NCBI RefSeq assembly: GCF_030580955.1
Contig: NZ_JAUQON010000001.1
Coordinates: 1-64,000 of the forward strand
Reading direction: 5' to 3'
DNA from: Hymenobacter convexus
GTDB lineage: Bacteria; Bacteroidota; Bacteroidia; Cytophagales; Hymenobacteraceae
Length of the DNA stretch: 64,000 bases
A program made the position numbers and the translations under genes. Below are positions 1 through 64,000 of this stretch, one piece after another (positions within the stretch are counted from its first letter, which is position 1; each line of letters opens with the position of its first letter). The notes beneath the pieces are model-generated. The model was not told where the DNA came from, ran no database searches, and was given only the letters and a program-made list of their open reading frames with translations.

Positions 1-77
1 CATTCCGAACAGAGCCGTTAAGCCCCGGTGCGCCTATGGTACTGCCTTCACCGGTGGGAGAGTCGGTCGCCGCCAAC
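1..77 (+). rRNA. rrf: 5S ribosomal RNA, 3' part
   Basis: The first ~77 bases read like the second half of a bacterial 5S rRNA: a CCGAAC...GTTAAGCCC block, then GCGCCTATGGTACTGC, then GGGAGAGTCGGTCGCCGCC. The 5' part lies outside the window, so this is a partial gene, presumably the end of an rRNA operon. The exact 3' end is uncertain by a few bases. A terminator hairpin follows directly. Confidence 0.9.
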
Positions 78-90
78 TTTATCAACAGGA

Positions 91-133
91 AATCCCTTCA
101 GGATGCTTTCGCCAGCAGCCCGAAGGGATTTTT
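91..133 (+). terminator. Intrinsic terminator after the 5S rRNA
   Basis: AATCCCTTC (91-99) pairs perfectly with GAAGGGATT (122-130) and is followed by more T residues. It lies about 15 bases after the 5S gene and probably ends the rRNA operon. Confidence 0.75.
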
Positions 134-195
134 GCTTTGTAGATGGTTATACAACCATAGGATATTTTGCTTTGTAGACATCTATCAAACGAAAG

Positions 196-230
196 AAAAT
201 GCCGCTCACTAAATATGTGAGCGGCATTTT
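196..230. terminator. Bidirectional terminator between rRNA operon and kduD
   Basis: AAAATGCCGCTCAC (196-209) pairs perfectly over 14 bp with GTGAGCGGCATTTT (217-230), loop of 7. The A/T tails on both sides let it work in both directions: a backstop for the rRNA operon and the end of the minus-strand GH105-kduD operon, whose last stop codon is at 252. Confidence 0.85.
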
Positions 231-251
231 CATTTTGTGCTTACTCAAGTA

Positions 252-1016
252 CTATCTGCCCATCCAACCGCCATCAACGGTGAGGAGGGTGCCGTGGACG
301 TAGTTGGATGCAGCCGAGGCTAGGAAAACGGTAGGGCCTTTGAAGTCATCGACGTGGCCCCATCGGTTGGCTGGGATACGGGCTAGGATGGTGGTGGAGC
401 GGTCGGGGTCTTGGCGGAGGGCTTCGGTGTTGTCGGTGGCGATGTAGCCGGGGGCGATGGCGTTCACGTTTATTCCACGGCTAGCCCATTCGTTGGCCAA
501 GGCCTTTACCAGCGAGGAAATGGCGCCCTTGCTGGCTGCGTAGCCTGGCACGTTGATGCCACCCTGAAAAGACATAAGAGAGGCGGTGAAGATGATTTTG
601 CCGTGGCCTTGGACTATCATCTGGCTGCCGATGGCGCGCGCGATGCGGAATGGAGTGTCGAGGTTGATGGCTAATACTTCGTCCCACGGTTCATCGCCGT
701 GCTCAGCGGCAGGGGCCCGACGGATGGTGCCAGCGTTATTTACCAGAATATCGATGCGGGGGAAGTCGTGCTGGACTTGGGTGATGAATGCATCTACTGA
801 ACTGCGCTGGCTAAAATCGGCTTGGTAGGCGCTGAAATTGCGGCCGAGGGCGTGGACTTGCTGCTCGGTTTCGCTGCCGCTGAGGGCTAGGGTGGCTGAG
901 ACGCCGATAATGTCGGCACCGGCTTCGGCTAGGCCCAGGGCCATGGCTTGCCCGATGCCTTTGTTGCAGCCGGTGACTAGGGCGACTTTGCCAGTTAGGT
1001 CGAAGAGTGGATTCAT
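252..1016 (-). CDS. kduD: 2-dehydro-3-deoxy-D-gluconate 5-dehydrogenase, KduD-like
   Basis: A 254-residue short-chain dehydrogenase/reductase, typical length for classical SDRs. It shows the Rossmann motif TGCNKGIG near residue 16, NNAG, and the active-site YxxxK at Y159/K163. The string GINVNAIAPGYIATDNTEAL is characteristic of KduD. By family knowledge it interconverts 2,5-diketo-3-deoxygluconate and 2-keto-3-deoxygluconate with NAD(H) in the cytoplasm, a step in catabolism of unsaturated uronates. It is the last gene of a minus-strand operon after GH105, GH154 and GH43-like genes (42-nt gap), which release such uronates. No KduI or KDG kinase gene is in the window. Another SDR of sugar metabolism is the alternative. 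Confidence 0.85.
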   Translation of the reverse strand: MNPLFDLTGKVALVTGCNKGIGQAMALGLAEAGADIIGVSATLALSGSETEQQVHALGRNFSAYQADFSQRSSVDAFITQVQHDFPRIDILVNNAGTIRRAPAAEHGDEPWDEVLAINLDTPFRIARAIGSQMIVQGHGKIIFTASLMSFQGGINVPGYAASKGAISSLVKALANEWASRGINVNAIAPGYIATDNTEALRQDPDRSTTILARIPANRWGHVDDFKGPTVFLASAASNYVHGTLLTVDGGWMGR

Positions 1017-1058
1017 AGAGGGTAAAGGAACGGGGCAGAATATAAGGCGGGAGCTTGG

Positions 1059-2021
1059 TTAGTTTTTGAGTAATTGGGCCAGCTCTTTCTGGGTGATGCG
1101 TAGGACGGTGCCGTGGCGGGTGCCTTTGGGGAAATCGAGGCGGTCGGATACGTCGGTCCAGTGCTCTAGGTCGGTGGATGAGACGGCGCCGTATTTGTGT
1201 TCGGTGTATTTGTCGAAGTAAACTAGCCACTCGTTGCCTAATTGGATGGCGGTGGGGCCTTCGGCCCAGTACTTACCGGTAATGGGGGCCGAGGGTGGGC
1301 CGTAGGGACCGGTGAGCTGGTCGGCGAAGGCGACGCGTAGGTTCTTCTGCACGGGCTCGCGGGTTTCGTCCTTCAGGAACATGGCGAAACGCCGGCCGGC
1401 GGGCTGGATGGTGGCGTCGATGACGTTGAAACCTTGGTCGTAGAGGACTTGGGCGGGGGAGTAGGTTTTAAAGTCTTTGGTGGTGACGTAGTAGATGCGG
1501 TGGTTGTTGCCGCCTTCGAGGGCGGTTTCGCCCTGCGGGAAGCGGCCGGGGATGGTGGTGGCCCAGAATATCATGTACTGGTGGTTTTTGGCGTCATAGG
1601 TGATTTCGGGGGCCCAGCAGTTTTTGGCGGTGGGCTCAGTGGCCATGACGGGGATGTTTTGCTGCTCGGTCCAGTGGATGAGGTCGGGGGAACTGGCGTA
1701 GCCGATGCCTCGCTCGTGCCAGCTGGTGGTCCAGACCATGTGGAAGCGGCCGTCGTGGCCGCGGATGATGCAGGGGTCGCGCATGAGCTTGTCTTTGCTC
1801 ACGGTGGGCTTCAGGAAGGACTGGTCGTTGCGCAGGACGGTCCATTTGTAGCCGTCGGGGCTGCTGGCCAAATGCAGGCCGTCTTCGCCGTTGCCCCGAA
1901 AGGAAGCGAAGAGCAAGACTTCGTTTTTGCGCAGCGGCTTTTGGGCGCGGGCTGGTTGGGCGGCAGATACAATGAGGCTCAGGCCACCAAAGGCGACGGC
2001 CAATTTATTTGAGGAAAACAT
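1059..2021 (-). CDS. Secreted family-43-like glycoside hydrolase
   Basis: Predicted 320 residues with signal peptide MFSSNKLAVAFGGLSLIVSA...ARA. The frame is open further upstream, but that part overlaps the preceding gene; the ATG at 2021 gives a clean signal peptide and an 11-nt gap. The body looks like a five-bladed beta-propeller with repeated YASSPDLIHW / YVTTKDFKTY strands. Candidate GH43 triad positions are RDPCI, VIDATI and AEGPTA. Family knowledge suggests an exo-acting alpha-L-arabinofuranosidase or similar, but substrate and subfamily cannot be fixed here. It lies between GH154 and kduD, so it probably removes side-chain sugars from an acidic plant polysaccharide in the periplasm. 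Confidence 0.75.
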   Translation of the reverse strand: MFSSNKLAVAFGGLSLIVSAAQPARAQKPLRKNEVLLFASFRGNGEDGLHLASSPDGYKWTVLRNDQSFLKPTVSKDKLMRDPCIIRGHDGRFHMVWTTSWHERGIGYASSPDLIHWTEQQNIPVMATEPTAKNCWAPEITYDAKNHQYMIFWATTIPGRFPQGETALEGGNNHRIYYVTTKDFKTYSPAQVLYDQGFNVIDATIQPAGRRFAMFLKDETREPVQKNLRVAFADQLTGPYGPPSAPITGKYWAEGPTAIQLGNEWLVYFDKYTEHKYGAVSSTDLEHWTDVSDRLDFPKGTRHGTVLRITQKELAQLLKN

Positions 2022-2032
2022 CACAAGGGATT

Positions 2033-3280
2033 TTAGAGCGCGTGGTCGGTTTTGACATCCTGGCCCGACCAGATGCGGCGGGCGGTCCAGTCCTGCGCCG
2101 GGGCGGCCCAAAAGGGGGCGCTGGTGGGCAGGCCCAGCGGCAAGAAGGCCGTGGTACACAAATAAAGGCTGCCGGTGGAGATGTAGCCTTCGCCGATGCC
2201 GGGCTGGTGGCCACAGAGGCCGATTTGTAGCCAGCCCTGGGCATCGAAAGAGCCTTTGGATTCCATGGTGCGGCGGATAACGGCAGTGAGGGCGCTGCGG
2301 ACTTGGCCGGCTGCTAGCTCGGCGGGCAGCAGGTTTTGCAGACTCACTTGCGCCAAGTGCTGGAAGGCGCCGCAACGGTAAGCCAGGGAGCGGCCAAAGG
2401 CGGCAAACGAGCCGTCGGGGCCGATGAGGCGCTCCTGCACGGCGGCGTAGCGTTGGGCGCGGGTTTGGAGGCGCTGGAGCAGGTCTTTGCTTTCCTTGCC
2501 GGCGGCTACCAGCGTGCCCACGAGGTCGAGTAGCATGGGCTGGATGACGTAGCTGTTGTAGTAGTCCCAGTGGAAGTCGGGTCCGTCGCCATAGGTGCCG
2601 TCGCCTTTGTACCAGGTTTGGTGCTCTTTGATGGCGTAGTCCATCCGCATGAGGTCGGCGCTGCCGGTGAATTTTAGCAGGGCGGCTTCGATGATACCGC
2701 TAAAGAGCAGCCAGTTGCTGTATACGGGCTTGATGACGCGGCTGCTTTGCAGGGCTTGAATCAGCTGAGGCTTGGTGGCTTCGGGAAGCTTTTCCCAGAG
2801 CTGCTTGGGCGCGCGCAGCAGGGCGTGAGCCAGGAAGGCGGTATCGACTACGGGCTGGCCGCCTTGGTTGAAATTCAGGAAACCAGGCGACTGCGGGTTC
2901 ACTGCGTGGGCAATGGCCTGGCGGGCCTGCTCGGCACAGCGTTGCTGCTGGGCCTGCTCGGCGGCGGGCACGTCGGTTAATTCCAGCCAGGGGGCCAAGC
3001 CGGCCAGGGTGCGGCCCAAGGCTTCGAGGTGGGTGACTTTGCGGCGGCCTTCCTGCTGGCCAGCGGCGGATTCGACGGGCATAGCTGTTTTCAGCGTGCC
3101 AGCGGCCCCGGACGCCAGCACGGGCCCGACGATGCGTAATAAGGTTCTGACCCAATACTCGCGGTCGGAAACAGGCTTGGCGGTGGGCAATGCCTCACTC
3201 GCGGCGGGAGCGCCGGCAGTGGGCAGAGCCAGCGCAGAAAGGCCAGCCCCAACGCCGGCGATGAATGAACGGCGCTCCAT
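2033..3280 (-). CDS. DUF2264 protein, GH154-type (beta-glucuronidase family)
   Basis: A 415-residue protein with DUF2264 features: an (alpha/alpha)-barrel-like helical enzyme with NWLLFSGIIEAALL, WYKGDGTYGDGPDFHWDYYNSY, FGRSLAYRCGAF and a tail with SGSLYL. DUF2264 proteins are now placed in glycoside hydrolase family GH154, which includes exo-beta-glucuronidases. The N-terminus MERRSFIAGVGAG has an RRxFI motif like a Tat signal. It starts 4 nt after the GH105 gene ends, so translation is probably coupled. A likely role is removal of glucuronic acid caps from arabinogalactan or pectic side chains. A longer paralogue lies at 24692-26776. Activity is inferred from the family, not visible catalytic residues. 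Confidence 0.8.
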   Translation of the reverse strand: MERRSFIAGVGAGLSALALPTAGAPAASEALPTAKPVSDREYWVRTLLRIVGPVLASGAAGTLKTAMPVESAAGQQEGRRKVTHLEALGRTLAGLAPWLELTDVPAAEQAQQQRCAEQARQAIAHAVNPQSPGFLNFNQGGQPVVDTAFLAHALLRAPKQLWEKLPEATKPQLIQALQSSRVIKPVYSNWLLFSGIIEAALLKFTGSADLMRMDYAIKEHQTWYKGDGTYGDGPDFHWDYYNSYVIQPMLLDLVGTLVAAGKESKDLLQRLQTRAQRYAAVQERLIGPDGSFAAFGRSLAYRCGAFQHLAQVSLQNLLPAELAAGQVRSALTAVIRRTMESKGSFDAQGWLQIGLCGHQPGIGEGYISTGSLYLCTTAFLPLGLPTSAPFWAAPAQDWTARRIWSGQDVKTDHAL

Positions 3281-3283
3281 GCG

Positions 3284-4426
3284 CTACTTCAGTTTCAGTT
3301 TCATCACCTCGGAGCCGGCCAGCAGGTAGGCGCCGGTGCCGTACACTTCCCAGCTATCGGCCGAGAAATCGCGGCGTGGGTCGGCGCCGATGGGCTGCAC
3401 CCAGCCCACTTTGCCGTCGGCGCCTACTACTTTATCGAGGGCTATCCAGGCTTTTTGCACGGCGGGGAGGTAAGTGGCGCGGTCGAGGAGGCCGTTGTTG
3501 ATGCCCCAGGCCATGGCGTAGGTGTCGAAGCCCGAGCCGGAGGTTTCGCCGCCGGGGTAGGCGGCGGGGTCGAGCAGGCTGGAGCGCCACAGGCCGTCGG
3601 GCTGCTGCAGCTTAATGAGGCTGGCGCTCATTTCCTTGAGAATGTTGACGTAGAAAGGACGCGTGGGGTGGTTGGCGGGCAGCTCCTGCAGAATCTGCAC
3701 CAGGCCGCCCATTACCCAGCCATTGCCCCGGCTCCAGAAGATGGGCTGGCCGTTGCTTTCTTTTTTTGTTTTGCCTTCGTTGGCGGCGTTCCAGAGGTAG
3801 CTGGCGTCGCGGGTGAAGAGGTGCTGCTGCGGGTTGTAGAGGCGGCGGTAGGTCTGGGCGTAGAGCGTGTCGCTGAAAGTCAGGTACTGGGGCTGGTTTT
3901 CCAGCATGCCGAGCTTCACGAGCACAGGCGGGCCCATGAAGAGGGCGTCGCACCACCACCAGGTGATGCCGTTGTGCTGCACCTCGGGGCCGGGCACGGT
4001 GCGCAGCTTTTCCACCACGGCCAGGGTGGGCTCAATCATGCGCCGTTCCTTTTTGAGGCGGTAGAGGTTGAGGTAGGTCTGGCAGATGGCGATGTCGTCG
4101 GCGTGGTCGTAGCGGCGGTCGGGGCGCCACTGGGTGCGGTTGCCCATGGCCATGAGCGAATCCAGAATCAGCCGGGATTTGGTAGCCTGGTAGGCGGCAA
4201 ATACGCCGGAGTAGAAAGCCCCGTTGGTCCAGTCCGTGACTTTGTGCTTGGGATGGGCCAACTGCCACCGGGTGGCTTTCAGCAGCTGCTTCTTGATGTA
4301 TTTCGGCTTGAAAACGGCTTGGTCGGCTTTGGCCAGCGTTTGGGCGGGCGCACTGGAAGTGAGGCCGAGCGTCAGCAGCAGGCCGGCGGCTAATGGGCGA
4401 ATCAAGCGGGAGGAAAGAAAGAGCAT
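3284..4426 (-). CDS. Unsaturated rhamnogalacturonyl/glucuronyl hydrolase, GH105
   Basis: Predicted 380 residues. The ATG at 4426 is chosen over an in-frame upstream start because MLFLSSRLIRPLAAG...APAQ is a clear signal peptide. The GH105 (YteR/RhiN) fold shows WWWCDALFMGPP, with D160 at the place of the catalytic Asp, the signature WSRGNGWVMGG, and GSGFDTYAMAWGIN. The family hydrates the enol ether of delta-4,5-unsaturated uronic acids at non-reducing ends, releasing a keto-uronate. It is first in the operon with GH154, GH43-like and kduD, which could pass the product toward the Kdu pathway. An HTCS-type promoter lies directly upstream (4504-4567). Confidence 0.9.
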   Translation of the reverse strand: MLFLSSRLIRPLAAGLLLTLGLTSSAPAQTLAKADQAVFKPKYIKKQLLKATRWQLAHPKHKVTDWTNGAFYSGVFAAYQATKSRLILDSLMAMGNRTQWRPDRRYDHADDIAICQTYLNLYRLKKERRMIEPTLAVVEKLRTVPGPEVQHNGITWWWCDALFMGPPVLVKLGMLENQPQYLTFSDTLYAQTYRRLYNPQQHLFTRDASYLWNAANEGKTKKESNGQPIFWSRGNGWVMGGLVQILQELPANHPTRPFYVNILKEMSASLIKLQQPDGLWRSSLLDPAAYPGGETSGSGFDTYAMAWGINNGLLDRATYLPAVQKAWIALDKVVGADGKVGWVQPIGADPRRDFSADSWEVYGTGAYLLAGSEVMKLKLK

Positions 4427-4503
4427 ACCGGGTGGGTTTTTACAGAAGCCACGGACAATGATACCGGCCACATGGGCCGGATTATCCGGGTTGAAATCAA
4501 CCA

Positions 4504-4566
4504 CAATAGTAGGTCAACGCTCTTGGATGCAGCGGGGCCATTTTGGAAAAAGACGGGTGCTTTTTC
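4504..4566 (-). promoter_or_regulatory. Predicted HTCS-controlled promoter of the GH105-kduD operon
   Basis: Read on the minus strand: box 1 GAAAAAGCACCC (4566-4555), box 2 CAAAATGGCCCC (4545-4534), 22 bp gap, then TACTATTG (4511-4504) as a Bacteroidota -7 element (consensus TAnnTTTG). The box period is 21 bp. The same layout occurs before SusC1, the second GH154, GH128 and GH2. Transcription would start near 4498, about 70 nt before the GH105 ATG. The neighbouring HTCS protein is the obvious candidate binder. Confidence 0.65.
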
Positions 4567-4611
4567 GTCGAGCCTGATTCGTATTGCTTTTGGAGCTGCT
4601 CATAAATCAAA

Positions 4612-4727
4612 AATCGTCTGTCATCCTGAACGCAGCGAAGGACCTTATCACGACTGGGCTATTCAGAAGCAATCAATCGGCGCAGGCGTGATAAGGTCCT
4701 TCGCTATGCTCAGGATGACAGACGATT
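4612..4727. repeat. Intergenic inverted repeat, GAAGGACCTTATC family
   Basis: 41-nt arms at 4612-4652 and 4687-4727 are inverted copies with 3 mismatches; core CATCCTGA...GCGAAGGACCTTATC. It sits just downstream of the HTCS stop codon and upstream of the GH105 promoter. A second copy is at 29491-29594. It may act as terminator or REP/MITE-like element. Confidence 0.85.
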
Positions 4728-4739
4728 CAGAAGGATGCT

Positions 4740-7700
4740 CTACGGCGCTACCGCTGAATCTTCAGCCGCCGAAGCCGCCGGCTCCCGGCCCGGCCGGTGC
4801 TGCTTGGCGTACTCGGAGGGCGAGACGTTGTAGATTTTCTGAAAGGCTTTGCGGAAGTACTTGGCGTCTTCAATGCCCACCTCGAAGGCCACTTCCGATA
4901 CGCGCATCTGCGTCTGGGCCAGGAGTTGGGCGGCGCGTTTCATCCGCACGTCGCGAATGAACTCCACGGCCGTCTGGCCCGTGATGCTTTTGATGCGACG
5001 GTAGAACACCGACTGGCTCATGGCCATTTCCTTCACCAGCACCTGCACGCTGAATTCCGAGTTATCGAGGTTGCGCTCCACCACGGCCATGGCGCTTTCC
5101 AAGAACTGGCGGTCGGCATCGGCCACTACGATTTCGGTGGGTTCGAGCAGGATGTGGCGCTGGTAGTACTCGTGCAGCTTGCGGCGGTTGCGCAGCAGCG
5201 CGTCGGCTTTGGCGTAGAGCAGCGTGGGGTTGAAGGGCTTGCTCATGTACTCGTCGGCGCCCATGCCGATGCCTTCGAGCTCGTGGGTTTCGGCCGTGCG
5301 GGCGGTGAGCAGCAGCACCGGAATGTGGGCCGTTTTGGGGTGCTGCTTGATTTTCTGGCACAATTCCAGGCCGTCGGAGCGCGGCATCATCACATCCGAA
5401 ATGACGAGGTCGGGCAGCTGGGCCAGGGCCTTGTCCCATCCTTCGAGACCGTCCTCGGCGGTGATGACGTCGTACTCGGCCTCAAACAGCTGCCGGATGT
5501 ACTGGCGCACCTCGTCGTGGTCTTCCACCACCAGCAGGCGCGGCTGGCGCGTAGCACTGGGTTCGGCATTGGGGAGCACAAACTCTTCAGCAACTGCAGG
5601 TTCTGGCTCAGCGGCAATTGGTGCTTCCATCGCCATGTCCGGCGTCGGCTCGTCTTCCTGAATATCTTCGGGCCGCAAATGCTGGTGGCCGAAGGGCAGG
5701 CGCAGCTCGAAAGTTGTGCCCAGGCCCTCGCCGCTGGTGGCGGTGAGCTGGCCGCCGTGCCGCTCGGCAAACTGCCGGGCCAGCGACAAGCCGATGCCCG
5801 TGCCCGTCATGCGCAGCGTGTTGGTGTGCGAGGCCTGGTAGTAGGGGTCGAAGATGCGCTCAATCTCGTTGTACTTGATGCCCACGCCGTTGTCGGCCAC
5901 GGTCACTTTCAGGTAGTTGCCGGTGAGGCGGCCGTTGCTGTACACGGCTTCGCCGCCGGGGTTGCCCACGGGCGTGGCCAGTAGCTCGACGCGCCCGTTG
6001 GTGCGGGTGTACTTGAAGGCGTTGGCCAGCAGGTTGGTGAGGATGATTTCGAGCTTGCTGCGGTCGAAATACAGCGGCACGGGCTCGGTGGGCAGGTCGA
6101 GTACGTACTTCACGCCGCGCTCCCGGGCCTTGAGGCTGAAGGTGGGGTAGATGTCGGTGATGAAGGCCACGGCGTCGCCGGGGGTGGCGCGCAGGGGCAC
6201 GTTGCCGGTTTCCACCTTGCGGAAGTCCAGCAGTTGGTTCACGAGGTCGAGCAGCTTGCGCGTCTGCTTGTGCATGAGCTCCACCTTTTCGCGTAGGCCC
6301 GCCACCGGCCCGGGGCTGTTGATGATTTCCTCCATCGGCCCGAGTATCAGCGTCAAAGGCGTGCGCAGCTCATGGCTCACGTTGGTGAAAAAGCCCAGCT
6401 TGAGGCCGGTGAGCTCCTTTTCCTTTTCGGTCTGGAACTGCTCCAGCGCCACCCGGTTTTTCAGGCGCTGCTGGGCCATTTCGATGCGCCGGTACAGGGC
6501 CACCGCGCCCAGCAATACCAGGGCATAAAGCCCGTAGGCCCAACCGGTTTTGTACCAGGGCGCGCGCACGTCGAAGCGCACGGTGGCGGCCTTTTTCGAC
6601 CACGCGCCCTCGCCGTTGCTGGCTTTTACTTCAAACGTGTACTGGCCCGGCGGCAGGTTGGCGAAGCTGGCGGTGCGCTGGCCGGGGGCCGGGTACACCC
6701 AGTTTTCGTTGTAGCCCACGAGGCGGTAGGCGTAGCGGTTTTTCTGCGGGTTGGCGTAGTTCAAACCCACAAATTCCACCGAAAAGTCATTCTCCGAGGC
6801 CTTGATGGTCACCGTCTGGGGCTGCGAGAGGGGCAGGGGCAGTACCACGCGGCCGTTGAGGGGCTGGCCCACGGCCACGGGCTGGTTGGCAATGCGCAGG
6901 CCGGTGAGCTGCACTACCGGCGGGTAAGGGTTGGGTTGAATGGCGTGCGGCTGGAAGTAGCTAATGCCGTTGATGCCCCCGAAATACAGGGTGCCGTCCT
7001 GGGCGCGGGCGGCGGCCCCAATCTTGAAGGCGTTGCTTTGCAGGCCGTCGGCCACGTCGTAGCGCAGGTACTGGCGAGTGGCGGGCTTGTAGCGGTAGAG
7101 GCCGGTGCCGCCAATCCAGAGGTGGCCCTCGTCGTCGGCCAGAATGCTTTCTACGTCGCTCTCGGGCAGGTATTTGGCCAGGCTGTGGATGCTTTCATTG
7201 CCCTGCGCGTCGGTGGTCAGTTGGTGCAGGCCACCGCCGATGGTGCCAATCCAGAGCGTGCCCCGGTCGTCGAGCAGCAGTGGCCACACGTAGTTCACGC
7301 GCAGGCCGTCGGGGGCGCCGGCGGCCTGCTTGAACTGCTTGAGCACGATGAGCGAATCGGCGGTAACGCGCAGCTTGAGCAGGCCCGCGTCGGCGGTGCT
7401 GGCCCAGAGCACGTCCTGCCGCCGGTCGTAGAGCAGGTAGGTGAAGCGGTTGGTGGGCAGGGCGCTGTTTTCCTGGCGGAAGGCGCCGAGGAACTTACCG
7501 TCGGTGCTCAGGCGCAGCAGGCCCGACGTGAACGAGGCCGCCCACAGCGTGCCAAACCGGTCTTCGGCCAAGCTTTCGAGGCTGAAGCTGCGCAGGTCGG
7601 GGCCGCCGGGCAACTGCTCGTAGGTGGTGAGGGTTTCGCGGCCGCCGGCGCGGGTGAGGCGGCTCAGCCCTGTCGTGCGGGTACCGAACCACAAGGCGCC

Positions 7701-9032
7701 GTTGCGGCTCTGGAAAATGGTCGAAACATCGACGCCGCGCGTGGCCCCGGCCCACTGCTGATTGAGGTAGCTGTGGGTGGTTTTGTGCGTGAGGTCGTAG
7801 CCGTACACGCCGTTGCGCGTGCCCGACCACAGAATGTTGGTGGCTTCTTCCTTATAAACCGCGTTGATATAGTTGTTGGCCAGCGTGGAGCCGCCCGACA
7901 GCTGCTGGCGCAGCCGTCCAAAGGGCTTCTGGCGCAAGTCGACCTGATTGAGGCCGCCGGCCGAGGCGCAGAGCCACATTATCTGGTTGCGGTCTTCAAA
8001 AATCTGGTGCACCCGCTCCGAATTGATGCCGAAGGGCTCGTTGTCCTGGGGCAGTAGCAGGGTGGGGTTGGGGCGCAGCGGCGGCGCGCTGCCGGTCACG
8101 GCGCCGGCCTCCCACACATACAGGCCGTAGATGGTGCCCACCCACAACCGATGAAACGAATCCATGCGGATGGACTGCAGCTGCGGGTAGGTTTGGGCCT
8201 GCGGGTGGGCCTGCAGCTGGCGCACGGTGCGGCGGTTGGCGGCGCTCACCCACCACACCTGCTGGTTGGTGCCAATCCAGAGGTCGCCGCGGGAGTCGAG
8301 GTGCAGCACGCGCACCCGCTCGGTCATGTCGGTGGGCTCGGCGCGCAGGTCGGCGCTTTCGGGGCGCACCACGCGCAGGCCGTGGTTGAAGGTGCCAATC
8401 CAGACCTTGCCTTCGGCATCGGTGGCCAGGCTGCTTACCTGGTAGTCATCAGTCGATTGGTCGGCGCGCGGCACCTGGCGCAGGCCGTTGAGGCGGCCCT
8501 GCGCATCGAAGCTGAGCACGAACACGCCCGCTACCGAAGTGCCCACCCACAGGCGGCCCTGCTTGTCCGACGTCAGGGCGTTGACGCTGGTCTGGCTCAG
8601 GCGCTGCATCAGAGAGCGGTAGGGGGCGGGCACCTGCTGCTCGTTGTAGCTGAGCAGGCGGTCGGCCGCCGCGTCGTAGAGGCCCAGGCCGGCGCGCTCG
8701 GTGCCCACCCACAGGCGGCCATCAGGCGCCGCCAGCAGGGCGCTGATGCGGTTGCCGGAAATGCCGTTGCGCGGGTTGATGGGCAGCGTGTATTGCTTGA
8801 GGCCGTAACCGTCGTAGCGGTCGAGGCCGCGGTTGGTGCCCACCCAAATGAAGCCGGCCTGGTCCTGGGCCACGGCCATGGCGTCGGAGTGGGAGAGGCC
8901 CTGGTCCACGGTGAGGTGCTCGAAGCGGAACTCGCTGGGGGCGGTGTCCTGGGCCCGCGCGGCCGGGGCCAGCCCGGGCCACCACGGCAGCAACAGCAAC
9001 GCGAGAAACTGCCAGCAGGCAAAAGCTTTCAT
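4740..9032 (-). CDS. Hybrid two-component system sensor/regulator (HTCS)
   Basis: A 1430-residue one-protein regulator. Order: signal peptide (1-28), a two-component propeller-repeat sensor region (about 35-700, many LWVGT/LWIGT repeats), Y_Y_Y domain (about 755-820), one membrane helix (about 826-846), HisKA with FTNVSHELRTPL (phospho-acceptor H887), HATPase_c (NLLANAFKYTR, ADNGVGI, GTGIGLSLA), receiver domain (ISDVMMPRSDG, acceptor D1213), and a C-terminal AraC-type helix-turn-helix (about 1325-1418). HTCS proteins sense oligosaccharides in the periplasm and activate PUL genes. It lies between two divergent loci whose promoters share a direct-repeat box, so it probably regulates both. All catalytic positions look intact. 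Confidence 0.97.
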   Translation of the reverse strand: MKAFACWQFLALLLLPWWPGLAPAARAQDTAPSEFRFEHLTVDQGLSHSDAMAVAQDQAGFIWVGTNRGLDRYDGYGLKQYTLPINPRNGISGNRISALLAAPDGRLWVGTERAGLGLYDAAADRLLSYNEQQVPAPYRSLMQRLSQTSVNALTSDKQGRLWVGTSVAGVFVLSFDAQGRLNGLRQVPRADQSTDDYQVSSLATDAEGKVWIGTFNHGLRVVRPESADLRAEPTDMTERVRVLHLDSRGDLWIGTNQQVWWVSAANRRTVRQLQAHPQAQTYPQLQSIRMDSFHRLWVGTIYGLYVWEAGAVTGSAPPLRPNPTLLLPQDNEPFGINSERVHQIFEDRNQIMWLCASAGGLNQVDLRQKPFGRLRQQLSGGSTLANNYINAVYKEEATNILWSGTRNGVYGYDLTHKTTHSYLNQQWAGATRGVDVSTIFQSRNGALWFGTRTTGLSRLTRAGGRETLTTYEQLPGGPDLRSFSLESLAEDRFGTLWAASFTSGLLRLSTDGKFLGAFRQENSALPTNRFTYLLYDRRQDVLWASTADAGLLKLRVTADSLIVLKQFKQAAGAPDGLRVNYVWPLLLDDRGTLWIGTIGGGLHQLTTDAQGNESIHSLAKYLPESDVESILADDEGHLWIGGTGLYRYKPATRQYLRYDVADGLQSNAFKIGAAARAQDGTLYFGGINGISYFQPHAIQPNPYPPVVQLTGLRIANQPVAVGQPLNGRVVLPLPLSQPQTVTIKASENDFSVEFVGLNYANPQKNRYAYRLVGYNENWVYPAPGQRTASFANLPPGQYTFEVKASNGEGAWSKKAATVRFDVRAPWYKTGWAYGLYALVLLGAVALYRRIEMAQQRLKNRVALEQFQTEKEKELTGLKLGFFTNVSHELRTPLTLILGPMEEIINSPGPVAGLREKVELMHKQTRKLLDLVNQLLDFRKVETGNVPLRATPGDAVAFITDIYPTFSLKARERGVKYVLDLPTEPVPLYFDRSKLEIILTNLLANAFKYTRTNGRVELLATPVGNPGGEAVYSNGRLTGNYLKVTVADNGVGIKYNEIERIFDPYYQASHTNTLRMTGTGIGLSLARQFAERHGGQLTATSGEGLGTTFELRLPFGHQHLRPEDIQEDEPTPDMAMEAPIAAEPEPAVAEEFVLPNAEPSATRQPRLLVVEDHDEVRQYIRQLFEAEYDVITAEDGLEGWDKALAQLPDLVISDVMMPRSDGLELCQKIKQHPKTAHIPVLLLTARTAETHELEGIGMGADEYMSKPFNPTLLYAKADALLRNRRKLHEYYQRHILLEPTEIVVADADRQFLESAMAVVERNLDNSEFSVQVLVKEMAMSQSVFYRRIKSITGQTAVEFIRDVRMKRAAQLLAQTQMRVSEVAFEVGIEDAKYFRKAFQKIYNVSPSEYAKQHRPGREPAASAAEDSAVAP

Positions 9033-9330
9033 GTGGGTGGGTGGGAATGAGAAGAACGGCGGGGGCCTGGGACAGGCCGGGGCGGCCGCGCGGCAGAACT
9101 GGCAAGCGAGGCCGCCAACGGTGCGGACGCGGCCCGCGCCAACCCGTGGGGCCCGACGGGACCTGCAAGGTAGCGACCCCGCGTGAACTGCCCGAACCGC
9201 CGCCGCAGGATTCGGCCCCCTTGCTGAAAATAGATAATTGAAAATAAGTTATTAAAAAACAGGTTGTTGCATGGCGGTATGCTTGGCTTTCAGGAATAGG
9301 GAGGGGGTGTTTTGCCAGCGCCGGCCCGCT
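9033..9330. other. Intergenic region, left half of the HTCS/SusC1 divergent spacer
   Basis: GC-rich near the HTCS start, then an AT-rich tract (about 9225-9265). A weak minus-strand -7 candidate, TACCTTG, is the complement of CAAGGTA at 9166-9172 and would give a long leader for the HTCS gene. GGGGTGTTTT (9304-9313) is a perfect inverted partner of AAAACACCCC at 9355-9364 in the SusC1 operator. I see no gene or RNA here. Confidence 0.4.
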
Positions 9331-9394
9331 GAATTTCACCCCACTGATTGGTGAAAAACACCCCGCCTGCCGGTAGTGAGGCCCGCTACTTTTG
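9331..9394 (+). promoter_or_regulatory. Predicted HTCS-controlled promoter of the SusC1 operon
   Basis: Box 1 GAATTTCACCCC (9331-9342) and box 2 GAAAAACACCCC (9353-9364) are direct repeats with a 22-bp period. After a 22-bp gap comes TACTTTTG (9387-9394), a perfect TAnnTTTG -7 element. Box 2 would sit where the -33 element is normally found, as expected for an activator that replaces it. The leader before the SusC1 ATG at 9528 would be about 125 nt. Confidence 0.7.
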
Positions 9395-9527
9395 TCCACT
9401 ACAAAATGCCAAATGCATTTTTTGAAGGATGCATTAAACGTGTTGCCGCACTGCGGCCCACCGCGAGGGTTTGCTCCGCTTCCATTCCCCAAACGTTCCC
9501 ACCCGCTACTCTCATTTTTCTTACCCT

Positions 9528-12500
9528 ATGCGTAAACCCTTACCCTCAAGGTCTCTTCGCCGGTTGCTGCTGCTGGCAGCCGCGGGCCTGGCCGGCACCA
9601 CGGCCGCCCAGGCGCAGGTGATGAACATGCCGGTGATGCCCCCGCGCGCCACCACGCCCGCCGACACGGCCAAGACCGCCGACCAGTCGATGCCGACCGT
9701 CACCCTCTTCACGCCGTCGGTGACGGACGAGAACGGTGAGCCGCTGCCGGGCGTGGCGCTAGCCAACGGCGGCAGCAACAGCTACACCGTGGTGACCGAC
9801 TCGCTGGGCCAGGCCCGGATGCCGGACGTGAAAGCCGGCGAAACGCTGACCGTGAGCATCGACGGCTCGGTGATTCGGCGCTTCGCGGTGACGGACGACC
9901 TGACGCCTTCCATCGTCCTCGACACCAAGAACCCGGCCGTGGCCCGCCTCAAGCCGGTGCGCCTGCTCTACGGCACCAGCCTGCGGCCCGACCTCACGGC
10001 CGCCTCGACCCAGACGGTGTACAACGCGGCGCTAATGCGCCTGCCCGTGACGTCGTTTGTGACGGCGCTGGCCGGGCAGGGCGCGGGCCTGCAGGTGACG
10101 CAGATTTCGGGCCAGCCGGGCACCGACGTGGGCAATGCCCTGCTGCTGGGCCGGGCGCCCACGGTGGTGATTGACGGCATTGTGCGGCCCATCTACAACT
10201 TTGATTTGGAGGAGATTGAGTCGGTGACGCTGCTGAAAGACGCGCTGAGTTCCTCCATGCTGGGCGTGCGCAACACCAACGGCGGCATTCTGAACGTGAC
10301 CACGCGCCGGGGCACGCCCGGGCAGCCGCGCATCTCGTTCACGGTGCAGTCGGCCATTCAGGAGCCCATCAAGCTGCCCAAGCCGCTGGACGCCTACAAC
10401 TACGCCAGCCTCTACAACGAGGCGCAGACGAACGACAACGCAACCAACCCGGTGGCCGGCTTTCAGCCGCGCTTTTCGGCCGACGACCTGCAGAAGTACC
10501 GCGACGGCTCCGACCCCATCGGCCACCCCAACGTGAACTGGTTCGACCAGCTCCTCAAGAAGTCGTCGAAGCTGGACCGCTACACATTTTCGGCCACTGG
10601 CGGCAACAAGTTCTCGCGCTACTTCGTGAGCCTGGAGCACCTGAGCCAGACGGGCCTGCTGAAAACCAGCGACATCAACAAGTACAACACCAGCAACGAC
10701 TACAAGGCCTACATCGTCCGCTCGAACGTGGATTTGCAGCTGAGCCGCAAGCTCACCGGCGGCATCGGCCTGCTGGGCCGCATCCTGACCTCGAACGACA
10801 CGGGCGCCAACTTCGGCCAGGGCCTGCCGTCCATCCTGAACACGCTGTATAACACGCCCGCGCTGGCCTACCCGGTGTACAACGCCAACGGCAGCTACGG
10901 CGGCAACCAGCAGTTCACCAATAACCTGTGGGCCCAGACCATCGGCTCGGGCTACCGGCAGCTCTACAACCGCGACGTAGTAGCCGACTTCTACCTGCGC
11001 CGCACCCTGGACGAGCTGACGCCCGGCCTGTGGGTGCGCGCCCTGGCCTCGTACTACGCCAGCTTGTCGGAAACGGTGTACCGCGACAAAACCTTTGCCG
11101 TGTTCCAGCAGGGCACCAACGCCGCCGGCCAGCCCACCTACACGCAGTACGGCACCAACGGCGACCAGCAGAACAACAACGGCGTCAACTTCCAGAACAA
11201 CACCACTTACCTGGAAGCCGACCTGGGCTACGACCGGCAGTTCGGCGAGCACGGCCTGCACGCCGTGGCGCTGGCTTCGCGCCAGTCGCTGCTGCAGGAG
11301 TCGGACCTGCCCTACACGGTGCAGGGCCTCTCGGGCCGGGCATCGTACAACTACAAGGGCAAGTACGTGGCCGAGCTGGCCTTCGGCCTGAACGGCTCGA
11401 ACCGCTACCCCGACAACGGCAACTTCAAGTACGGCTTCTTCCCCTCGGCCGGCCTGGCCTGGAATGTGTCGCGCGAGGACTTTATGAAGGGCACCCAGCC
11501 CTGGCTGTCGTACCTGAAGCTGTACGGCTCCTACGGCCTGACCGGCAACGACGTACCGGGCTACTTCACCTACATTCAGACCTACTTCGATACCTCGGCG
11601 CCCTACTTCGGCACCGGCGCCGGCACGCAGTTCTCGAACAGCGAGCAGATTCTGGCCTCGCGCAACCGCACCTGGGAGAAGGGCCGCAAGCTGAGCCTGG
11701 GCCTGCAGGGTGCCGTGCTCGACAACCACCTGGGCTTCACGGTGGAGTATTACAACTCGCTGTACTACGACCTGTTGCAGCAGCGCGGCCGGAGCAGCAC
11801 GCTCATTGGCCAGCTGTACCCGGACGAAAACATCGGCCGCAACCGCTACCAGGGCATCACCACCCAGCTCAGCTACCAGCAGAACTTCGGCCAGCTGAGC
11901 CTGCTGGCCGCCGTGAACGTGGGCGTGCAGTACTCGAAAGTGGAATACCAGGACGAGGTGTACCGCCCCTACCCGTGGATGCAGCGCACCGGCCAGCCGG
12001 TGGGCCAGGCGTTTGGCTACGTGGCCGACGGCCTGTTCCAGAACCAGGCCGAGATTCAGGGCGCCGCCACCATCGTGGGCTACACGCCCCAGCCCGGCGA
12101 CATCCGCTACAAGGACCTGAACGGCGACGGCGTGATTAACCAGTTCGACATCGCGCCCATTGGCGATGCCAACCCCAGCATTCCGTTCGGCGTGACGCTG
12201 GGCGCCCGCTGGAAAGGCTTCGACTTCACCACCCTGCTGCAGGGCAGCCTGAGCCGCGTCATCTACCTGCAGGGCGCTTCGGAGTACGCCTTCCAGAACG
12301 GCGGCTTCGGCGGGGCCTTCGAGCAGCACCTCGACCGCTGGACGCCCGACAACCCCAACGCCAGCTACCCGCGCCTGAGCCTGGGCAACAACCTGAACAA
12401 CTACGCGCCCACCAGCAGCTACTGGCTGCACGACGCCAGCTACATGCGCCTCAAGAACGTGGAGCTGGGCTACACCCTGCCGCTGAACCTGAGCAAGCGC

Positions 12501-12644
12501 GTGCGCCTGCAGGGCATCCGCTTCTTCGCCAACGGCACCAACCTGGTGACCTTCAGCCAGTACGACCGCGTGGACCCGGAGATTTTCAACGCCGCCTACC
12601 CGCAGCAGCGCCTCATCAACTTCGGCGTCAACCTCAAGCTCTAA
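9528..12644 (+). CDS. SusC-like TonB-dependent outer-membrane receptor (SusC1)
   Basis: 1038 residues from the ATG at 9528, chosen because MRKPLPSRSLRRLLLLAAAG...QAQ is a proper signal peptide; an upstream in-frame ATG would add 19 unlikely residues. After a low-complexity linker comes a CarboxypepD_reg-like domain (about 50-130: PSVTDENGEPLPGV), a plug (IDGIVRPIYNFDLEEIESVTLLKDA, GGILNVTTRRG) and a 22-strand-type barrel ending in NFGVNLKL. The usual VVGYG motif is not evident. SusC proteins import oligosaccharides with TonB energy and pair with a SusD lipoprotein, here 24 nt downstream. It is the first gene after the HTCS-type promoter. No STN domain is present, in contrast to SusC3. Confidence 0.95.
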   Translation: MRKPLPSRSLRRLLLLAAAGLAGTTAAQAQVMNMPVMPPRATTPADTAKTADQSMPTVTLFTPSVTDENGEPLPGVALANGGSNSYTVVTDSLGQARMPDVKAGETLTVSIDGSVIRRFAVTDDLTPSIVLDTKNPAVARLKPVRLLYGTSLRPDLTAASTQTVYNAALMRLPVTSFVTALAGQGAGLQVTQISGQPGTDVGNALLLGRAPTVVIDGIVRPIYNFDLEEIESVTLLKDALSSSMLGVRNTNGGILNVTTRRGTPGQPRISFTVQSAIQEPIKLPKPLDAYNYASLYNEAQTNDNATNPVAGFQPRFSADDLQKYRDGSDPIGHPNVNWFDQLLKKSSKLDRYTFSATGGNKFSRYFVSLEHLSQTGLLKTSDINKYNTSNDYKAYIVRSNVDLQLSRKLTGGIGLLGRILTSNDTGANFGQGLPSILNTLYNTPALAYPVYNANGSYGGNQQFTNNLWAQTIGSGYRQLYNRDVVADFYLRRTLDELTPGLWVRALASYYASLSETVYRDKTFAVFQQGTNAAGQPTYTQYGTNGDQQNNNGVNFQNNTTYLEADLGYDRQFGEHGLHAVALASRQSLLQESDLPYTVQGLSGRASYNYKGKYVAELAFGLNGSNRYPDNGNFKYGFFPSAGLAWNVSREDFMKGTQPWLSYLKLYGSYGLTGNDVPGYFTYIQTYFDTSAPYFGTGAGTQFSNSEQILASRNRTWEKGRKLSLGLQGAVLDNHLGFTVEYYNSLYYDLLQQRGRSSTLIGQLYPDENIGRNRYQGITTQLSYQQNFGQLSLLAAVNVGVQYSKVEYQDEVYRPYPWMQRTGQPVGQAFGYVADGLFQNQAEIQGAATIVGYTPQPGDIRYKDLNGDGVINQFDIAPIGDANPSIPFGVTLGARWKGFDFTTLLQGSLSRVIYLQGASEYAFQNGGFGGAFEQHLDRWTPDNPNASYPRLSLGNNLNNYAPTSSYWLHDASYMRLKNVELGYTLPLNLSKRVRLQGIRFFANGTNLVTFSQYDRVDPEIFNAAYPQQRLINFGVNLKL

Positions 12645-12668
12645 TTCCCACCCGCCGCTTCTGTTCCG

Positions 12669-14411
12669 ATGAATACGAAACTATACGCCGCGGCCCTGGC
12701 CGCCGTGCTGGCCCTGGGCACCACCGCCTGCCAGAAAGACCCCGAAACCGAGCCGCGCAACCTCATCCGCGACGACACGGAGTGGGACGCGAAGGACCGC
12801 AACGCCACCGTGGCGCTGTACTTCTTCAACGACCTGTTCAACTACATGCCCGGCGGCTTCAACCGCATTGGCGACGGCACCGGCGACTTCCTGGCCGCCG
12901 GTACCGACGACGCCCTGCCCTCGCGCCTCAACCGCCCGGTGCAGTACTTCACCAACGGCGCCATCAGCGTGGTGAACAACCCCGATGCCTACTGGGCCTC
13001 GGCCTACGCCGGCATCCGCCGCGTCAACATCTTCCTGGCCAACATTGACCGCGTGCCCGCCCTGCCGGCCAACATCGTGATTTGGAAGGCCGAAGCCCGC
13101 TTCATCCGGGCCATGCTCTACTTCGAGCTGCTGAAGCGCTACGGCGGCGTGCCGCTCATTGGTGACAAGATTTTCACGCTCGACGACGACCTGTCGGTGC
13201 CGCGCAACACCTACGCCGAAACGGTGAACTACATCGTGAGCGAGTGCGACCTCATCAAGCCCGACCTGCGCCTGCCCGCGGCCATTCCGGACGGCGAGTG
13301 GGGCCGCATTCCGCGCACGGCCGCTTTCGCCCTCAAGAGCCGCCTGCTGCTGTACGCCGCCAGCCCGCTCTTCAACGGCGGGCAGGTGAACGGCGCCGGC
13401 GACCGCCAGGGCTACCCCAACGCCGACGCCAACCGCTGGCAGCTGGCCCTCACCGCCGCCCAGGACCTCATCGCCCTGAACGCGCACTCGCTGGTGACCA
13501 CGCCGGCGGCCACGGCCTTCCCCAGCGTATTCACGGTGAAGAAGAACAGCGAGATTATTCTGGCCAAGCAGGCCAGCAACAACACCACGCTCGAAGTGTG
13601 GAACGCGCCGATGGGCTACGGCGCACCGGCCGCCAGCCAGGGCCTCACCAGCCCCAGCCAGAACTTCGTGGACGCTTTCCCGATGCTCTCGGGCGCGGCC
13701 ATCACCGACGCCGGCTCGGGCTACAACCCGCAGAACCCCTACGCCAACCGCGACCCGCGCCTGCTGTTCTCGGTTTTTGCCAACGGCGTGACCACCGGCA
13801 CCACCACCACCGGCAGCCGCTGGCTGAGCCGCAACGTGGAAACCTTCGACGGCGGCCGCGACCGGCCCGGCGGCGGGGCCGTGCAAACCCGCACCGGCTA
13901 CTACCTGCGCAAGTTCCTGGGCGATTTCACCACCTCGACCTCGTACTCGAACCAGAGCCACAACTTCCCCCTGTTCCGCTACGCCGAGACGCTGCTCAAC
14001 GCCGCCGAGGCCCTCAACGAGCTGGGCCGCACCACCGAGGCGCTGACTGCGCTGGTGCCGCTGCGGCAGCGGGCGGGCCTCACGGCGGGCACGGGCAACC
14101 GCTACGGCATCCCGACCACACTGAGCCAGAGTGACGCCCGCACCTTCATCCGCAACGAGCGCCGCATCGAGCTGGGCTTCGAGGAGCACCGCTTCTGGGA
14201 CCTGCGCCGCTGGAAAACGGCCGAGACAGTGCTCAACTCCCCGCTCTACGGCGTGCAGATTGTGAAAGGCGGCTCGGCCACGGCGCCCACCTACACCTAC
14301 ACGCGCACCACGGCGGCCAATTTGACCTGGCAGAACCGGCTCTACTACATGCCGCTGCCCTACGACGAGACGACCAAGAACCTGAACCTGACGCAGAACC
14401 CTGGCTGGTAA
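12669..14411 (+). CDS. SusD/RagB-like surface glycan-binding lipoprotein (SusD1)
   Basis: 580 residues. MNTKLYAAALAAVLALGTTACQKD is a lipoprotein signal with the lipobox Cys about residue 21. Typical SusD features follow: the TPR-like helices with EARFIRAMLYFELLKRYGGVPLI, RLLLYAASPLFNG, and the C-terminal FIRNERRIELGFEEHRFWDLRRWK. It binds glycan at the surface and acts as the lid of SusC1, whose stop lies 24 nt upstream. The end NLTQNPGW is usual for the family. Confidence 0.95.
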   Translation: MNTKLYAAALAAVLALGTTACQKDPETEPRNLIRDDTEWDAKDRNATVALYFFNDLFNYMPGGFNRIGDGTGDFLAAGTDDALPSRLNRPVQYFTNGAISVVNNPDAYWASAYAGIRRVNIFLANIDRVPALPANIVIWKAEARFIRAMLYFELLKRYGGVPLIGDKIFTLDDDLSVPRNTYAETVNYIVSECDLIKPDLRLPAAIPDGEWGRIPRTAAFALKSRLLLYAASPLFNGGQVNGAGDRQGYPNADANRWQLALTAAQDLIALNAHSLVTTPAATAFPSVFTVKKNSEIILAKQASNNTTLEVWNAPMGYGAPAASQGLTSPSQNFVDAFPMLSGAAITDAGSGYNPQNPYANRDPRLLFSVFANGVTTGTTTTGSRWLSRNVETFDGGRDRPGGGAVQTRTGYYLRKFLGDFTTSTSYSNQSHNFPLFRYAETLLNAAEALNELGRTTEALTALVPLRQRAGLTAGTGNRYGIPTTLSQSDARTFIRNERRIELGFEEHRFWDLRRWKTAETVLNSPLYGVQIVKGGSATAPTYTYTRTTAANLTWQNRLYYMPLPYDETTKNLNLTQNPGW

Positions 14412-14413
14412 GA

Positions 14414-14551
14414 GGTGAACTGGTGAGGTGGTGAACTGGTGAGATGGCGGGTGACGAGACAGGCTCTGCAAGGCCGTTTTGTCGCTTCGCCTTCGCCAGT
14501 AACCGCTTATTAATCACCATCCCACACCTCCCCATTTCACCACTGAATTTC
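14414..14551. repeat. 16-bp tandem repeat with inverted counterpart between SusD1 and SusC2
   Basis: GGTGAACTGGTGAGGT (14414-14429) is followed directly by GGTGAACTGGTGAGAT (14430-14445). An imperfect inverted counterpart (CCATTTCACCACTGAA region) lies at about 14515-14550. The transcript could fold between the two gene pairs. No promoter of the HTCS type is visible in this 151-bp gap. Confidence 0.6.
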
Positions 14552-14562
14552 CCACCCGACTT

Positions 14563-17500
14563 ATGAAAAACGTTTTATTCATTGTTTTGCTGCTGGTGCT
14601 GAGTGCCTTGGGCCAGCGGGCGGCGGCGCAGAACCGCACGGTGCAGGGCACCGTGCGCGACGCGCAAGGGCCCGTGCCCGGCGTGGCCGTGTACGAGAAG
14701 GACCTGACCTCGAACGGCACCACCACCGACCCCGAAGGCCGGTATAGCCTGGCCATTAAGGGCAAGAGCGGCATCCTGATTTTCCGCTCCGTGAACTACA
14801 AGCTGAGCGAGGTGCAAGTGGGCACCCGCACCAGCGTGGACGTGAAGCTGGAATCGGCCGACCAGAGCCTCGACGAGGTGACGGTGGTGGGCTTCGGCGA
14901 GCAGAAGAAGATTACCCAGACCGGCTCGGTGAGCCAGGTGAGCGGCAAGGAAATCCGGGAAAACCCCTCGGCCAGCTTGCAGAACACGCTGGTTGGCCGC
15001 CTGCCGGGCTTCTTTTCGCAGCAGCCCTCGGGCCGGCCGGGCGCCGACGGCGCCGCCTTCTTCATTCGCGGCATCAGTTCCTACAACGGCAACAACCAGC
15101 CGCTCATCATCGTGGACGATGTGCAGTACAGCTACGACCAGTTTCAGCGCCTCGACCCCAACGAGATTGAAAGCCTGTCGATTCTGAAAGACGCCGCCAC
15201 CACCGCCATCTACGGCGTGCGCGGGGCCAACGGCGTGGTGGTGGTGACTACCCGCCGCGGCAAAGACGGACCGCCCCAGATTTCGGCCCGCGTGGAGTTT
15301 GGCCTGACGCAGCCCACCAAATTCACCAACTACCTCGACGCCGCCGAGTCGGCCCGCCTCTACAACCAGGCCCAGATTAACGACAACGAGTTCAACCCGG
15401 TGCCCGGCTTCAAGCCGCGCTTTTCCGACGACGACCTGCAGAAGTTCCGCGACGGCTCGGACCCCTACGGCCACCCCAACGTGAACTGGCGCAAGGTGCT
15501 CTTCAAGGACTGGAGCCAGCAGTACCGCGCCAACGTGGACATGAGCGGCGGCTCGCAGCGGGTGAAGTACTTCGTGTCGGTGGGCTACCTCTACCAGAAC
15601 GGCCTGCTGAACGACTTCGGCAGCTCGGCCGGCGTGAACAGCAACTACTTCCACCAGCGCTACAACTACCGCTCGAACCTCGACATCAACATCACCAAGG
15701 GCCTCGACGCCCGCATCGACCTGTATGGCAACTTCGGCCAGGTGAACATTCCGCGGGTGAACACGCCCTTCAGCTCGGCCTTCAACGCCAACGACGACGT
15801 GTTTTACGACTACAGCAGCTTCCCCACGCTGGCGCCGTTTGCCTACCCCATCTACAACCCCGACGGCTCGTACGGCTACAGCAAATGGTCGCGCGACGTG
15901 AACTCGGGCTACAACGTGAACAACATCGTGGGCCGTCTCACCAACAACGGCTACCGCCGCAACAACGAGAACAACATCAACGGCGTGTTCTCGCTGAAGC
16001 AGGACCTGGGCGTGTTTGCCGACGGGCTGAAGGGCCTGAACGTGACCGGCCGCCTGGCCTACACCAGCAACTACGGCTACTACCGCCAGATGACGCGTAC
16101 CGACTTCCCGTCGTTCATCTACACGCCCGCCACGGCCACCACGCCCGAGAGCTACGAGGCGCGCGACCCCAACCTCTACCGCACCCGGCCCTTCGCGCTG
16201 GGCTACTCGGGCGGCAGCACCTCGCGCGTGGTGAACCTGCAAGCCATCGTGAACTACGACCGCACCTTCGGCAAGCACCACGTGTACGGCCTGGCGCTCT
16301 ACAACCGCAACGCCAACACGGCCGCCAACGGCGACTACACCTACAACTTCATTCCGGCCAACTTCCTGGGCTACTCGGGCCGCCTGGGCTACGACTACGA
16401 CAACCGCTACCTGATTCAGTTCAACGCCGGCTACAATGGCTCCGACCGTTTCAGCGCCGACAACCGCTACGGCTTGTTCCCGGCCGTGTCGGCGGGCTGG
16501 AACGTGGCCGAGGAGTCGTTCTTCCGCGCCGCCGTGCCGGCCGTGACATACCTGAAGCTGCGCGGCAGTTACGGCCTGGTGGGCAACGACGCGCTGGGCA
16601 ACCAGTTCACCTACTACTACCAGCAGAACTACGGCAGCGGCAGCGGCTACGACTTCGGCCTGAACAGCACGGGCGCGCCCGGCATTCAGGAAGGCCGCCT
16701 GGCCAACAACGACGTGACCTGGGAAAAGGAGAAGAAGCTCGACGTGGCTGTGGAGTTCCGTTTGTTCAAAGACCAGCTCTTCGGCAGCGCCGACTTCTTC
16801 AACAACGACCGGTACGACATCCTGACCACCCGCGGCACGGTGTCGAGCATCTTCGGCCAGTCCTTGCCCCCGGTGAACCTGGGCCGCGTGAACAACCGCG
16901 GCTACGAGCTGGAGCTGGGCTACCAGAGCCCGATTTCGAAGGACTTCTCGTGGTCGATTAAGGGCAACTACTCGTTTGCCAAAAACAAGATTCTGTTTCA
17001 GGACGAGCCCGTGCCACAGTACGAGTACCAGCGCTTCACCGGCAACAGCATCGGCCAGCAGCGGGTGTACGTCTTCCAGGGCTTCTACAGCGCCGCCGAC
17101 ATTGCCAGCCGCGACGTGGCCAAGCCCGCCTCGGGCGCCCGCCCCGGCGACCTGAAGTACGAGGACCTGAACGGCGACGGCGTCATCAACGACTTCGACC
17201 GCAAGGTGACCGGCCTGCCCAACCTGCCCAACACCACCTACGGCGTGAACCTGGGCGCCCGCTACAAGGGCCTGAGCGTGAGCGTGCTGTTTCAGGGCGC
17301 GAGCAACTTCAACGTGTCGGGTGCCGCCGAGGCCATCAAGGCCTTCACCGCCAACCTGAGCGCCGTGCACCAGAATGCCTGGACGCCCGAGCTGGGCGAC
17401 AACGCCCAGTACCCGCGCCTGACGCTGCTCCCCAGCATCAGCGACCCGAGCTCCAACCAGTCGACCTTCTGGCAGATTTCGGGCAACTACGTGCGCCTCA

Positions 17501-17712
17501 AAACCGCCCAAATCAACTACGACCTGCCCACCAGCTTCATGCGCTACCTGGGCATTCCCTCGGCCCGCATCTACGCCAACGGCACCAACCTGCTCACCTG
17601 GTCGGCCGTGGATAAGCTCTACGACTTCGACCCCGAGGTGACGCTCAACACCTCGCGCCCGCTATACCCGCCGCAGCGCCTCATCAACTTCGGCATGAGC
17701 GTCACTTTTTAA
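14563..17712 (+). CDS. SusC-like TonB-dependent outer-membrane receptor (SusC2)
   Basis: 1049 residues with signal peptide MKNVLFIVLLLVLSALGQRAAAQ. A CarboxypepD_reg domain covers about 26-100 (VQGTVRDAQGPVPGVAV), followed by VTVVGFGEQKK and the plug with LIIVDDVQYSYDQFQRLDPNEIESLSILKDA and ANGVVVVTTRRG; the barrel ends INFGMSVTF. It is paired with SusD2. Its resemblance to SusC1 (for example the shared phrase FSDDDLQKFRDGSDPYGHPNVNW) suggests an old tandem duplication of the pair, with specialisation for different oligosaccharides as the likely reason to keep both. It probably belongs to the SusC1 transcript or to a promoter I cannot see. Confidence 0.95.
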   Translation: MKNVLFIVLLLVLSALGQRAAAQNRTVQGTVRDAQGPVPGVAVYEKDLTSNGTTTDPEGRYSLAIKGKSGILIFRSVNYKLSEVQVGTRTSVDVKLESADQSLDEVTVVGFGEQKKITQTGSVSQVSGKEIRENPSASLQNTLVGRLPGFFSQQPSGRPGADGAAFFIRGISSYNGNNQPLIIVDDVQYSYDQFQRLDPNEIESLSILKDAATTAIYGVRGANGVVVVTTRRGKDGPPQISARVEFGLTQPTKFTNYLDAAESARLYNQAQINDNEFNPVPGFKPRFSDDDLQKFRDGSDPYGHPNVNWRKVLFKDWSQQYRANVDMSGGSQRVKYFVSVGYLYQNGLLNDFGSSAGVNSNYFHQRYNYRSNLDINITKGLDARIDLYGNFGQVNIPRVNTPFSSAFNANDDVFYDYSSFPTLAPFAYPIYNPDGSYGYSKWSRDVNSGYNVNNIVGRLTNNGYRRNNENNINGVFSLKQDLGVFADGLKGLNVTGRLAYTSNYGYYRQMTRTDFPSFIYTPATATTPESYEARDPNLYRTRPFALGYSGGSTSRVVNLQAIVNYDRTFGKHHVYGLALYNRNANTAANGDYTYNFIPANFLGYSGRLGYDYDNRYLIQFNAGYNGSDRFSADNRYGLFPAVSAGWNVAEESFFRAAVPAVTYLKLRGSYGLVGNDALGNQFTYYYQQNYGSGSGYDFGLNSTGAPGIQEGRLANNDVTWEKEKKLDVAVEFRLFKDQLFGSADFFNNDRYDILTTRGTVSSIFGQSLPPVNLGRVNNRGYELELGYQSPISKDFSWSIKGNYSFAKNKILFQDEPVPQYEYQRFTGNSIGQQRVYVFQGFYSAADIASRDVAKPASGARPGDLKYEDLNGDGVINDFDRKVTGLPNLPNTTYGVNLGARYKGLSVSVLFQGASNFNVSGAAEAIKAFTANLSAVHQNAWTPELGDNAQYPRLTLLPSISDPSSNQSTFWQISGNYVRLKTAQINYDLPTSFMRYLGIPSARIYANGTNLLTWSAVDKLYDFDPEVTLNTSRPLYPPQRLINFGMSVTF

Positions 17713-17720
17713 TGATTAAC

Positions 17721-17820
17721 GGTTGAATGGCTTAACGGCTAGATGGTTGAATTGTCGCTTGACTGATTTTGCCAACCTTGAAGCCCATCCATTCAACAGT
17801 TCAACAGTTTAGCCATCTCA
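17721..17820. repeat. Imperfect inverted repeat between SusC2 and SusD2
   Basis: The left part is rich in GGTTGAATGGC / TAGATGGTTGAA units and the right part (17788-17820) in CCATTCAACAGTTCAAC units, giving long imperfect pairing. It fills nearly the whole 112-bp gap. It could attenuate or stabilise the SusC2 message relative to SusD2. It is similar in style to the repeat at 14414. Confidence 0.55.
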
Positions 17821-17824
17821 TCAG

Positions 17825-19537
17825 ATGAAAAAGTTACTTGGATTGCTGCTGGCCGGGGCTGCCCTGACGACGGCCTGCAAAAAAGACGACTTCCTGGAGC
17901 CGCGCACCAGCGCCCTCACCGAAGACACGGTGTTTTCCGACAGCCTGCGCACGTTCTCCTTCCTCAACCGCGTGTATGCCGACATGGGTTTCAGCTTCTC
18001 GAAAGGGCGCTGGGACTCGCACGGCAACACCGAGGAAGCCACCGACGACGCCGAGTACCGCTACTCGGGCGCCACGCAGAAGGCCGTGGTGCTCTACAGC
18101 GGCACCCTCACGCCGCTCAACTTCCCTTTCCCGGAGTTTTATGATTTGCCCTGGGCCAACATCCGCCGCTGCAACCTGCTGCTGAGTAAGCTGCCCACCA
18201 CGCCGCTGGCCCAGTCGACTAAAAACCGCCTGGCCCTGGAGGCGCGCTTCCTGCGGGCCTACTATTACGAGCAGCTGCTGGTGGTCTTCGGCGGCATGCC
18301 GCTGATTGGCGACAAGGTCTACGGCATCGAGGACGTCATCAACCAGCCCCGCGACTCCTACGCCGACTGCATTGCCTACCTCAGCAGCGAGCTCGACGCC
18401 TGCGCCGCCGGCCTGCCCAGCCGCGCCGCCCAGAGCGGCCCCGACTACGGCCGCATCACCAGCGGTGCCGCCCTGGGCCTCAAAAGCCGCCTGCTGCTGG
18501 AAGCCGCCAGCCCGCTCTTCAACGGCGGCGCCGAAACCCAGGACCCCACCCTGGCCGCCATCGTGAGCTACCCCAGCTACAGCGTGAGCCGCTGGCAGGC
18601 CGCCGCCGACGCGGCCCAGGCCGTGATTGCCTCGAACCAGTACGCGCTGGTGGAAGACAACACCACCGCGCCCGGCAACGGCTTCTACGCGTTGTTTTTG
18701 CAGCGCGTGAACACCGAGTACATCCTGCCCTTCAACCGCGGCGGCAACCGCGACATGGAAGGCTTCTACTTTCCGCCCACCCGCGGCGGGGCCTGGAACG
18801 CCATGCCTACCCAGAACATCGTGGACGCCTTCCCGATGAAGAGCGGCAAGGCCATCACCGACCCCACCTCGGGCTACTCGGCCACCAACCCCTACGTGAA
18901 CCGCGACCCGCGCTTCTACAACACCATCATCTACAACCAGTCGCTGCTGTTCCTGAACGGGGCCATGGCGCCGGTGAACACCTACGAAGGCGCCGCCTCC
19001 GACGGCTTCGACCAGACCACGTCGGTGACCGGCTACTACGGCCGCAAGATGTGCGACGCCACGTCCTCGGCCAACACCCAGCGCGCCTGGCCGCTGCTGC
19101 GCTACGCCGAAATCCTGCTCAACTACGCCGAGGCTATCAACGAAACCGGCCAGGCCAACCTGGCCGTGCCCAAGCTGATTGACCTGCGCCGCCGCGCCGG
19201 CATCGACGCGGGCGTGGACGGCCGCTACGGCATTCCCACCGGCTTGAGCCAGGCCCAGATGCGCGCCTTCATCCAGAACGAGCGTCGCATCGAGCTGGCC
19301 TTCGAGGACCACCGCTGGCACGACATCCGCCGCTGGAAAATTGCGATGGTGACCAACAACGCCTACAACAGCCGCATGCGCATCGTGCGCAGCGGCACCT
19401 CGCCCAACTTCACCTACACCTACAACGTGGTGTCGAGCATTCGCCGCCACAACTTCCGCCCCGAGATGTACCTGCTGCCCATTCCGGACGGTGAAATCCG
19501 CAAGGTGCCCCTCATGCGCCAGAACCCGGGCTGGTAG
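17825..19537 (+). CDS. SusD/RagB-like surface glycan-binding lipoprotein (SusD2)
   Basis: 570 residues with a lipoprotein signal MKKLLGLLLAGAALTTACKKDD. SusD helices are recognisable by LEARFLRAYYYEQLLVVFGGMPLIGDKVY, KSRLLLEAASPLFNGG and FIQNERRIELAFEDHRWHDIRRWK. It pairs with SusC2 112 nt upstream. It keeps the same order of elements as SusD1, so the two SusC/SusD pairs look like paralogous units. Confidence 0.95.
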   Translation: MKKLLGLLLAGAALTTACKKDDFLEPRTSALTEDTVFSDSLRTFSFLNRVYADMGFSFSKGRWDSHGNTEEATDDAEYRYSGATQKAVVLYSGTLTPLNFPFPEFYDLPWANIRRCNLLLSKLPTTPLAQSTKNRLALEARFLRAYYYEQLLVVFGGMPLIGDKVYGIEDVINQPRDSYADCIAYLSSELDACAAGLPSRAAQSGPDYGRITSGAALGLKSRLLLEAASPLFNGGAETQDPTLAAIVSYPSYSVSRWQAAADAAQAVIASNQYALVEDNTTAPGNGFYALFLQRVNTEYILPFNRGGNRDMEGFYFPPTRGGAWNAMPTQNIVDAFPMKSGKAITDPTSGYSATNPYVNRDPRFYNTIIYNQSLLFLNGAMAPVNTYEGAASDGFDQTTSVTGYYGRKMCDATSSANTQRAWPLLRYAEILLNYAEAINETGQANLAVPKLIDLRRRAGIDAGVDGRYGIPTGLSQAQMRAFIQNERRIELAFEDHRWHDIRRWKIAMVTNNAYNSRMRIVRSGTSPNFTYTYNVVSSIRRHNFRPEMYLLPIPDGEIRKVPLMRQNPGW

Positions 19538-19549
19538 GGGAGTGCCTCG

Positions 19550-19682
19550 TTCTGACGGGGCGCCTCACCTCCTGACCCCCTCTCCCCAGAGAGAGGGGGC
19601 ACCGGAAATGCTCCAAGCGAATTCTTCAGGCTCCCCCTCTCCCTGAGGAGAGGGGGCCGGGGGGTGAGGCGCCCCGTCAGAA
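19550..19682. repeat. Intergenic inverted repeat, GGCGCCTCACC family
   Basis: The outermost 20 nt (19550-19569 and 19663-19682) are a perfect inverted pair, with inner CCCCCTCTCC / GGAGAGGGGG arms. It lies 12 bases after the SusD2 stop. Related copies are at 31212-31328, 32440-32490 (half) and 49625-49762. Its position suggests a 3'-end function, but this is not proven. Confidence 0.85.
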
Positions 19683-19740
19683 CGAAGCATTGTAGCCCCC
19701 GTGCTCCGCCCGACAAAACAACCTGTTGATTATCCGATTT

Positions 19741-21630
19741 ATGTCCGCTGCCCATATCCCTTTCCACCGCTCCTTGCGCCGCTTGCTGCCCCTGCTGCTG
19801 GCCGGCGGCCTGGCGCTACCCGCTGCGCAGGCCGCGCCGCCCGCGCACACCTTCGCGCTGGGCACCGAGCAGTTTTTGCTTGATGGCAAGCCGTTTCAGA
19901 TGATTTCGGGCGAGCTGCACTACCCGCGCATTCCGCGCGAGGCCTGGCGCCAGCGCCTGAAAATGGCCAAGGCCATGGGCCTGAATACGGTGGGCACCTA
20001 CGTGTTCTGGAACGCCCACGAGCCCCAGCCGGGCCAGTACGATTTCAGTGGGAACAACGACGTGGCCACTTTCGTGAAAATGGCCCAGGAGGAAGGCCTG
20101 TGGGTGGTGCTGCGCCCCAGCCCCTACGTGTGCGCCGAGTGGGAATTCGGCGGCTATCCCTACTGGCTGCAGAACATTCCGGGCCTGAAAGTGCGCAGCC
20201 AGGAGCCGCAGTACGTGGCCGCCTACCGCCGCTACCTGCAGGCCGTGGCCAAGCAGCTGGCTCCGCTGCAGGTAAACCACGGCGGCCCCATTCTGATGGT
20301 GCAGGTGGAAAATGAATACGGCTCCTACGGCTCCGACAAAGCCTATCTGGCCTCGAATAAGCAGTTGTTTGAAGAAGTGGGCTTCGACGGCCTGCTCTAC
20401 ACCTGCGACCCCGTGCGCGACGTCGCCAAAGGCCACCTCGACGGCCTGCTGCCCGCCGTGAACGGCACCGACAAGCCCAGCCAGATTCGCAAGCTGGTGC
20501 AAGCCAACCACGGCGGCAAAGGCCCCTACTACGTGGCCGAGTGGTACCCCGCGTGGTTCGACTGGTGGGGCACCAAGCACCACACCGTGCCGGCCAGCAA
20601 GTACACGCCGGGCCTCGATTCGGTGCTGCGCGCGGGCATGAGCATCAACATGTACATGTTCCACGGCGGCACTACCCGCGGCTTCATGAACGGCGCCAAC
20701 TACAAGGGCGACTCCTCGCACTACGAGCCCCAAATCAGCAGCTACGACTACGACGCGCCCCTCGACGAGGCCGGCAACGCCACGCCCAAGTTTCTGGCCT
20801 TTCGCGAGGTGATTGCCAAATACCGGCCCGCCAACCAGCCGCTGCCCGCCGTGCCCGCTGCCAAGCCCAGCGGCGCCCTGCCCACGCTCACGCTGAGCGC
20901 CAGCGCCGGCCTGCTCGACCGCCTGCCCGCGCCGGTGGCCAGTGCCACCCCGCTCACCTTCGAGGCGCTGAAGCAAGCCTACGGCTTCGTGCTCTACCGC
21001 GCCACGGTGCCGGGCGGCGGTGTCAAAAAGCTAAAAATTAGCGACCTGCGCGACTATGCCGTCATTATGGTGAACGGCAAGCGGGTGGGCACACTCGACC
21101 GCCGCCTGCGCCAGGATGTGCTGGACGTGGCTTTGCCCGCGGGCCAGGTGCAGCTCGATATTCTGGTGGAAAACCTGGGGCGCGTCAACTTCGGCGAATA
21201 CCTGCTCCAAAACACCAAGGGCATCACCAAAAGCGTGAGCCTGGGCGGCCAGGAAGTGAAAAGCTGGAAAATGTTCGGTCTGCCTTTCGACCAGGTGCCG
21301 GCAACGGCCAAGGCCACTGTTAAAACCGCCGGGCCCACTGCCGGGCCAGCCGTCCGTGCCACCGCTTTCACCGTGGGCCAGCCCATCGATACCTACCTCG
21401 ACATGCGCCAGTGGGGCAAGGGCGTGGTGTGGGTGAACGGCCACAACCTGGGCCGCTACTGGGCCATCGGCCCGCAGCAAACCCTGTACGTGCCCGCCGA
21501 ATGGCTGAAAAAAGGCTCGAACAACATCACCGTGCTGGAACTGCTCAAGCCTGAGCAAACCAAGCTGCCCTTCCTCGACCACGCCATCCTGAACGACCTG
21601 CAGCCGGGCGTGGCCGCGGCCAACGACTGA
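19741..21630 (+). CDS. Beta-galactosidase, GH35
   Basis: 629 residues from the ATG at 19741; a TTG 15 bases earlier is possible but unneeded. Signal peptide about residues 1-35 ending AQAA. The GH35 catalytic domain is plain: SGELHYPRIPREAWRQRL, acid/base E192 in VENEYGSYG, nucleophile E267 in VAEWYPAWFDWWG. C-terminal beta-sandwich domains contain LGRVNFGEYL and the jelly-roll WVNGHNLGRYW. GH35 removes terminal beta-galactose, as expected for galactan side chains. The next gene starts 9 nt downstream, so the two are co-transcribed. Chitosan-type or exo-beta-1,3-galactosidase variants of GH35 cannot be excluded. Confidence 0.95.
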   Translation: MSAAHIPFHRSLRRLLPLLLAGGLALPAAQAAPPAHTFALGTEQFLLDGKPFQMISGELHYPRIPREAWRQRLKMAKAMGLNTVGTYVFWNAHEPQPGQYDFSGNNDVATFVKMAQEEGLWVVLRPSPYVCAEWEFGGYPYWLQNIPGLKVRSQEPQYVAAYRRYLQAVAKQLAPLQVNHGGPILMVQVENEYGSYGSDKAYLASNKQLFEEVGFDGLLYTCDPVRDVAKGHLDGLLPAVNGTDKPSQIRKLVQANHGGKGPYYVAEWYPAWFDWWGTKHHTVPASKYTPGLDSVLRAGMSINMYMFHGGTTRGFMNGANYKGDSSHYEPQISSYDYDAPLDEAGNATPKFLAFREVIAKYRPANQPLPAVPAAKPSGALPTLTLSASAGLLDRLPAPVASATPLTFEALKQAYGFVLYRATVPGGGVKKLKISDLRDYAVIMVNGKRVGTLDRRLRQDVLDVALPAGQVQLDILVENLGRVNFGEYLLQNTKGITKSVSLGGQEVKSWKMFGLPFDQVPATAKATVKTAGPTAGPAVRATAFTVGQPIDTYLDMRQWGKGVVWVNGHNLGRYWAIGPQQTLYVPAEWLKKGSNNITVLELLKPEQTKLPFLDHAILNDLQPGVAAAND

Positions 21631-21639
21631 TTTCCGCTC

Positions 21640-22794
21640 ATGAAAAAGACTTTCCTGACCGTGGCCCTGCTGGCGGCGGCCGCTGCGGCCCAGGCGCAAA
21701 AGCGCACGGCCTTCGAACCCGGCCAAACCTGGCCCGACAACAAAGGCACGCACCTCAACGCCCACGGCGGCGGCGTGCTCTACGATAAGGGCCGCTACTA
21801 CCTCTTCGGCGAGCATAAAATTGCGGGCGGCAAGGGCAACAGCGCCCAGGTGGGCGTGCACTGCTACTCCTCCCAGGACCTCTACAACTGGCAGGACGAA
21901 GGCATTGCCCTGCAAGTGGCGCCCGCCGGCTCGGGCTCCGAAATCGAGCAGGGCAGCATCATCGAGCGCCCCAAAGTCGTGTTCAATAAAAAGACCGGCA
22001 AGTACGTGATGTGGTTTCACCTGGAGCTGAAGGGCCAGGGCTACGCGGCTGCCCGCACCGCTGTGGCGGTAAGCGACCGGGCAACCGGCCCGTATGCCTA
22101 CGTAAAGTCGTTCCGGCCCGGCGCGGGGCAGTGGCCGCTGGGTTTTCAGGAAGCCTGGAAGCAGCCCGTGCCCGGCGAGAAGGACCTGAAATGGTGGACG
22201 CCCGACTGGACCAAAGCCGTGGCCGAGGGCCTGTTTATCCGGCGCGATTTTGCGCCCGGCCAGATGGCCCGCGACATGACCGTGTTTGTGGACGACGACG
22301 GCAAGGCCTACAACATCCACTCCTCCGAAGACAACCTGACTCTGCACGTAGCCGAGCTAACGCCCGACTACCAAGGCTTCACCGGGCGCTGGAACACCAT
22401 TGCGCCGGCCGGGCACAACGAGGCGCCGGCCCTCTGCAAGCGCAACGGCAAGTACTACCTCATCACCTCGGGCTGCACCGGCTGGGACCCCAACGCGGCG
22501 CGTTCCTTCGTGGCCTCGTCCATCTGGGGGCCGTGGAAGCAGCTCGACAACCCCGCTACCGGCCCGCAGGCCAACATCACCTACAACTCGCAGAGCACCT
22601 ACATCCTGCCCGTGGCCGGCCGAAAGGACGCCTTCATCTTCCTGGCCGACCGCTGGACGCCGAAGAACCCCATCGACGGCGGCTACATCTGGCTGCCGCT
22701 TAGCTTCGAGGGCGACCAGCCCCGCCTGCAGTGGGCCGACCGCTGGGACCTGGGCGTGTTCGATGCGGCCAGGGCGAAGGCAGTGGCTAATTGA
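21640..22794 (+). CDS. GH43 subfamily 24-like exo-beta-1,3-galactanase
   Basis: 384 residues with signal peptide MKKTFLTVALLAAAAAAQAQ. The opening LNAHGGGVLYDKGRYYLFGEHK is characteristic of GH43_24, the exo-beta-1,3-galactanases that trim the backbone of type II arabinogalactan and step past side chains. Further family strings are VGVHCYSSQDLYNW, ERPKVVFNKKTGKYVMWFH and ARDMTVFVDDDGKAYNIHSSED. The usual first GH43 Asp is replaced by the NAHGGG segment, as known for this subfamily. It follows GH35 by 9 nt. This gene is the strongest substrate pointer for the first locus. The stop codon lies inside the inverted repeat that follows. Confidence 0.87.
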   Translation: MKKTFLTVALLAAAAAAQAQKRTAFEPGQTWPDNKGTHLNAHGGGVLYDKGRYYLFGEHKIAGGKGNSAQVGVHCYSSQDLYNWQDEGIALQVAPAGSGSEIEQGSIIERPKVVFNKKTGKYVMWFHLELKGQGYAAARTAVAVSDRATGPYAYVKSFRPGAGQWPLGFQEAWKQPVPGEKDLKWWTPDWTKAVAEGLFIRRDFAPGQMARDMTVFVDDDGKAYNIHSSEDNLTLHVAELTPDYQGFTGRWNTIAPAGHNEAPALCKRNGKYYLITSGCTGWDPNAARSFVASSIWGPWKQLDNPATGPQANITYNSQSTYILPVAGRKDAFIFLADRWTPKNPIDGGYIWLPLSFEGDQPRLQWADRWDLGVFDAARAKAVAN

Positions 22795-22875
22795 ACCAGT
22801 ACCCCGAAACTCCGCTTCGGCCCGCGTCCGCATCGTTCAACGAGCCGAAGCTGGAGCTTCGGGGTACTGGTTCAA
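22791..22875. repeat. Inverted repeat overlapping the stop codon of the galactanase gene
   Basis: Arms at 22791-22821 and 22844-22875 pair almost completely (core TTGAACCAGTACCCCGAA). The TGA stop at 22792-22794 lies in the left arm. It may mark the transcript end of the SusC1-galactanase unit. Confidence 0.8.
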
Positions 22876-22930
22876 CCTTCAACAAATGCACCGCTCCGGT
22901 CAGGCCACCCGGGCTTCGCGCCCGGTACAG

Positions 22931-23020
22931 TGAGTGAGCCGGCGCCGCCCCACGCGGGCGGTTTGGCCCGAAAGGAGGTGGGACTCTTTGCGGCCACTGG
23001 CCGGAGCCGTGCATTTGTAA
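22931..23020 (+). repeat. Conserved leader-like element, copy A
   Basis: Shares four blocks in the same order with copy B at 26824-26920: TGAGTGAG, TTGGCC, GGAGGTGGGACT and CGGCCACTG...GCCGTGC. The segment before TTGGCC forms a hairpin in both copies but with different bases (here CCGCCC-CACGC-GGGCGG), and a second hairpin can form from CGGC/GCCG. Both copies lie upstream of a hydrolase gene on the same strand (here the GH30 starting at 23107). It could be a structured RNA leader or a short mobile repeat. Confidence 0.5.
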
Positions 23021-23106
23021 TGCTATAGCAGCGGGAGTGCCCTGCTTTGTCCGATGGATTGGGGCACTGGCGTGCCCGGTGTCATTTTTTCAATATCACT
23101 GGTTTG

Positions 23107-24588
23107 ATGAATCATTTGCGCGCAAAACTGGCGACGCTGCTGCTGGGCGTTGCCGGCGCTTGTCCGGCTGGTGCTCAGTCATATACCTGGACCAGCAGCA
23201 CCGAAGGCCACGAGTGGACGCAAGTCCGAACGAGCCTACAAAAAACGGCGCCGACAGCGCCCCTGCTGACGGTGAAGGGCGGCGAGAAAATCGTCGCCTT
23301 CAAGGCCTGGGGCACCTGCTTTAATGAACTGGGCTGGGACGCCCTGCAACTGCTACCCAAGCCGGAGCAGGAGGCCCTGCTGAGCAAGCTCTTCGCCCCG
23401 GCCGGGGAGCTGCGCTTTTCCCGCGGCCGCTTCGCCATGAACGCCAACGACTACGCCCGCGCCTGGTACAGCTGCGACGAGGTGGACGGTGACTTCGACT
23501 TGAAGCATTTCAACATCGACCACGACCAGTCCACGCTGATTCCTTACCTCAAAGCCGCCCAGCGCCACAACTCGGCCCTGACGTTCTGGATTTCGCCCTG
23601 GTCGCCGCCCGCGTGGATGAAAATCAACCACAGCTACGCCGTGCGTAGCGACGCGAAGTACAACCAGCTGGCGCCCGCTTCGGACGTGGCGCTTTATGAA
23701 AACGGCGCTGAAAAAGACAAGGGCGTTTTCCCGGAGCGGCTGGCTGCCAACGACTACCTGATTCAGGACCCGCGCTACCTGCGCGCCTATGCTAATTATT
23801 TCTGCCAGTTCATCTCGGCTTACAAAGAGCAGGGCATTCCCATCACCACGGCCATGTTTCAGAACGAGGCGTGGAGCTACACCATCTACCCCGGTTGCGC
23901 CTGGACGGCGCCGGGCATCGTCCGCTTCAACACCGAGTACCTGGCCCCGGCCCTCCGGGCCCAGCACCCGGCGGTGGATTTGTACCTGGGCACCATCAAC
24001 ACCAACCGCTACGAAACCATCGACCAAGTGCTGGCCGACCCGCGCATGGCGCAGACTATTAAAGGGGTGGGCTTGCAGTGGGAGGGCGGGCAGTTGCTGG
24101 CCCGGCTGCGGGCCAAGTACCCGCAGTACCGCTACATGCAGTCGGAAAGCGAATGCGGCTGGGGCGCGTTCGACTGGAAGGCGGCCGAGCACACCTTTGG
24201 CCTAATGACGCACTACCTCGGCAACGGCTGCGACGAATACACCTTCTGGAACGCCGTGCTGGCCGACGGCGGCGTCAGCCCCTGGGGCTGGAAGCAGAAC
24301 GCCCTGATTCGGGTCGACTCCAAAACCCGCACCGCCACCTACACCCCCGAGTACTACGCCGCGCGGCACTTTAGTCACTTCATCGGGGCGGGCACCACCA
24401 TCGTGGCCTTCCGCGAGGGCACCGCCGACCAGCTGCCGGTACTGGTGGCCGCCACCGCGCCGGGCCGGTACGTGGTGGTGGCGGGCAACTTCGGCGCGAC
24501 GTCCAAAACCGTGGCCGTGCGGCTGGGTGAGCGGTACCTAAGTGCGACGCTGCCCGCGCACTCCTTCAACACCTTTCAGGCGAAGTAA
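23107..24588 (+). CDS. Secreted glycoside hydrolase family 30 enzyme
   Basis: 493 residues from the ATG at 23107, which gives the signal peptide MNHLRAKLATLLLGVAGACPAGAQ; an in-frame upstream ATG adds 20 residues of no signal character. GH30 features: WGTCFNELGWDAL, LRFSRGRFAMNANDYARAWYSCDEVDGDFDL, FWISPWSPPAWMK, acid/base E254 in FQNEAWS, nucleophile E347 in QSESECGWG, and a C-terminal beta-sandwich. GH30 covers beta-glucosidases, beta-xylosidases, beta-1,6-glucanases and beta-1,6-galactanases. The local context favours a galactan-type substrate, but the subfamily is not clear. Leader-like element A lies upstream. Confidence 0.88.
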   Translation: MNHLRAKLATLLLGVAGACPAGAQSYTWTSSTEGHEWTQVRTSLQKTAPTAPLLTVKGGEKIVAFKAWGTCFNELGWDALQLLPKPEQEALLSKLFAPAGELRFSRGRFAMNANDYARAWYSCDEVDGDFDLKHFNIDHDQSTLIPYLKAAQRHNSALTFWISPWSPPAWMKINHSYAVRSDAKYNQLAPASDVALYENGAEKDKGVFPERLAANDYLIQDPRYLRAYANYFCQFISAYKEQGIPITTAMFQNEAWSYTIYPGCAWTAPGIVRFNTEYLAPALRAQHPAVDLYLGTINTNRYETIDQVLADPRMAQTIKGVGLQWEGGQLLARLRAKYPQYRYMQSESECGWGAFDWKAAEHTFGLMTHYLGNGCDEYTFWNAVLADGGVSPWGWKQNALIRVDSKTRTATYTPEYYAARHFSHFIGAGTTIVAFREGTADQLPVLVAATAPGRYVVVAGNFGATSKTVAVRLGERYLSATLPAHSFNTFQAK

Positions 24589-24604
24589 GAAGCAGCGATG
24601 CCGT

Positions 24605-24667
24605 GAAAACAGGGGCGCTTATTGCCGAAAATGGCCCCGCCAGCCCCTTCCCGGCGGGGTACCTTTG
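24605..24667 (+). promoter_or_regulatory. Predicted HTCS-controlled promoter of the second GH154 gene
   Basis: Box 2 GAAAATGGCCCC (24627-24638) fits the consensus [CG]AAAATGnCCCC. After 21 bp comes TACCTTTG (24660-24667), a perfect TAnnTTTG. Box 1 at 24605-24616 (GAAAACAGGGGC, period 22) keeps only its first half. CCCCGCC/GGCGGGG (24635-24641, 24653-24659) also form a hairpin that overlaps the box. The start codon at 24692 would leave a leader of about 20 nt. Confidence 0.65.
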
Positions 24668-24691
24668 AAACAACTTCTCTGCTCTGATTAC

Positions 24692-26776
24692 GTGCGCTTT
24701 TCCTCGCCTTTCCCACCCGCTCGTTCTTTTTTAGTTGCCGCACTGGCCGGGCTGGCGGTTGGGTCGGCCCATGCCCAGCCCGCCGCGCCGGCTGCCTTCG
24801 ATACCCATGTGGCCCCGGCCGCTACCAAGCTGCCGCTGTTCGAAATCAAGCAGCCGGACAAGCAGCTCAGCCCCTTCACCGGCATGACGCGCCGGCACTG
24901 GCAGGACGCCGCCCGCTACCTGCTCACGGGCGCCTTCAGCTACGTGCGGACGCTGGACGACCCAATGCAATTCCCCAAGCAGCCGGGCAAAAGCTACCCG
25001 CGCAACGCCGGCCAGGTGCCCACCGAAAAGCTCGAAGGCCTGTGCCGCACGCTGTTCATGGCCGCGCCGCTGCTTAAGGAAGACTCCGGCCTGACGCTGA
25101 ACGGCGTGAAGGTGGGCGACTACTACCGCCACCAGCTGGCCCAGCTGGTGAACCCGGCCAGCCCGTCGTTTATCCCGCATCGGGCCAAGGACGGCGGCCC
25201 CAGCCAGATTCTGGTGGAGTTTGGCGGGCTGAGCGTGGCCCTGTTTGCGGCGCCCGAAATCCTGTGGGACCCGCTACCCGCGGCCACCAAAGAAGCCCTG
25301 GCCGCCACCATGCTCAGTTACGGCGACGGCCCCACCGTGCCCCAGAACTGGCGCTACTTCAACATTTTCATCCTGAGCTTTTACCAGAGCCGGGGCTACG
25401 CCGTCAACTCAACGTTGATGGAAGAATACCTGCAAAAGCAGCTTACTCACTACAAGGGCGAGGGCTGGTACGACGACGCGCCGACCTTCGACTACTACAG
25501 CATGTGGGCCTTCCAGATGTACGGCCGGCTGTGGAGCGAGTACTACGGGCGCCAGCACTACCCGGCGGTGGCGGCGCAACTGGCCGCCAATTTCGCCCCG
25601 CTCAAAAACAATTACCCCCACCAGTTCGGGCGCGACGGCAGCATGGTCATGTGGGGCCGCAGCATCAGCTACCGCTTTGCGGCGGCGGTGCCCTTCCCGC
25701 TGATGGGCCTGCAGCCCGAGCCCGGCACCAACTTCGGCTGGATGCGGCGCATTGCCTCGGGCTCGCTGCTGCAATTTTTGCAGAACCCCGATTTTTTGCA
25801 GGACAACATCCCCACGCTGGGCTTCTATGGGCCGTTCGAGCCGGCCGTGCAGGCCTACAGCTGCCGGGGCAGCGTGTTCTGGCTGAGCAAGGCCTTTCTG
25901 GGCTTGCTGGTGCCGGCCAGCAGCCCATTCTGGACGGCCACCGAGAACGAAGGGTCCTGGGCCAGCGAGATGAAGCCGGGCACAGTTTTCAACAAGTTCG
26001 AGCCCGGCCCCAACTTCCTCGTGACCGACTACCCCAACAGCGGCGCGGCTGAAATCCGCGACGCCCCGCGCCAGCCGGCTAGCGACGCCAACCGCGGCAA
26101 CGAGAACTACAACCGCCTGAGCTACAACAGCGCCTTTCCCTGGCAGGCCGACGGCCCCAATGGCGAAGTGGCCATGAGCTACGTGGCCCGCGCCCCGGGC
26201 GGCCAGTGGGAGGCCCTGCGCCTCTACACCTTTCGCCGGTTCGAAAACGGGGTATACTACCGCGACGCCGAACTGGAAAAGAACAAGGCCGTGAAGCTGC
26301 AGCTAGCCGAAATGCCCCTGTCCGACGGCATCCTGCGCGTCGACCGCTGCCAAGCCACCGAAGCCACACCGCTGCGCCTGGGCCACTACGCCCTGCCCAA
26401 CCTCACCGGCAAAATCAAGCGCAGCACCCGCCGCCTGCACGGCCGCGAGGTGCAAATCATCGACAACGGCACCTGGCAGCTGGCGCTGGTGGCGCTCAGC
26501 GGCTGGGACCACCTCGAAGCCGTGGACGCCACCGGCCTGAACCCCGTGCGTCCCGCCAGCACCGTCCTCAACGCCGTGGCCACCGCCCCGGCCCACGCAC
26601 CGCAGCTTTTCGCCACCCTGATGCTCTGGAAGCAGTCGGGCCGGAAATGGACCGATGCCGAGCTGGGCCCCGTGCAGCAGGTGGCGGCCGATGCTGCGGG
26701 CGGCGCCAAAGTAGAATTCGCCGACGGCAGCACCCGAACTATCACCTTCAATTCGACTTCTAATTCAACCAAATAA
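24692..26776 (+). CDS. DUF2264 protein, GH154-type (second paralogue)
   Basis: 694 residues from a GTG at 24692. This start follows a predicted promoter and gives a signal peptide (VRFSSPFPPARSFLVAALAGLAVGSAHAQ by codon). Starting further upstream would overlap the GH30 gene. DUF2264/GH154 strings: SPFTGMTRRHW, NWRYFNIFILSFYQSRGY, YKGEGWYDDAPTFDYYSMWAFQMYG, FGRDGSMVMWGRSISYRFA, SCRGSVFWLSKAFLGL. Compared with the 415-residue paralogue at 2033-3280 it has an extra C-terminal beta-rich region of about 250 residues (WEALRLYTFRRFENGVYYRD). A beta-glucuronidase-type role on uronate caps is likely from the family. Confidence 0.82.
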   Translation: MRFSSPFPPARSFLVAALAGLAVGSAHAQPAAPAAFDTHVAPAATKLPLFEIKQPDKQLSPFTGMTRRHWQDAARYLLTGAFSYVRTLDDPMQFPKQPGKSYPRNAGQVPTEKLEGLCRTLFMAAPLLKEDSGLTLNGVKVGDYYRHQLAQLVNPASPSFIPHRAKDGGPSQILVEFGGLSVALFAAPEILWDPLPAATKEALAATMLSYGDGPTVPQNWRYFNIFILSFYQSRGYAVNSTLMEEYLQKQLTHYKGEGWYDDAPTFDYYSMWAFQMYGRLWSEYYGRQHYPAVAAQLAANFAPLKNNYPHQFGRDGSMVMWGRSISYRFAAAVPFPLMGLQPEPGTNFGWMRRIASGSLLQFLQNPDFLQDNIPTLGFYGPFEPAVQAYSCRGSVFWLSKAFLGLLVPASSPFWTATENEGSWASEMKPGTVFNKFEPGPNFLVTDYPNSGAAEIRDAPRQPASDANRGNENYNRLSYNSAFPWQADGPNGEVAMSYVARAPGGQWEALRLYTFRRFENGVYYRDAELEKNKAVKLQLAEMPLSDGILRVDRCQATEATPLRLGHYALPNLTGKIKRSTRRLHGREVQIIDNGTWQLALVALSGWDHLEAVDATGLNPVRPASTVLNAVATAPAHAPQLFATLMLWKQSGRKWTDAELGPVQQVAADAAGGAKVEFADGSTRTITFNSTSNSTK

Positions 26777-26823
26777 CGAACGTACGGCTTCCTTTTCAGC
26801 GTGATGCAGGCGAATCGGCCTGC

Positions 26824-26920
26824 TGAGTGAGACCACGCGGCGGCGCACCCAGGCCGCCGTTGGCCGCGAGGAGGTGGGACTTTAAACGGCCACTGAAGTG
26901 GGGCCGTGCGTTCGTAAGGT
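26824..26920 (+). repeat. Conserved leader-like element, copy B
   Basis: Counterpart of 22931-23020. Here the first hairpin is GGCGGC-GCACCCAG-GCCGCC, that is, pairing is kept while the bases differ from copy A. TTGGCC, GGAGGTGGGACT and CGGCCACTG blocks are conserved; CGGCC/GGCCG closes the second hairpin. It ends 18 bases before the GTG start of the GH43 gene, so it would be the 5' leader of that message if transcribed. Confidence 0.5.
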
Positions 26921-26938
26921 TTTCAGCCATTTTCAACA

Positions 26939-27922
26939 GTGCGCAGCATCCCGTTTTCCGTTTTTCTGTTGCTGCTGGGCACTTGGCTGAGCGGCCCCGC
27001 CCGGGCCCAACGCTGGCCTGCTGACACCTTGCACGCGCCCGCCGCTGCGCTGCCGGGCCTGTATGCCGACCCCCACCTGGCCGCTTTCGGCAGTACTTAC
27101 TACCTCTATCCCACCACCGACGGCATTGCCGGCTGGGGTGCCACGAGCTTCACCTGCTGGTCGTCGAAAGACTTGGTGAAGTGGACGAACGAGGGCGTCA
27201 TCCTCGATTTGCCGCGCGACCTGACCTGGGCCGCCAGGAACGCCTGGGCCCCCGCCATTGCCACCAAAGGCGGCAAATACTACTTCTATTACTCGGCCGC
27301 CCAAAGCATCGGTGTGGCCGTGGCCGACCGGCCCACCGGCCCGTTCAAAGACCCGCTGGGCAAGCCGCTGGTGGCCAAAAGCCAGTTTCGGGGCCAGATG
27401 ATTGACCCCATGGTGCTGGTCGACGACGACGGCAGCGCCTACCTCTACTGGGGACAGGGCCAGTGCCACGCGGTGAAGCTGAACCCCGACATGGTGTCCT
27501 TCGACCCCGCCGCCGTCATCGAGTTCAAGCCGCCGGGCTACAACGAAGGCTCGTTCGTCTTCAAGCGCCAGGGCAAGTACTACCTTATGTGGAGCGAGTA
27601 CGACACCCGCGACCCGCGCTACTCAGTGGCCTACGCCACGGCCGCCTCGCCGCTGGGCCCCTTCACCAAAGCCACTAAAAACCCGGTGCTGAAAGGCCGG
27701 GGCGTGGTGAAAGGCGCCGGCCACCACTCGGTGTTGCAGGTGCCCGGCACCGACCAATGGGTGGTGGCCTTCCACCGCTTCCACATCCCCGATGGCAACG
27801 GCTACAACCGCGAAACCTGCCTCGCGCCCCTGCGCTTCGATGCGCAGGGCAACATCCTGCCGGTCGATGTTTTCGAGCCGGTGAAGCCAACAAAAATCAA
27901 AGCCGCCGGCAAACGCCGGTAG
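26939..27922 (+). CDS. Secreted glycoside hydrolase family 43 enzyme
   Basis: 327 residues from a GTG at 26939, giving the signal peptide (M)RSIPFSVFLLLLGTWLSGPARAQ. Five-bladed propeller of GH43 with the complete triad: Asp in LYADPHL, Asp in MIDPMVLVDDDG, Glu in YNEGSFVF. Other family strings are WAPAIATKGGKYYFYYS and GPFTKATKNPVL. GH43 enzymes of this type are alpha-L-arabinofuranosidases or beta-xylosidases; an arabinose-removing role fits the neighbours. The next gene starts 7 nt after its stop, so they form one transcription unit. Leader-like element B precedes it. Confidence 0.9.
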   Translation: MRSIPFSVFLLLLGTWLSGPARAQRWPADTLHAPAAALPGLYADPHLAAFGSTYYLYPTTDGIAGWGATSFTCWSSKDLVKWTNEGVILDLPRDLTWAARNAWAPAIATKGGKYYFYYSAAQSIGVAVADRPTGPFKDPLGKPLVAKSQFRGQMIDPMVLVDDDGSAYLYWGQGQCHAVKLNPDMVSFDPAAVIEFKPPGYNEGSFVFKRQGKYYLMWSEYDTRDPRYSVAYATAASPLGPFTKATKNPVLKGRGVVKGAGHHSVLQVPGTDQWVVAFHRFHIPDGNGYNRETCLAPLRFDAQGNILPVDVFEPVKPTKIKAAGKRR

Positions 27923-27929
27923 CCCGTGC

Positions 27930-29462
27930 ATGTTCCCTGTTCGCCCCCTCGTCCTCGCGTTTGCCCTGGTGGCTCCGCTGCTGGTTTCGGCCCAAGCCGG
28001 GCTTACCACCGTGCGCATTGACGACACCAAGCCCCAGCAGACCATTGCCCACTTTGGTGCTTCCGATGCCTGGGCCTGCCAGTTTGTAGGCATCTGGCCG
28101 GCGGCTAAAAAAGAGGCCATTGCCGACCTGCTGTTCAGCACCGCCACCGGGCCGGGCGGGCAGCCCAAGGGCATCGGGCTGTCGTTGTGGCGCGTGAACC
28201 TGGGAGCGGGCAGTGCCCAGCAGGGCGAGCAAAGCGGCATCAAGGACGAATGGCGGCGGGCCGAGTCGTTTCTGAACGCCGATGGCAGCTATGATTGGTC
28301 GCGTCAGGCAGGGCAGCAATGGTTTATGCAGGCGGCCCGGCGGCGCGGCGTGCATCAATTTCTGGGCTTTCTGAACAGCCCGCCCGTGGCCTTCACCACC
28401 AACCACAAAGCCTTCGCCACCAATAACCAGCCCAACCTGGACCCCGCCCGCAATGACGATTACGCCACCTACCTCGCCACCGTGCTACAAGGCCTACGCC
28501 GAAAAACCGGCATTACGTTCGACTACCTCAGCCCCGTGAACGAGCCGCAGTGGGACTGGAGCGACGGCGGGCAGGAGGGCAGCCCCTTCCGCAACGAGCA
28601 GGTGGCCGGCATCGCCAAGGCCCTGAGCCGCCAGCTGGTGGCCCAAAAATTGACCACCCAAATTGTAGTGCCCGAAGCCGGCAAGCTCGACTATCTGTTC
28701 GCGGTGGCCGACAAGCCGGACCGCGGCAACCAACTGGCCACTTTCTGGGGCGACAGCACGGCCGCTACCTACCTCGGTGCTACGCCCCGCGTGGCCCGCA
28801 TCGGCGCCGGGCACGGCTATTTTACCACCTCGCCCTATGCGCAGGAAGTGAAGACCCGCCAGCAGCTGGCGGCCAAAGTGCAGGCCCTGCCCGGGCTGGC
28901 CTATTGGCAATCAGAATACTGCATCCTCGGCGATAACGGCGGCGAAATCAATGGCAACCCCCGCGACCTGGGCATCGCGCCGGCGCTGTATGTGGCCCGG
29001 GCCATCCACACCGACCTGGCCGTGGCCAACGCCACTTCCTGGCAGTGGTGGCTGGCCGTGTCGCCCTACAACTACAAGGACGGCCTCGTGTACATCGACA
29101 AAAACAAAACCGACGGCAACTACTACCCCAGCAAAATGCTGTGGGCCCTGGGCAACTACAGCCGCTTCCTGCGGCCGGGCACCGTGCGTTTTTCGACTAG
29201 CCTCGATGCACCGGCCGCAGGGAAATTATTGGTGTCGGCTTACCAGGACGCTAAAGGCAAGCAATTGATAACCATTGTGGTGAACGATGCTGACGCGCCT
29301 GCTGAACTACGTCTTCAACTGGCGCGGCGGCGCCTTGGCGCGGGCCGTAGCTACGTCACGTCTGCCACGGCCGACTTGCAGCCCGGCCCTGCCGTGGCGG
29401 CTGGGCAGGCCTTGCACATCGCGCCGCGCTCCATCACCACGTTGGTGAGTGAATTGCGGTAG
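27930..29462 (+). CDS. Endo-beta-1,6-galactanase-like GH30 (subfamily 5 type)
   Basis: 510 residues with signal peptide MFPVRPLVLAFALVAPLLVSAQ. GH30 strings: HFGASDAWACQFVGIWP, GIGLSLWRVNLGAGS, acid/base E205 in SPVNEPQWDW, nucleophile E329 in YWQSEYCILGDNGG, WQWWLAVSPYNYKDGL, plus a C-terminal beta domain. The SPVNEPQW and QSEYC motifs with the tryptophan-rich WQWW stretch resemble GH30_5 endo-beta-1,6-galactanases, which cut the side chains of arabinogalactan proteins. It follows the GH43 gene by 7 nt. The specificity is inferred from motif style and context. Confidence 0.85.
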   Translation: MFPVRPLVLAFALVAPLLVSAQAGLTTVRIDDTKPQQTIAHFGASDAWACQFVGIWPAAKKEAIADLLFSTATGPGGQPKGIGLSLWRVNLGAGSAQQGEQSGIKDEWRRAESFLNADGSYDWSRQAGQQWFMQAARRRGVHQFLGFLNSPPVAFTTNHKAFATNNQPNLDPARNDDYATYLATVLQGLRRKTGITFDYLSPVNEPQWDWSDGGQEGSPFRNEQVAGIAKALSRQLVAQKLTTQIVVPEAGKLDYLFAVADKPDRGNQLATFWGDSTAATYLGATPRVARIGAGHGYFTTSPYAQEVKTRQQLAAKVQALPGLAYWQSEYCILGDNGGEINGNPRDLGIAPALYVARAIHTDLAVANATSWQWWLAVSPYNYKDGLVYIDKNKTDGNYYPSKMLWALGNYSRFLRPGTVRFSTSLDAPAAGKLLVSAYQDAKGKQLITIVVNDADAPAELRLQLARRRLGAGRSYVTSATADLQPGPAVAAGQALHIAPRSITTLVSELR

Positions 29463-29490
29463 CTTTGGCTGCGACGATAGGCTGATTTGT

Positions 29491-29594
29491 CTGTCATCCT
29501 GAGCGTAGCGAAGGACCTTATCTCGTTCGCATTAGCTGAGTTACTGCCAATGATTCTTCGGTGATAAGGTCCTTCGCTGCGCTCAGGATGACAG
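29491..29594. repeat. Intergenic inverted repeat, GAAGGACCTTATC family (copy 2)
   Basis: 32-nt arms (29491-29522 and 29563-29594) with one mismatch; same core as 4612-4727. It lies 28 bases after the GH30 stop and before the GH51 start. The right arm is open in the GH51 frame and could mislead a start prediction (SFAALRMT residues). Confidence 0.88.
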
Positions 29595-29638
29595 CCGATA
29601 AAAAGACTTTTAACCACTCTTCTCTTCTCCACTTTCCC

Positions 29639-31189
29639 GTGCGCCTCTTATCCTCCCTCACCACTCTCCTGGCCGCCGCCCTGCCGCTGCTGGCCCCCGC
29701 CCAAACCGTGCAGCTTACCGTCCAGCCCGGCGACCCCAAGCTTCTCATCAGCAAACACATTCAGGGGCAGTTTGCCGAGCACCTGGGGCGCTGCATTTAC
29801 GACGGCTTTTGGGTGGATGAGAAGCTGAACGTGCCCAAGCAGGGCCGCATTCGGATGGACGTGGTGCAGGCGCTGCAGCGCATTCACGTGCCCAACCTGC
29901 GCTGGCCCGGCGGCTGCTTCGCCGATACCTACCACTGGCACGACGGCGTGGGCCCCGCCGCCCAGCGCCCCAAGATGCTGAATCTGTGGTGGGGCAACAC
30001 CCTGGAAGATAATAGCTTCGGCACGCACGAGTTTCTGGAGCTGTGCCAGCTGCTCGGCACCGAGCCCTACTTGGCGGCCAACGTGGGCAGCGGCACCGTG
30101 CAAGAAATGGCCGGCTGGATGGAATACCTCAACTCGAACGAGGACACGCCCCTGGTGCTGGAGCGCCGCCGAAACGGCCACCCCGAACCCTATAAGGTGA
30201 GCTGGTGGGGCATCGGCAACGAAAGCTGGGGCTGCGGCGGTAACATGACCGCCCAGTACTACACCGACGTGTACAAGCGCTACGCCACCTTCGCCCACGA
30301 CTACCCCGGCACTAGGCTGAAGAAGATTGTGAGCGGCGCCAACGGCGACGACGCCAACTGGACCGAGACGTGCATGAAAAACATCCCGCTCAACCAGATG
30401 TGGGGCCTCACCCTGCACCAGTACACGCTGCCCACCGGCAGCTGGAGCGGCAGCAAGGGCAAGGCCACCGGCTTCGGCGAAGACCAGTACTTCAGCACCC
30501 TGCGCAACTGCCTGCGCATGGACGCCATCGTGGCCCGCCACGCGGCCATCATGGACAAGTACGACAAGGACAAGCGCGTGGCCCTGCTGGTAGACGAGTG
30601 GGGCGTGTGGACCGACGTGGAGCCCGGCACCAACCCCGGCTTTCTGTACCAGCAAAACTCCCTGCGCGATGCGCTGGTGGCCGGCACCACCCTCAACATC
30701 TTCAACAACCACTGCGACCGGGTGAAGGGCGCCAACCTGGCCCAGGCCGTGAACGTGCTGCAGGCCGTCATCCTCACCGATAAGGAAAAGATGCTGCTCA
30801 CGCCCACCTACCACGTCTTCGACCTCTACCAGGTGCACCAGGACGCGGAGTTTCTGCCCGTGCAGTTCAGTAGCCCCGACTACGTGTTCGGCAACGAGAA
30901 AATCCCGGCCCTGAACGCCTCCGCCTCGAAAGACAAGAGCGGCGCCGTCCATATTTCCCTCGTCAACCTCGACCCCAACAAGCCCTTGACTATCGAAACC
31001 TCCCTGCCCGGCGTGAGCTGGAAAACCGTGACCGGCCGCGTGCTGACCTCGGCGAAAATCAACGACTACAACACCTTCGACAAGCCCAACACCGTAGCCC
31101 TGGCCGATTTTAAAGGCGCCAAAAAGAAGGGCGACAAGCTGGCCGTGACGCTCCCGGCCAAGTCGGTGGTGGTGCTGGAATTGAAGTAG
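29639..31189 (+). CDS. Alpha-L-arabinofuranosidase, GH51
   Basis: 516 residues from the GTG at 29639, chosen because (V)RLLSSLTTLLAAALPLLAPAQ is a signal peptide. An upstream in-frame extension would be encoded by the inverted repeat. GH51 features: ISKHIQGQFAEHLGRCIYDGFW, NLRWPGGCFADTYHWHDGVGP, acid/base E195 in WGIGNESWGCGG, nucleophile E320 in LLVDEWGVW, and a C-terminal beta-sandwich. The family removes alpha-L-arabinofuranose from arabinan, arabinoxylan and arabinogalactan. Here it likely takes arabinose caps from galactan side chains in the periplasm. Confidence 0.96.
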   Translation: MRLLSSLTTLLAAALPLLAPAQTVQLTVQPGDPKLLISKHIQGQFAEHLGRCIYDGFWVDEKLNVPKQGRIRMDVVQALQRIHVPNLRWPGGCFADTYHWHDGVGPAAQRPKMLNLWWGNTLEDNSFGTHEFLELCQLLGTEPYLAANVGSGTVQEMAGWMEYLNSNEDTPLVLERRRNGHPEPYKVSWWGIGNESWGCGGNMTAQYYTDVYKRYATFAHDYPGTRLKKIVSGANGDDANWTETCMKNIPLNQMWGLTLHQYTLPTGSWSGSKGKATGFGEDQYFSTLRNCLRMDAIVARHAAIMDKYDKDKRVALLVDEWGVWTDVEPGTNPGFLYQQNSLRDALVAGTTLNIFNNHCDRVKGANLAQAVNVLQAVILTDKEKMLLTPTYHVFDLYQVHQDAEFLPVQFSSPDYVFGNEKIPALNASASKDKSGAVHISLVNLDPNKPLTIETSLPGVSWKTVTGRVLTSAKINDYNTFDKPNTVALADFKGAKKKGDKLAVTLPAKSVVVLELK

Positions 31190-31211
31190 AGGATGTCGCG
31201 CTGGCAGCGCG

Positions 31212-31328
31212 GGCGCCTCACCCCTTGACCCCCTCTCCTCAGGGAGCGGGGGCACCGGACTTGCGCGTTTACGAACCGTTGAACGCACCCCCTCTCCCTG
31301 AGGAGAGGGGGCCGGGGGGTGAGGCGCC
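31212..31328. repeat. Intergenic inverted repeat, GGCGCCTCACC family (copy 2)
   Basis: Outer arms GGCGCCTCACCCC (31212-31224) and GGGGTGAGGCGCC (31316-31328) pair perfectly; inner CCCCCTCTCC / GGAGAGGGGG arms follow. It begins 22 bases after the GH51 stop. Confidence 0.85.
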
Positions 31329-31354
31329 ACGTCAGAACAAGTCACTGGAACTAT

Positions 31355-32359
31355 ATGAACATGAATATGAGAACCAACTGGCTGGCCTTCCTATTCGCCA
31401 TCCTCCTCCCCACTCTGGCCGCTGCCCAGCCGGCCCGTTCCATCCGCCTGCAGGTGCCGCTGGATTCCATTCAGCTGAGCGACCCGTTTATTCTGGCCGA
31501 TAAGAAGACGCACCTCTACTACATGACCGGCACCGGCGGCCTGCTCTGGAAAAGCCGCGACCTGAAGCGCTGGGACGGCCCCTACGCCGTGGCCCAGCCC
31601 GACCCCGCCTCCTGGATGGGCCCGAAGCCCATGATTTGGGCGGCCGAAATTCACCCCTACAAAGGCAAGTATTACTACTTCGCCACTTTCACTAACGAAG
31701 CCCTGAAAATCAGCGCCACCGACGGCCGCCAGCTGGACCGCCGGGCCTGCCACGTGCTGGTGAGCGACCGGCCCGACGGCCCTTACAAGCCCATGCGCGA
31801 CGCCACTTACCTGCCCGCCAACCGCCTGACGCTGGATGCCACGCTCTGGGTGGAAAAGGACCAGCCCTACCTCGTGTACTGCGATGAATGGCTGAACGAT
31901 ATGAACGGCACCGTGGAGAAAATTGCCCTCAAGCCCGACCTGAGCGGCACTACGGGCGAGGCCCAGGTGTTATTCCGCGCCACTGACTCGCCCTGGAGCC
32001 GCGAGGACCCGCGCTCCGGCCCCGCGCGGCCCAATAAAGTGACCGACGGCCCTTACGTCTTCCGCACCGGCACCGGCCGCCTGGGCATGGTCTGGACCAG
32101 CTGGATTTATGACGTGTACACCCAGGGCGTGGCCTATTCCACCAGCGGCACTCTGGCCGGGCCCTGGACACAGGAGCCCAGCCCCATCACGCCGCCCAAC
32201 TTCGGCCACGGCATGCTGTTCAAGTCCTTCGAGGGCAAGTCGCTGATGGCCATTCACAGCCACCGCAGCGAGGGCGGGCGCTACATCCGCGTGCCCCACC
32301 TGTTCGAGGTAGATTTGACCGGCGACAAGCTGGTGCTGGGCAAGGCTTATCGGCCTTGA
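31355..32359 (+). CDS. Secreted glycoside hydrolase family 43-like enzyme
   Basis: 334 residues from the ATG at 31355 (ATGs at 31361 and 31367 are equally possible); signal peptide MNMNMRTNWLAFLFAILLPTLAAAQ. GH43-like propeller: LSDPFILADKKTHLYYM, WAAEIHPYKGKYYYFATF, TLDATLWVEKDQPYLVYC, VTDGPYVFRTGTGRLGMVW, and a late GHGMLFKSFEGKSLMAIHSHR. The place where GH43 usually has the acid Glu reads TDGP, a variant also familiar from this branch of the family. An arabinose- or galactose-releasing exo role is likely; substrate not fixed. Inverted repeats bracket it on both sides. Confidence 0.8.
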   Translation: MNMNMRTNWLAFLFAILLPTLAAAQPARSIRLQVPLDSIQLSDPFILADKKTHLYYMTGTGGLLWKSRDLKRWDGPYAVAQPDPASWMGPKPMIWAAEIHPYKGKYYYFATFTNEALKISATDGRQLDRRACHVLVSDRPDGPYKPMRDATYLPANRLTLDATLWVEKDQPYLVYCDEWLNDMNGTVEKIALKPDLSGTTGEAQVLFRATDSPWSREDPRSGPARPNKVTDGPYVFRTGTGRLGMVWTSWIYDVYTQGVAYSTSGTLAGPWTQEPSPITPPNFGHGMLFKSFEGKSLMAIHSHRSEGGRYIRVPHLFEVDLTGDKLVLGKAYRP

Positions 32360-32380
32360 CTGTGCCGGTAGAGAGTGAAA

Positions 32381-32532
32381 AGCACGTCATGTCGAGTGCA
32401 GTCGAGACATCTTGCGTGTTGTCACTAATTCAATCAGCTGGCTCCCCTCTCCTTTGGGAGAGGGGCCGGGGGTGAGGCGCCACGCCAGAACGAAGCACGC
32501 AAAATGTCTCGGCAAGCTCAATAAGACGTGCT
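32381..32532. repeat. Composite intergenic repeat (AGCACGTCATGTCGAG outer arms)
   Basis: Outer arms at 32381-32418 and 32496-32532 are imperfect inverted copies (CGTCATGTCGAGTGCAGTCGAGACAT type). Inside lies half of a GGCGCCTCACC-family element (32440-32490). It looks like one repeat inserted into or fused with another, between the GH43 stop and the GH128 promoter. Confidence 0.7.
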
Positions 32533-32555
32533 TAACAGGCTAAAAATCACGGGGC

Positions 32556-32619
32556 GAATATGCCCCCTTTTTTTACGCGAAATGCCCCCGTTGCTGGCTC
32601 ATGGGCCGAAGTAGTATTG
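32556..32619 (+). promoter_or_regulatory. Predicted HTCS-controlled promoter of the GH128 gene
   Basis: Box 1 GAATATGCCCCC (32556-32567), box 2 CGAAATGCCCCC (32578-32589), period 22. A 22-bp gap leads to TAGTATTG (32612-32619), a one-mismatch TAnnTTTG. The spacing is the same as before SusC1. The GH128 ATG lies 76 bases further on. Confidence 0.68.
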
Positions 32620-32694
32620 TCTGGCGAAAGCAAGGTCGGGTTGAAACCGGCCGCCGCCTGACGTTTCCACTTCCACCATTTTCCCCACCCAGCA

Positions 32695-35600
32695 ATGGTA
32701 AACTTTTCCCCTCAACGGGCGCCGTGGCGGCGTCCTATCTATCTGTTAATGACCCTGGCCTGGGCCTGGCTGGCCAGCACGGCCGCCCTGGCCCAATCGA
32801 CGGCCAACGACCTGACGGCCGCCTGGCTCGGCACCATCGACCAGGCCAATTTGCAGGTGACCGGCCTGCCCGCCAACGGTCGGGTGGCGCAGCTGCTTTC
32901 GGGCAGCCAGTACTCGGCCGGCGCCACTATTAAAGTGGTGAATGGGGCCGGCGTGCCGGTAGCCAAGAATACGGTGCTCGCCAGCGGCCTCAGCATCGTG
33001 GTGACCAGCGCCAGCGGTGCCCCCAAGAGCTATGCGTTGCAAGCCAACGGCGCGGCCCTGCCGGTGCAAACCGTCAGCAACGCCCCCAGCAGCACGCAGG
33101 CCAGCATCACGAACAGCATCCTGAGCATCAGCGGGGACTCGGAGTATCACTTCACGGGGAGCAACCCGCTGCCGGGCACGATGATAGATATGCAGGGCGA
33201 CAACGTGTGGCTGTATTTTGAGGGCGTGCGGCCGTCGAAGTTCAACCAGCGGCTGCTGGCGCAGGTGACGGTGAACGGCCAGCGCGCCCAGATTGACACC
33301 ACCGTGCGCCTGGTGCAGTACCTGCAAGGATGCGTACTCATCAGCCAACCCGCTACTTACCAGCCGTTGCAGGCCTACACCGCCGCCAGCCTGGGCGGCA
33401 GCGCCATGCAATTTGACCAGTATACTTACTACAAAACGGCCGAGCTAGGCGCGTTCAACAACGCCATTGCGTCGTTCCGGCTGAAGAAGGGATACATGGC
33501 CACCTTCGCCGAAAATGAGGACGGCACGGGCGCCAGCAAGGTGTACATCGCGCCCGATAACGACATTACCATCAACACGCTGCCGACGAATCTGCAAGGT
33601 AAAATCTCGCTGGTGCGGGTGTTTCCGTGGGCCTGGGTGAGCAAGAAGGGCTGGTGCAGCGCCCCGCTGCTCGGCGACTCGCTGCACGCGGCCTGGAACT
33701 ACAACTGGAACAACAACGGCCAGTCGACGCTGGACATGGAGTACGTGCCGATTCGGCAGACGCAGTACTGGCCCGGTTTTGCTACGACGAACGCCAAGAA
33801 GAAGGTGACCCACCTGCTGGGCTACAACGAGCCTAATTCGACCCAACAGGCCAACATGAGCCCCCAGACGGCCATGCTGAACTGGCCCGGCCTGCTGCAA
33901 TCGGGTCTGCGCGTGGGCTCGCCGGCCCCGACGGACGGCGGCGCCAGCTGGCTGTATTCCTTCATCGACAAGGCCGACTCGGCCGGCTACCGGGTCGACT
34001 ACGTGGCCATTCACTTCTACCGGGGCTGCCAGACGGCCTCGCAGTTCTACGGCTTTCTGAAAGCCATTTATGACCGCACCAAGCGGCCCATCTGGATTAC
34101 GGAATTCAATAACGGCGCCAACTGGACCAGCTCGACGGGCTGCCCCAAGCCGACGTATGCCGAGGAAGCGGCCAAGATTCAGAGCTTCATCACGATGCTC
34201 GACACGGCGCGCATTGTGGAGCGTTACTCGCTGTACCAGTGGGTGGAAGACACGCGCAAGATGTTCGTGACCGACTCGGACCCCAGCTCCATCACGCCGG
34301 CCGGCATTGTGTACCGCGACAAGATTTCGCCCATGGCCTACGACCCCACGCTGGTGCCGCCCACCGTGAGTGTGCCCGTGCCGGTGCCCTTCGGGCGCGG
34401 CAACCTGGCCGTGACGCGCTACGGCAGCAGCTCCTGGACGGGCGGCACCGGCGCCACGCTGCCGGTGTACATCGACGAGTTTGCGCCCGTGAGCGGGCCG
34501 CTGTATTCGGCCGGACAGCTGATGCGGACCGTGAATATTCCGACCGCGAACTACGGGGCCAACTTCGGCTACGTGGGCTCGGCCATGAAAGCCAACGCCG
34601 ACGGGGCCATCGGCATCTCGCCCGACCGCACCAAAATGGCCATTTCGGGCTTCAACTCGGCCACCGGCAACACCAACGTGAATGGCGGCACCTCGCCCCG
34701 CGTGGTGGCCATTCTGGACGCCGACGGCAACCTCGACACCCGCACCGGCTTCTCGGACGGCAACAGCCAGCCCATGCGCACGGCCACCGTCACGGACAGC
34801 GCCACGGTGTACATCGCCTACGGCAACAACAGCTACGGCCTGCGCCACGCCTCGCTGCCCCGCACCGTGACCAACACGCCGCAGACGCGCACGGGCGTCA
34901 CCATCTTCCCCACTATCAGCCTCAAAAAGCTGGCCGTATACGAAGGCAACCTGTACTTCACCACCTCCACCGTGCCGGGCGCGGCTTCGACCTCCGGCGG
35001 GCCGGTGGCGCCGACGACCACCAAGGTGATGCGCCTGAACGGGATGCCGGGCCGGGCTTCGACGCCCGTCACGCTGCCGGGCCTGCCGGCGCCGTCGTCG
35101 ACCTCGCAGCCGGGTGGCTTCGTCATGTTCGACGTGAACCCCAACGTGCCGGGCTTCGACCTGCTCTACTACACCGACGACACGCCCACGCCCACGCTCA
35201 ACAAGTACACCTTCAACGGCACTACCTGGACGGCGCGTGGCACCTTCACCATCACGGGCCTGAACGACAACCTGCTGCGCGACATGACCGGCACGCTGGT
35301 GCGCGGCGTGCCCACGCTGTACGGGGTGAGCTATACGTCCATCGTGCGCCTCGAAGACCGGGCCACCACCTACACGCTGGCCAATCCGGCCTTCACCAAC
35401 AACCTGAGCGTGACGCAGACGGTGCTGAAAAACAATGCCGCCAGCACCACCTACGCCTACCGTGGCATCGCCTTCACACCCGGCACCCGCGACTCGCTTT
35501 ACGTGCGCGTGCCCCAGACCATCACCTTCAACCCCATTGCCGACCAAATGCAGGGCGCGGCCGATTTTTACCCCAACGCCACTACCACCTCGGGCCTGCA

Positions 35601-37617
35601 GCTGGGCTACGCCACGTCTGATTTGAACGTGGCCACGGTGAACAACGGCCTCATCAGCATCGTGGGGTCGGGCACGGTCACCATCACCGTAAGCCAGCCC
35701 GGCGACTTCAAATACCTAGGTGCCACGCCGGTGTCGCGCACCTTCACGGTGCTAAGCGACCTCACCGTGGCCGCCGGCCAGCAGATGAACATGAGCACCA
35801 GCAGCCGCTACGGCAACGTGTTGGTTCAGGGTGAATTGACCCTGAGCGCCCCGCTCGCGGCGGCCGGCACTATCACGGTAGCCAGCGGCGGCATGCTGAA
35901 CACCGGCTGCCAGGCCATCACCGGCGCGGCCGATTTCCGGGTGGAAGCCGGCGCGGAACTGCGCGTGTGCGACGCGGCCGGCATCATGCCCACCGGCGTG
36001 ATGAGCGGCGCGGTGCAAACCACCGGCACCCGCACCTTCAGCCCCGACGCTAGCTATGCCTACCTGGGCACCGTGGCGCAGCAAACCGGCCTCGGCTTGC
36101 CCGCCGAAGTGCGCGGCCTGCTGGTGCAAAACCCGGCCGGCGTGACGCTGAGCGCGCCCTTGCAGGTGCATCAGCTGGTGCGCCTCACGCAGGGCAACCT
36201 GAGCTTGGGCACCCAGCCCCTCACGCTGCTTTCCGACGCCAGCGGCACGGCCCTGGTCGACAACACCGGCGGCGCAGTGCTGGGCACCGTGACCATGCAG
36301 CGCTATATCGACCCCACATTGAACTCCGGCCCGGGCTACCGCCACTACAGCGCCCCGGTGAGCAACACGACGGTGAATGATTTGGCCACCAGCGGCTTCG
36401 CGCCGGCCGTGGCCGGCAGCGCCTTCCCCACCGTGTACGGCTACGACCAGAGCCGCCTGACTTCCGCCGCCAATTTCTTCGACCAGGGCTGGGTGGCTCC
36501 GGCCGCACTCAGCACGCCGCTGGCTGTGGGCCAGGGCTACACCGTGAACCTGCCCGCCACCGAGCTGGTGGACTTCGTAGGCACGCTGAACAACGGCAAT
36601 ATTAATCTAAACCTGACGCGCGGCGTGCCCTCCGAAGCCGGCTGGCAGCTGCTGGGCAACCCCTACCCGGCCCCGCTCGACTGGAGCACGGTGACGGTGC
36701 CCGCCGGCCTGGGCAGCGCCATGTATGTGTACCAGAGCACCGGCCAGTATGCCGGCAGCTACCGCAGCTATGCCAACGGCATCGGGCAGTCGCCGCTGAT
36801 TCCGGCGGGCCAGGGCTTTTTTGTGCGGGTGAACACGGCGGGCGCCACGCCCACGCTGGCCCTCAGCAACGCCAACCGCGTCACCACCTTCGGCGCCCAG
36901 CCCGCCATGCAGCGCGGTGCCGGAACCCGCCCGCTGGTGCAACTGCAGTTGAGCAGCGCGGCCGGTGCGGCCGATGACGCCTACGTGTACTTCGAAGCCG
37001 GCGCCACCGCCGGCCCCGATGCCCGCTACGACGCGCCCAAGCTGCGCAACGTGGGTTCTGCTGCCCTGAACGTCTTCTCGCTGGCAGCTGGTACGGAGCT
37101 GAGCATCAATGGCCTGCCGCAGCCGGGCGCGCAAAGCCTGGTGGTGCCGCTGGGCGTGGCCGTGTCCCAGGCCGGCACCTACACCCTCCGCGCCGAGCAG
37201 CTGCTGAACCAGACCGGTAGCGTGGCCCTGCGCGACGCCCTGACCGGCACCGTGCTCCCGCTGACCGCCCAGGCCACTTACCGTTTCTCGGTAGCGGCCG
37301 GCGCGTCGGCTACGGGCCGCTTCTCGCTGCTGTTTGGCCCGCAGCAGGTGCTGAGTATGACCAACGCCCTCAGCCAGCAGGTGACGCTCTTCCCGAACCC
37401 GGCCCACGGCGAGGTGCAGCTCAGCCTGCCCGCTGTCCTGCAGTCGGAAGTCCTGAAGGCTGACGTGCTGAATGCTCTGGGCCAGACGGTGCTCACGCGC
37501 ACGCTGCCGGCCGGGGCGCTGCGCCTGCTGCCGCTCGGCGGGCTGGCTGCGGGCGTGTACACGGTACGCCTGGCCACCAGCCAGGGCACCATTAGCAAGC
37601 GCCTGCTGGTGCAGTAG
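32695..37617 (+). CDS. Large GH128 beta-1,3-glucanase-like protein with T9SS sorting domain
   Basis: 1640 residues. Order: signal peptide (1-34, ending AALAQ), two beta-rich domains (about 35-230), a beta/gamma-crystallin-like segment (about 240-300: SFRLKKGYMATFAENEDGTGASKVYI), the GH128-type glycosyl hydrolase core (about 305-550) with E379 in GYNEPNS and E470 in WITEFNNG as catalytic pair, a propeller-like region (about 570-940), Ig-like and adhesin-like beta domains, and a C-terminal type IX secretion signal (about 1565-1640: LFPNPAHGEVQLSLP...GVYTVRL...KRLLVQ). GH128 enzymes cut beta-1,3-glucan. The T9SS tail implies export across the outer membrane. It has its own HTCS-type promoter and a strong terminator. 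Confidence 0.88.
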   Translation: MVNFSPQRAPWRRPIYLLMTLAWAWLASTAALAQSTANDLTAAWLGTIDQANLQVTGLPANGRVAQLLSGSQYSAGATIKVVNGAGVPVAKNTVLASGLSIVVTSASGAPKSYALQANGAALPVQTVSNAPSSTQASITNSILSISGDSEYHFTGSNPLPGTMIDMQGDNVWLYFEGVRPSKFNQRLLAQVTVNGQRAQIDTTVRLVQYLQGCVLISQPATYQPLQAYTAASLGGSAMQFDQYTYYKTAELGAFNNAIASFRLKKGYMATFAENEDGTGASKVYIAPDNDITINTLPTNLQGKISLVRVFPWAWVSKKGWCSAPLLGDSLHAAWNYNWNNNGQSTLDMEYVPIRQTQYWPGFATTNAKKKVTHLLGYNEPNSTQQANMSPQTAMLNWPGLLQSGLRVGSPAPTDGGASWLYSFIDKADSAGYRVDYVAIHFYRGCQTASQFYGFLKAIYDRTKRPIWITEFNNGANWTSSTGCPKPTYAEEAAKIQSFITMLDTARIVERYSLYQWVEDTRKMFVTDSDPSSITPAGIVYRDKISPMAYDPTLVPPTVSVPVPVPFGRGNLAVTRYGSSSWTGGTGATLPVYIDEFAPVSGPLYSAGQLMRTVNIPTANYGANFGYVGSAMKANADGAIGISPDRTKMAISGFNSATGNTNVNGGTSPRVVAILDADGNLDTRTGFSDGNSQPMRTATVTDSATVYIAYGNNSYGLRHASLPRTVTNTPQTRTGVTIFPTISLKKLAVYEGNLYFTTSTVPGAASTSGGPVAPTTTKVMRLNGMPGRASTPVTLPGLPAPSSTSQPGGFVMFDVNPNVPGFDLLYYTDDTPTPTLNKYTFNGTTWTARGTFTITGLNDNLLRDMTGTLVRGVPTLYGVSYTSIVRLEDRATTYTLANPAFTNNLSVTQTVLKNNAASTTYAYRGIAFTPGTRDSLYVRVPQTITFNPIADQMQGAADFYPNATTTSGLQLGYATSDLNVATVNNGLISIVGSGTVTITVSQPGDFKYLGATPVSRTFTVLSDLTVAAGQQMNMSTSSRYGNVLVQGELTLSAPLAAAGTITVASGGMLNTGCQAITGAADFRVEAGAELRVCDAAGIMPTGVMSGAVQTTGTRTFSPDASYAYLGTVAQQTGLGLPAEVRGLLVQNPAGVTLSAPLQVHQLVRLTQGNLSLGTQPLTLLSDASGTALVDNTGGAVLGTVTMQRYIDPTLNSGPGYRHYSAPVSNTTVNDLATSGFAPAVAGSAFPTVYGYDQSRLTSAANFFDQGWVAPAALSTPLAVGQGYTVNLPATELVDFVGTLNNGNINLNLTRGVPSEAGWQLLGNPYPAPLDWSTVTVPAGLGSAMYVYQSTGQYAGSYRSYANGIGQSPLIPAGQGFFVRVNTAGATPTLALSNANRVTTFGAQPAMQRGAGTRPLVQLQLSSAAGAADDAYVYFEAGATAGPDARYDAPKLRNVGSAALNVFSLAAGTELSINGLPQPGAQSLVVPLGVAVSQAGTYTLRAEQLLNQTGSVALRDALTGTVLPLTAQATYRFSVAAGASATGRFSLLFGPQQVLSMTNALSQQVTLFPNPAHGEVQLSLPAVLQSEVLKADVLNALGQTVLTRTLPAGALRLLPLGGLAAGVYTVRLATSQGTISKRLLVQ

Positions 37618-37645
37618 CCGGCCGTTTTTGTCTCTGGTTTTCCCC

Positions 37646-37680
37646 TTTTCCCCAAATGGCCCCTGGCCGTTTGGGGAAAA
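37646..37680 (+). terminator. Strong hairpin after the GH128 gene
   Basis: TTTTCCCCAAATGGCC (37646-37661) pairs over 16 bp with GGCCGTTTGGGGAAAA (37665-37680), one G-U pair, loop of 3. It starts 28 bases after the GH128 stop and would end that transcript; the A/T-rich ends allow action on both strands. Confidence 0.7.
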
Positions 37681-37713
37681 CTCCGGGTCTCACCCATACT
37701 TATCCCCAACAAC

Positions 37714-37956
37714 ATGCTTTATCAGTCACATTCTCGTTGCCGAACCTTGCTGATAGCCGGTTTGCTGCTGGGCGGGGCCACTCTGCAGGCGGTGCAGGCC
37801 CAGCCTAGCTCAGGCGGGCCCGGGCCCGGCACCCCACCGGCCATTACCGATGCGCCCCTCGATGGCGGAGCTTCGCTGCTACTGGCATCCGGCGTTGGCT
37901 ACGGCCTGGCGCGGCTGCGGCGGGTGCGAGGCCTGAAAAAGGCAGCAGGCGTTTAA
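37714..37956 (+). CDS. Small PID-CTERM-type secreted/anchored protein
   Basis: 80 residues: an N-terminal signal (MLYQSHSRCRTLLIAGLLLGGATLQAVQAQ), a Gly/Pro-rich spacer (PSSGGPGPGTPP), then a C-terminal tripartite end with a P-[LI]-D motif (DAPLDGGA), a short hydrophobic helix (SLLLASGVGYGLA) and a basic tail (RLRRVRGLKK). This matches the PID-CTERM pattern that I recall from Bacteroidota small proteins, thought to be a sorting signal. Function is unknown. It stands alone between terminators, after a T9SS-exported GH128 and before GH2. Confidence 0.7.
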   Translation: MLYQSHSRCRTLLIAGLLLGGATLQAVQAQPSSGGPGPGTPPAITDAPLDGGASLLLASGVGYGLARLRRVRGLKKAAGV

Positions 37957-38068
37957 TGAAGCGTACTGTCGTCTTGGACGGTCTGTGTGGTTCGTGCCCC
38001 GGTGCCTTTTGCAACTGGAGCAGCTGCCACGCCTGAGCCGGCTAGCGCTGCGTTTCTCATCCCAATAG

Positions 38069-38108
38069 CAGGGCTGGTTGACTTCGCGTCGGCCAGCCCT
38101 GTTGCTTT
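38069..38108 (+). terminator. Terminator after the PID-CTERM-type gene
   Basis: CAGGGCTGGTTGAC (38069-38082) pairs with GTCGGCCAGCCCTG (38088-38101) over 14 bp including two G-U pairs, loop TTCGC, then TTGCTTTT. The rest of the gap 37957-38068 shows no gene. Confidence 0.7.
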
Positions 38109-38157
38109 TAGGGCATGGCCCCTGCATCGTTCAGGCGCTTTTTAGCGGGTGCAGCCC

Positions 38158-38220
38158 GAAAACTACCCCTCTATTTCCCAAAATGTCCCCCCTGGCCGGA
38201 AAGCCGCAGCGGTAGTATTG
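38158..38220 (+). promoter_or_regulatory. Predicted HTCS-controlled promoter of the GH2 gene
   Basis: Box 1 GAAAACTACCCC (38158-38169), box 2 CAAAATGTCCCC (38179-38190), period 21. After 22 bp comes TAGTATTG (38213-38220), identical to the -7 element of the GH128 promoter. The GH2 start is 70 bases downstream. Confidence 0.68.
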
Positions 38221-38223
38221 TGA

Positions 38224-41457
<3,234 letters not shown>

Positions 41458-41460
41458 AAG

Positions 41461-41558
41461 CGCGGCATTTCGCATCTCGTAGTTGAACGACCGGTACCTT
41501 GACGGCCAGACATCATTTTTAAGGAGATGTCGTTCAACTATGGGCGCGAAGTGTCGCG
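41461..41558. repeat. Intergenic inverted repeat, GTCGTTCAAC family
   Basis: TAGTTGAACGAC (41480-41491) and GTCGTTCAACTA (41529-41540) pair perfectly; outer sequence extends imperfect arms to about 41461-41491 and 41529-41558. A related element is at 46893-47002. It begins 3 bases after the GH2 stop. Confidence 0.75.
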
Positions 41559-41595
41559 TCTCTACATCGTGCCAACAACCCGACATCCCCTCGCC

Positions 41596-42252
41596 ATGCG
41601 CCACAACTGGATTCCCTCGCTGCTTCTGACCACTTGTTGCTTGGCTTGGCTACCGAGTATGGCGCAACCAGCAGCAGTAGCGCCCATTGCCCCTAAGTTG
41701 GCTACCGTTTTACCGGATGCTCCGGTGCACCAGAGCGTGGCGGTCACTCCGCAGCCACCGGATGCAAGACCGGCGCCTGCGGCTGCCTTGGTGCGCCCGG
41801 TTGCTGCGCCGGGGCCATTGGTGCTTTTGAACTCTTCGATTGTCATCGACCTCACCAACCCGGCAATCAACCCAAATGACATTGACAAGCTGAGGATTTA
41901 TAAAGGTGCCGATGCGCCGCCGCAGTGGCGTCCGCTTACAGCCTACGGCATTATTGATATCACGATGAAACGCAAGGCGAAGCTGAAAGTGACCAGTCGC
42001 TCTCTCGCCCAGATTGGGCGTAGCTTGGCTTTGCTAGGCACAATCAGCTACGCGGTTAATGGCATGCCGGTGGCCGGAACCGACCTGCGCATTGCCAACG
42101 ACGCCATCGAGCGCATCGACATTACGCGGGCCGCTGCTTCGAGCCTCGACGTGCTGGTTGATATCCGAATTATTAACCGCATCCCGCCGCCCTTGCCTCC
42201 CGACCCATCTGGAAAACCACGGATTCTGATTCGTGGCACGGCCTCGCTTTAA
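41596..42252 (+). CDS. Secreted protein with TonB-receptor plug-like segments, unknown function
   Basis: 218 residues from the ATG at 41596, which starts the signal peptide MRHNWIPSLLLTTCCLAWLPSMAQ. A Pro/Ala-rich linker (about 25-75) is followed by two stretches that read like plug domains of SusC proteins: DIDKLRIYKGADAP...YGIIDITMKRK, and then ISYAVNGMPVAGTDLRIANDAIERIDITR. No beta-barrel follows. I do not recognise a named family. It starts 138 bases after GH2 and ends 16 bases before the BNR/GH16 gene. It could be a periplasmic partner that mimics the plug, or a degenerate receptor remnant kept as a short gene. Confidence 0.65.
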   Translation: MRHNWIPSLLLTTCCLAWLPSMAQPAAVAPIAPKLATVLPDAPVHQSVAVTPQPPDARPAPAAALVRPVAAPGPLVLLNSSIVIDLTNPAINPNDIDKLRIYKGADAPPQWRPLTAYGIIDITMKRKAKLKVTSRSLAQIGRSLALLGTISYAVNGMPVAGTDLRIANDAIERIDITRAAASSLDVLVDIRIINRIPPPLPPDPSGKPRILIRGTASL

Positions 42253-42268
42253 ATCACCCCATTACTTG

Positions 42269-44419
42269 ATGCTTCCTTTTCGATTTGCCGGTTGCCTGTT
42301 GCTGACGCTCTTGGGCGGTAGCATTATTCAGCCCAACGCGGCGCAGGCCCAAACGCCCGTCGGCCTGGGCTGGGCCAAAAACAACGTGAACGGCGCGGTA
42401 TTCCGCAAAAACTCCGTCGTGACGCAGGGTCGGGACCAGTACACGGCCTACTACGACTCCACCGGCTACGTGACGCTGGCCAAACGCCGCCTGCCCGCCG
42501 GCCCCTGGCAGGTGCAGCGCACTGCTTACAAAGGCAATGTGAAGGATGCCCACAACGTCATCAGCCTGATGGCCGACGGCGCCGGCTACCTGCACCTGAG
42601 CTTCGACCACCACAACAACCCCCTGCACTACTGCCGCAGCAAAGCCCCCGGCTCGCTCGAAATGGGCCCGCTCGAAGCCATGACCGGCCAGCAGGAGCAG
42701 AAGGTGAGTTACCCGGAGTTTCACCGTTTCCCCGGCGGCGATGTGCTGTTCATGTACCGCGACGGCGGCTCCGGCAACGGCAACCTCGTGCTGAACCGCT
42801 ACGCGGTGAAGACGCAAAAGTGGACGCGCCTGCACAGCATACTCATCGACGGCGAAGGCAAGCGCAATGCCTACTGGCAGGCCTGCATCGACGCGCGCGG
42901 CACCATCCACGTCTCCTGGGTGTGGCGCGAAAGCCCCAACGTGGCGTCCAACCACGACATGGCTTACGCCTGCTCGAAAGACGGCGGCCTGACCTGGCAG
43001 CGCAGCACCGGCGAGAAATACCAGATTCCCATCACCGAAAGCACCGCCGAGTACGCCGCCCGCATCCCCCAAAACAGCGAGCTAATCAACCAAACGGCCA
43101 TCACGGCAGACGCGGCGGGCACGCCCTACATTGCCAGCTACTGGCGGCCGACCGGCACGCAGGTGCCCCAGTATCAGATTATTTATAAGGCCGGAAAAAT
43201 CTGGAAAACTGCGCAGGTCAGCCAGCGCACCACGCCGTTCAGTTTGAGCGGGGTGGGCACGAAGAAGATTCCGATTGCCCGCCCGCAGCTGTTGGTTTCA
43301 ACGCAAAAAGGCCGCACGGCCGCCTACCTGCTCTACCGCGACGCCGAGCGCCAGGACCGCGCCTCGGTGCTGCAATGCCCCAACCTCAGTAAAAACCAGT
43401 GGACGCCCGCCGACCTCACTGCCAGCTCCGTGGGCAACTGGGAGCCCAGCTACGACACCGAGCGCTGGAAAGCCGAGGGCATCCTCAGCCTCTTCGTGCA
43501 GCGCACCGGCCAGGGCGACGGCGAAACCCTGGAAAACCTGCCCGCCCAGCCCGTGTACATTCTGGAGTGGAAGCCGGGCCAGCCGGTGCAGCCCGCCAGC
43601 ATTGGCGCCGTAGTGCCGAGCGCGCCGGGCGGCGGCATCAAACCGCTCGCGCCGTCTTACGAGGGCTGGAAATTGGCCTGGGCCGACGAGTTCAACACGC
43701 CCGGCGCGCCCGACCCGAAAAACTGGCAGTTCGAAACCGGCTTCGCCCGCAACCACGAGCTGCAGTGGTACCAGCCCGACAACGCCCGCGTGGAAGGCGG
43801 CCAACTCGTCATCGAAGCCCGCCAGGAAACGCGGCCCAACCCGAACTACAAACCCGGCAGCACCGACTGGCGCACCAGCCGCCCCACCATCGAGTACACC
43901 TCGGCCAGCCTCAACACCAGCGGCCGACACCAATGGCAGTACGGCCGCTTCGAGATGCGCGCCCGCATCGATACCCGCCCCGGCCTGTGGCCCGCCTTCT
44001 GGACGCTGGGCGTGGACAAGCCCTGGCCCTCAAACGGCGAAATTGACATCATGGAGTACTACAAGGGCAACCTGCTGGCCAACGTCGCCTCCGGCACCGC
44101 TAGGCCCTACACCGCCAGGTGGCACTCCGAAACCAAGCCCGTCACCAGCTTCGCCGACCCCGCGTGGAGCCAGAAATTCCACGTCTGGCGCATGGATTGG
44201 GATGAAAAAGCCATCCGTCTCTACGTCGACGACCTGCTGCTGAACGAAACCCTACTCACCAATACCGTGAACCAGGACGGCACCAACTTCAACCCGATGA
44301 TGCAGCCGCACTACGTGTTGCTCAACCTCGCCCTCGGCGGCGACAACGGCGGCCCGCTCACGGGTACCACGTTTCCCAGCCGCTACGAAATCGACTACGT
44401 GCGGGTGTACCAGCGGTAG
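42269..44419 (+). CDS. Fusion of BNR_4-type beta-propeller and GH16 beta-glucanase
   Basis: 716 residues from the ATG at 42269 (a GTG 36 bases earlier would overlap the previous gene); signal peptide about 1-28. Residues about 30-445 look like a BNR_4 propeller (DAHNVISLMADGAGYLHLSFDHHNNPLHYCRS, HVSWVWRESPNVASNHDMAYACSKDGGLTW). Residues about 470-716 are a GH16 domain: WKLAWADEFNTPGAPDPKNWQFETG, WPAFWTLG, and the catalytic GEIDIMEYY with E591, D593, E596. GH16 of this kind cuts beta-1,3(4)-glucan or related galactans. BNR_4 folds are found in polysaccharide lyases as well as binding modules, so the front half may be catalytic. The fusion is unusual to me. Confidence 0.85.
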   Translation: MLPFRFAGCLLLTLLGGSIIQPNAAQAQTPVGLGWAKNNVNGAVFRKNSVVTQGRDQYTAYYDSTGYVTLAKRRLPAGPWQVQRTAYKGNVKDAHNVISLMADGAGYLHLSFDHHNNPLHYCRSKAPGSLEMGPLEAMTGQQEQKVSYPEFHRFPGGDVLFMYRDGGSGNGNLVLNRYAVKTQKWTRLHSILIDGEGKRNAYWQACIDARGTIHVSWVWRESPNVASNHDMAYACSKDGGLTWQRSTGEKYQIPITESTAEYAARIPQNSELINQTAITADAAGTPYIASYWRPTGTQVPQYQIIYKAGKIWKTAQVSQRTTPFSLSGVGTKKIPIARPQLLVSTQKGRTAAYLLYRDAERQDRASVLQCPNLSKNQWTPADLTASSVGNWEPSYDTERWKAEGILSLFVQRTGQGDGETLENLPAQPVYILEWKPGQPVQPASIGAVVPSAPGGGIKPLAPSYEGWKLAWADEFNTPGAPDPKNWQFETGFARNHELQWYQPDNARVEGGQLVIEARQETRPNPNYKPGSTDWRTSRPTIEYTSASLNTSGRHQWQYGRFEMRARIDTRPGLWPAFWTLGVDKPWPSNGEIDIMEYYKGNLLANVASGTARPYTARWHSETKPVTSFADPAWSQKFHVWRMDWDEKAIRLYVDDLLLNETLLTNTVNQDGTNFNPMMQPHYVLLNLALGGDNGGPLTGTTFPSRYEIDYVRVYQR

Positions 44420-44477
44420 GTTCATGGACAACTGCTAAAACAACCGAAAAGAACGGTCATAATTACCTAACTATAAA

Positions 44478-44507
44478 AAAGGCCCCTACCAACCGGCAGG
44501 GGCCTTT
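44478..44507. terminator. Bidirectional terminator between the GH16 fusion and icd
   Basis: AAAGGCCCCT (44478-44487) pairs with AGGGGCCTTT (44498-44507) over 10 bp; A-rich before, T-rich after. It separates the convergent GH16 fusion gene (+) and isocitrate dehydrogenase (-). Confidence 0.88.
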
Positions 44508-44531
44508 CTCATTCATAAAACCAGGCAGAAA

Positions 44532-45764
44532 TTACTTCGCCAGCTTGGCTTTCAGGTTCTCGTCCAGCGCAGCCAGGAACTCCTCGGTGTAGAGGTAGTC
44601 GCGGCCGTGCTCCACTTTGTTGCCGTGGATGCAGACGGCAAGGTCCTTGGTCATTTTGCCGCTTTCCACGGTTTCGATGCAGACCTGCTCCAGGGCCTGG
44701 CAGAAGTCGATAAGCTCCTGGTTGCCGTCGAGCTTGCCGCGGAACTCCAGGCCGCGCGTCCAGGCGAAAATCGACGCAATCGGGTTGGTGCTGGTCGGCT
44801 TGCCGGCTTGGTGGTCGCGGTAGTGGCGCGTCACGGTGCCGTGGGCGGCTTCGGCCTCCATGGTGCCGCCGTCGGGCGTCACCAGCGTGCTGGTCATCAG
44901 GCCGAGCGAGCCGAAGCCCTGGGCCACGGTGTCGGACTGCACGTCGCCGTCGTAGTTTTTGCAGGCCCACACGAAGTTGCCGTTCCACTTCAGCGCCGAG
45001 GCCACCATGTCGTCAATCAGCCGGTGTTCGTAGGTGATACCGGCTTCCTTGAACTTGGCCAAGTAGTCCTGCTCATAAATCTCCTGGAAGATGTCCTTGA
45101 AGCGGCCGTCATACTTCTTCAGGATGGTGTTCTTCGTGCTCAGGTACAGCGGCCAGCCCTTCATCAGGGCCTGGTTGAAGCAGGCGTGGGCGAAGCCGCG
45201 GATGCTTTCGTCGGTGTTGTACATGGCCAGGGCCACGCCGTCGCTCTTGAAGTTGAACACCTCAAACGACTGCGCCTCTCCGCCGTCTTCGGGCTGGAAG
45301 GTGATGGTGAGCTTGCCCTTGCCCTTGGTCACGAAATCGGTGGCGCGGTACTGGTCGCCGAAGGCGTGGCGGCCGATGCAAATCGGGGCCGTCCAGTTGG
45401 GCACCAGGCGGGGCACGTTGGCCATCACAATGGGCTCGCGGAACACCGTGCCGTCCAGGATATTGCGGATGGTGCCGTTCGGCGACTTCCACATCTGCTT
45501 CAGGTTAAACTCCTTCACCCGCTCCTCGTCGGGGGTGATGGTGGCGCACTTGATACCCACGCCGTACTGCTTGATGGCGTTGGCCGCGTCAATGGTCACC
45601 TGGTCGTTCGTCTCGTCGCGGTACTCGATGCCCAGGTCGTAGTATTTGATGTCGAGGTCGAGGTAGGGCGTAATCAGCTTGTCCTTGATGAACTTCCAGA
45701 TGATGCGCGTCATTTCGTCGCCATCGAGCTCCACTACGGGATTGGCTACCTTAATTTTAGTCAT
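44532..45764 (-). CDS. icd: NADP-dependent isocitrate dehydrogenase
   Basis: 410 residues from the ATG at 45764 (a further upstream ATG would add 13 residues not typical of the family). This is the eukaryote-like homodimeric [65 protein letters not shown]-type [18 protein letters not shown], and [20 protein letters not shown], ending [30 protein letters not shown]. It converts isocitrate to 2-oxoglutarate and CO2 in the TCA cycle, cytoplasmic. It is a housekeeping gene between two PULs and is transcribed away from the second one's genes, which run in the same direction further right. Confidence 0.97.
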
Positions 45765-45866
45765 GGGTACGGGCTTGAGTAAGATGTTGTTGGAGTAGTG
45801 CACAGCCGACGAAACCGGGGTCGGCGGCCGGCTGGCCGCGCCATCCCGATTGCCTCGTGCGCTCTA

Positions 45867-45874
45867 CAAAACTA
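45867..45874 (-). promoter_or_regulatory. Predicted -7 element of icd
   Basis: The complement reads TAGTTTTG, a perfect TAnnTTTG. It lies about 100 bases before the icd ATG. No HTCS-type box is seen upstream of it, which fits a housekeeping gene. Confidence 0.45.
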
Positions 45875-45924
45875 CAGCGGCCCGTTGCTGCGGCAGCATC
45901 GGCGCGCACGAAGGCCCAAATTTT

Positions 45925-46875
45925 TCACTTCCGGCCCGTCTTTTTGGACGCCTGCACCTGCTCATACGCCACGCGCTGCAATGCTACAGCCTGAGCGGGC
46001 GAAATGCCCAGCGCGGCGGCGGCCTGCTCGGCGGCGCCCAGCTTGCGCGGGTCCTTGCCGGTGAGCTCGGCGAAGAGCACGCAGGCATTGAGGTAGGCTC
46101 CCCACTGGCTGGGGTGGCGGCCGTCGGGCGCCCAGAGGTTCATTTTGCTAGCATCGGGGGCGTAGGGGTTGGGCATGGCCGCGCCGCTTCGGATGGCGCG
46201 CAGCCAGGCATCGCCGGCCGGGGCCACGCCCGCGATGCGGCCGTCGCGCCGGGCCAGGCCGTAGTAGGCTGCGTGCAGGTCGTGGGTCATCGAGTCGAGG
46301 GGCTGGCCGGCGTAGGTGGCGCCCGGCGTGTAGGTGATGTTGGCGTTGGCCCAGGTTTGGTAGAGGTAGACTTTGGCGGCTGGGTTGGCCTCGTGCACCG
46401 CCTGTTCCAGCTTGGTGCCGTAGGTGACGAACCGCTCGGGCTGGCCACCGTGGCGCGTCGGCAGCGGCCCGGTGCTGAGGTCGTGCATCACCACCACTTC
46501 CCACTTCGGCTGCCGGATGATGGCTAGTAGGCTGTCGTAATGAAACTGAAACGTCTGGCCGCTGAGAGCTTCAAGGTGTACCTCGTAATTCAGCCCGGCC
46601 TCATCGGTCATCTTCTTGAAAATGCCGGGAATGCCGCCCCAGGGCCCGGGCTCGTTCAGGTACTGGCGGTAGCGCTGCCCGTGGCGGTTGGGCGTGAAGT
46701 TTTCATCCGTAACGTTGGCCGCGTTGTAGTTGAGCACGGGCGGCCGGGCGCCGTGGAAAAAGCTATTGCCTACGAACAGGATAACCGTGGGTTTCTTCGG
46801 TGGCTTGGCGGCTTGAGCAGCGGGAGAGAGTAGGCCGCAAATGAAGAGGACAGCTAGTAAGTTCAGATAGCGCAT
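45925..46875 (-). CDS. SGNH-hydrolase-like secreted protein
   Basis: 316 residues from the ATG at 46875 giving the signal peptide MRYLNLLAVLFICGLLSPAAQA. FVGNSFFHG is a GDS-like block I; WAPDGRHPSQWGAYLNACVLFAEL carries the DxxH pair of block V. These fit an SGNH/GDSL esterase fold, for example a carbohydrate deacetylase, but the family is not one I can name. It is the last gene of the minus-strand locus containing GH5 and three GH30 genes; an inverted repeat separates it from the esterase upstream. The C-terminus is Lys-rich (QASKKTGRK). Confidence 0.7.
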   Translation of the reverse strand: MRYLNLLAVLFICGLLSPAAQAAKPPKKPTVILFVGNSFFHGARPPVLNYNAANVTDENFTPNRHGQRYRQYLNEPGPWGGIPGIFKKMTDEAGLNYEVHLEALSGQTFQFHYDSLLAIIRQPKWEVVVMHDLSTGPLPTRHGGQPERFVTYGTKLEQAVHEANPAAKVYLYQTWANANITYTPGATYAGQPLDSMTHDLHAAYYGLARRDGRIAGVAPAGDAWLRAIRSGAAMPNPYAPDASKMNLWAPDGRHPSQWGAYLNACVLFAELTGKDPRKLGAAEQAAAALGISPAQAVALQRVAYEQVQASKKTGRK

Positions 46876-46892
46876 GAAGCAGTTGGGAAGGA

Positions 46893-47002
46893 TGTAGAGA
46901 CGCAATACTTTGCGTCTCGTCGTTGCTGATGTTGTTATGATTGTGCGGTGTTACGGGGCTCTGGTCGTTCAACGACGAGACGCGAAGTGTCGCGTCTCTA
47001 CA
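46893..47002. repeat. Intergenic inverted repeat, GTCGTTCAAC family (copy 2)
   Basis: 33-nt arms (46893-46925 and 46970-47002) pair with four mismatches; each arm itself contains a small palindrome (GACGCGAAGTGTCGCGTC type). It fills the gap between the esterase stop (47007) and the SGNH start. Confidence 0.85.
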
Positions 47003-47006
47003 CCGT

Positions 47007-48074
47007 TCAATTAAAATCCAGGTGCTTGTCAAAAAACGGCAGCACGTGCTGGAACATCCGCCCGTCGTGGCCCATGATGCGGCTGCCGTGCGTGCCCTCG
47101 TACTCTTCGGCCGTGTGGCGAATGCCGAACGACGCCAGCCATTGGCTGAACGTACGGCAGGTGGGCGGAATGTGGCGCACCTCGTCCTGCGCGCCCCAAT
47201 CAAATACAAGAGCCCGTAACTGCCGCAGCGCCGCCGTATGTGTGGGCAGCAAATAGGTAGGCGTGCCTGCCACCCAGCGCGCCAGCGCGGCATCGCGCCG
47301 GGCCAGACTGTCGGCACCCAATGAGCCGGGCAGGTCGGCCCCGAACAGCGGTGCCTTCGGATTGGGCGAAAAGGCGCGCGACACCGCCACCGTGGACAGC
47401 ACCGGGTGGCTGCGCAGGGCCTCGGCGGCATTCGTGGCGCGCAGGGCCTGCGGCAGGCCCGGGCCCGGCAGGTAGCTGGGGTGCGGCCCCACCAGCGCCG
47501 GGCTCAGCGCGTAGGCCGCCGCCCAGTTGCCGGGGTACTGCAGGGCCAGGCGCAGTGTGCCGCCGCCGCCCATGGAATGGCCGGCCAGCCCGCGGCTGCC
47601 GGGCCGGGCCAGCGTCCGGAACTGCTTGTCAATGAAGGTAATCAGCTCGCGGGCGGTGAAATCACCCCACGGCCCGTTGGTGGCGGAGTTCACGTACCAG
47701 CTGCCGCCGAAACGGGTCTGCTCATTGGGTACCACCATGATGAAGGGACGGATTTTGCCTTCGGCAATGGCCTGGTCGAGCAGCGGCTTCATGCCGTCTT
47801 TGTTGAAAATCAGGCTATCGTTCCAGGTGAAGCCGTGCAGGTAGTAGAGCACCGGGTAGCGCCGGGCGGGGTTGGCGTCGTAGCCGGCGGGCAAATACAC
47901 ACTCACGCGGCGGCGTGGGTTTTCGCCGCCGGGGTTGCCGCGCAGCAGCTTCGAGTCGAGGTAGGTGACGACCACGCGGCCAGCCGGCGGGCTGGTTTGG
48001 GCTTTGAGGCCGGGGCTGCTGAGTAGCACTAGCAGCAGGAGTAGCAGGGTTTTCAGGCTTGCATTGGGCTTCAT
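47007..48074 (-). CDS. Secreted alpha/beta-hydrolase, esterase D / CE1-like
   Basis: 355 residues from the ATG at 48074; signal peptide MKPNASLKTLLLLLLVLLSSPGLKAQ. Esterase features: VSVYLPAGYDANPARRYPVLYYLHGF, nucleophile S167 in GLAGHSMGGGGTLRLAL, a late TAEEYEGTHGSRIMGHD containing the likely catalytic His. This family includes feruloyl and acetyl esterases and other carbohydrate esterases. With the GH5/GH30 neighbours it may remove acyl groups from a glucan or attached polymer. Substrate not known. Confidence 0.85.
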   Translation of the reverse strand: MKPNASLKTLLLLLLVLLSSPGLKAQTSPPAGRVVVTYLDSKLLRGNPGGENPRRRVSVYLPAGYDANPARRYPVLYYLHGFTWNDSLIFNKDGMKPLLDQAIAEGKIRPFIMVVPNEQTRFGGSWYVNSATNGPWGDFTARELITFIDKQFRTLARPGSRGLAGHSMGGGGTLRLALQYPGNWAAAYALSPALVGPHPSYLPGPGLPQALRATNAAEALRSHPVLSTVAVSRAFSPNPKAPLFGADLPGSLGADSLARRDAALARWVAGTPTYLLPTHTAALRQLRALVFDWGAQDEVRHIPPTCRTFSQWLASFGIRHTAEEYEGTHGSRIMGHDGRMFQHVLPFFDKHLDFN

Positions 48075-48102
48075 TGTGCGGGCATCGGGATATAAAAGAA
48101 CG

Positions 48103-48249
48103 GTCATGCTGAGCGGAGCCGAAGCATCTCTACCGCTTCGTTGCCCGGGCTTCTCACCAAACCCAGACGGCGAAGCTTTTCAGCAGTCATTCGTTGCAGC
48201 GAATGGATTACTACTGCGGTAGAGATGCTTCGACTGCGCTCAGCATGAC
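48103..48249. repeat. Intergenic inverted repeat, CCGAAGCATCTC family
   Basis: 34-nt arms (48103-48136 and 48216-48249) pair with very few mismatches; core GTCATGCTGAGCG...GAAGCATCTCTACCGC. Copies at 54377 and 56016; relatives at 32381 and 49578. Confidence 0.87.
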
Positions 48250-48263
48250 GTTCTATGTAATTG

Positions 48264-49553
48264 TTATTTCTTCAATTCCGCCTTCAAGGCGGCGATGACG
48301 TCCGGGTTCGGCAGGCAGTTTTGGAACTTGATATTTTCCAGAATTTGGGGCAGCTCGGCGGCGCTTTTCACATCCACGATGTAAGGAGGCTTGATGCGCA
48401 GCAGAGCGGCAATGGGCTTGTCGTTGAAACGCTTATAGGTCCATTGGCACCAGCCGATTCCCACGCTGTTGAGGTTGCGGGCGGCTTCGCCCATCCACTG
48501 GGCCGAGTTTTCGCCGGTTTCGCCCACCCACACGGGCACGTTCTGGGTTTCGCGGAAGCGGAGCAGGTTGGCGATGGCGCCGAGCTGGTTGGCGTCGGGG
48601 TTGGTAGCGTCGAGGGCGTTGCTGAGCGGGTATTTGGGTAGGATGCTGTAGCGGTGCGAGTTATAAACCAGGTTTTCCTGGTGGGTGAAAGTGCGCTTCT
48701 CGATGGCGTTGTAGTTGTTGCCGTAGCCGTTGCCTTCGAGCAGCAGCAAGTGCTGGTCGCCCTCGCCGCGCACCGTGTTGATGAGCCGCTCCAGCATGGC
48801 CTGAATGGGCGGGTTGCCGCCGGGCACGTTGTTGGGCTCGTTCACGAGGTCGTATAGGGCAATGCGGCCGTCGTTTTTGTAGCGGCGCGCCAGCGTGGCC
48901 CACAGCCCGTTCGTCATGTCCTGAAACACGGGCTCCTTCCAGAAATCCAGCGGCTGCAGGGCATCAGCAATGTTGGAATCGGTGCCCTGGGCGCCGGGCG
49001 CGGCGTGCAAATCCAGCACCACGTAGAGCTTGTTGGCTGCGCACCAGGCCAGCGTTTTATCAATGATGCGAATAGCTTCCAGTTGGGCTGGCTTCTGGAA
49101 AAGCTGCCCGGCCTGCTGCCATTGCTTCAGCTTGTCCACGTACTCGGCATACGGCACCGTGCCGCGGATAACACCGTTGCGCACCGCCCGCTGCTGCCTG
49201 GTCAGGAACAAGTCGTAGTGCAGCGGCAGCCGGATGCAGTTGAAGCCCTGCTGCGCAATGAAGTTGATATCAGCCTTCGTAATAAAATTGTCGCGGTAGC
49301 GCTGGTAGAATCTCTCCACCGCCGCGTCGCTCATGCCGGCCTGGTAGAGCACCTTTTTCACCGAGCCCTGGGTGCCGCCGTAGCCGGGCTTCATCATGTA
49401 GCCTTCCTGCAGGAGCCAGCCGCCCAGGTTCATCCCTTGCAGCAGCACCTCGCGGTTCTGGGCGTCCACGATTTTGGGGCCGTCGGCGCGGAGCAGGGGC
49501 GTCTGGGCGAGGCCGGGGAGGACGGTGAGAAGGAGGAGCAGCAGTGTTTTCAT
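48264..49553 (-). CDS. Secreted glycoside hydrolase family 5 enzyme
   Basis: 429 residues with a short signal peptide MKTLLLLLLTVLPGLAQ. GH5 (cellulase superfamily) features: LLQGMNLGGWLLQEGYM, FNCIRLPLHYDLF, VVLDLHAAPGAQGTDSN, acid/base E239 in LVNEPNNV, nucleophile E345 in VWVGETGENSAQW. The NLGGW and DLHAAPG strings resemble exo-beta-1,3-glucanase-type GH5 members. With three GH30 genes upstream in the same direction, action on beta-1,3/1,6-glucan is likely. Substrate is inferred. Confidence 0.88.
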   Translation of the reverse strand: MKTLLLLLLTVLPGLAQTPLLRADGPKIVDAQNREVLLQGMNLGGWLLQEGYMMKPGYGGTQGSVKKVLYQAGMSDAAVERFYQRYRDNFITKADINFIAQQGFNCIRLPLHYDLFLTRQQRAVRNGVIRGTVPYAEYVDKLKQWQQAGQLFQKPAQLEAIRIIDKTLAWCAANKLYVVLDLHAAPGAQGTDSNIADALQPLDFWKEPVFQDMTNGLWATLARRYKNDGRIALYDLVNEPNNVPGGNPPIQAMLERLINTVRGEGDQHLLLLEGNGYGNNYNAIEKRTFTHQENLVYNSHRYSILPKYPLSNALDATNPDANQLGAIANLLRFRETQNVPVWVGETGENSAQWMGEAARNLNSVGIGWCQWTYKRFNDKPIAALLRIKPPYIVDVKSAAELPQILENIKFQNCLPNPDVIAALKAELKK

Positions 49554-49577
49554 GCGGAAAACGAAATCTGTTCGAAC

Positions 49578-49762
49578 GTCATGTCGAGCGCAGTCGAGAC
49601 ATCTCGCGTGCTTCGTTCTGGCGGGCGCCTCACCCCCGGCCCCGGTTCGCTTGAAGCGCGAAGCCTCAGGGAGAGGGGTGCCAGACGTCAGTTTTTCTAG
49701 AACGCACCCCCTCTCCCTGAGGCTTCGCGCTTCAAGCGAACCGGGGCTGGGGGGTGAGGCGC
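49578..49762. repeat. Composite intergenic repeat after the GH30 gene (GGCGCCTCACC family, copy 4)
   Basis: Long arms at 49625-49678 and 49707-49762 pair almost fully (about 54 nt), including GGCGCCTCACC ends and a GGTTCGCTTGAAGCGCGAAG insert not present in the other copies. At 49578-49612 a single CGTCATGTCGAGCGCAGTC arm of another family is joined to it. Confidence 0.82.
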
Positions 49763-49798
49763 TCCGCCTGAACGATACTCAAAAATCAGTTAACCACA

Positions 49799-51295
49799 TC
49801 AGTTAACCACATAAGTAGCAATGGAATGCGCCGGGCTGGTCGTGGCCGCGGCCTGGCCTTTTATCCAGAGCTGAAACTCCTGGGGCTTGTCGCCGCTGTT
49901 CATCACCACCACGGCTAGCTTGCCGTCGGGGTTGCGGTAGGCGGTGGCTTGCAGCCAGTCGCGGTTGGTGGTGCTGGCCACGCGCCTGGCGCCGGGCCGG
50001 ATAAACTTCGAGAAGTGGCCGATGTAGTAGTAGGCGCTGGTGTAAATCAGCTTGCCGGCCTTAGTGTCGCCGATGACGGGGGCGAAGCAGAAGTTGCCCA
50101 CGTGGTTGGGGCCGCCGGTTTCGTCCAGCAGCACGTTCCAGTCGGTCCAGCCCACGGTGCCGGCGTTGAAGTCGCCAATCATCGACTGCCCGTACTTCTC
50201 GCCCAGGCTCCAGTCGTCCACTTTGGCCAGGTCGAATTTCTCCTTGCAGCCCTCGGTGAAAATCAGGTTGGTGTTGGGGAAAGCCTCGTGCACACGGCGC
50301 TCGTTGTCGAACAGCATGCCCGAGCCAGTCCAGGTTTCGTACCAGTGGTAGCCAATGCCCCACACGTACTTGGCGGCTTCGGGGTCATCCAGCACGGTGC
50401 TGGCGCGTTGGAACAGCAGGTCGCGGTTGTGGTCCCAAGCAATGAGCTTTTTGCCGCCCAGCCCGCCCTTGGCCAGCGTGGGCCCGAGGTAACCTTTGAT
50501 GAAATCCCGCTCTTCCTCGCCGGTGAAAATGCACGACTCCCACTTCTGGGTGGCCATGGGCTCGTTCTGCACCGAGAGGCCCCAGATGGGGATGCCCATC
50601 TGCTCATAAGTCTTGATGAACTTCACGTAGTAGTCGGCCCAGGCCTGGCGGTACTGGGGCAGCAGCTTGCCGCCGTGCAGCATCTCGCCGTTGGTTTTCA
50701 TCCAGCCGGGCGGGCTCCAGGGGCTCACAAACAGGGTGAGCTTGCCGCCGGCCGCCGCCATCACCTGCTTGATGAAGGGAATGCGGAACTGCTCGTCGTG
50801 CTTCACGCTGAAGGTTTTCAGCGCCGCGTCCTTGTCGGCCACATACGTGTAGCTACCGCTCGAAAAGTCGGAGCTGTGGATGCTGGTGCGCCCCAGCGTG
50901 TAGCCAATGCCTTTGGTGGGGCTGTAATAAGCCTGCAGAAATTCCTGCTGCTGCGCCTTGGGCAATTTGGCAAAGGTTTCGGCCGAGGCATCGGTCAGCG
51001 CCCCGCCAATGCCCAGCATAGTCTGAAAGGTGTGGCCGGGGTCAACGAACACGCACACCTGCGTCTCCAGCGGCTGCGCAGCCGGCTGAAAACTCAGCGC
51101 CGCGCCGGCCGCCATCCGCTGCGTAGTGCCCTGCGCTGTGGTGAACACCTGCACCTGCTTGCCGGCAGCGGAGTAGGTGGCCGGTTTGGCCGGGGCTGCT
51201 TTGGGCGGAACTTGCTTAGGCGTTTGGGCAGCTACGCCGGCCGCGTGGAGGGCCGTGACCAGCAGCGCCGGCAGGACTTTGAAAGGAGGCATCAT
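49799..51295 (-). CDS. Glycoside hydrolase family 30, secreted (first of three)
   Basis: 498 residues from the ATG at 51295; the frame stays open upstream into the esterase gene, but MMPPFKVLPALLVTALHAAGVAAQ is the signal peptide. GH30: QTMLGIGGALTDASAETFAKL, SPWSPPGWMKTNGEML, acid/base E245 in LSVQNEPMATQKWESC, nucleophile E348 in LIFTEGCKE, GWTDWNVLLDETGGPNHVGNFCFAPVI, and HFSKFIRPGARRV in the C-terminal domain. Members of this branch are beta-glucosidases/glucosylceramidases or endo-beta-1,6-glucanases. It is separated from the carboxylesterase by 35 nt, so both are likely in one transcript. Confidence 0.92.
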   Translation of the reverse strand: MMPPFKVLPALLVTALHAAGVAAQTPKQVPPKAAPAKPATYSAAGKQVQVFTTAQGTTQRMAAGAALSFQPAAQPLETQVCVFVDPGHTFQTMLGIGGALTDASAETFAKLPKAQQQEFLQAYYSPTKGIGYTLGRTSIHSSDFSSGSYTYVADKDAALKTFSVKHDEQFRIPFIKQVMAAAGGKLTLFVSPWSPPGWMKTNGEMLHGGKLLPQYRQAWADYYVKFIKTYEQMGIPIWGLSVQNEPMATQKWESCIFTGEEERDFIKGYLGPTLAKGGLGGKKLIAWDHNRDLLFQRASTVLDDPEAAKYVWGIGYHWYETWTGSGMLFDNERRVHEAFPNTNLIFTEGCKEKFDLAKVDDWSLGEKYGQSMIGDFNAGTVGWTDWNVLLDETGGPNHVGNFCFAPVIGDTKAGKLIYTSAYYYIGHFSKFIRPGARRVASTTNRDWLQATAYRNPDGKLAVVVMNSGDKPQEFQLWIKGQAAATTSPAHSIATYVVN

Positions 51296-51330
51296 AGTGG
51301 GAATTAGCGCAAGCGCTGAAAAAGGAAGGA

Positions 51331-52845
51331 TTACAGATGAAAAGCCTGATTGGGAAAAGCCGCGTCCTCGTAGGGCTTGAACTGCTGGGCGCGGCTTACC
51401 GAATCGAACACCAACGCCTGCGGCCGGGTTGGAACGTAGGCGGGCCATTCCGCGCCGGGGCTGCCGGTGGCAATGAAGCTCACCCAGCGCCGGTGCATCT
51501 GCCGCGCAAGTTCCTGGGCTGATGGTGCCGCGGCGGCCTTCGGCCCCAGTGTGTTCCAGACGAAGCCTAGCTCCTGGGCGTGCACCGGGCCCGCGCCGCC
51601 GGGTACGCGGTAGTCGAAACGGTAGAGCCACACGGCGTGGCCGGCGCGGGCCAGCGTGCCCGCCAGCCGGTACGAAGCCAGCCGGTAGAGGTAGTCGGTA
51701 GTGGTGCGCAGCCAGGCCTGGTCGGTGGGCTGGGTGCGGGCGGCCTGCTGGTAGGCGCGCCACACCGGCGCGCCGTTGGTCCCGAACAGGTTGGTGAGTA
51801 CGTCCGCATTCGGCTGGCGCAGCGTGGGCCAGAAGCCCATAAACAGGCCGGCTTCGTCGCGGTTAGTGCCCACCAGTGCCCGCAGCAGCGGCCGTTTGCG
51901 GGCCAGGTGGGCCAGCGGTTCTTCCGGAATGGTGCGGCCGTCGCGCACCGGCCCGAACAGCTGCAGGCCATTGGGGCCGGCGGTGAGTTGCTGCTGAGCC
52001 CGCAGAATGTCGGCGGTGGGCAGGGTGAGGAACTGCCGGGCCTGGTCGGGGCGCAGGCCGAGGGCGGTCAGCAGGCGGGCGGTAACGGTGGCGGCTGTGG
52101 CGGTGTCGCGCACAGCCTGCGTGCCGCCGCTTTCCAGAATGACCTGCTGGTAAAGCCCATCGGCGGCGGGTGTGGCCAGCACGGCCCCGAGCAGCTTGGC
52201 CCCGGCCGACTCGCCCATTACCGTCACGCGGCCGGGGTCGCCGCCGAAGGCGGCGATGTTGGCGTGCACCCAGCGCAGGGCGGCCACGGCATCGAGCAGG
52301 CCCAGGTTGCCGGCCTGGCGGTATTCGGGGCCCAGCAAATTGCCCAGCTGCAAAAAGCCGAAGCTGCCCAGCCGGTAGTTGATGCTCACGGCTACAAGGC
52401 TGTCGGCCCCGGCGAAATTCTGTCCCGGAAAGTCGTCGCCCGAGCCACCGGTGAAGCTGCCGCCGTGCACCCACACCACCACGGGCTTGGGCCGGGCGGC
52501 CCGCAGCGAGGGCGTCCAGACATTCAGCGTGAGGCAATTTTCGTCGCCAGCCGGCGCGTTGTTGGTGTTCTGCGGGGCATGCGGGCCGAATGCGGTGGCC
52601 GGGCGCACGCCAGACCAAGACCGCAACGGCTGGGGCGGCCGGAAACGGGCGGCGCCCGTTGGCGCCTCGGCGTAGGCCACGCCCCGAAAGGCCAGCCCGC
52701 CACTGGCCTCGCGGGTGCCCTGCAGGCGGCCGGCGACTGTGGATGCTACCGGACCTGGCCCGGGGCCTTGGCCACCCGCCAGCAGCGGAACTCCGCCAGC
52801 CAGGGCGCTAAGCAGAAACCATCGGAAAAAGAAGGGCGCCATCAT
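51331..52845 (-). CDS. Carboxylesterase type B (para-nitrobenzyl-esterase-like)
   Basis: 504 residues, signal peptide about 1-25. Carboxylesterase family features: GLAFRGVAYAEAPTGAARFRPPQPL, ENCLTLNVWTP, oxyanion HGGSFTGGSG, nucleophile S213 in VMGESAGAKL, Glu in TNRDEAGLF, and a late His region VHAQELGFVWNTLG. It hydrolyses ester bonds of small or acylated substrates, secreted or periplasmic. It lies between two GH30 genes (16-nt and 35-nt gaps), so it is part of the glucan operon; de-esterification of a natural substrate or a plant/fungal ester is plausible. Confidence 0.92.
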   Translation of the reverse strand: MMAPFFFRWFLLSALAGGVPLLAGGQGPGPGPVASTVAGRLQGTREASGGLAFRGVAYAEAPTGAARFRPPQPLRSWSGVRPATAFGPHAPQNTNNAPAGDENCLTLNVWTPSLRAARPKPVVVWVHGGSFTGGSGDDFPGQNFAGADSLVAVSINYRLGSFGFLQLGNLLGPEYRQAGNLGLLDAVAALRWVHANIAAFGGDPGRVTVMGESAGAKLLGAVLATPAADGLYQQVILESGGTQAVRDTATAATVTARLLTALGLRPDQARQFLTLPTADILRAQQQLTAGPNGLQLFGPVRDGRTIPEEPLAHLARKRPLLRALVGTNRDEAGLFMGFWPTLRQPNADVLTNLFGTNGAPVWRAYQQAARTQPTDQAWLRTTTDYLYRLASYRLAGTLARAGHAVWLYRFDYRVPGGAGPVHAQELGFVWNTLGPKAAAAPSAQELARQMHRRWVSFIATGSPGAEWPAYVPTRPQALVFDSVSRAQQFKPYEDAAFPNQAFHL

Positions 52846-52861
52846 GGGGCGTAAAATACGG

Positions 52862-54331
52862 CTACCACACGTAAGTAGCCACCGCCCCCACGGGCAGCGT
52901 GGTGTAGGCGGTTTTGCCTTTGTATTGAATGTTGAAAGAAGGGCTGGCGCCGTTGTTCAGCACCACCAGCACGCGCTTGCCGCTGGGCGTTTTGTAGGCC
53001 ACGTTGGGCAGGTTGGCGGGCTGGTTGGTGGCCACGCGCACCGAGCCGGGCCGCACAAACTTGCTGGCGTGCGCCACCGTGTAGTAGGCCACGTTGCGCG
53101 CCACGGTATTGCCCGAAATGGTGAGAGCGCCCAGGCAAGTCGAGCAACCGGTGCCGCTGGTGTGCGGGCCGTAGTTTTGGTCGCTGGCCAGGTTCCACTC
53201 CAGCACGTTGCGGCTCCAGTTGCGCGGCCCCCCAATTTCGAGTTTGAGGAGGTGGTCCGTCAGGTCGCTGGCGAAGCTGTTGGTGCCGGGGGCCTGCGTC
53301 CATTGCTCCGTGAAGTATAGGTTTTTGCCCGGGAAGTTGTCGTGCACGGAACTCAGGGCCCCAATGGTGCCGCCGTAGAGGTGGAAGGCCGAGCCGTCGG
53401 TGAAAGCACTGGCCGCGGGGTCGCTCAGCACGGTGTTCACGAAGGCTAAGCCGGCGGCGTCGGGGTTGTGGTCGTAGGCAATAATCTTGGTGCTCAAGCC
53501 GGCGGCGCGGAAGGCCGGGCCCACGTTATTCTTGATGAAAGCAGCCTGCTCGGCGCCGGTCATTACCATGCTGGGGTTGTTGCCGCCATACAGTGGCTCG
53601 TTTTGCAGCGTCACGGCGTCGATGGGAATGCCCAGGGCCTGCATGCCTTGGATGTATTTCACGAAATATTGGGCATAAGCCGGGTAGTACTGCGGCAGCA
53701 AACTGCCCCCAATCGGGCTGTTGTTTGATTTCATCCACGAGGGCGCCGTCCAGGGTGAGCCCAGGATTTTGATGCTGGGATTGACGGCCAGAATTTCCTT
53801 CAGCACCGGAATGAAGTAAGCCTGCTCCTGCGCCAGGCTGAAGCCCGTCAGGTTTGGGTCGGGCGCGCCCGAGTCGTCATAGGTATACACCTGGCTGCTC
53901 AAATCCGAGGCGCCGATGCTGACGCGCAGGTAGCTCACGCCGATGTAGGTACTGTCCGTGGCAAACAGCTCCCGGATAAGCGCCGCCCGGTTGCCGGCCG
54001 ACATCAAGCTCATCACGTAGGCGCTGCCCCCGGTAAGGGTGTAGCCGAAGCCGTCCATCGTCTGAAAAGTCTGGGTGGTGTCCACCGAAATGGTGGGGTC
54101 GGCGTTGGCCGTGCCGTTGAAGTTCAGCACCGTCCGCTGCCGGGCGAAAAGAGTCGTCTTATCCGGCGTGGTCAGCCACACGGCCACCTGCGAGGGCCCC
54201 GTGGGCGTGGTAGGCGGCGTCACCGGCGGCGTCACGGGCGTATCAGGGCTGTCCTTTTTGCAGCCGCCGAGTAGCAGAAGCAGCGCCAGCAGCAGGCTGG
54301 CCGGGCAAGGGAAACGGGTGGGGAGTCTCAT
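52862..54331 (-). CDS. GH30 lipoprotein (second of three)
   Basis: 489 residues with lipobox LLLLGGCKKD, so it is lipid-anchored, probably on the cell surface; a TP-repeat linker (TPVTPPVTPPTTPTGP) follows. GH30: QTFQTMDGFGYTLTGGSAYVM, LGSPWTAPSWMKSN, acid/base E245 in TLQNEPLYGGNNPS, nucleophile E342 in YFTEQW, C-terminal sandwich ending LPVGAVATYVW. It is close to its neighbour at 54536-55993 over its whole length. The QNEPL...GNNPS style resembles endo-beta-1,6-glucanases (GH30_3). A surface endo-enzyme feeding SusC3/SusD3 is the likely role. Confidence 0.93.
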   Translation of the reverse strand: MRLPTRFPCPASLLLALLLLLGGCKKDSPDTPVTPPVTPPTTPTGPSQVAVWLTTPDKTTLFARQRTVLNFNGTANADPTISVDTTQTFQTMDGFGYTLTGGSAYVMSLMSAGNRAALIRELFATDSTYIGVSYLRVSIGASDLSSQVYTYDDSGAPDPNLTGFSLAQEQAYFIPVLKEILAVNPSIKILGSPWTAPSWMKSNNSPIGGSLLPQYYPAYAQYFVKYIQGMQALGIPIDAVTLQNEPLYGGNNPSMVMTGAEQAAFIKNNVGPAFRAAGLSTKIIAYDHNPDAAGLAFVNTVLSDPAASAFTDGSAFHLYGGTIGALSSVHDNFPGKNLYFTEQWTQAPGTNSFASDLTDHLLKLEIGGPRNWSRNVLEWNLASDQNYGPHTSGTGCSTCLGALTISGNTVARNVAYYTVAHASKFVRPGSVRVATNQPANLPNVAYKTPSGKRVLVVLNNGASPSFNIQYKGKTAYTTLPVGAVATYVW

Positions 54332-54376
54332 TGGGGCGAAAGAGGAGGTGGCGGGAGGAAGAAGAAGTGCAAGTAG

Positions 54377-54507
54377 AACGTCATGCTCATCTGGCGTCCG
54401 CGCAGCCGAAGCATCTCGCGTACCGTCACAAATTCTTTTTCTGGCGATTGAATTACTACCGCACGCGAGATGCTTCGGCTGCGCGGACGCCAGATGAGCA
54501 TGACGTT
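54377..54507. repeat. Perfect 45-bp inverted repeat, CCGAAGCATCTC family
   Basis: Arms 54377-54421 and 54463-54507 are exact inverted copies over 45 bp with a 41-base loop. The longest perfect palindrome in the window. It lies between the two most similar GH30 genes and differs from its relatives by an inserted CATCTGGCGTCCGCG segment. Confidence 0.93.
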
Positions 54508-54535
54508 TTATGTTTTGGTGGCAGCCGTTGGCAGA

Positions 54536-55993
54536 CTACCACACATAAGTGGCCACAGCGCCCGCTGGCAGCGTGGCCGTGGCCATTTGCCCTTTGTAGC
54601 GCAGGCTGAAGGACTGGGGGGTGGCCTGGTCGTTGAGCACCAGCAGCACGTGGCCGCCGGTGGGGGTGTGGTAGGCCACGTTGGGCAGCACGCCCGTACT
54701 GGTGGAGGCTACGCGCACCGAGCCGGGCCGCACGAACTTGCTGCTCTGGGCCACCGTGTAGTAGGCCACGTTGCGCGTCACCGCGTCGCCGGCCAGGGTG
54801 ATGGCGCCCAGGCACTGGTTGCAGCCGCCGGGCGTGTGCGGGTTTTGCTCGGGGTCGGCGGCCAGGTTCCACTCCAGCACGTTGCGGGCCCAGTTGCGCG
54901 GCGCGCCAATGAACATGTTTTTGGTGTGCCAGCCCAGGTTGCCCTCAAACTTGCTGCGCGAGCCCACCCACTCTTCCGTAAAGTAGAGGCTTTTGGTGGG
55001 ATAGGCGTCGTGCACCTTGCTCAGAGCGTCGATGGTGCCGCCGTAGAGGTGAAAAGCCGAGCCCTCCACGTAGGGGTTGGCCTCGGCGTTGCCGAGCACC
55101 GTGAGGGGGTACTCGGGCTTGTCGCAGTTGTGGTCGTAGCAAATGATTTTGGTGTCGAGCTTGGCCGCTTTGAAGGCCGGCCCGAGGTGCCGGCCGATGA
55201 ACTCGGCCTGCTGCTCGGCCGGCATCAGCAGGCTGGGGTTGTTGCCGGGGTGCAGCGGCTCGTTCTGCACAGTGATGGCGTCGAGGCGAATGCCCCGGGC
55301 CTTCATCCCCTGCAGGTATTTCACGAAATACTGAGCGTAGGCCGCGTAGAACTCCGGCTTGAGCGAGCCGCCTTTGGTGGCTTCGTTGGTTTTCATCCAG
55401 GCCGGCGGGCTCCAGGGCGAACCCAGGATTTTGATGCCGGGGTTGATGGCCAGAATCTCCTTCATGATGGGAATGAGGTGCTGCTCATCGGGCGCCAGGC
55501 TGAATTTGGCCAGGGTCGGGTCGGTTTGGCCGGCCGGCAGGTCGTCGTAGCTGAACACCTGCGCATCGAGGTCCGAAGCCCCGATGCTCAGGCGCAAATA
55601 GCTGATGCCGATGGCCTGGCCGGCGGTGCCAAACAGCTCGCGCAGCAGCTCGGCGCGCTTGGCCGGGCTCATGGCGTGCAGCAGCTGGGCGCTGCCCCCG
55701 GTGAGGCAGTAGCCGAAGCCATGCATGGTCTGGTAGGTCTGGGAGTCGTCCACTTCAATTACCGCGCCTGTGGCCGCGCCCGGCCCGAAAACGAGGCCGG
55801 CCGGCTGCAACTGCAGCAGCTGCGACTGGTCGGGCGTGGTCACCCAGCTGGCGATGCGCGCGGGGGCGCTGGTTCTGGCCTTCGTTTTGGTTTTGACTTT
55901 GGGGCCGCGCTGCTGCCCGTAGCCCGGCAGCAGGGCGAGGGCAAACAGGGCACTCAGCCCCCAGCGACGAATAGAAACAGATGGCATTGGCAT
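54536..55993 (-). CDS. GH30 enzyme, secreted (third of three)
   Basis: 485 residues from the ATG at 55993 (ATG at 55987 is as good); the frame continues upstream into an inverted repeat and should not be used. Signal peptide MPMPSVSIRRWGLSALFALALLPGYGQ, then a Lys/Thr linker. GH30: QTYQTMHGFGYCLTGGSAQLL, LGSPWSPPAWMKTN, acid/base E245 in TVQNEPLHPGNNPS, nucleophile E340 in YFTEEW, FVRPGSVRVAS, ending LPAGAVATYVW. It is a paralogue of the lipoprotein downstream; here the protein is not lipidated. It follows SusD3 in the same direction. Beta-1,6-glucanase activity is likely. Confidence 0.93.
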   Translation of the reverse strand: MPMPSVSIRRWGLSALFALALLPGYGQQRGPKVKTKTKARTSAPARIASWVTTPDQSQLLQLQPAGLVFGPGAATGAVIEVDDSQTYQTMHGFGYCLTGGSAQLLHAMSPAKRAELLRELFGTAGQAIGISYLRLSIGASDLDAQVFSYDDLPAGQTDPTLAKFSLAPDEQHLIPIMKEILAINPGIKILGSPWSPPAWMKTNEATKGGSLKPEFYAAYAQYFVKYLQGMKARGIRLDAITVQNEPLHPGNNPSLLMPAEQQAEFIGRHLGPAFKAAKLDTKIICYDHNCDKPEYPLTVLGNAEANPYVEGSAFHLYGGTIDALSKVHDAYPTKSLYFTEEWVGSRSKFEGNLGWHTKNMFIGAPRNWARNVLEWNLAADPEQNPHTPGGCNQCLGAITLAGDAVTRNVAYYTVAQSSKFVRPGSVRVASTSTGVLPNVAYHTPTGGHVLLVLNDQATPQSFSLRYKGQMATATLPAGAVATYVW

Positions 55994-56015
55994 GGAAAGG
56001 GGATTAAAAAAATAG

Positions 56016-56110
56016 AACGTCCTGCTGAGCGTAGCCGAAGCATCTCTACCGCGTAAGTAAATAATTGCATTGCGCGGTAGAGATGCTTCGGCTGCGCTCA
56101 GCAGGACGTT
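56016..56110. repeat. Intergenic inverted repeat, CCGAAGCATCTC family (copy 3)
   Basis: 38-nt arms (56016-56053 and 56073-56110) with one mismatch. It is placed between the SusD3 stop and the GH30 start, where it may shape mRNA levels between receptor and enzyme genes. Confidence 0.88.
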
Positions 56111-56227
56111 CTGTAGAGGTTCGAAAGCCAATTGCCCAGCACCCTAGCGTGCCGCTCCGGAGCAGAAAATCGGAAACACTGTTCCCACCATTTTTTCCCA
56201 CCTGTCCGCCCCGAAACGGCAGCTTGG

Positions 56228-57715
56228 CTAGTACCCCGGGTTTTGTTGTACCTGGGGATTGGTGTTGATTTCGGCCTGCGGAATGGGGAAAACCAGGAAA
56301 TTGACGTCGCGGGCGCCGCCGGCCCGGCGCTGGGCAATGATGTCGAGGGCCGTGATGGTGTGCGTGGCCGAGGCGTCGGCCAGGGTGTGGCGGGCGTAGC
56401 GCACCAAATCCCACCACCGCTCGCCCTCAAAGGCAAACTCCAGGCGGCGCTGGCGCTCGATTTCGGCGCGCATCGTCGTCTTGGTAGCGGCCTGGGCCGA
56501 GGCCAGGGTGAGGGCCGCGAGGCCGGCGCGCTGGCGCACCAGGTTCAGTTTGTTCAGCACGTCCTGGCTGGGGCCGCTCTGCTCGTTTACGGCTTCGGCG
56601 TAGGTGAGCAGCACTTCGGCGTAGCGCAGCACATACACGTTGTCCACGGAGTTGAAGCCGTTGCCGATGCTGGTCCACTTGTACACGAAGGGGCCCCGGT
56701 CGTTGCCGTTGGCGCCGTTCACGCCCACGTTTTTGGCGTCGAGGTAGCTCACGTGGTCGCGCCCCACAAACTGGCCACTGCTGTTGCGGATGATGGTATT
56801 GAAGGCCCAGCGCTTGTCGTTCACCGTGTCGGCGAAGGCAATGAGCTCGGCGCTGGGCACGTTGAACTTGGCGTAGGAATACGTGGCGATTGGCAGGGGC
56901 AGCACCTCGTCGGCAATCAGGTTGCCGCCGTCGGCCGAGCCGGCAAACTGAATTTCAAAGAGCGACTCCGGGCCCTTGTTTTCGGCCGGAAACAGCGATT
57001 TGAAAGGCGAATTCAGCGCAATGTTGTTGGCAATTACCTTGGCGGCGGCGGCCTGCGCGGCGGCCCAGTTGCGCTGCGTGAGCTGCACGCGGGCCAGCAG
57101 GGCGTTGGCGGCGTTCTTGCCGGCGCGGTTGGGGTTGGAGGCGGGCATCTGCACGGCGGCGGCGGTCAGGTCGGCCACCACCTGGTTATACACTTGGTCG
57201 GCGGGCGTGCGGGGCAGGTTCAGCTCCGAGGGGGCCGTGGTTTCGGTGGGCTGCAGGCGCAGCGGCACCGCGCCGTAGGCCCGCACCAGGTTGAAGTACG
57301 ACAAGGCCCGCACGAAGCGCGCCTCGCCCAGAATCTGGCGGCGGCGCATGGTGTCCATCACCACCGTGGGCACGTACTTGAGCACGATGTTGGCCCGGTT
57401 GGCGCTCAGGAAAAACTGCCGGTACACGTTGCCCACCTGGCTGGTGCCGGGCGTCCAGGAAATGGTGCGCAGCGCGTTCACGTCGGTGTTGTTGCTGGTG
57501 CAGTTGTCGGTGGGCATTTCGCCCATCGTCAGCATGTCCTGGCCGTAGGCGCCGGCGCCCTGCAGGGCGTCGTAGCAGGCCGTGATGCTGGCTTCGGCGT
57601 CGTCGCCCGACCCAAAAAAGTTGTTGGGCGTGATGCTGGTCAGCGGCTCCTTCTGCAGGAAGTTGCAACCGGCCAGCAGGGCCAGGCCGCAAACGGGGAT
57701 GAGTATCTTTTTCAT
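56228..57715 (-). CDS. SusD/RagB-like lipoprotein (SusD3)
   Basis: 495 residues with lipobox LALLAGCNFL. SusD traits: LTSITPNNFFGSGDDAEASITACYDALQG, GEARFVRALSYFNLVRAYGAVPLRL, NALLARVQLTQRNWAAAQAAA, EIERQRRLEFAFEGERWWDLVRYA, ending QAEINTNPQVQQNPGY. It starts 21 nt after the SusC3 stop. It binds the glycan at the surface for SusC3; with GH30/GH5 genes downstream the ligand is probably a beta-glucan. It is clearly different from SusD1 and SusD2. Confidence 0.95.
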   Translation of the reverse strand: MKKILIPVCGLALLAGCNFLQKEPLTSITPNNFFGSGDDAEASITACYDALQGAGAYGQDMLTMGEMPTDNCTSNNTDVNALRTISWTPGTSQVGNVYRQFFLSANRANIVLKYVPTVVMDTMRRRQILGEARFVRALSYFNLVRAYGAVPLRLQPTETTAPSELNLPRTPADQVYNQVVADLTAAAVQMPASNPNRAGKNAANALLARVQLTQRNWAAAQAAAAKVIANNIALNSPFKSLFPAENKGPESLFEIQFAGSADGGNLIADEVLPLPIATYSYAKFNVPSAELIAFADTVNDKRWAFNTIIRNSSGQFVGRDHVSYLDAKNVGVNGANGNDRGPFVYKWTSIGNGFNSVDNVYVLRYAEVLLTYAEAVNEQSGPSQDVLNKLNLVRQRAGLAALTLASAQAATKTTMRAEIERQRRLEFAFEGERWWDLVRYARHTLADASATHTITALDIIAQRRAGGARDVNFLVFPIPQAEINTNPQVQQNPGY

Positions 57716-57736
57716 GGGAATTCTGAAGAAGTCGGC

Positions 57737-60700
57737 TTAGAAAGCGGCGTTGAGGCCAACGGTGTAGGTGCGTGCCTGCGGATACACGCCGTAGTCGCGG
57801 CCGAAGCCGGTGGAGGAGAAGGGGTCGGCGCTCACCTCCGGGTCGTAGCCCGAGTAGTGCGTCCAGGTCACTAGGTTCTGGGCCGTGGCGTAGATGCGCA
57901 GCGTTTTGAGGGCGGCGCGCTTCGAGAGGCCGGTGGGCACGGTGTAGGCCAGCGTCAGGTTTTTGAGGCGCACGTAGGAGCCGTCCTCAATGAAGCGGGT
58001 CGAGAAGCGGTTGTTGCCGTTGGGGTCGCCGAAGATGGGGCGCGGGATGTCGGTGTTCGTGTTGGTCGGCGTCCAGTGGTTGAGCACGGCCGTGCTTTGG
58101 TTCAGGGCCGTGGTCTGGCCTTCGGTGATGGTGCGGTTCTGGTTGTAGATGTCGTTGCCGAAGCTGCCCTGGAAGAACACGCTCAGCTCCAGTCCCTTGA
58201 AAGTGAAATTGTTGGTGACGCCCGCAAACGCTTTCGGAAACGGGTTGCCGATAATCGTCCGGTCGGAGGCGTTGATAACGCCGTCGCCGTTCAGGTCCAC
58301 GAAGCGGATGTCGCCGGCTTTGGGCGCCAGGCTGTTCTGCTTGGGCAGGGTGTTGCCTTCGGCGTCCGACTGCACGATGCCCTGCACCCGATAGCCGAAG
58401 AACGAGCCAATCGGGCTGCCCTTCTGCTCGATGGCGTAGCCGTTGCCCTCGATGATGGAGCGGTCAACCTGCACGCCGGCGTCGTTGGCCAGGGTGCCCA
58501 AGTCGATGATTTTGTTGCGGTTGCCCGATACGTTGAAGTTGGTCGTCCAGCCAAAGCCGCCGTTGGCGCCCTGCACGTTGGTGGTCACGAGGCCAAGTTC
58601 AATGCCCCGGTTTTCCACCGTGCCCACGTTCTGAATGATGCTGAGCGTCTGGGCGCCCGTGCTCTGCGGAATGGGCACGTTGGTGAGCAGGTCCTGCGTG
58701 CGCTTCTTGTAAATGTCGAACGTGAAGGTCAGGCGGTTGTCGAGCATGCCCAAATCGAGGCCGCCGTTGTACTGGTAGGTGGTTTCCCAGCGCACGTCGT
58801 TGCCGATGTTGCTCTGCGAAATGCCGCCCAGAATGGCCGAGCCCGAGCCCTGGTAGTTGTAGCCCACGGCGTAGCGCGAGTAGCGCTCGTAGGCGTAGAT
58901 TTCCTGGTTGCCGTTGGCCCCGAAGCTGGCGCGCAGCTTCAGGTCCGAAATGGCCCGGGTCTGCGGGAAGAAGCTTTCCTTCGACACGCGCCAGCCCAGG
59001 CTCACGGCCGGGAAATAGCCGAAGCGGTTGGCGCCGCTGAAGCGGCTGCTGGCATCGGCCCGGAAGCTCACCATGGCCAGGTACCGGTCGTCGTAGTTGT
59101 AGTTGGCCCGCCCGAAGAAGCTCAGCAGCGACCATTGGTCGGCGTAGCTGCCCGGGATGCCGTTGGCCGTGGCGCCGGCATTCAGGTAGGGCACCGCGTT
59201 GGTGGAGAAGCCCTTGGTGGCCGCGCCCGACGTGAACCGGTCCGATGCCTGCATCGACTGGCCGCCGAGCAGCGTGAAGTGGTGCTTGTCGCCGAGGTCT
59301 TTGTTATAGGTCAACGTGTTTTCCAGCAGCCAGATAACCTGCTGGTTGGTGGCCGTGTTGGCCGAGCCGCGCGTGGACGGGTCGGCGGCCGAGGTGCCGG
59401 GGTAGTTGCGGGTGTAAAACGCGTTTTCGGTTTGGGTGCGGAAATCGAGGCCCACCGACGAGCGGAAGGTCAGGTTCTTGAGCACGTCCAGCTCGCCGTA
59501 GAGGTTGCCCACCGTTTGGTACACAATGGCCTGGTTGCTGGTTTCGAGCAGGTTGCCCACCGGGTTGTCGCTCAGCGTGAAGGGGTTGGTGCCGTAGGTG
59601 CCGTCGGCGTTTTTCACGGGCACCGTCGGAATCTGCGTCAGCGCGCCCAGCACCGTGCCCGAGTTGCCCAGCGCCGATTCCGAGCGCACCGAGCCGTTGG
59701 TGTGCGAGCGGCTCATGTTCAACGTCGTGCCCAGCCGGAACCGGTCGGACACGTGCTGGTCGAGGTTGATTTTGAAGTTGTAGCGGTCAAACCCCGAGTT
59801 GATGTTGATGCCGTCCTGCTTGAAGTAGCCGCCGCTCACGTAGTAGCGGGTTTTGTCGGTGCCGCCGCTCACGTTCAGCTGGTAGCTCTGCTGGTTGGCG
59901 GGCCGGAAAATCTCATCCTGCCAGTCGGTGTTGTAAGGCGGCAGGTTGTTGAGGTCCGGATACGGAATGGCTTTGATGTTCCGGGGGTCGGTTTGCTGAG
60001 CGTTGAAGTTGCGGATGATATCGTTGTATTCCGACGCAAACTGGCTGGCGTTGAGTACGTCCAGCTTCTTGCGCAGGTACTGGCGGCCGAAGTACACGCT
60101 CAGGCCCACCTGGGCTTGGCCCACGCGGCCCTTTTTGGTCGTAATCACCACCACGCCGTTGGCCGCGCGCAGGCCGTAGATGGCCGCCGCTGCCCCGTCC
60201 TTTAGCACGTCAATGCTTTCGATGTCGTTGGGGTTGATGGTGTTCAGCGGGTTGAGGCGCTGGTTGTTGTTGGTGATTTCCTGCTGGTAGTCGGGCAGAA
60301 TGGGCACGCCGTCCACCACGTACAGCGGTGAGCCGTTCAAACTCACCGAGGCATTGCCCCGCACCCGCACGTTGATGCCCGCGCCGGGCGCGCCGCTCGG
60401 GGCCGTCACCTGCACGCCGGGCGCCTGGCCCTGCAGGGCCTGGTCGAAGCCGGCCACTGGCTGGCGCGCAATCTGAGCCGCGCCTACCGACGCCACCGAC
60501 GTCGTCACTTCCTGCCGGCTCTGGGTGCCGTAGCCCACCACCACCACTTCTTTCAGCGACTGCGTGTCGTCCTTCAGCTGGATGTTGAACGTGGTGGTAC
60601 TGCCCACCGGCACTTCCTGCCGGGCAAAGCCCACCGAGCTGAACACCAGCGTGCTGCCTTCAGGCACACTCAATGAGAAGTTGCCGTTCGTGTCGGTGGC

Positions 60701-61216
60701 CGTGCCGATGCTGGTGCCTTTCACGAGTACCGTCACGCCGGGCAGCGGCTCGCCGGTGCCGCTGGTCACGCGGCCCGACACGGGGATGTCCTGCACGGCG
60801 CCGGCGGCAGCGGCCGTTGCGGGCGCGGACACGCCAGCAGCGGCCGGGGCCCCGGTAATCACGAAGTAATTCGTGCGCAGTTCCTTGTACTGCAGCGCCA
60901 CCTGCGGCAGCACGGCCGCCAGCTTGTCGGCCAGCGAGCCGCTGACGAGTTGGGCCGGCACACGCTTGTCGTCCACCAGCTTGCTTTCGTAGAAGATGGT
61001 GGCGTGGTACTCGCTTTCCCACTGCTTGAGCAGCGACTTGAGCAAGACCGTTTTCGTGTTGGCCGGCGTGTCGGACGGCGGGTTCTGCCGCACCGAGTTG
61101 ACCGCGAGAAGTTGGGCGTGGGCCGGCGAGGCCAGCAGCTGAAGCGCTGTGACGCCGGCAACCAAACACGCGGGCCGGAAGGCCAGCAAACCCAGGTGGG
61201 TAAGGGTTCTGTTCAT
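57737..61216 (-). CDS. SusC-like TonB-dependent receptor with STN domain (SusC3)
   Basis: 1159 residues, longer than SusC1/2 because of an N-terminal signalling part. Order: signal peptide (ending SPAHAQ), STN domain (about 45-115: LLKQWESEYHATIFYESKLVD...NYFVITG), CarboxypepD_reg (about 135-210: VSGRVTSGTGEPLPGVTVLVKGT), VVVGYGTQSRQEVTTSVASVG, plug (LYVVDGVPILPDYQ, NDIESIDVLKDGAAAAIYGLRAANGVVVITTKKG), barrel. The STN domain is the part that talks to FecR anti-sigma factors, and fecR and an ECF sigma gene are directly upstream. Import of a beta-glucan oligosaccharide is the likely task. Confidence 0.97.
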   Translation of the reverse strand: MNRTLTHLGLLAFRPACLVAGVTALQLLASPAHAQLLAVNSVRQNPPSDTPANTKTVLLKSLLKQWESEYHATIFYESKLVDDKRVPAQLVSGSLADKLAAVLPQVALQYKELRTNYFVITGAPAAAGVSAPATAAAAGAVQDIPVSGRVTSGTGEPLPGVTVLVKGTSIGTATDTNGNFSLSVPEGSTLVFSSVGFARQEVPVGSTTTFNIQLKDDTQSLKEVVVVGYGTQSRQEVTTSVASVGAAQIARQPVAGFDQALQGQAPGVQVTAPSGAPGAGINVRVRGNASVSLNGSPLYVVDGVPILPDYQQEITNNNQRLNPLNTINPNDIESIDVLKDGAAAAIYGLRAANGVVVITTKKGRVGQAQVGLSVYFGRQYLRKKLDVLNASQFASEYNDIIRNFNAQQTDPRNIKAIPYPDLNNLPPYNTDWQDEIFRPANQQSYQLNVSGGTDKTRYYVSGGYFKQDGININSGFDRYNFKINLDQHVSDRFRLGTTLNMSRSHTNGSVRSESALGNSGTVLGALTQIPTVPVKNADGTYGTNPFTLSDNPVGNLLETSNQAIVYQTVGNLYGELDVLKNLTFRSSVGLDFRTQTENAFYTRNYPGTSAADPSTRGSANTATNQQVIWLLENTLTYNKDLGDKHHFTLLGGQSMQASDRFTSGAATKGFSTNAVPYLNAGATANGIPGSYADQWSLLSFFGRANYNYDDRYLAMVSFRADASSRFSGANRFGYFPAVSLGWRVSKESFFPQTRAISDLKLRASFGANGNQEIYAYERYSRYAVGYNYQGSGSAILGGISQSNIGNDVRWETTYQYNGGLDLGMLDNRLTFTFDIYKKRTQDLLTNVPIPQSTGAQTLSIIQNVGTVENRGIELGLVTTNVQGANGGFGWTTNFNVSGNRNKIIDLGTLANDAGVQVDRSIIEGNGYAIEQKGSPIGSFFGYRVQGIVQSDAEGNTLPKQNSLAPKAGDIRFVDLNGDGVINASDRTIIGNPFPKAFAGVTNNFTFKGLELSVFFQGSFGNDIYNQNRTITEGQTTALNQSTAVLNHWTPTNTNTDIPRPIFGDPNGNNRFSTRFIEDGSYVRLKNLTLAYTVPTGLSKRAALKTLRIYATAQNLVTWTHYSGYDPEVSADPFSSTGFGRDYGVYPQARTYTVGLNAAF

Positions 61217-61243
61217 GATTGGGTGGGAAAAAATGAAAAAAGG

Positions 61244-62269
61244 TTAGTTCTGTTCGGTCAGGGTCAGGCGGTTGCCTTCGCGCACGGCCCGGATGTGAAA
61301 GGTTTCTTCCAGCGACTGCAGCAGCACGTCGAGGTCCTGCACGGGCACGGTGCCCGTCACTTTGCGCTCGTTCAGCTCCGGCGTGGCCACCACCACTTGC
61401 AGGCCGTAGGTGTCTTCGAGGCGGTTGGCCAGCTCGGCAATGGTGGTGCCGTCGAGCACCAGCATGTTGTCCTTCCAGGAGGCGTAGGGGGCCGTGGGTA
61501 CGTTGCGGCGGGCCGTCACCTCCAGCTTGGCCGGGGCGGTTTCGCGGGTGTCCACCAGGTCGCCGGGGGCCAGCAGCACGTCGGGCTGGCGCTTGTCGTC
61601 GAAGCTCACCCGCACCTTGCCCGAGAGCAGCACCACGCGGCCCTGCGTGCGCCGCTGCACCACCGTGAACTTGGTGCCCAACACCTCCACGCTAAATCCG
61701 CCCAGGGTGTGCACCACAAAGCGCTGGTTATCGGCCTGGTGTTGCACCGCGAAGTAGCCTTCGCCGTCGAGCCACACCTCGCGGGGCTTGCCGGGCGCCC
61801 AGGCCGTGGGGTAGCGCAGCGTCGAGTGTCCGTTCAGAATCACGGTGCTGCCGTCGGGCAGCTGCAGGGTGCTGGTCTGGCCGTAGGCCGTGGCGTATTC
61901 CTGCGGCGCGGCGGCGCGGTGCGAGTACAGCCAGCCGCCGCCGGCCAGCAGCGTGCCGGCCACGGCGGCCGCAGCGGCCCAGCGGCGCCACACGGGCGCC
62001 ACCGTCGGTTCGGCCCGCGGCTCGTGGGTTTCGCTCATGAGCATCTGCACGTGCAGACGCGTCAACATTTTCTCGTAGTCGGGCTCGTCGGCCGCATCAA
62101 ATTCGCCGGAAGCCGCCGCCAGCGTTTCCCAGTGTTCGTGCATCCATTGCTGGACCTGGGACTGGTTTTCGGGCTGGCCCAGCCAGTGGCGCACGGCCTC
62201 GGCCTCGGCGGCGCTGGCCGTGCCCTGCACGTAAGCCGTGAAAGAAGTTTGTGTAATAGCTGTTGGCAT
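61244..62269 (-). CDS. FecR-like anti-sigma factor
   Basis: 341 residues: N-terminal helical sigma-binding part (about 1-85, AVRHWLGQPENQSQVQQWMHEHWE), one membrane helix (about 92-112), FecR domain (about 125-225: YGQTSTLQLPDGSTVILNGHSTLRYP...VWLDGEGYFAV), and a C-terminal STN-like DUF4974 part (about 265-338: IAELANRLEDTYGLQVVVATPELNERKVTG). It holds the sigma factor at the membrane until SusC3 signals substrate passage. It lies 27 nt before SusC3 and after the sigma gene, the usual order. Confidence 0.95.
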   Translation of the reverse strand: MPTAITQTSFTAYVQGTASAAEAEAVRHWLGQPENQSQVQQWMHEHWETLAAASGEFDAADEPDYEKMLTRLHVQMLMSETHEPRAEPTVAPVWRRWAAAAAVAGTLLAGGGWLYSHRAAAPQEYATAYGQTSTLQLPDGSTVILNGHSTLRYPTAWAPGKPREVWLDGEGYFAVQHQADNQRFVVHTLGGFSVEVLGTKFTVVQRRTQGRVVLLSGKVRVSFDDKRQPDVLLAPGDLVDTRETAPAKLEVTARRNVPTAPYASWKDNMLVLDGTTIAELANRLEDTYGLQVVVATPELNERKVTGTVPVQDLDVLLQSLEETFHIRAVREGNRLTLTEQN

Positions 62270-62364
62270 AGAGAGCAGATAAACAGGCGGTCAACCTCGC
62301 TGCGGCAGCCGGTAAAAGGCGGTGAAACTGCGGGCGCCTGGTTGGCAACGATTGCAGAAAATCC

Positions 62365-62385
62365 CAAACGTTTGCGGTAGTACAC
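62365..62385 (+). promoter_or_regulatory. Twin-palindrome motif upstream of fecR
   Basis: CAAACGTTTG (62365-62374), one base, GGTA, one base, TACAC. The first part is a perfect 10-bp palindrome of LacI-operator style, the second (GTA-n-TAC) a smaller palindrome. The same composite stands in inverse orientation at 63406-63426. It sits in the 227-bp gap between the sigma and fecR genes. The regulator is unknown; no LacI-type gene is in the window. Confidence 0.5.
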
Positions 62386-62496
62386 CGTGGCCCTCGTTCC
62401 CCCCTACACGGCTCGTAAATATTTTTTTCAAGAAGCCGTCAGAATACCATACAGGCGGGCCCTGCCGGATACGAACCCGCCCCTGCTTCAACCGGC

Positions 62497-63087
62497 CTAG
62501 TGCTTTTCCAGCATCCAGGCCAGCAGCATGCCCAGGATGCCGCCGCCGTGCAGGCGCAGGTAGCTGCGCATGGTTTTGAGGGCGCGGGCGATGTGGGCCT
62601 CCACAGTTTTCACCGACAGGCCCTGCATCTCCGCGATTTCGGGGTAGGTGAGGCCCTGCTGCCGGCTCAGCACGAACACTTCGCGCTGCTTGGGCGGCAG
62701 CTGTTCCAGGGCGGCCTGGTAGAGGTTTTCCATTTCCTCGTACTCGGCCTCATTCGTCACGCTTTCGGGGCGGCCGGCCGCCACCTGGCCCTGCAGGCGC
62801 AGGTGGTGCTGGTCGCGGCGCAGCTCATTAAGCACGGCGTGGTGCGCAATGGTGAAGAGGTAGCTTTTCAGGGGCTGGTCGTCGCGCACCTGCTCGCGCT
62901 TTTCCCAGATTTTGATGAAGCACTCCTGCACGATTTCCTCGGCCACGGGCCGCGATTTCAGGTAGCTGAAAGCAAACCGGTACACCAGCGCGCTGTAGTG
63001 GCGAAACAGCGCATCAAAGGCCCGCTCGTCGCTCAGCCGGAGGCGGCGCAGGTACTCCAATTCCGAAAAGTCGGACGCTATTTTCAC
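62497..63087 (-). CDS. ECF-type RNA polymerase sigma-70 factor
   Basis: 196 residues from a GTG at 63087. Sigma region 2 about 22-90 (AFDALFRHYSALVYRFAFSYLKSRPVAEEIVQECFIKIWEKR) and region 4 about 130-180 (LEQLPPKQREVFVLSRQQGLTYPEIAEMQGLSVKTVEAHIARALKTMRSYL). The Bacteroidota-specific ECF group pairs with FecR, here 227 nt downstream, and activates the adjacent SusC/SusD operon. The gene starts the second locus. The C-terminus GGGILGMLLAWMLEKH is hydrophobic, as often in this group. Confidence 0.96.
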   Translation of the reverse strand: MKIASDFSELEYLRRLRLSDERAFDALFRHYSALVYRFAFSYLKSRPVAEEIVQECFIKIWEKREQVRDDQPLKSYLFTIAHHAVLNELRRDQHHLRLQGQVAAGRPESVTNEAEYEEMENLYQAALEQLPPKQREVFVLSRQQGLTYPEIAEMQGLSVKTVEAHIARALKTMRSYLRLHGGGILGMLLAWMLEKH

Positions 63088-63134
63088 CGAAATAAAAGGA
63101 AGCTGAGGGAAAGCAAAAAAACGATTTTGCAGCC

Positions 63135-63142
63135 GAAAAGTA
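63135..63142 (-). promoter_or_regulatory. Possible -7 element of the sigma gene
   Basis: The complement reads TACTTTTC, one mismatch from TAnnTTTG, about 48 bases before the GTG start. Weak on its own, but it is the best candidate in the AT-richer stretch 63088-63180. Confidence 0.35.
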
Positions 63143-63557
63143 AGGAAAGATACTGCTTTAAAACGTGAATATTACCAAGCCGCGTGCGCAGCGCAATGTT
63201 TTCGGCCCCGAAATCTGAAACGCGTGGACTATTCAATTTCTGCTACCGGCTAATCCGCCCGCATCGCGCCGGCACAGGCGGAATCAACGCGGCGCCGCTG
63301 CTGTGTGTGAATGAGCCGGCCAACCAACATCAGGCGCCATAGCATGCTTGAAACGCTGTTTTTAACTTTTTATCAACGGCCGGGGCAGGGTGGCAGGCGG
63401 GCGAAGTGTATTACCCCAAACGTTTGCGACCTTTCGGCACTGCGAAAGGGGGAACACCGTTGTCAAGCCCTGGATTTTTCACCACAACATTTCCGCTACA
63501 ATAAATAGTCCGCTGGCGCTGACCAGTAGTAAGCGCCGCCCAACCTTTTGAAATGCT
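63143..63557. other. Divergent intergenic region between sigma gene and SGNH gene
   Basis: No gene seen. It contains the second twin-palindrome motif (63406-63426, see separate entry), a T-rich stretch at 63357-63371, and TACAAT at 63497 without a matching partner box. Regulatory sequence for the SGNH gene to the right, and perhaps for the sigma gene, must lie here. Confidence 0.5.
63406..63426 (-). promoter_or_regulatory. Twin-palindrome motif upstream of the SGNH gene
   Basis: Read on the minus strand: CAAACGTTTG, one base, GGTA, one base, TACAC, the same composite as at 62365-62385. It is 132 bases before the SGNH start and 319 bases before the sigma start. The match over about 19 fixed positions is far beyond what a short palindrome gives by chance. 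Confidence 0.5.
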
Positions 63558-64000
63558 ATGAAGCTTCCCAAACACCTGTTTTGCCTGTTGCTGCTGGGCA
63601 CCGTCGGCCGCCCGGCCCTTGCCCAAACCCCGCCGGCATCCCCCGCAGCGCCCCGGCCCGACGCCGCGGCTGCCGAGCACCAGCGGCAGGACTTCCAGCT
63701 GCGCAACGACTGGGCCAACCTGCAGCGCTACGCCGCCGCCAACCAGCGCCTGCCCGCGCCCGGCGCCGGCCCGGCCCGCGTGGTCATCATCGGCAATTCC
63801 ATCACCGAAGGCTGGGTGAAGCAGGACTCCGCCTTTTTCGCCGGCAAGCCTTACGCCTACATCGGGCGCGGCATCAGCGGGCAGGCTTCGGGCCAGACGC
63901 TGGTGCGCTTCCGCCCCGATGTAATTGACCTGAAGCCTGCCGTGGTGGTCATCCTGGTGGGCACCAACGACGTGGCCGAGAACAACGGTCCTTACAACCC
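63558..64000 (+). CDS. SGNH/GDSL hydrolase, 5' part (cut by window end)
   Basis: About 147 residues visible, no stop before the window ends. Signal peptide MKLPKHLFCLLLLGTVGRPALAQ, then a Pro/Ala linker. SGNH blocks: VVIIGNSITEGW (block I with the nucleophile Ser), GRGISGQ (block II Gly), VVILVGTNDVAENNGPYN (block III GTND). This is a classic secreted SGNH esterase as found in PULs, acting on acyl groups of glycans or as platelet-activating-factor-like acetylhydrolase homologue. It points away from the sigma gene and may open another operon beyond the window. It is clearly different from the SGNH-like protein at 45925-46875. Confidence 0.9.
   Translation, partial: MKLPKHLFCLLLLGTVGRPALAQTPPASPAAPRPDAAAAEHQRQDFQLRNDWANLQRYAAANQRLPAPGAGPARVVIIGNSITEGWVKQDSAFFAGKPYAYIGRGISGQASGQTLVRFRPDVIDLKPAVVVILVGTNDVAENNGPYN

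Follow-up and report, generated by a model that had tools for sequence, protein, structure and literature searches.

AraC at the araBAD half-sites I1/I2 and the class II AraC-family activators of Enterobacteria bind a pair of half-sites arranged head to tail, roughly two turns of the helix from each other, with the proximal half-site beside the core promoter. Direct repeats of AraC are also treated in PMC9723621. For the HTCSs of the Bacteroidota, Ravcheev et al. predicted the operators of 16 regulators of B. thetaiotaomicron in 2013, and the main text of their study describes these as direct repeats that are on average 21 bp apart (PMC3878776). Receiver-AraC fragments of two B. thetaiotaomicron HTCSs, BT4124 and BT4663, bind SusC-gene promoter DNA in gel shifts, and no direct-repeat or spacing analysis was found in the main text of that report (PMC11253607). 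As far as the main text of PMC3878776 describes such regulons, the Hymenobacter locus presented here is best read as an HTCS regulon of the same kind, because each sequence-level membership feature that was tested was found in it.

The locus and its five box promoters

The window, as we call the whole 64,000-nucleotide stretch of DNA analysed, comes from a Hymenobacter genome of 5.98 Mb in 18 contigs. Its HTCS gene (4740-9032, minus strand) encodes 1430 amino acids, and Pfam finds in this single chain a Reg_prop propeller, a Y_Y_Y sensor, HisKA, HATPase_c, Response_reg and a C-terminal AraC-type HTH_18 (residues 1332-1411), so that the regulator that the initial annotation had seen between two of the sites does end in an AraC domain. 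Its own genome holds one close copy of it. The gene adjoins the SusC/SusD pairs at 9528-19537, of which the first SusC has a weak Pfam match but is directly followed by a clear SusD, and no DNA-binding regulator besides this HTCS was found at 0.25-44.4 kb. The locus probably serves the digestion of plant arabinogalactan, given its set of enzymes (GH105, GH154, GH43, GH35, GH30, GH2, GH128, BNR_4) and the partly similar enzyme sets of published loci (PMC8406133).

Five promoters carry two boxes and a -7 element. On the minus strand, the GH105 promoter has box 1, GAAAAAGCACCC, at 4555..4566, box 2, CAAAATGGCCCC, at 4534..4545 and the -7 element TACTATTG at 4504..4511; its predicted unit, GH105-GH154a-GH43a-SDR, covers 252-4426, and since the longest GH105 ORF (GTG 4504) overlaps the -7 element, ATG 4426 is the likely start. 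The other four are on the plus strand. That of SusC1, with box 1, GAATTTCACCCC, at 9331..9342, box 2, GAAAAACACCCC, at 9353..9364 and the -7 element TACTTTTG at 9387..9394, would serve SusC1-SusD1-SusC2-SusD2-GH35-GH43-GH30 (9528-24588). The GH154b promoter has the variant box 1, GAAAACAGGGGC (CCCC to GGGG), at 24605..24616, box 2, GAAAATGGCCCC, at 24627..24638 and the -7 element TACCTTTG at 24660..24667; the longest-ORF start of GH154b overlaps or precedes this promoter and has to be moved downstream, probably to GTG 24692, from which the predicted unit GH154b-GH43-GH30-GH51-GH43 runs to 32359. Before GH128, predicted to be transcribed alone (32695-37617), lie box 1, GAATATGCCCCC, at 32556..32567, box 2, CGAAATGCCCCC, at 32578..32589 and the -7 element TAGTATTG at 32612..32619. 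The same -7 element, TAGTATTG, recurs at 38213..38220 in the GH2 promoter, behind box 1, GAAAACTACCCC, at 38158..38169 and box 2, CAAAATGTCCCC, at 38179..38190, and the predicted unit there comprises GH2, a 241-aa ORF and BNR_4/GH16 (38290-44419).

Box 1 starts 21-22 bp 5' of box 2 at all five promoters, the gaps between box 2 and the -7 element (GH105, SusC1, GH154b, GH128, GH2) are 22, 22, 21, 22 and 22 bp, and the probable start codons lie 32-141 bp downstream of the -7 elements, counted from the first base of each. The initial annotation had given the five box-2 sequences, the five -7 elements and their coordinates exactly; its inventory of promoter parts was right on the boxes and the -7 element and overlooked a T-run before box 2 as well as the recurrence of the GGGG box 1. 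It had described box 1 of GH154b as half kept, which holds for the A-rich half; the other half is not merely lost, since the change from CCCC to GGGG recurs. At this position the orthologous GH154b promoter of genome G039 reads GAAAACAGGGTG (GGGTG), and GATTTGAGGG (GGG) is found in several GH35 promoters that belong to a related HTCS group. Judged from the promoters compared, the GGGG box 1 is a recurrent form and not simple decay. Where it occurs, the GGG(G) box 1 and box 2 form a partial inverted repeat around the T-run, as seen in the window at 24605-24638 and at L074, L075, L077, L079, L080 and L184.

Together the five promoters account for all operons from 252 to 44419 but one, the HTCS gene, where a box is lacking, and the HTCS at 4740-9032 very likely switches on the whole cluster. 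In the home genome the pattern AAANNNCCCC-N22-TANNNTTG (box 2, gap, -7 element) has five matches on both strands, four of which are annotated sites, and its reversed control has two; the N21 version matches the GH154b site and the hairpin that also makes up the fifth N22 match. This match, at C14:382934, is a GC hairpin followed by a T-run, resembles a terminator and was rejected. The two-box pattern with up to two mismatches recovers four of the five sites and one stray match, and isolated box-2 matches exist elsewhere in the genome. Neither the box 2-(-7) pattern nor the two-box pattern revealed further regulon members outside the locus in this genome; the genome-wide scan proposed as a check gave matches nearly confined to 0.25-44.4 kb.

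Two other candidates in the window were set aside. A match at 37652 (CCAAATGGCCCC) lies within a GC-rich inverted repeat 3' of GH128, lacks a -7 element and is a probable terminator, and for an inverted half-site (GGGGGTGTTTTGCC, about 9303-9316) 5' of SusC1 box 1, the strand on which it lies shows no evident -7 element and the model gives no score. The genome also contains a palindromic repeat, GTCATCCTGAGC-NN-AGCGAAGGACCTT, often in inverted pairs (273 copies with up to two mismatches), which occurs in the window at 4693-4719 and 29493-29592, one of these lying between the HTCS gene and GH105; another repeat, GGAGAGGGGCCGGGGGTGAGGC, which is intergenic, is present 21 times (with one mismatch at most), once at 32457-32478, 5' of GH128.

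The second locus of the window (45.9-63 kb) had been said to have no such box, and none was found there by pattern or by the fitted model described below. It has an ECF sigma factor (62497-63087) and a FecR-type anti-sigma (61244-62269) of its own, adjoining a SusC/SusD pair and GH30/GH5/esterase genes, which explains the absence. The ECF sigma and FecR genes (61244-63087) head this second locus, and the two neighbouring loci appear to be under different control systems.

Co-occurrence of operator and regulator

We surveyed 120 Hymenobacter genomes for the two-box plus -7 pattern, allowing at most one mismatch and counting as close an HTCS of at least 50% identity. The pattern occurs in 38 of the 45 genomes with a close HTCS vs 4 of the 75 without (Fisher p = 1.3e-19), and of the 99 matches in genomes that have the HTCS, 74 are no more than 40 kb away from it, where about 2 are expected; a reversed control pattern gave 4 matches over all 120 genomes. 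Seven of the 45 HTCS-bearing genomes have no match to this strict pattern; the HTCSs of several of them are broken, partial or among the most diverged, and a fitted model finds sites near most. This model, which comprises box 1, the T-run, box 2 and the -7 element with a threshold of 20 bits, finds 112 sites in 61 close-HTCS neighbourhoods (the window included) and 0 in 20 neighbourhoods of distant HTCSs, and in the window exactly the five annotated sites and nothing extra; it was trained on the close-set sites, so that only two of its results count as independent, the empty controls and the lack of extra matches in the window. The HTCS homologues L103, L104 and L105 (genomes G118, G062 and G061) seem to be split into several frames, and the boxes are still there.

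The genes that follow the sites are the same ones. In other genomes, sites that lie apart from the HTCS stand before orthologues of GH2, GH128, GH105/GH154 and SusC; because these loci were picked by pattern match, the informative part is solely which gene follows the site. The motif is kept 5' of orthologous operons in genomes that have the orthologous regulator. It is also shared among similar DNA-binding domains and absent beside dissimilar ones: within the close set these domains are 63-98% identical, both recognition helices included, compared with 33-49% for the controls, and the fitted model finds no such sites beside L164 and L165, HTCSs from two other genera with 33-35% identity. One clade (L086, L087, L091, L093 and L098; support 100) mostly has an altered box, ACCCGG and then a T-run, beside different neighbour genes, which implies that the box tracks the regulator and not the target genes. 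The prediction that the HTCS controls all five units is therefore supported: the site occurs with a close homologue, clusters beside the HTCS gene and precedes the same genes. A further conserved stretch, approximately AAAAGCCCCCTTGCCGCCCCAAAAAGTCCCCCTACCTTTG, in genomes G020, G039, G043, G057 and G065 may be the operator of another regulator.

It is improbable, though worth weighing, that the boxes are bound by another protein, one inherited along with the locus or active across the genome (for example a regulator of the CRP-like or LacI type), and that the HTCS only co-occurs with them. Block inheritance of the locus makes every one of its genes correlate with the site and accounts for part of the co-occurrence; the role of the HTCS as box binder is, moreover, itself predicted from sequence. 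However, no second regulator for the task was found at 0.25-44.4 kb, genomes without the HTCS have nearly no sites, and the sites remain beside HTCS homologues whose neighbour genes differ, with box details that follow the HTCS clade. Direct repeats about two turns apart also suit AraC-type domains. Against the main reading, cross-talk could occur in genomes that carry two close HTCSs.

Spacing, core promoter and proposed activation

As the search pattern had been built from the five sites, the independent test of the geometry was moved to other genomes with the pattern unchanged. For the test set, 60 neighbourhoods were taken around close homologues of the HTCS (51-91% identity, the next-best identity dropping to 33-43%), and for the control set 20 neighbourhoods of distant HTCSs. 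In the test set, gaps of 20, 21, 22 and 23 bp between box 2 and the -7 element gave 3, 11, 34 and 21 matches (69, with some C-runs counted twice), and all other gaps from 8 to 39 bp gave 2 in total; box-to-box periods of 20, 21, 22, 23 and 24 bp gave 2, 6, 15, 15 and 5 matches (43), and all other periods 1, so that no spacing outside these two ranges had more than one match. The 20 control neighbourhoods had none at gaps of 20-23 bp or periods of 20-24 bp. Once double counts were removed and the boxes fitted, the gap was 22 bp in 45 of 51 sites and the period 22 bp in 44 of 51, and a motif-free search for self-similarity 5' of the -7 elements of the close set peaked at 21-22 bp, with 25 of 44 matches over 26 offsets.

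Over 145 distinct sites, the period is 22 bp in 112 (range 20-24), and in 117 the end of box 2 and the -7 element are 22 bp apart. Box 1 is approximately SAAWTTNNCCCC and is followed by about 8-10 bp with the T-run; box 2 is approximately SAAAATNSCCCC and is followed by 22 bp without conserved sequence and then by TASTWTTG. This agrees with the direct repeats, about 21 bp from centre to centre, that are expected before the target operons of an HTCS regulon. Each box is made of an A-rich half and a C-rich half about 7-8 bp apart, a spacing that would fit the two HTHs of one AraC-type domain entering successive major grooves.

The promoter of B. fragilis is TAnnTTTG with TTTG at -33 (PMC7366714). 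Here TTTG or TTGC stands at the -33 position in 9 of the 145 sites, an absence that is weak evidence because the -33 motif is not identifiable in Flavobacterium johnsoniae either (PMC7366714). It is plausible that box 2 takes the place of the -33 element, but this element may be rare in the group anyway.

We therefore propose, with considerable confidence in a reading drawn from sequence comparison, that the HTCS is the activator of the entire 0.25-44.4 kb polysaccharide utilization locus and acts through a dimer on two boxes beside the polymerase. A glycan, the presumed signal, would bind the periplasmic propeller, and the receiver domain would then be phosphorylated. The two AraC-type domains of the HTCS dimer would bind head to tail on the two boxes (approximately SAAWTTNNCCCC and SAAAATNSCCCC), which lie 22 bp apart on the same face of the helix with the T-run in between. 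With box 2 ending 22 bp 5' of the -7 element TASTWTTG, the proximal subunit would rest against RNA polymerase at the -33 position, as in class II activation.

A location beside the core promoter would permit blocking too, and the HTCS might, once bound to the boxes, repress or switch both ways instead of simply activating. We think this quite unlikely, since the boxes lie 5' of the -7 element and not over it, at a constant spacing of 22 bp, with a -33-like sequence at so few of the 145 sites, and since Bacteroides HTCSs are described, as far as the main texts of PMC11253607 and PMC3878776 go, as inducers of their own loci. That GC-rich intergenic DNA yields AAA...CCCC and TAnnnTTG by accident can practically be dismissed: the pattern was selected after the sites had been seen and the genome does have lone box-2 matches in other places, but in other genomes the fixed pattern gave sharp spacing peaks and 112 vs 0 sites, the reversed controls stayed at background, and the spacing spectra, the 120-genome survey and the fitted model refute it.

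With the activator reading, one HTCS clade from outside Bacteroides gains a clean operator that holds throughout the genus and whose position with respect to the Bacteroidota -7 promoter is exactly defined. Such an operator allows one to enumerate the regulon across dozens of Hymenobacter genomes, to find pathway enzymes outside the main locus and to test the contact between HTCS and RNA polymerase by simple spacing mutants. We speculate, giving the idea somewhat less than an even chance, that two boxes 22 bp apart followed by 22 bp to the -7 element are a general rule of HTCS activation in Bacteroidota, in which only the letters of the boxes vary by clade and the GGGG box 1 may be read in the other orientation. 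If this rule, with its GGGG form, were true, HTCS regulons would become predictable from genome sequence alone.

Comparison with described regulators

Like the I1/I2 half-sites of AraC, the Hymenobacter boxes lie about two helical turns apart, and the proximal one would stand beside the core promoter. AraC, however, is a soluble, sugar-binding protein that works at -10/-35 promoters, whereas the Hymenobacter system combines a -7 promoter with a membrane HTCS and, as predicted, activation by phosphorelay. The gel shifts with BT4124 and BT4663 place HTCS output domains on SusC promoters, although the target genes differ (PMC11253607).

The closest likeness is to the B. thetaiotaomicron regulons as the main text of PMC3878776 presents them: an AraC-type HTCS beside SusC/SusD, tandem repeats about 21 bp apart before the operons, a likeness of motifs that tracks the likeness of regulators, and the inclusion of some distant operons. 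The present regulon differs from those in that it belongs to another genus and order, has GC-rich boxes and has a period of mostly 22 bp. Two of its features were not found stated in that main text and are documented here over 145 sites: the -7 element follows box 2 at a fixed distance of 22 bp, and a T-run lies between the boxes.
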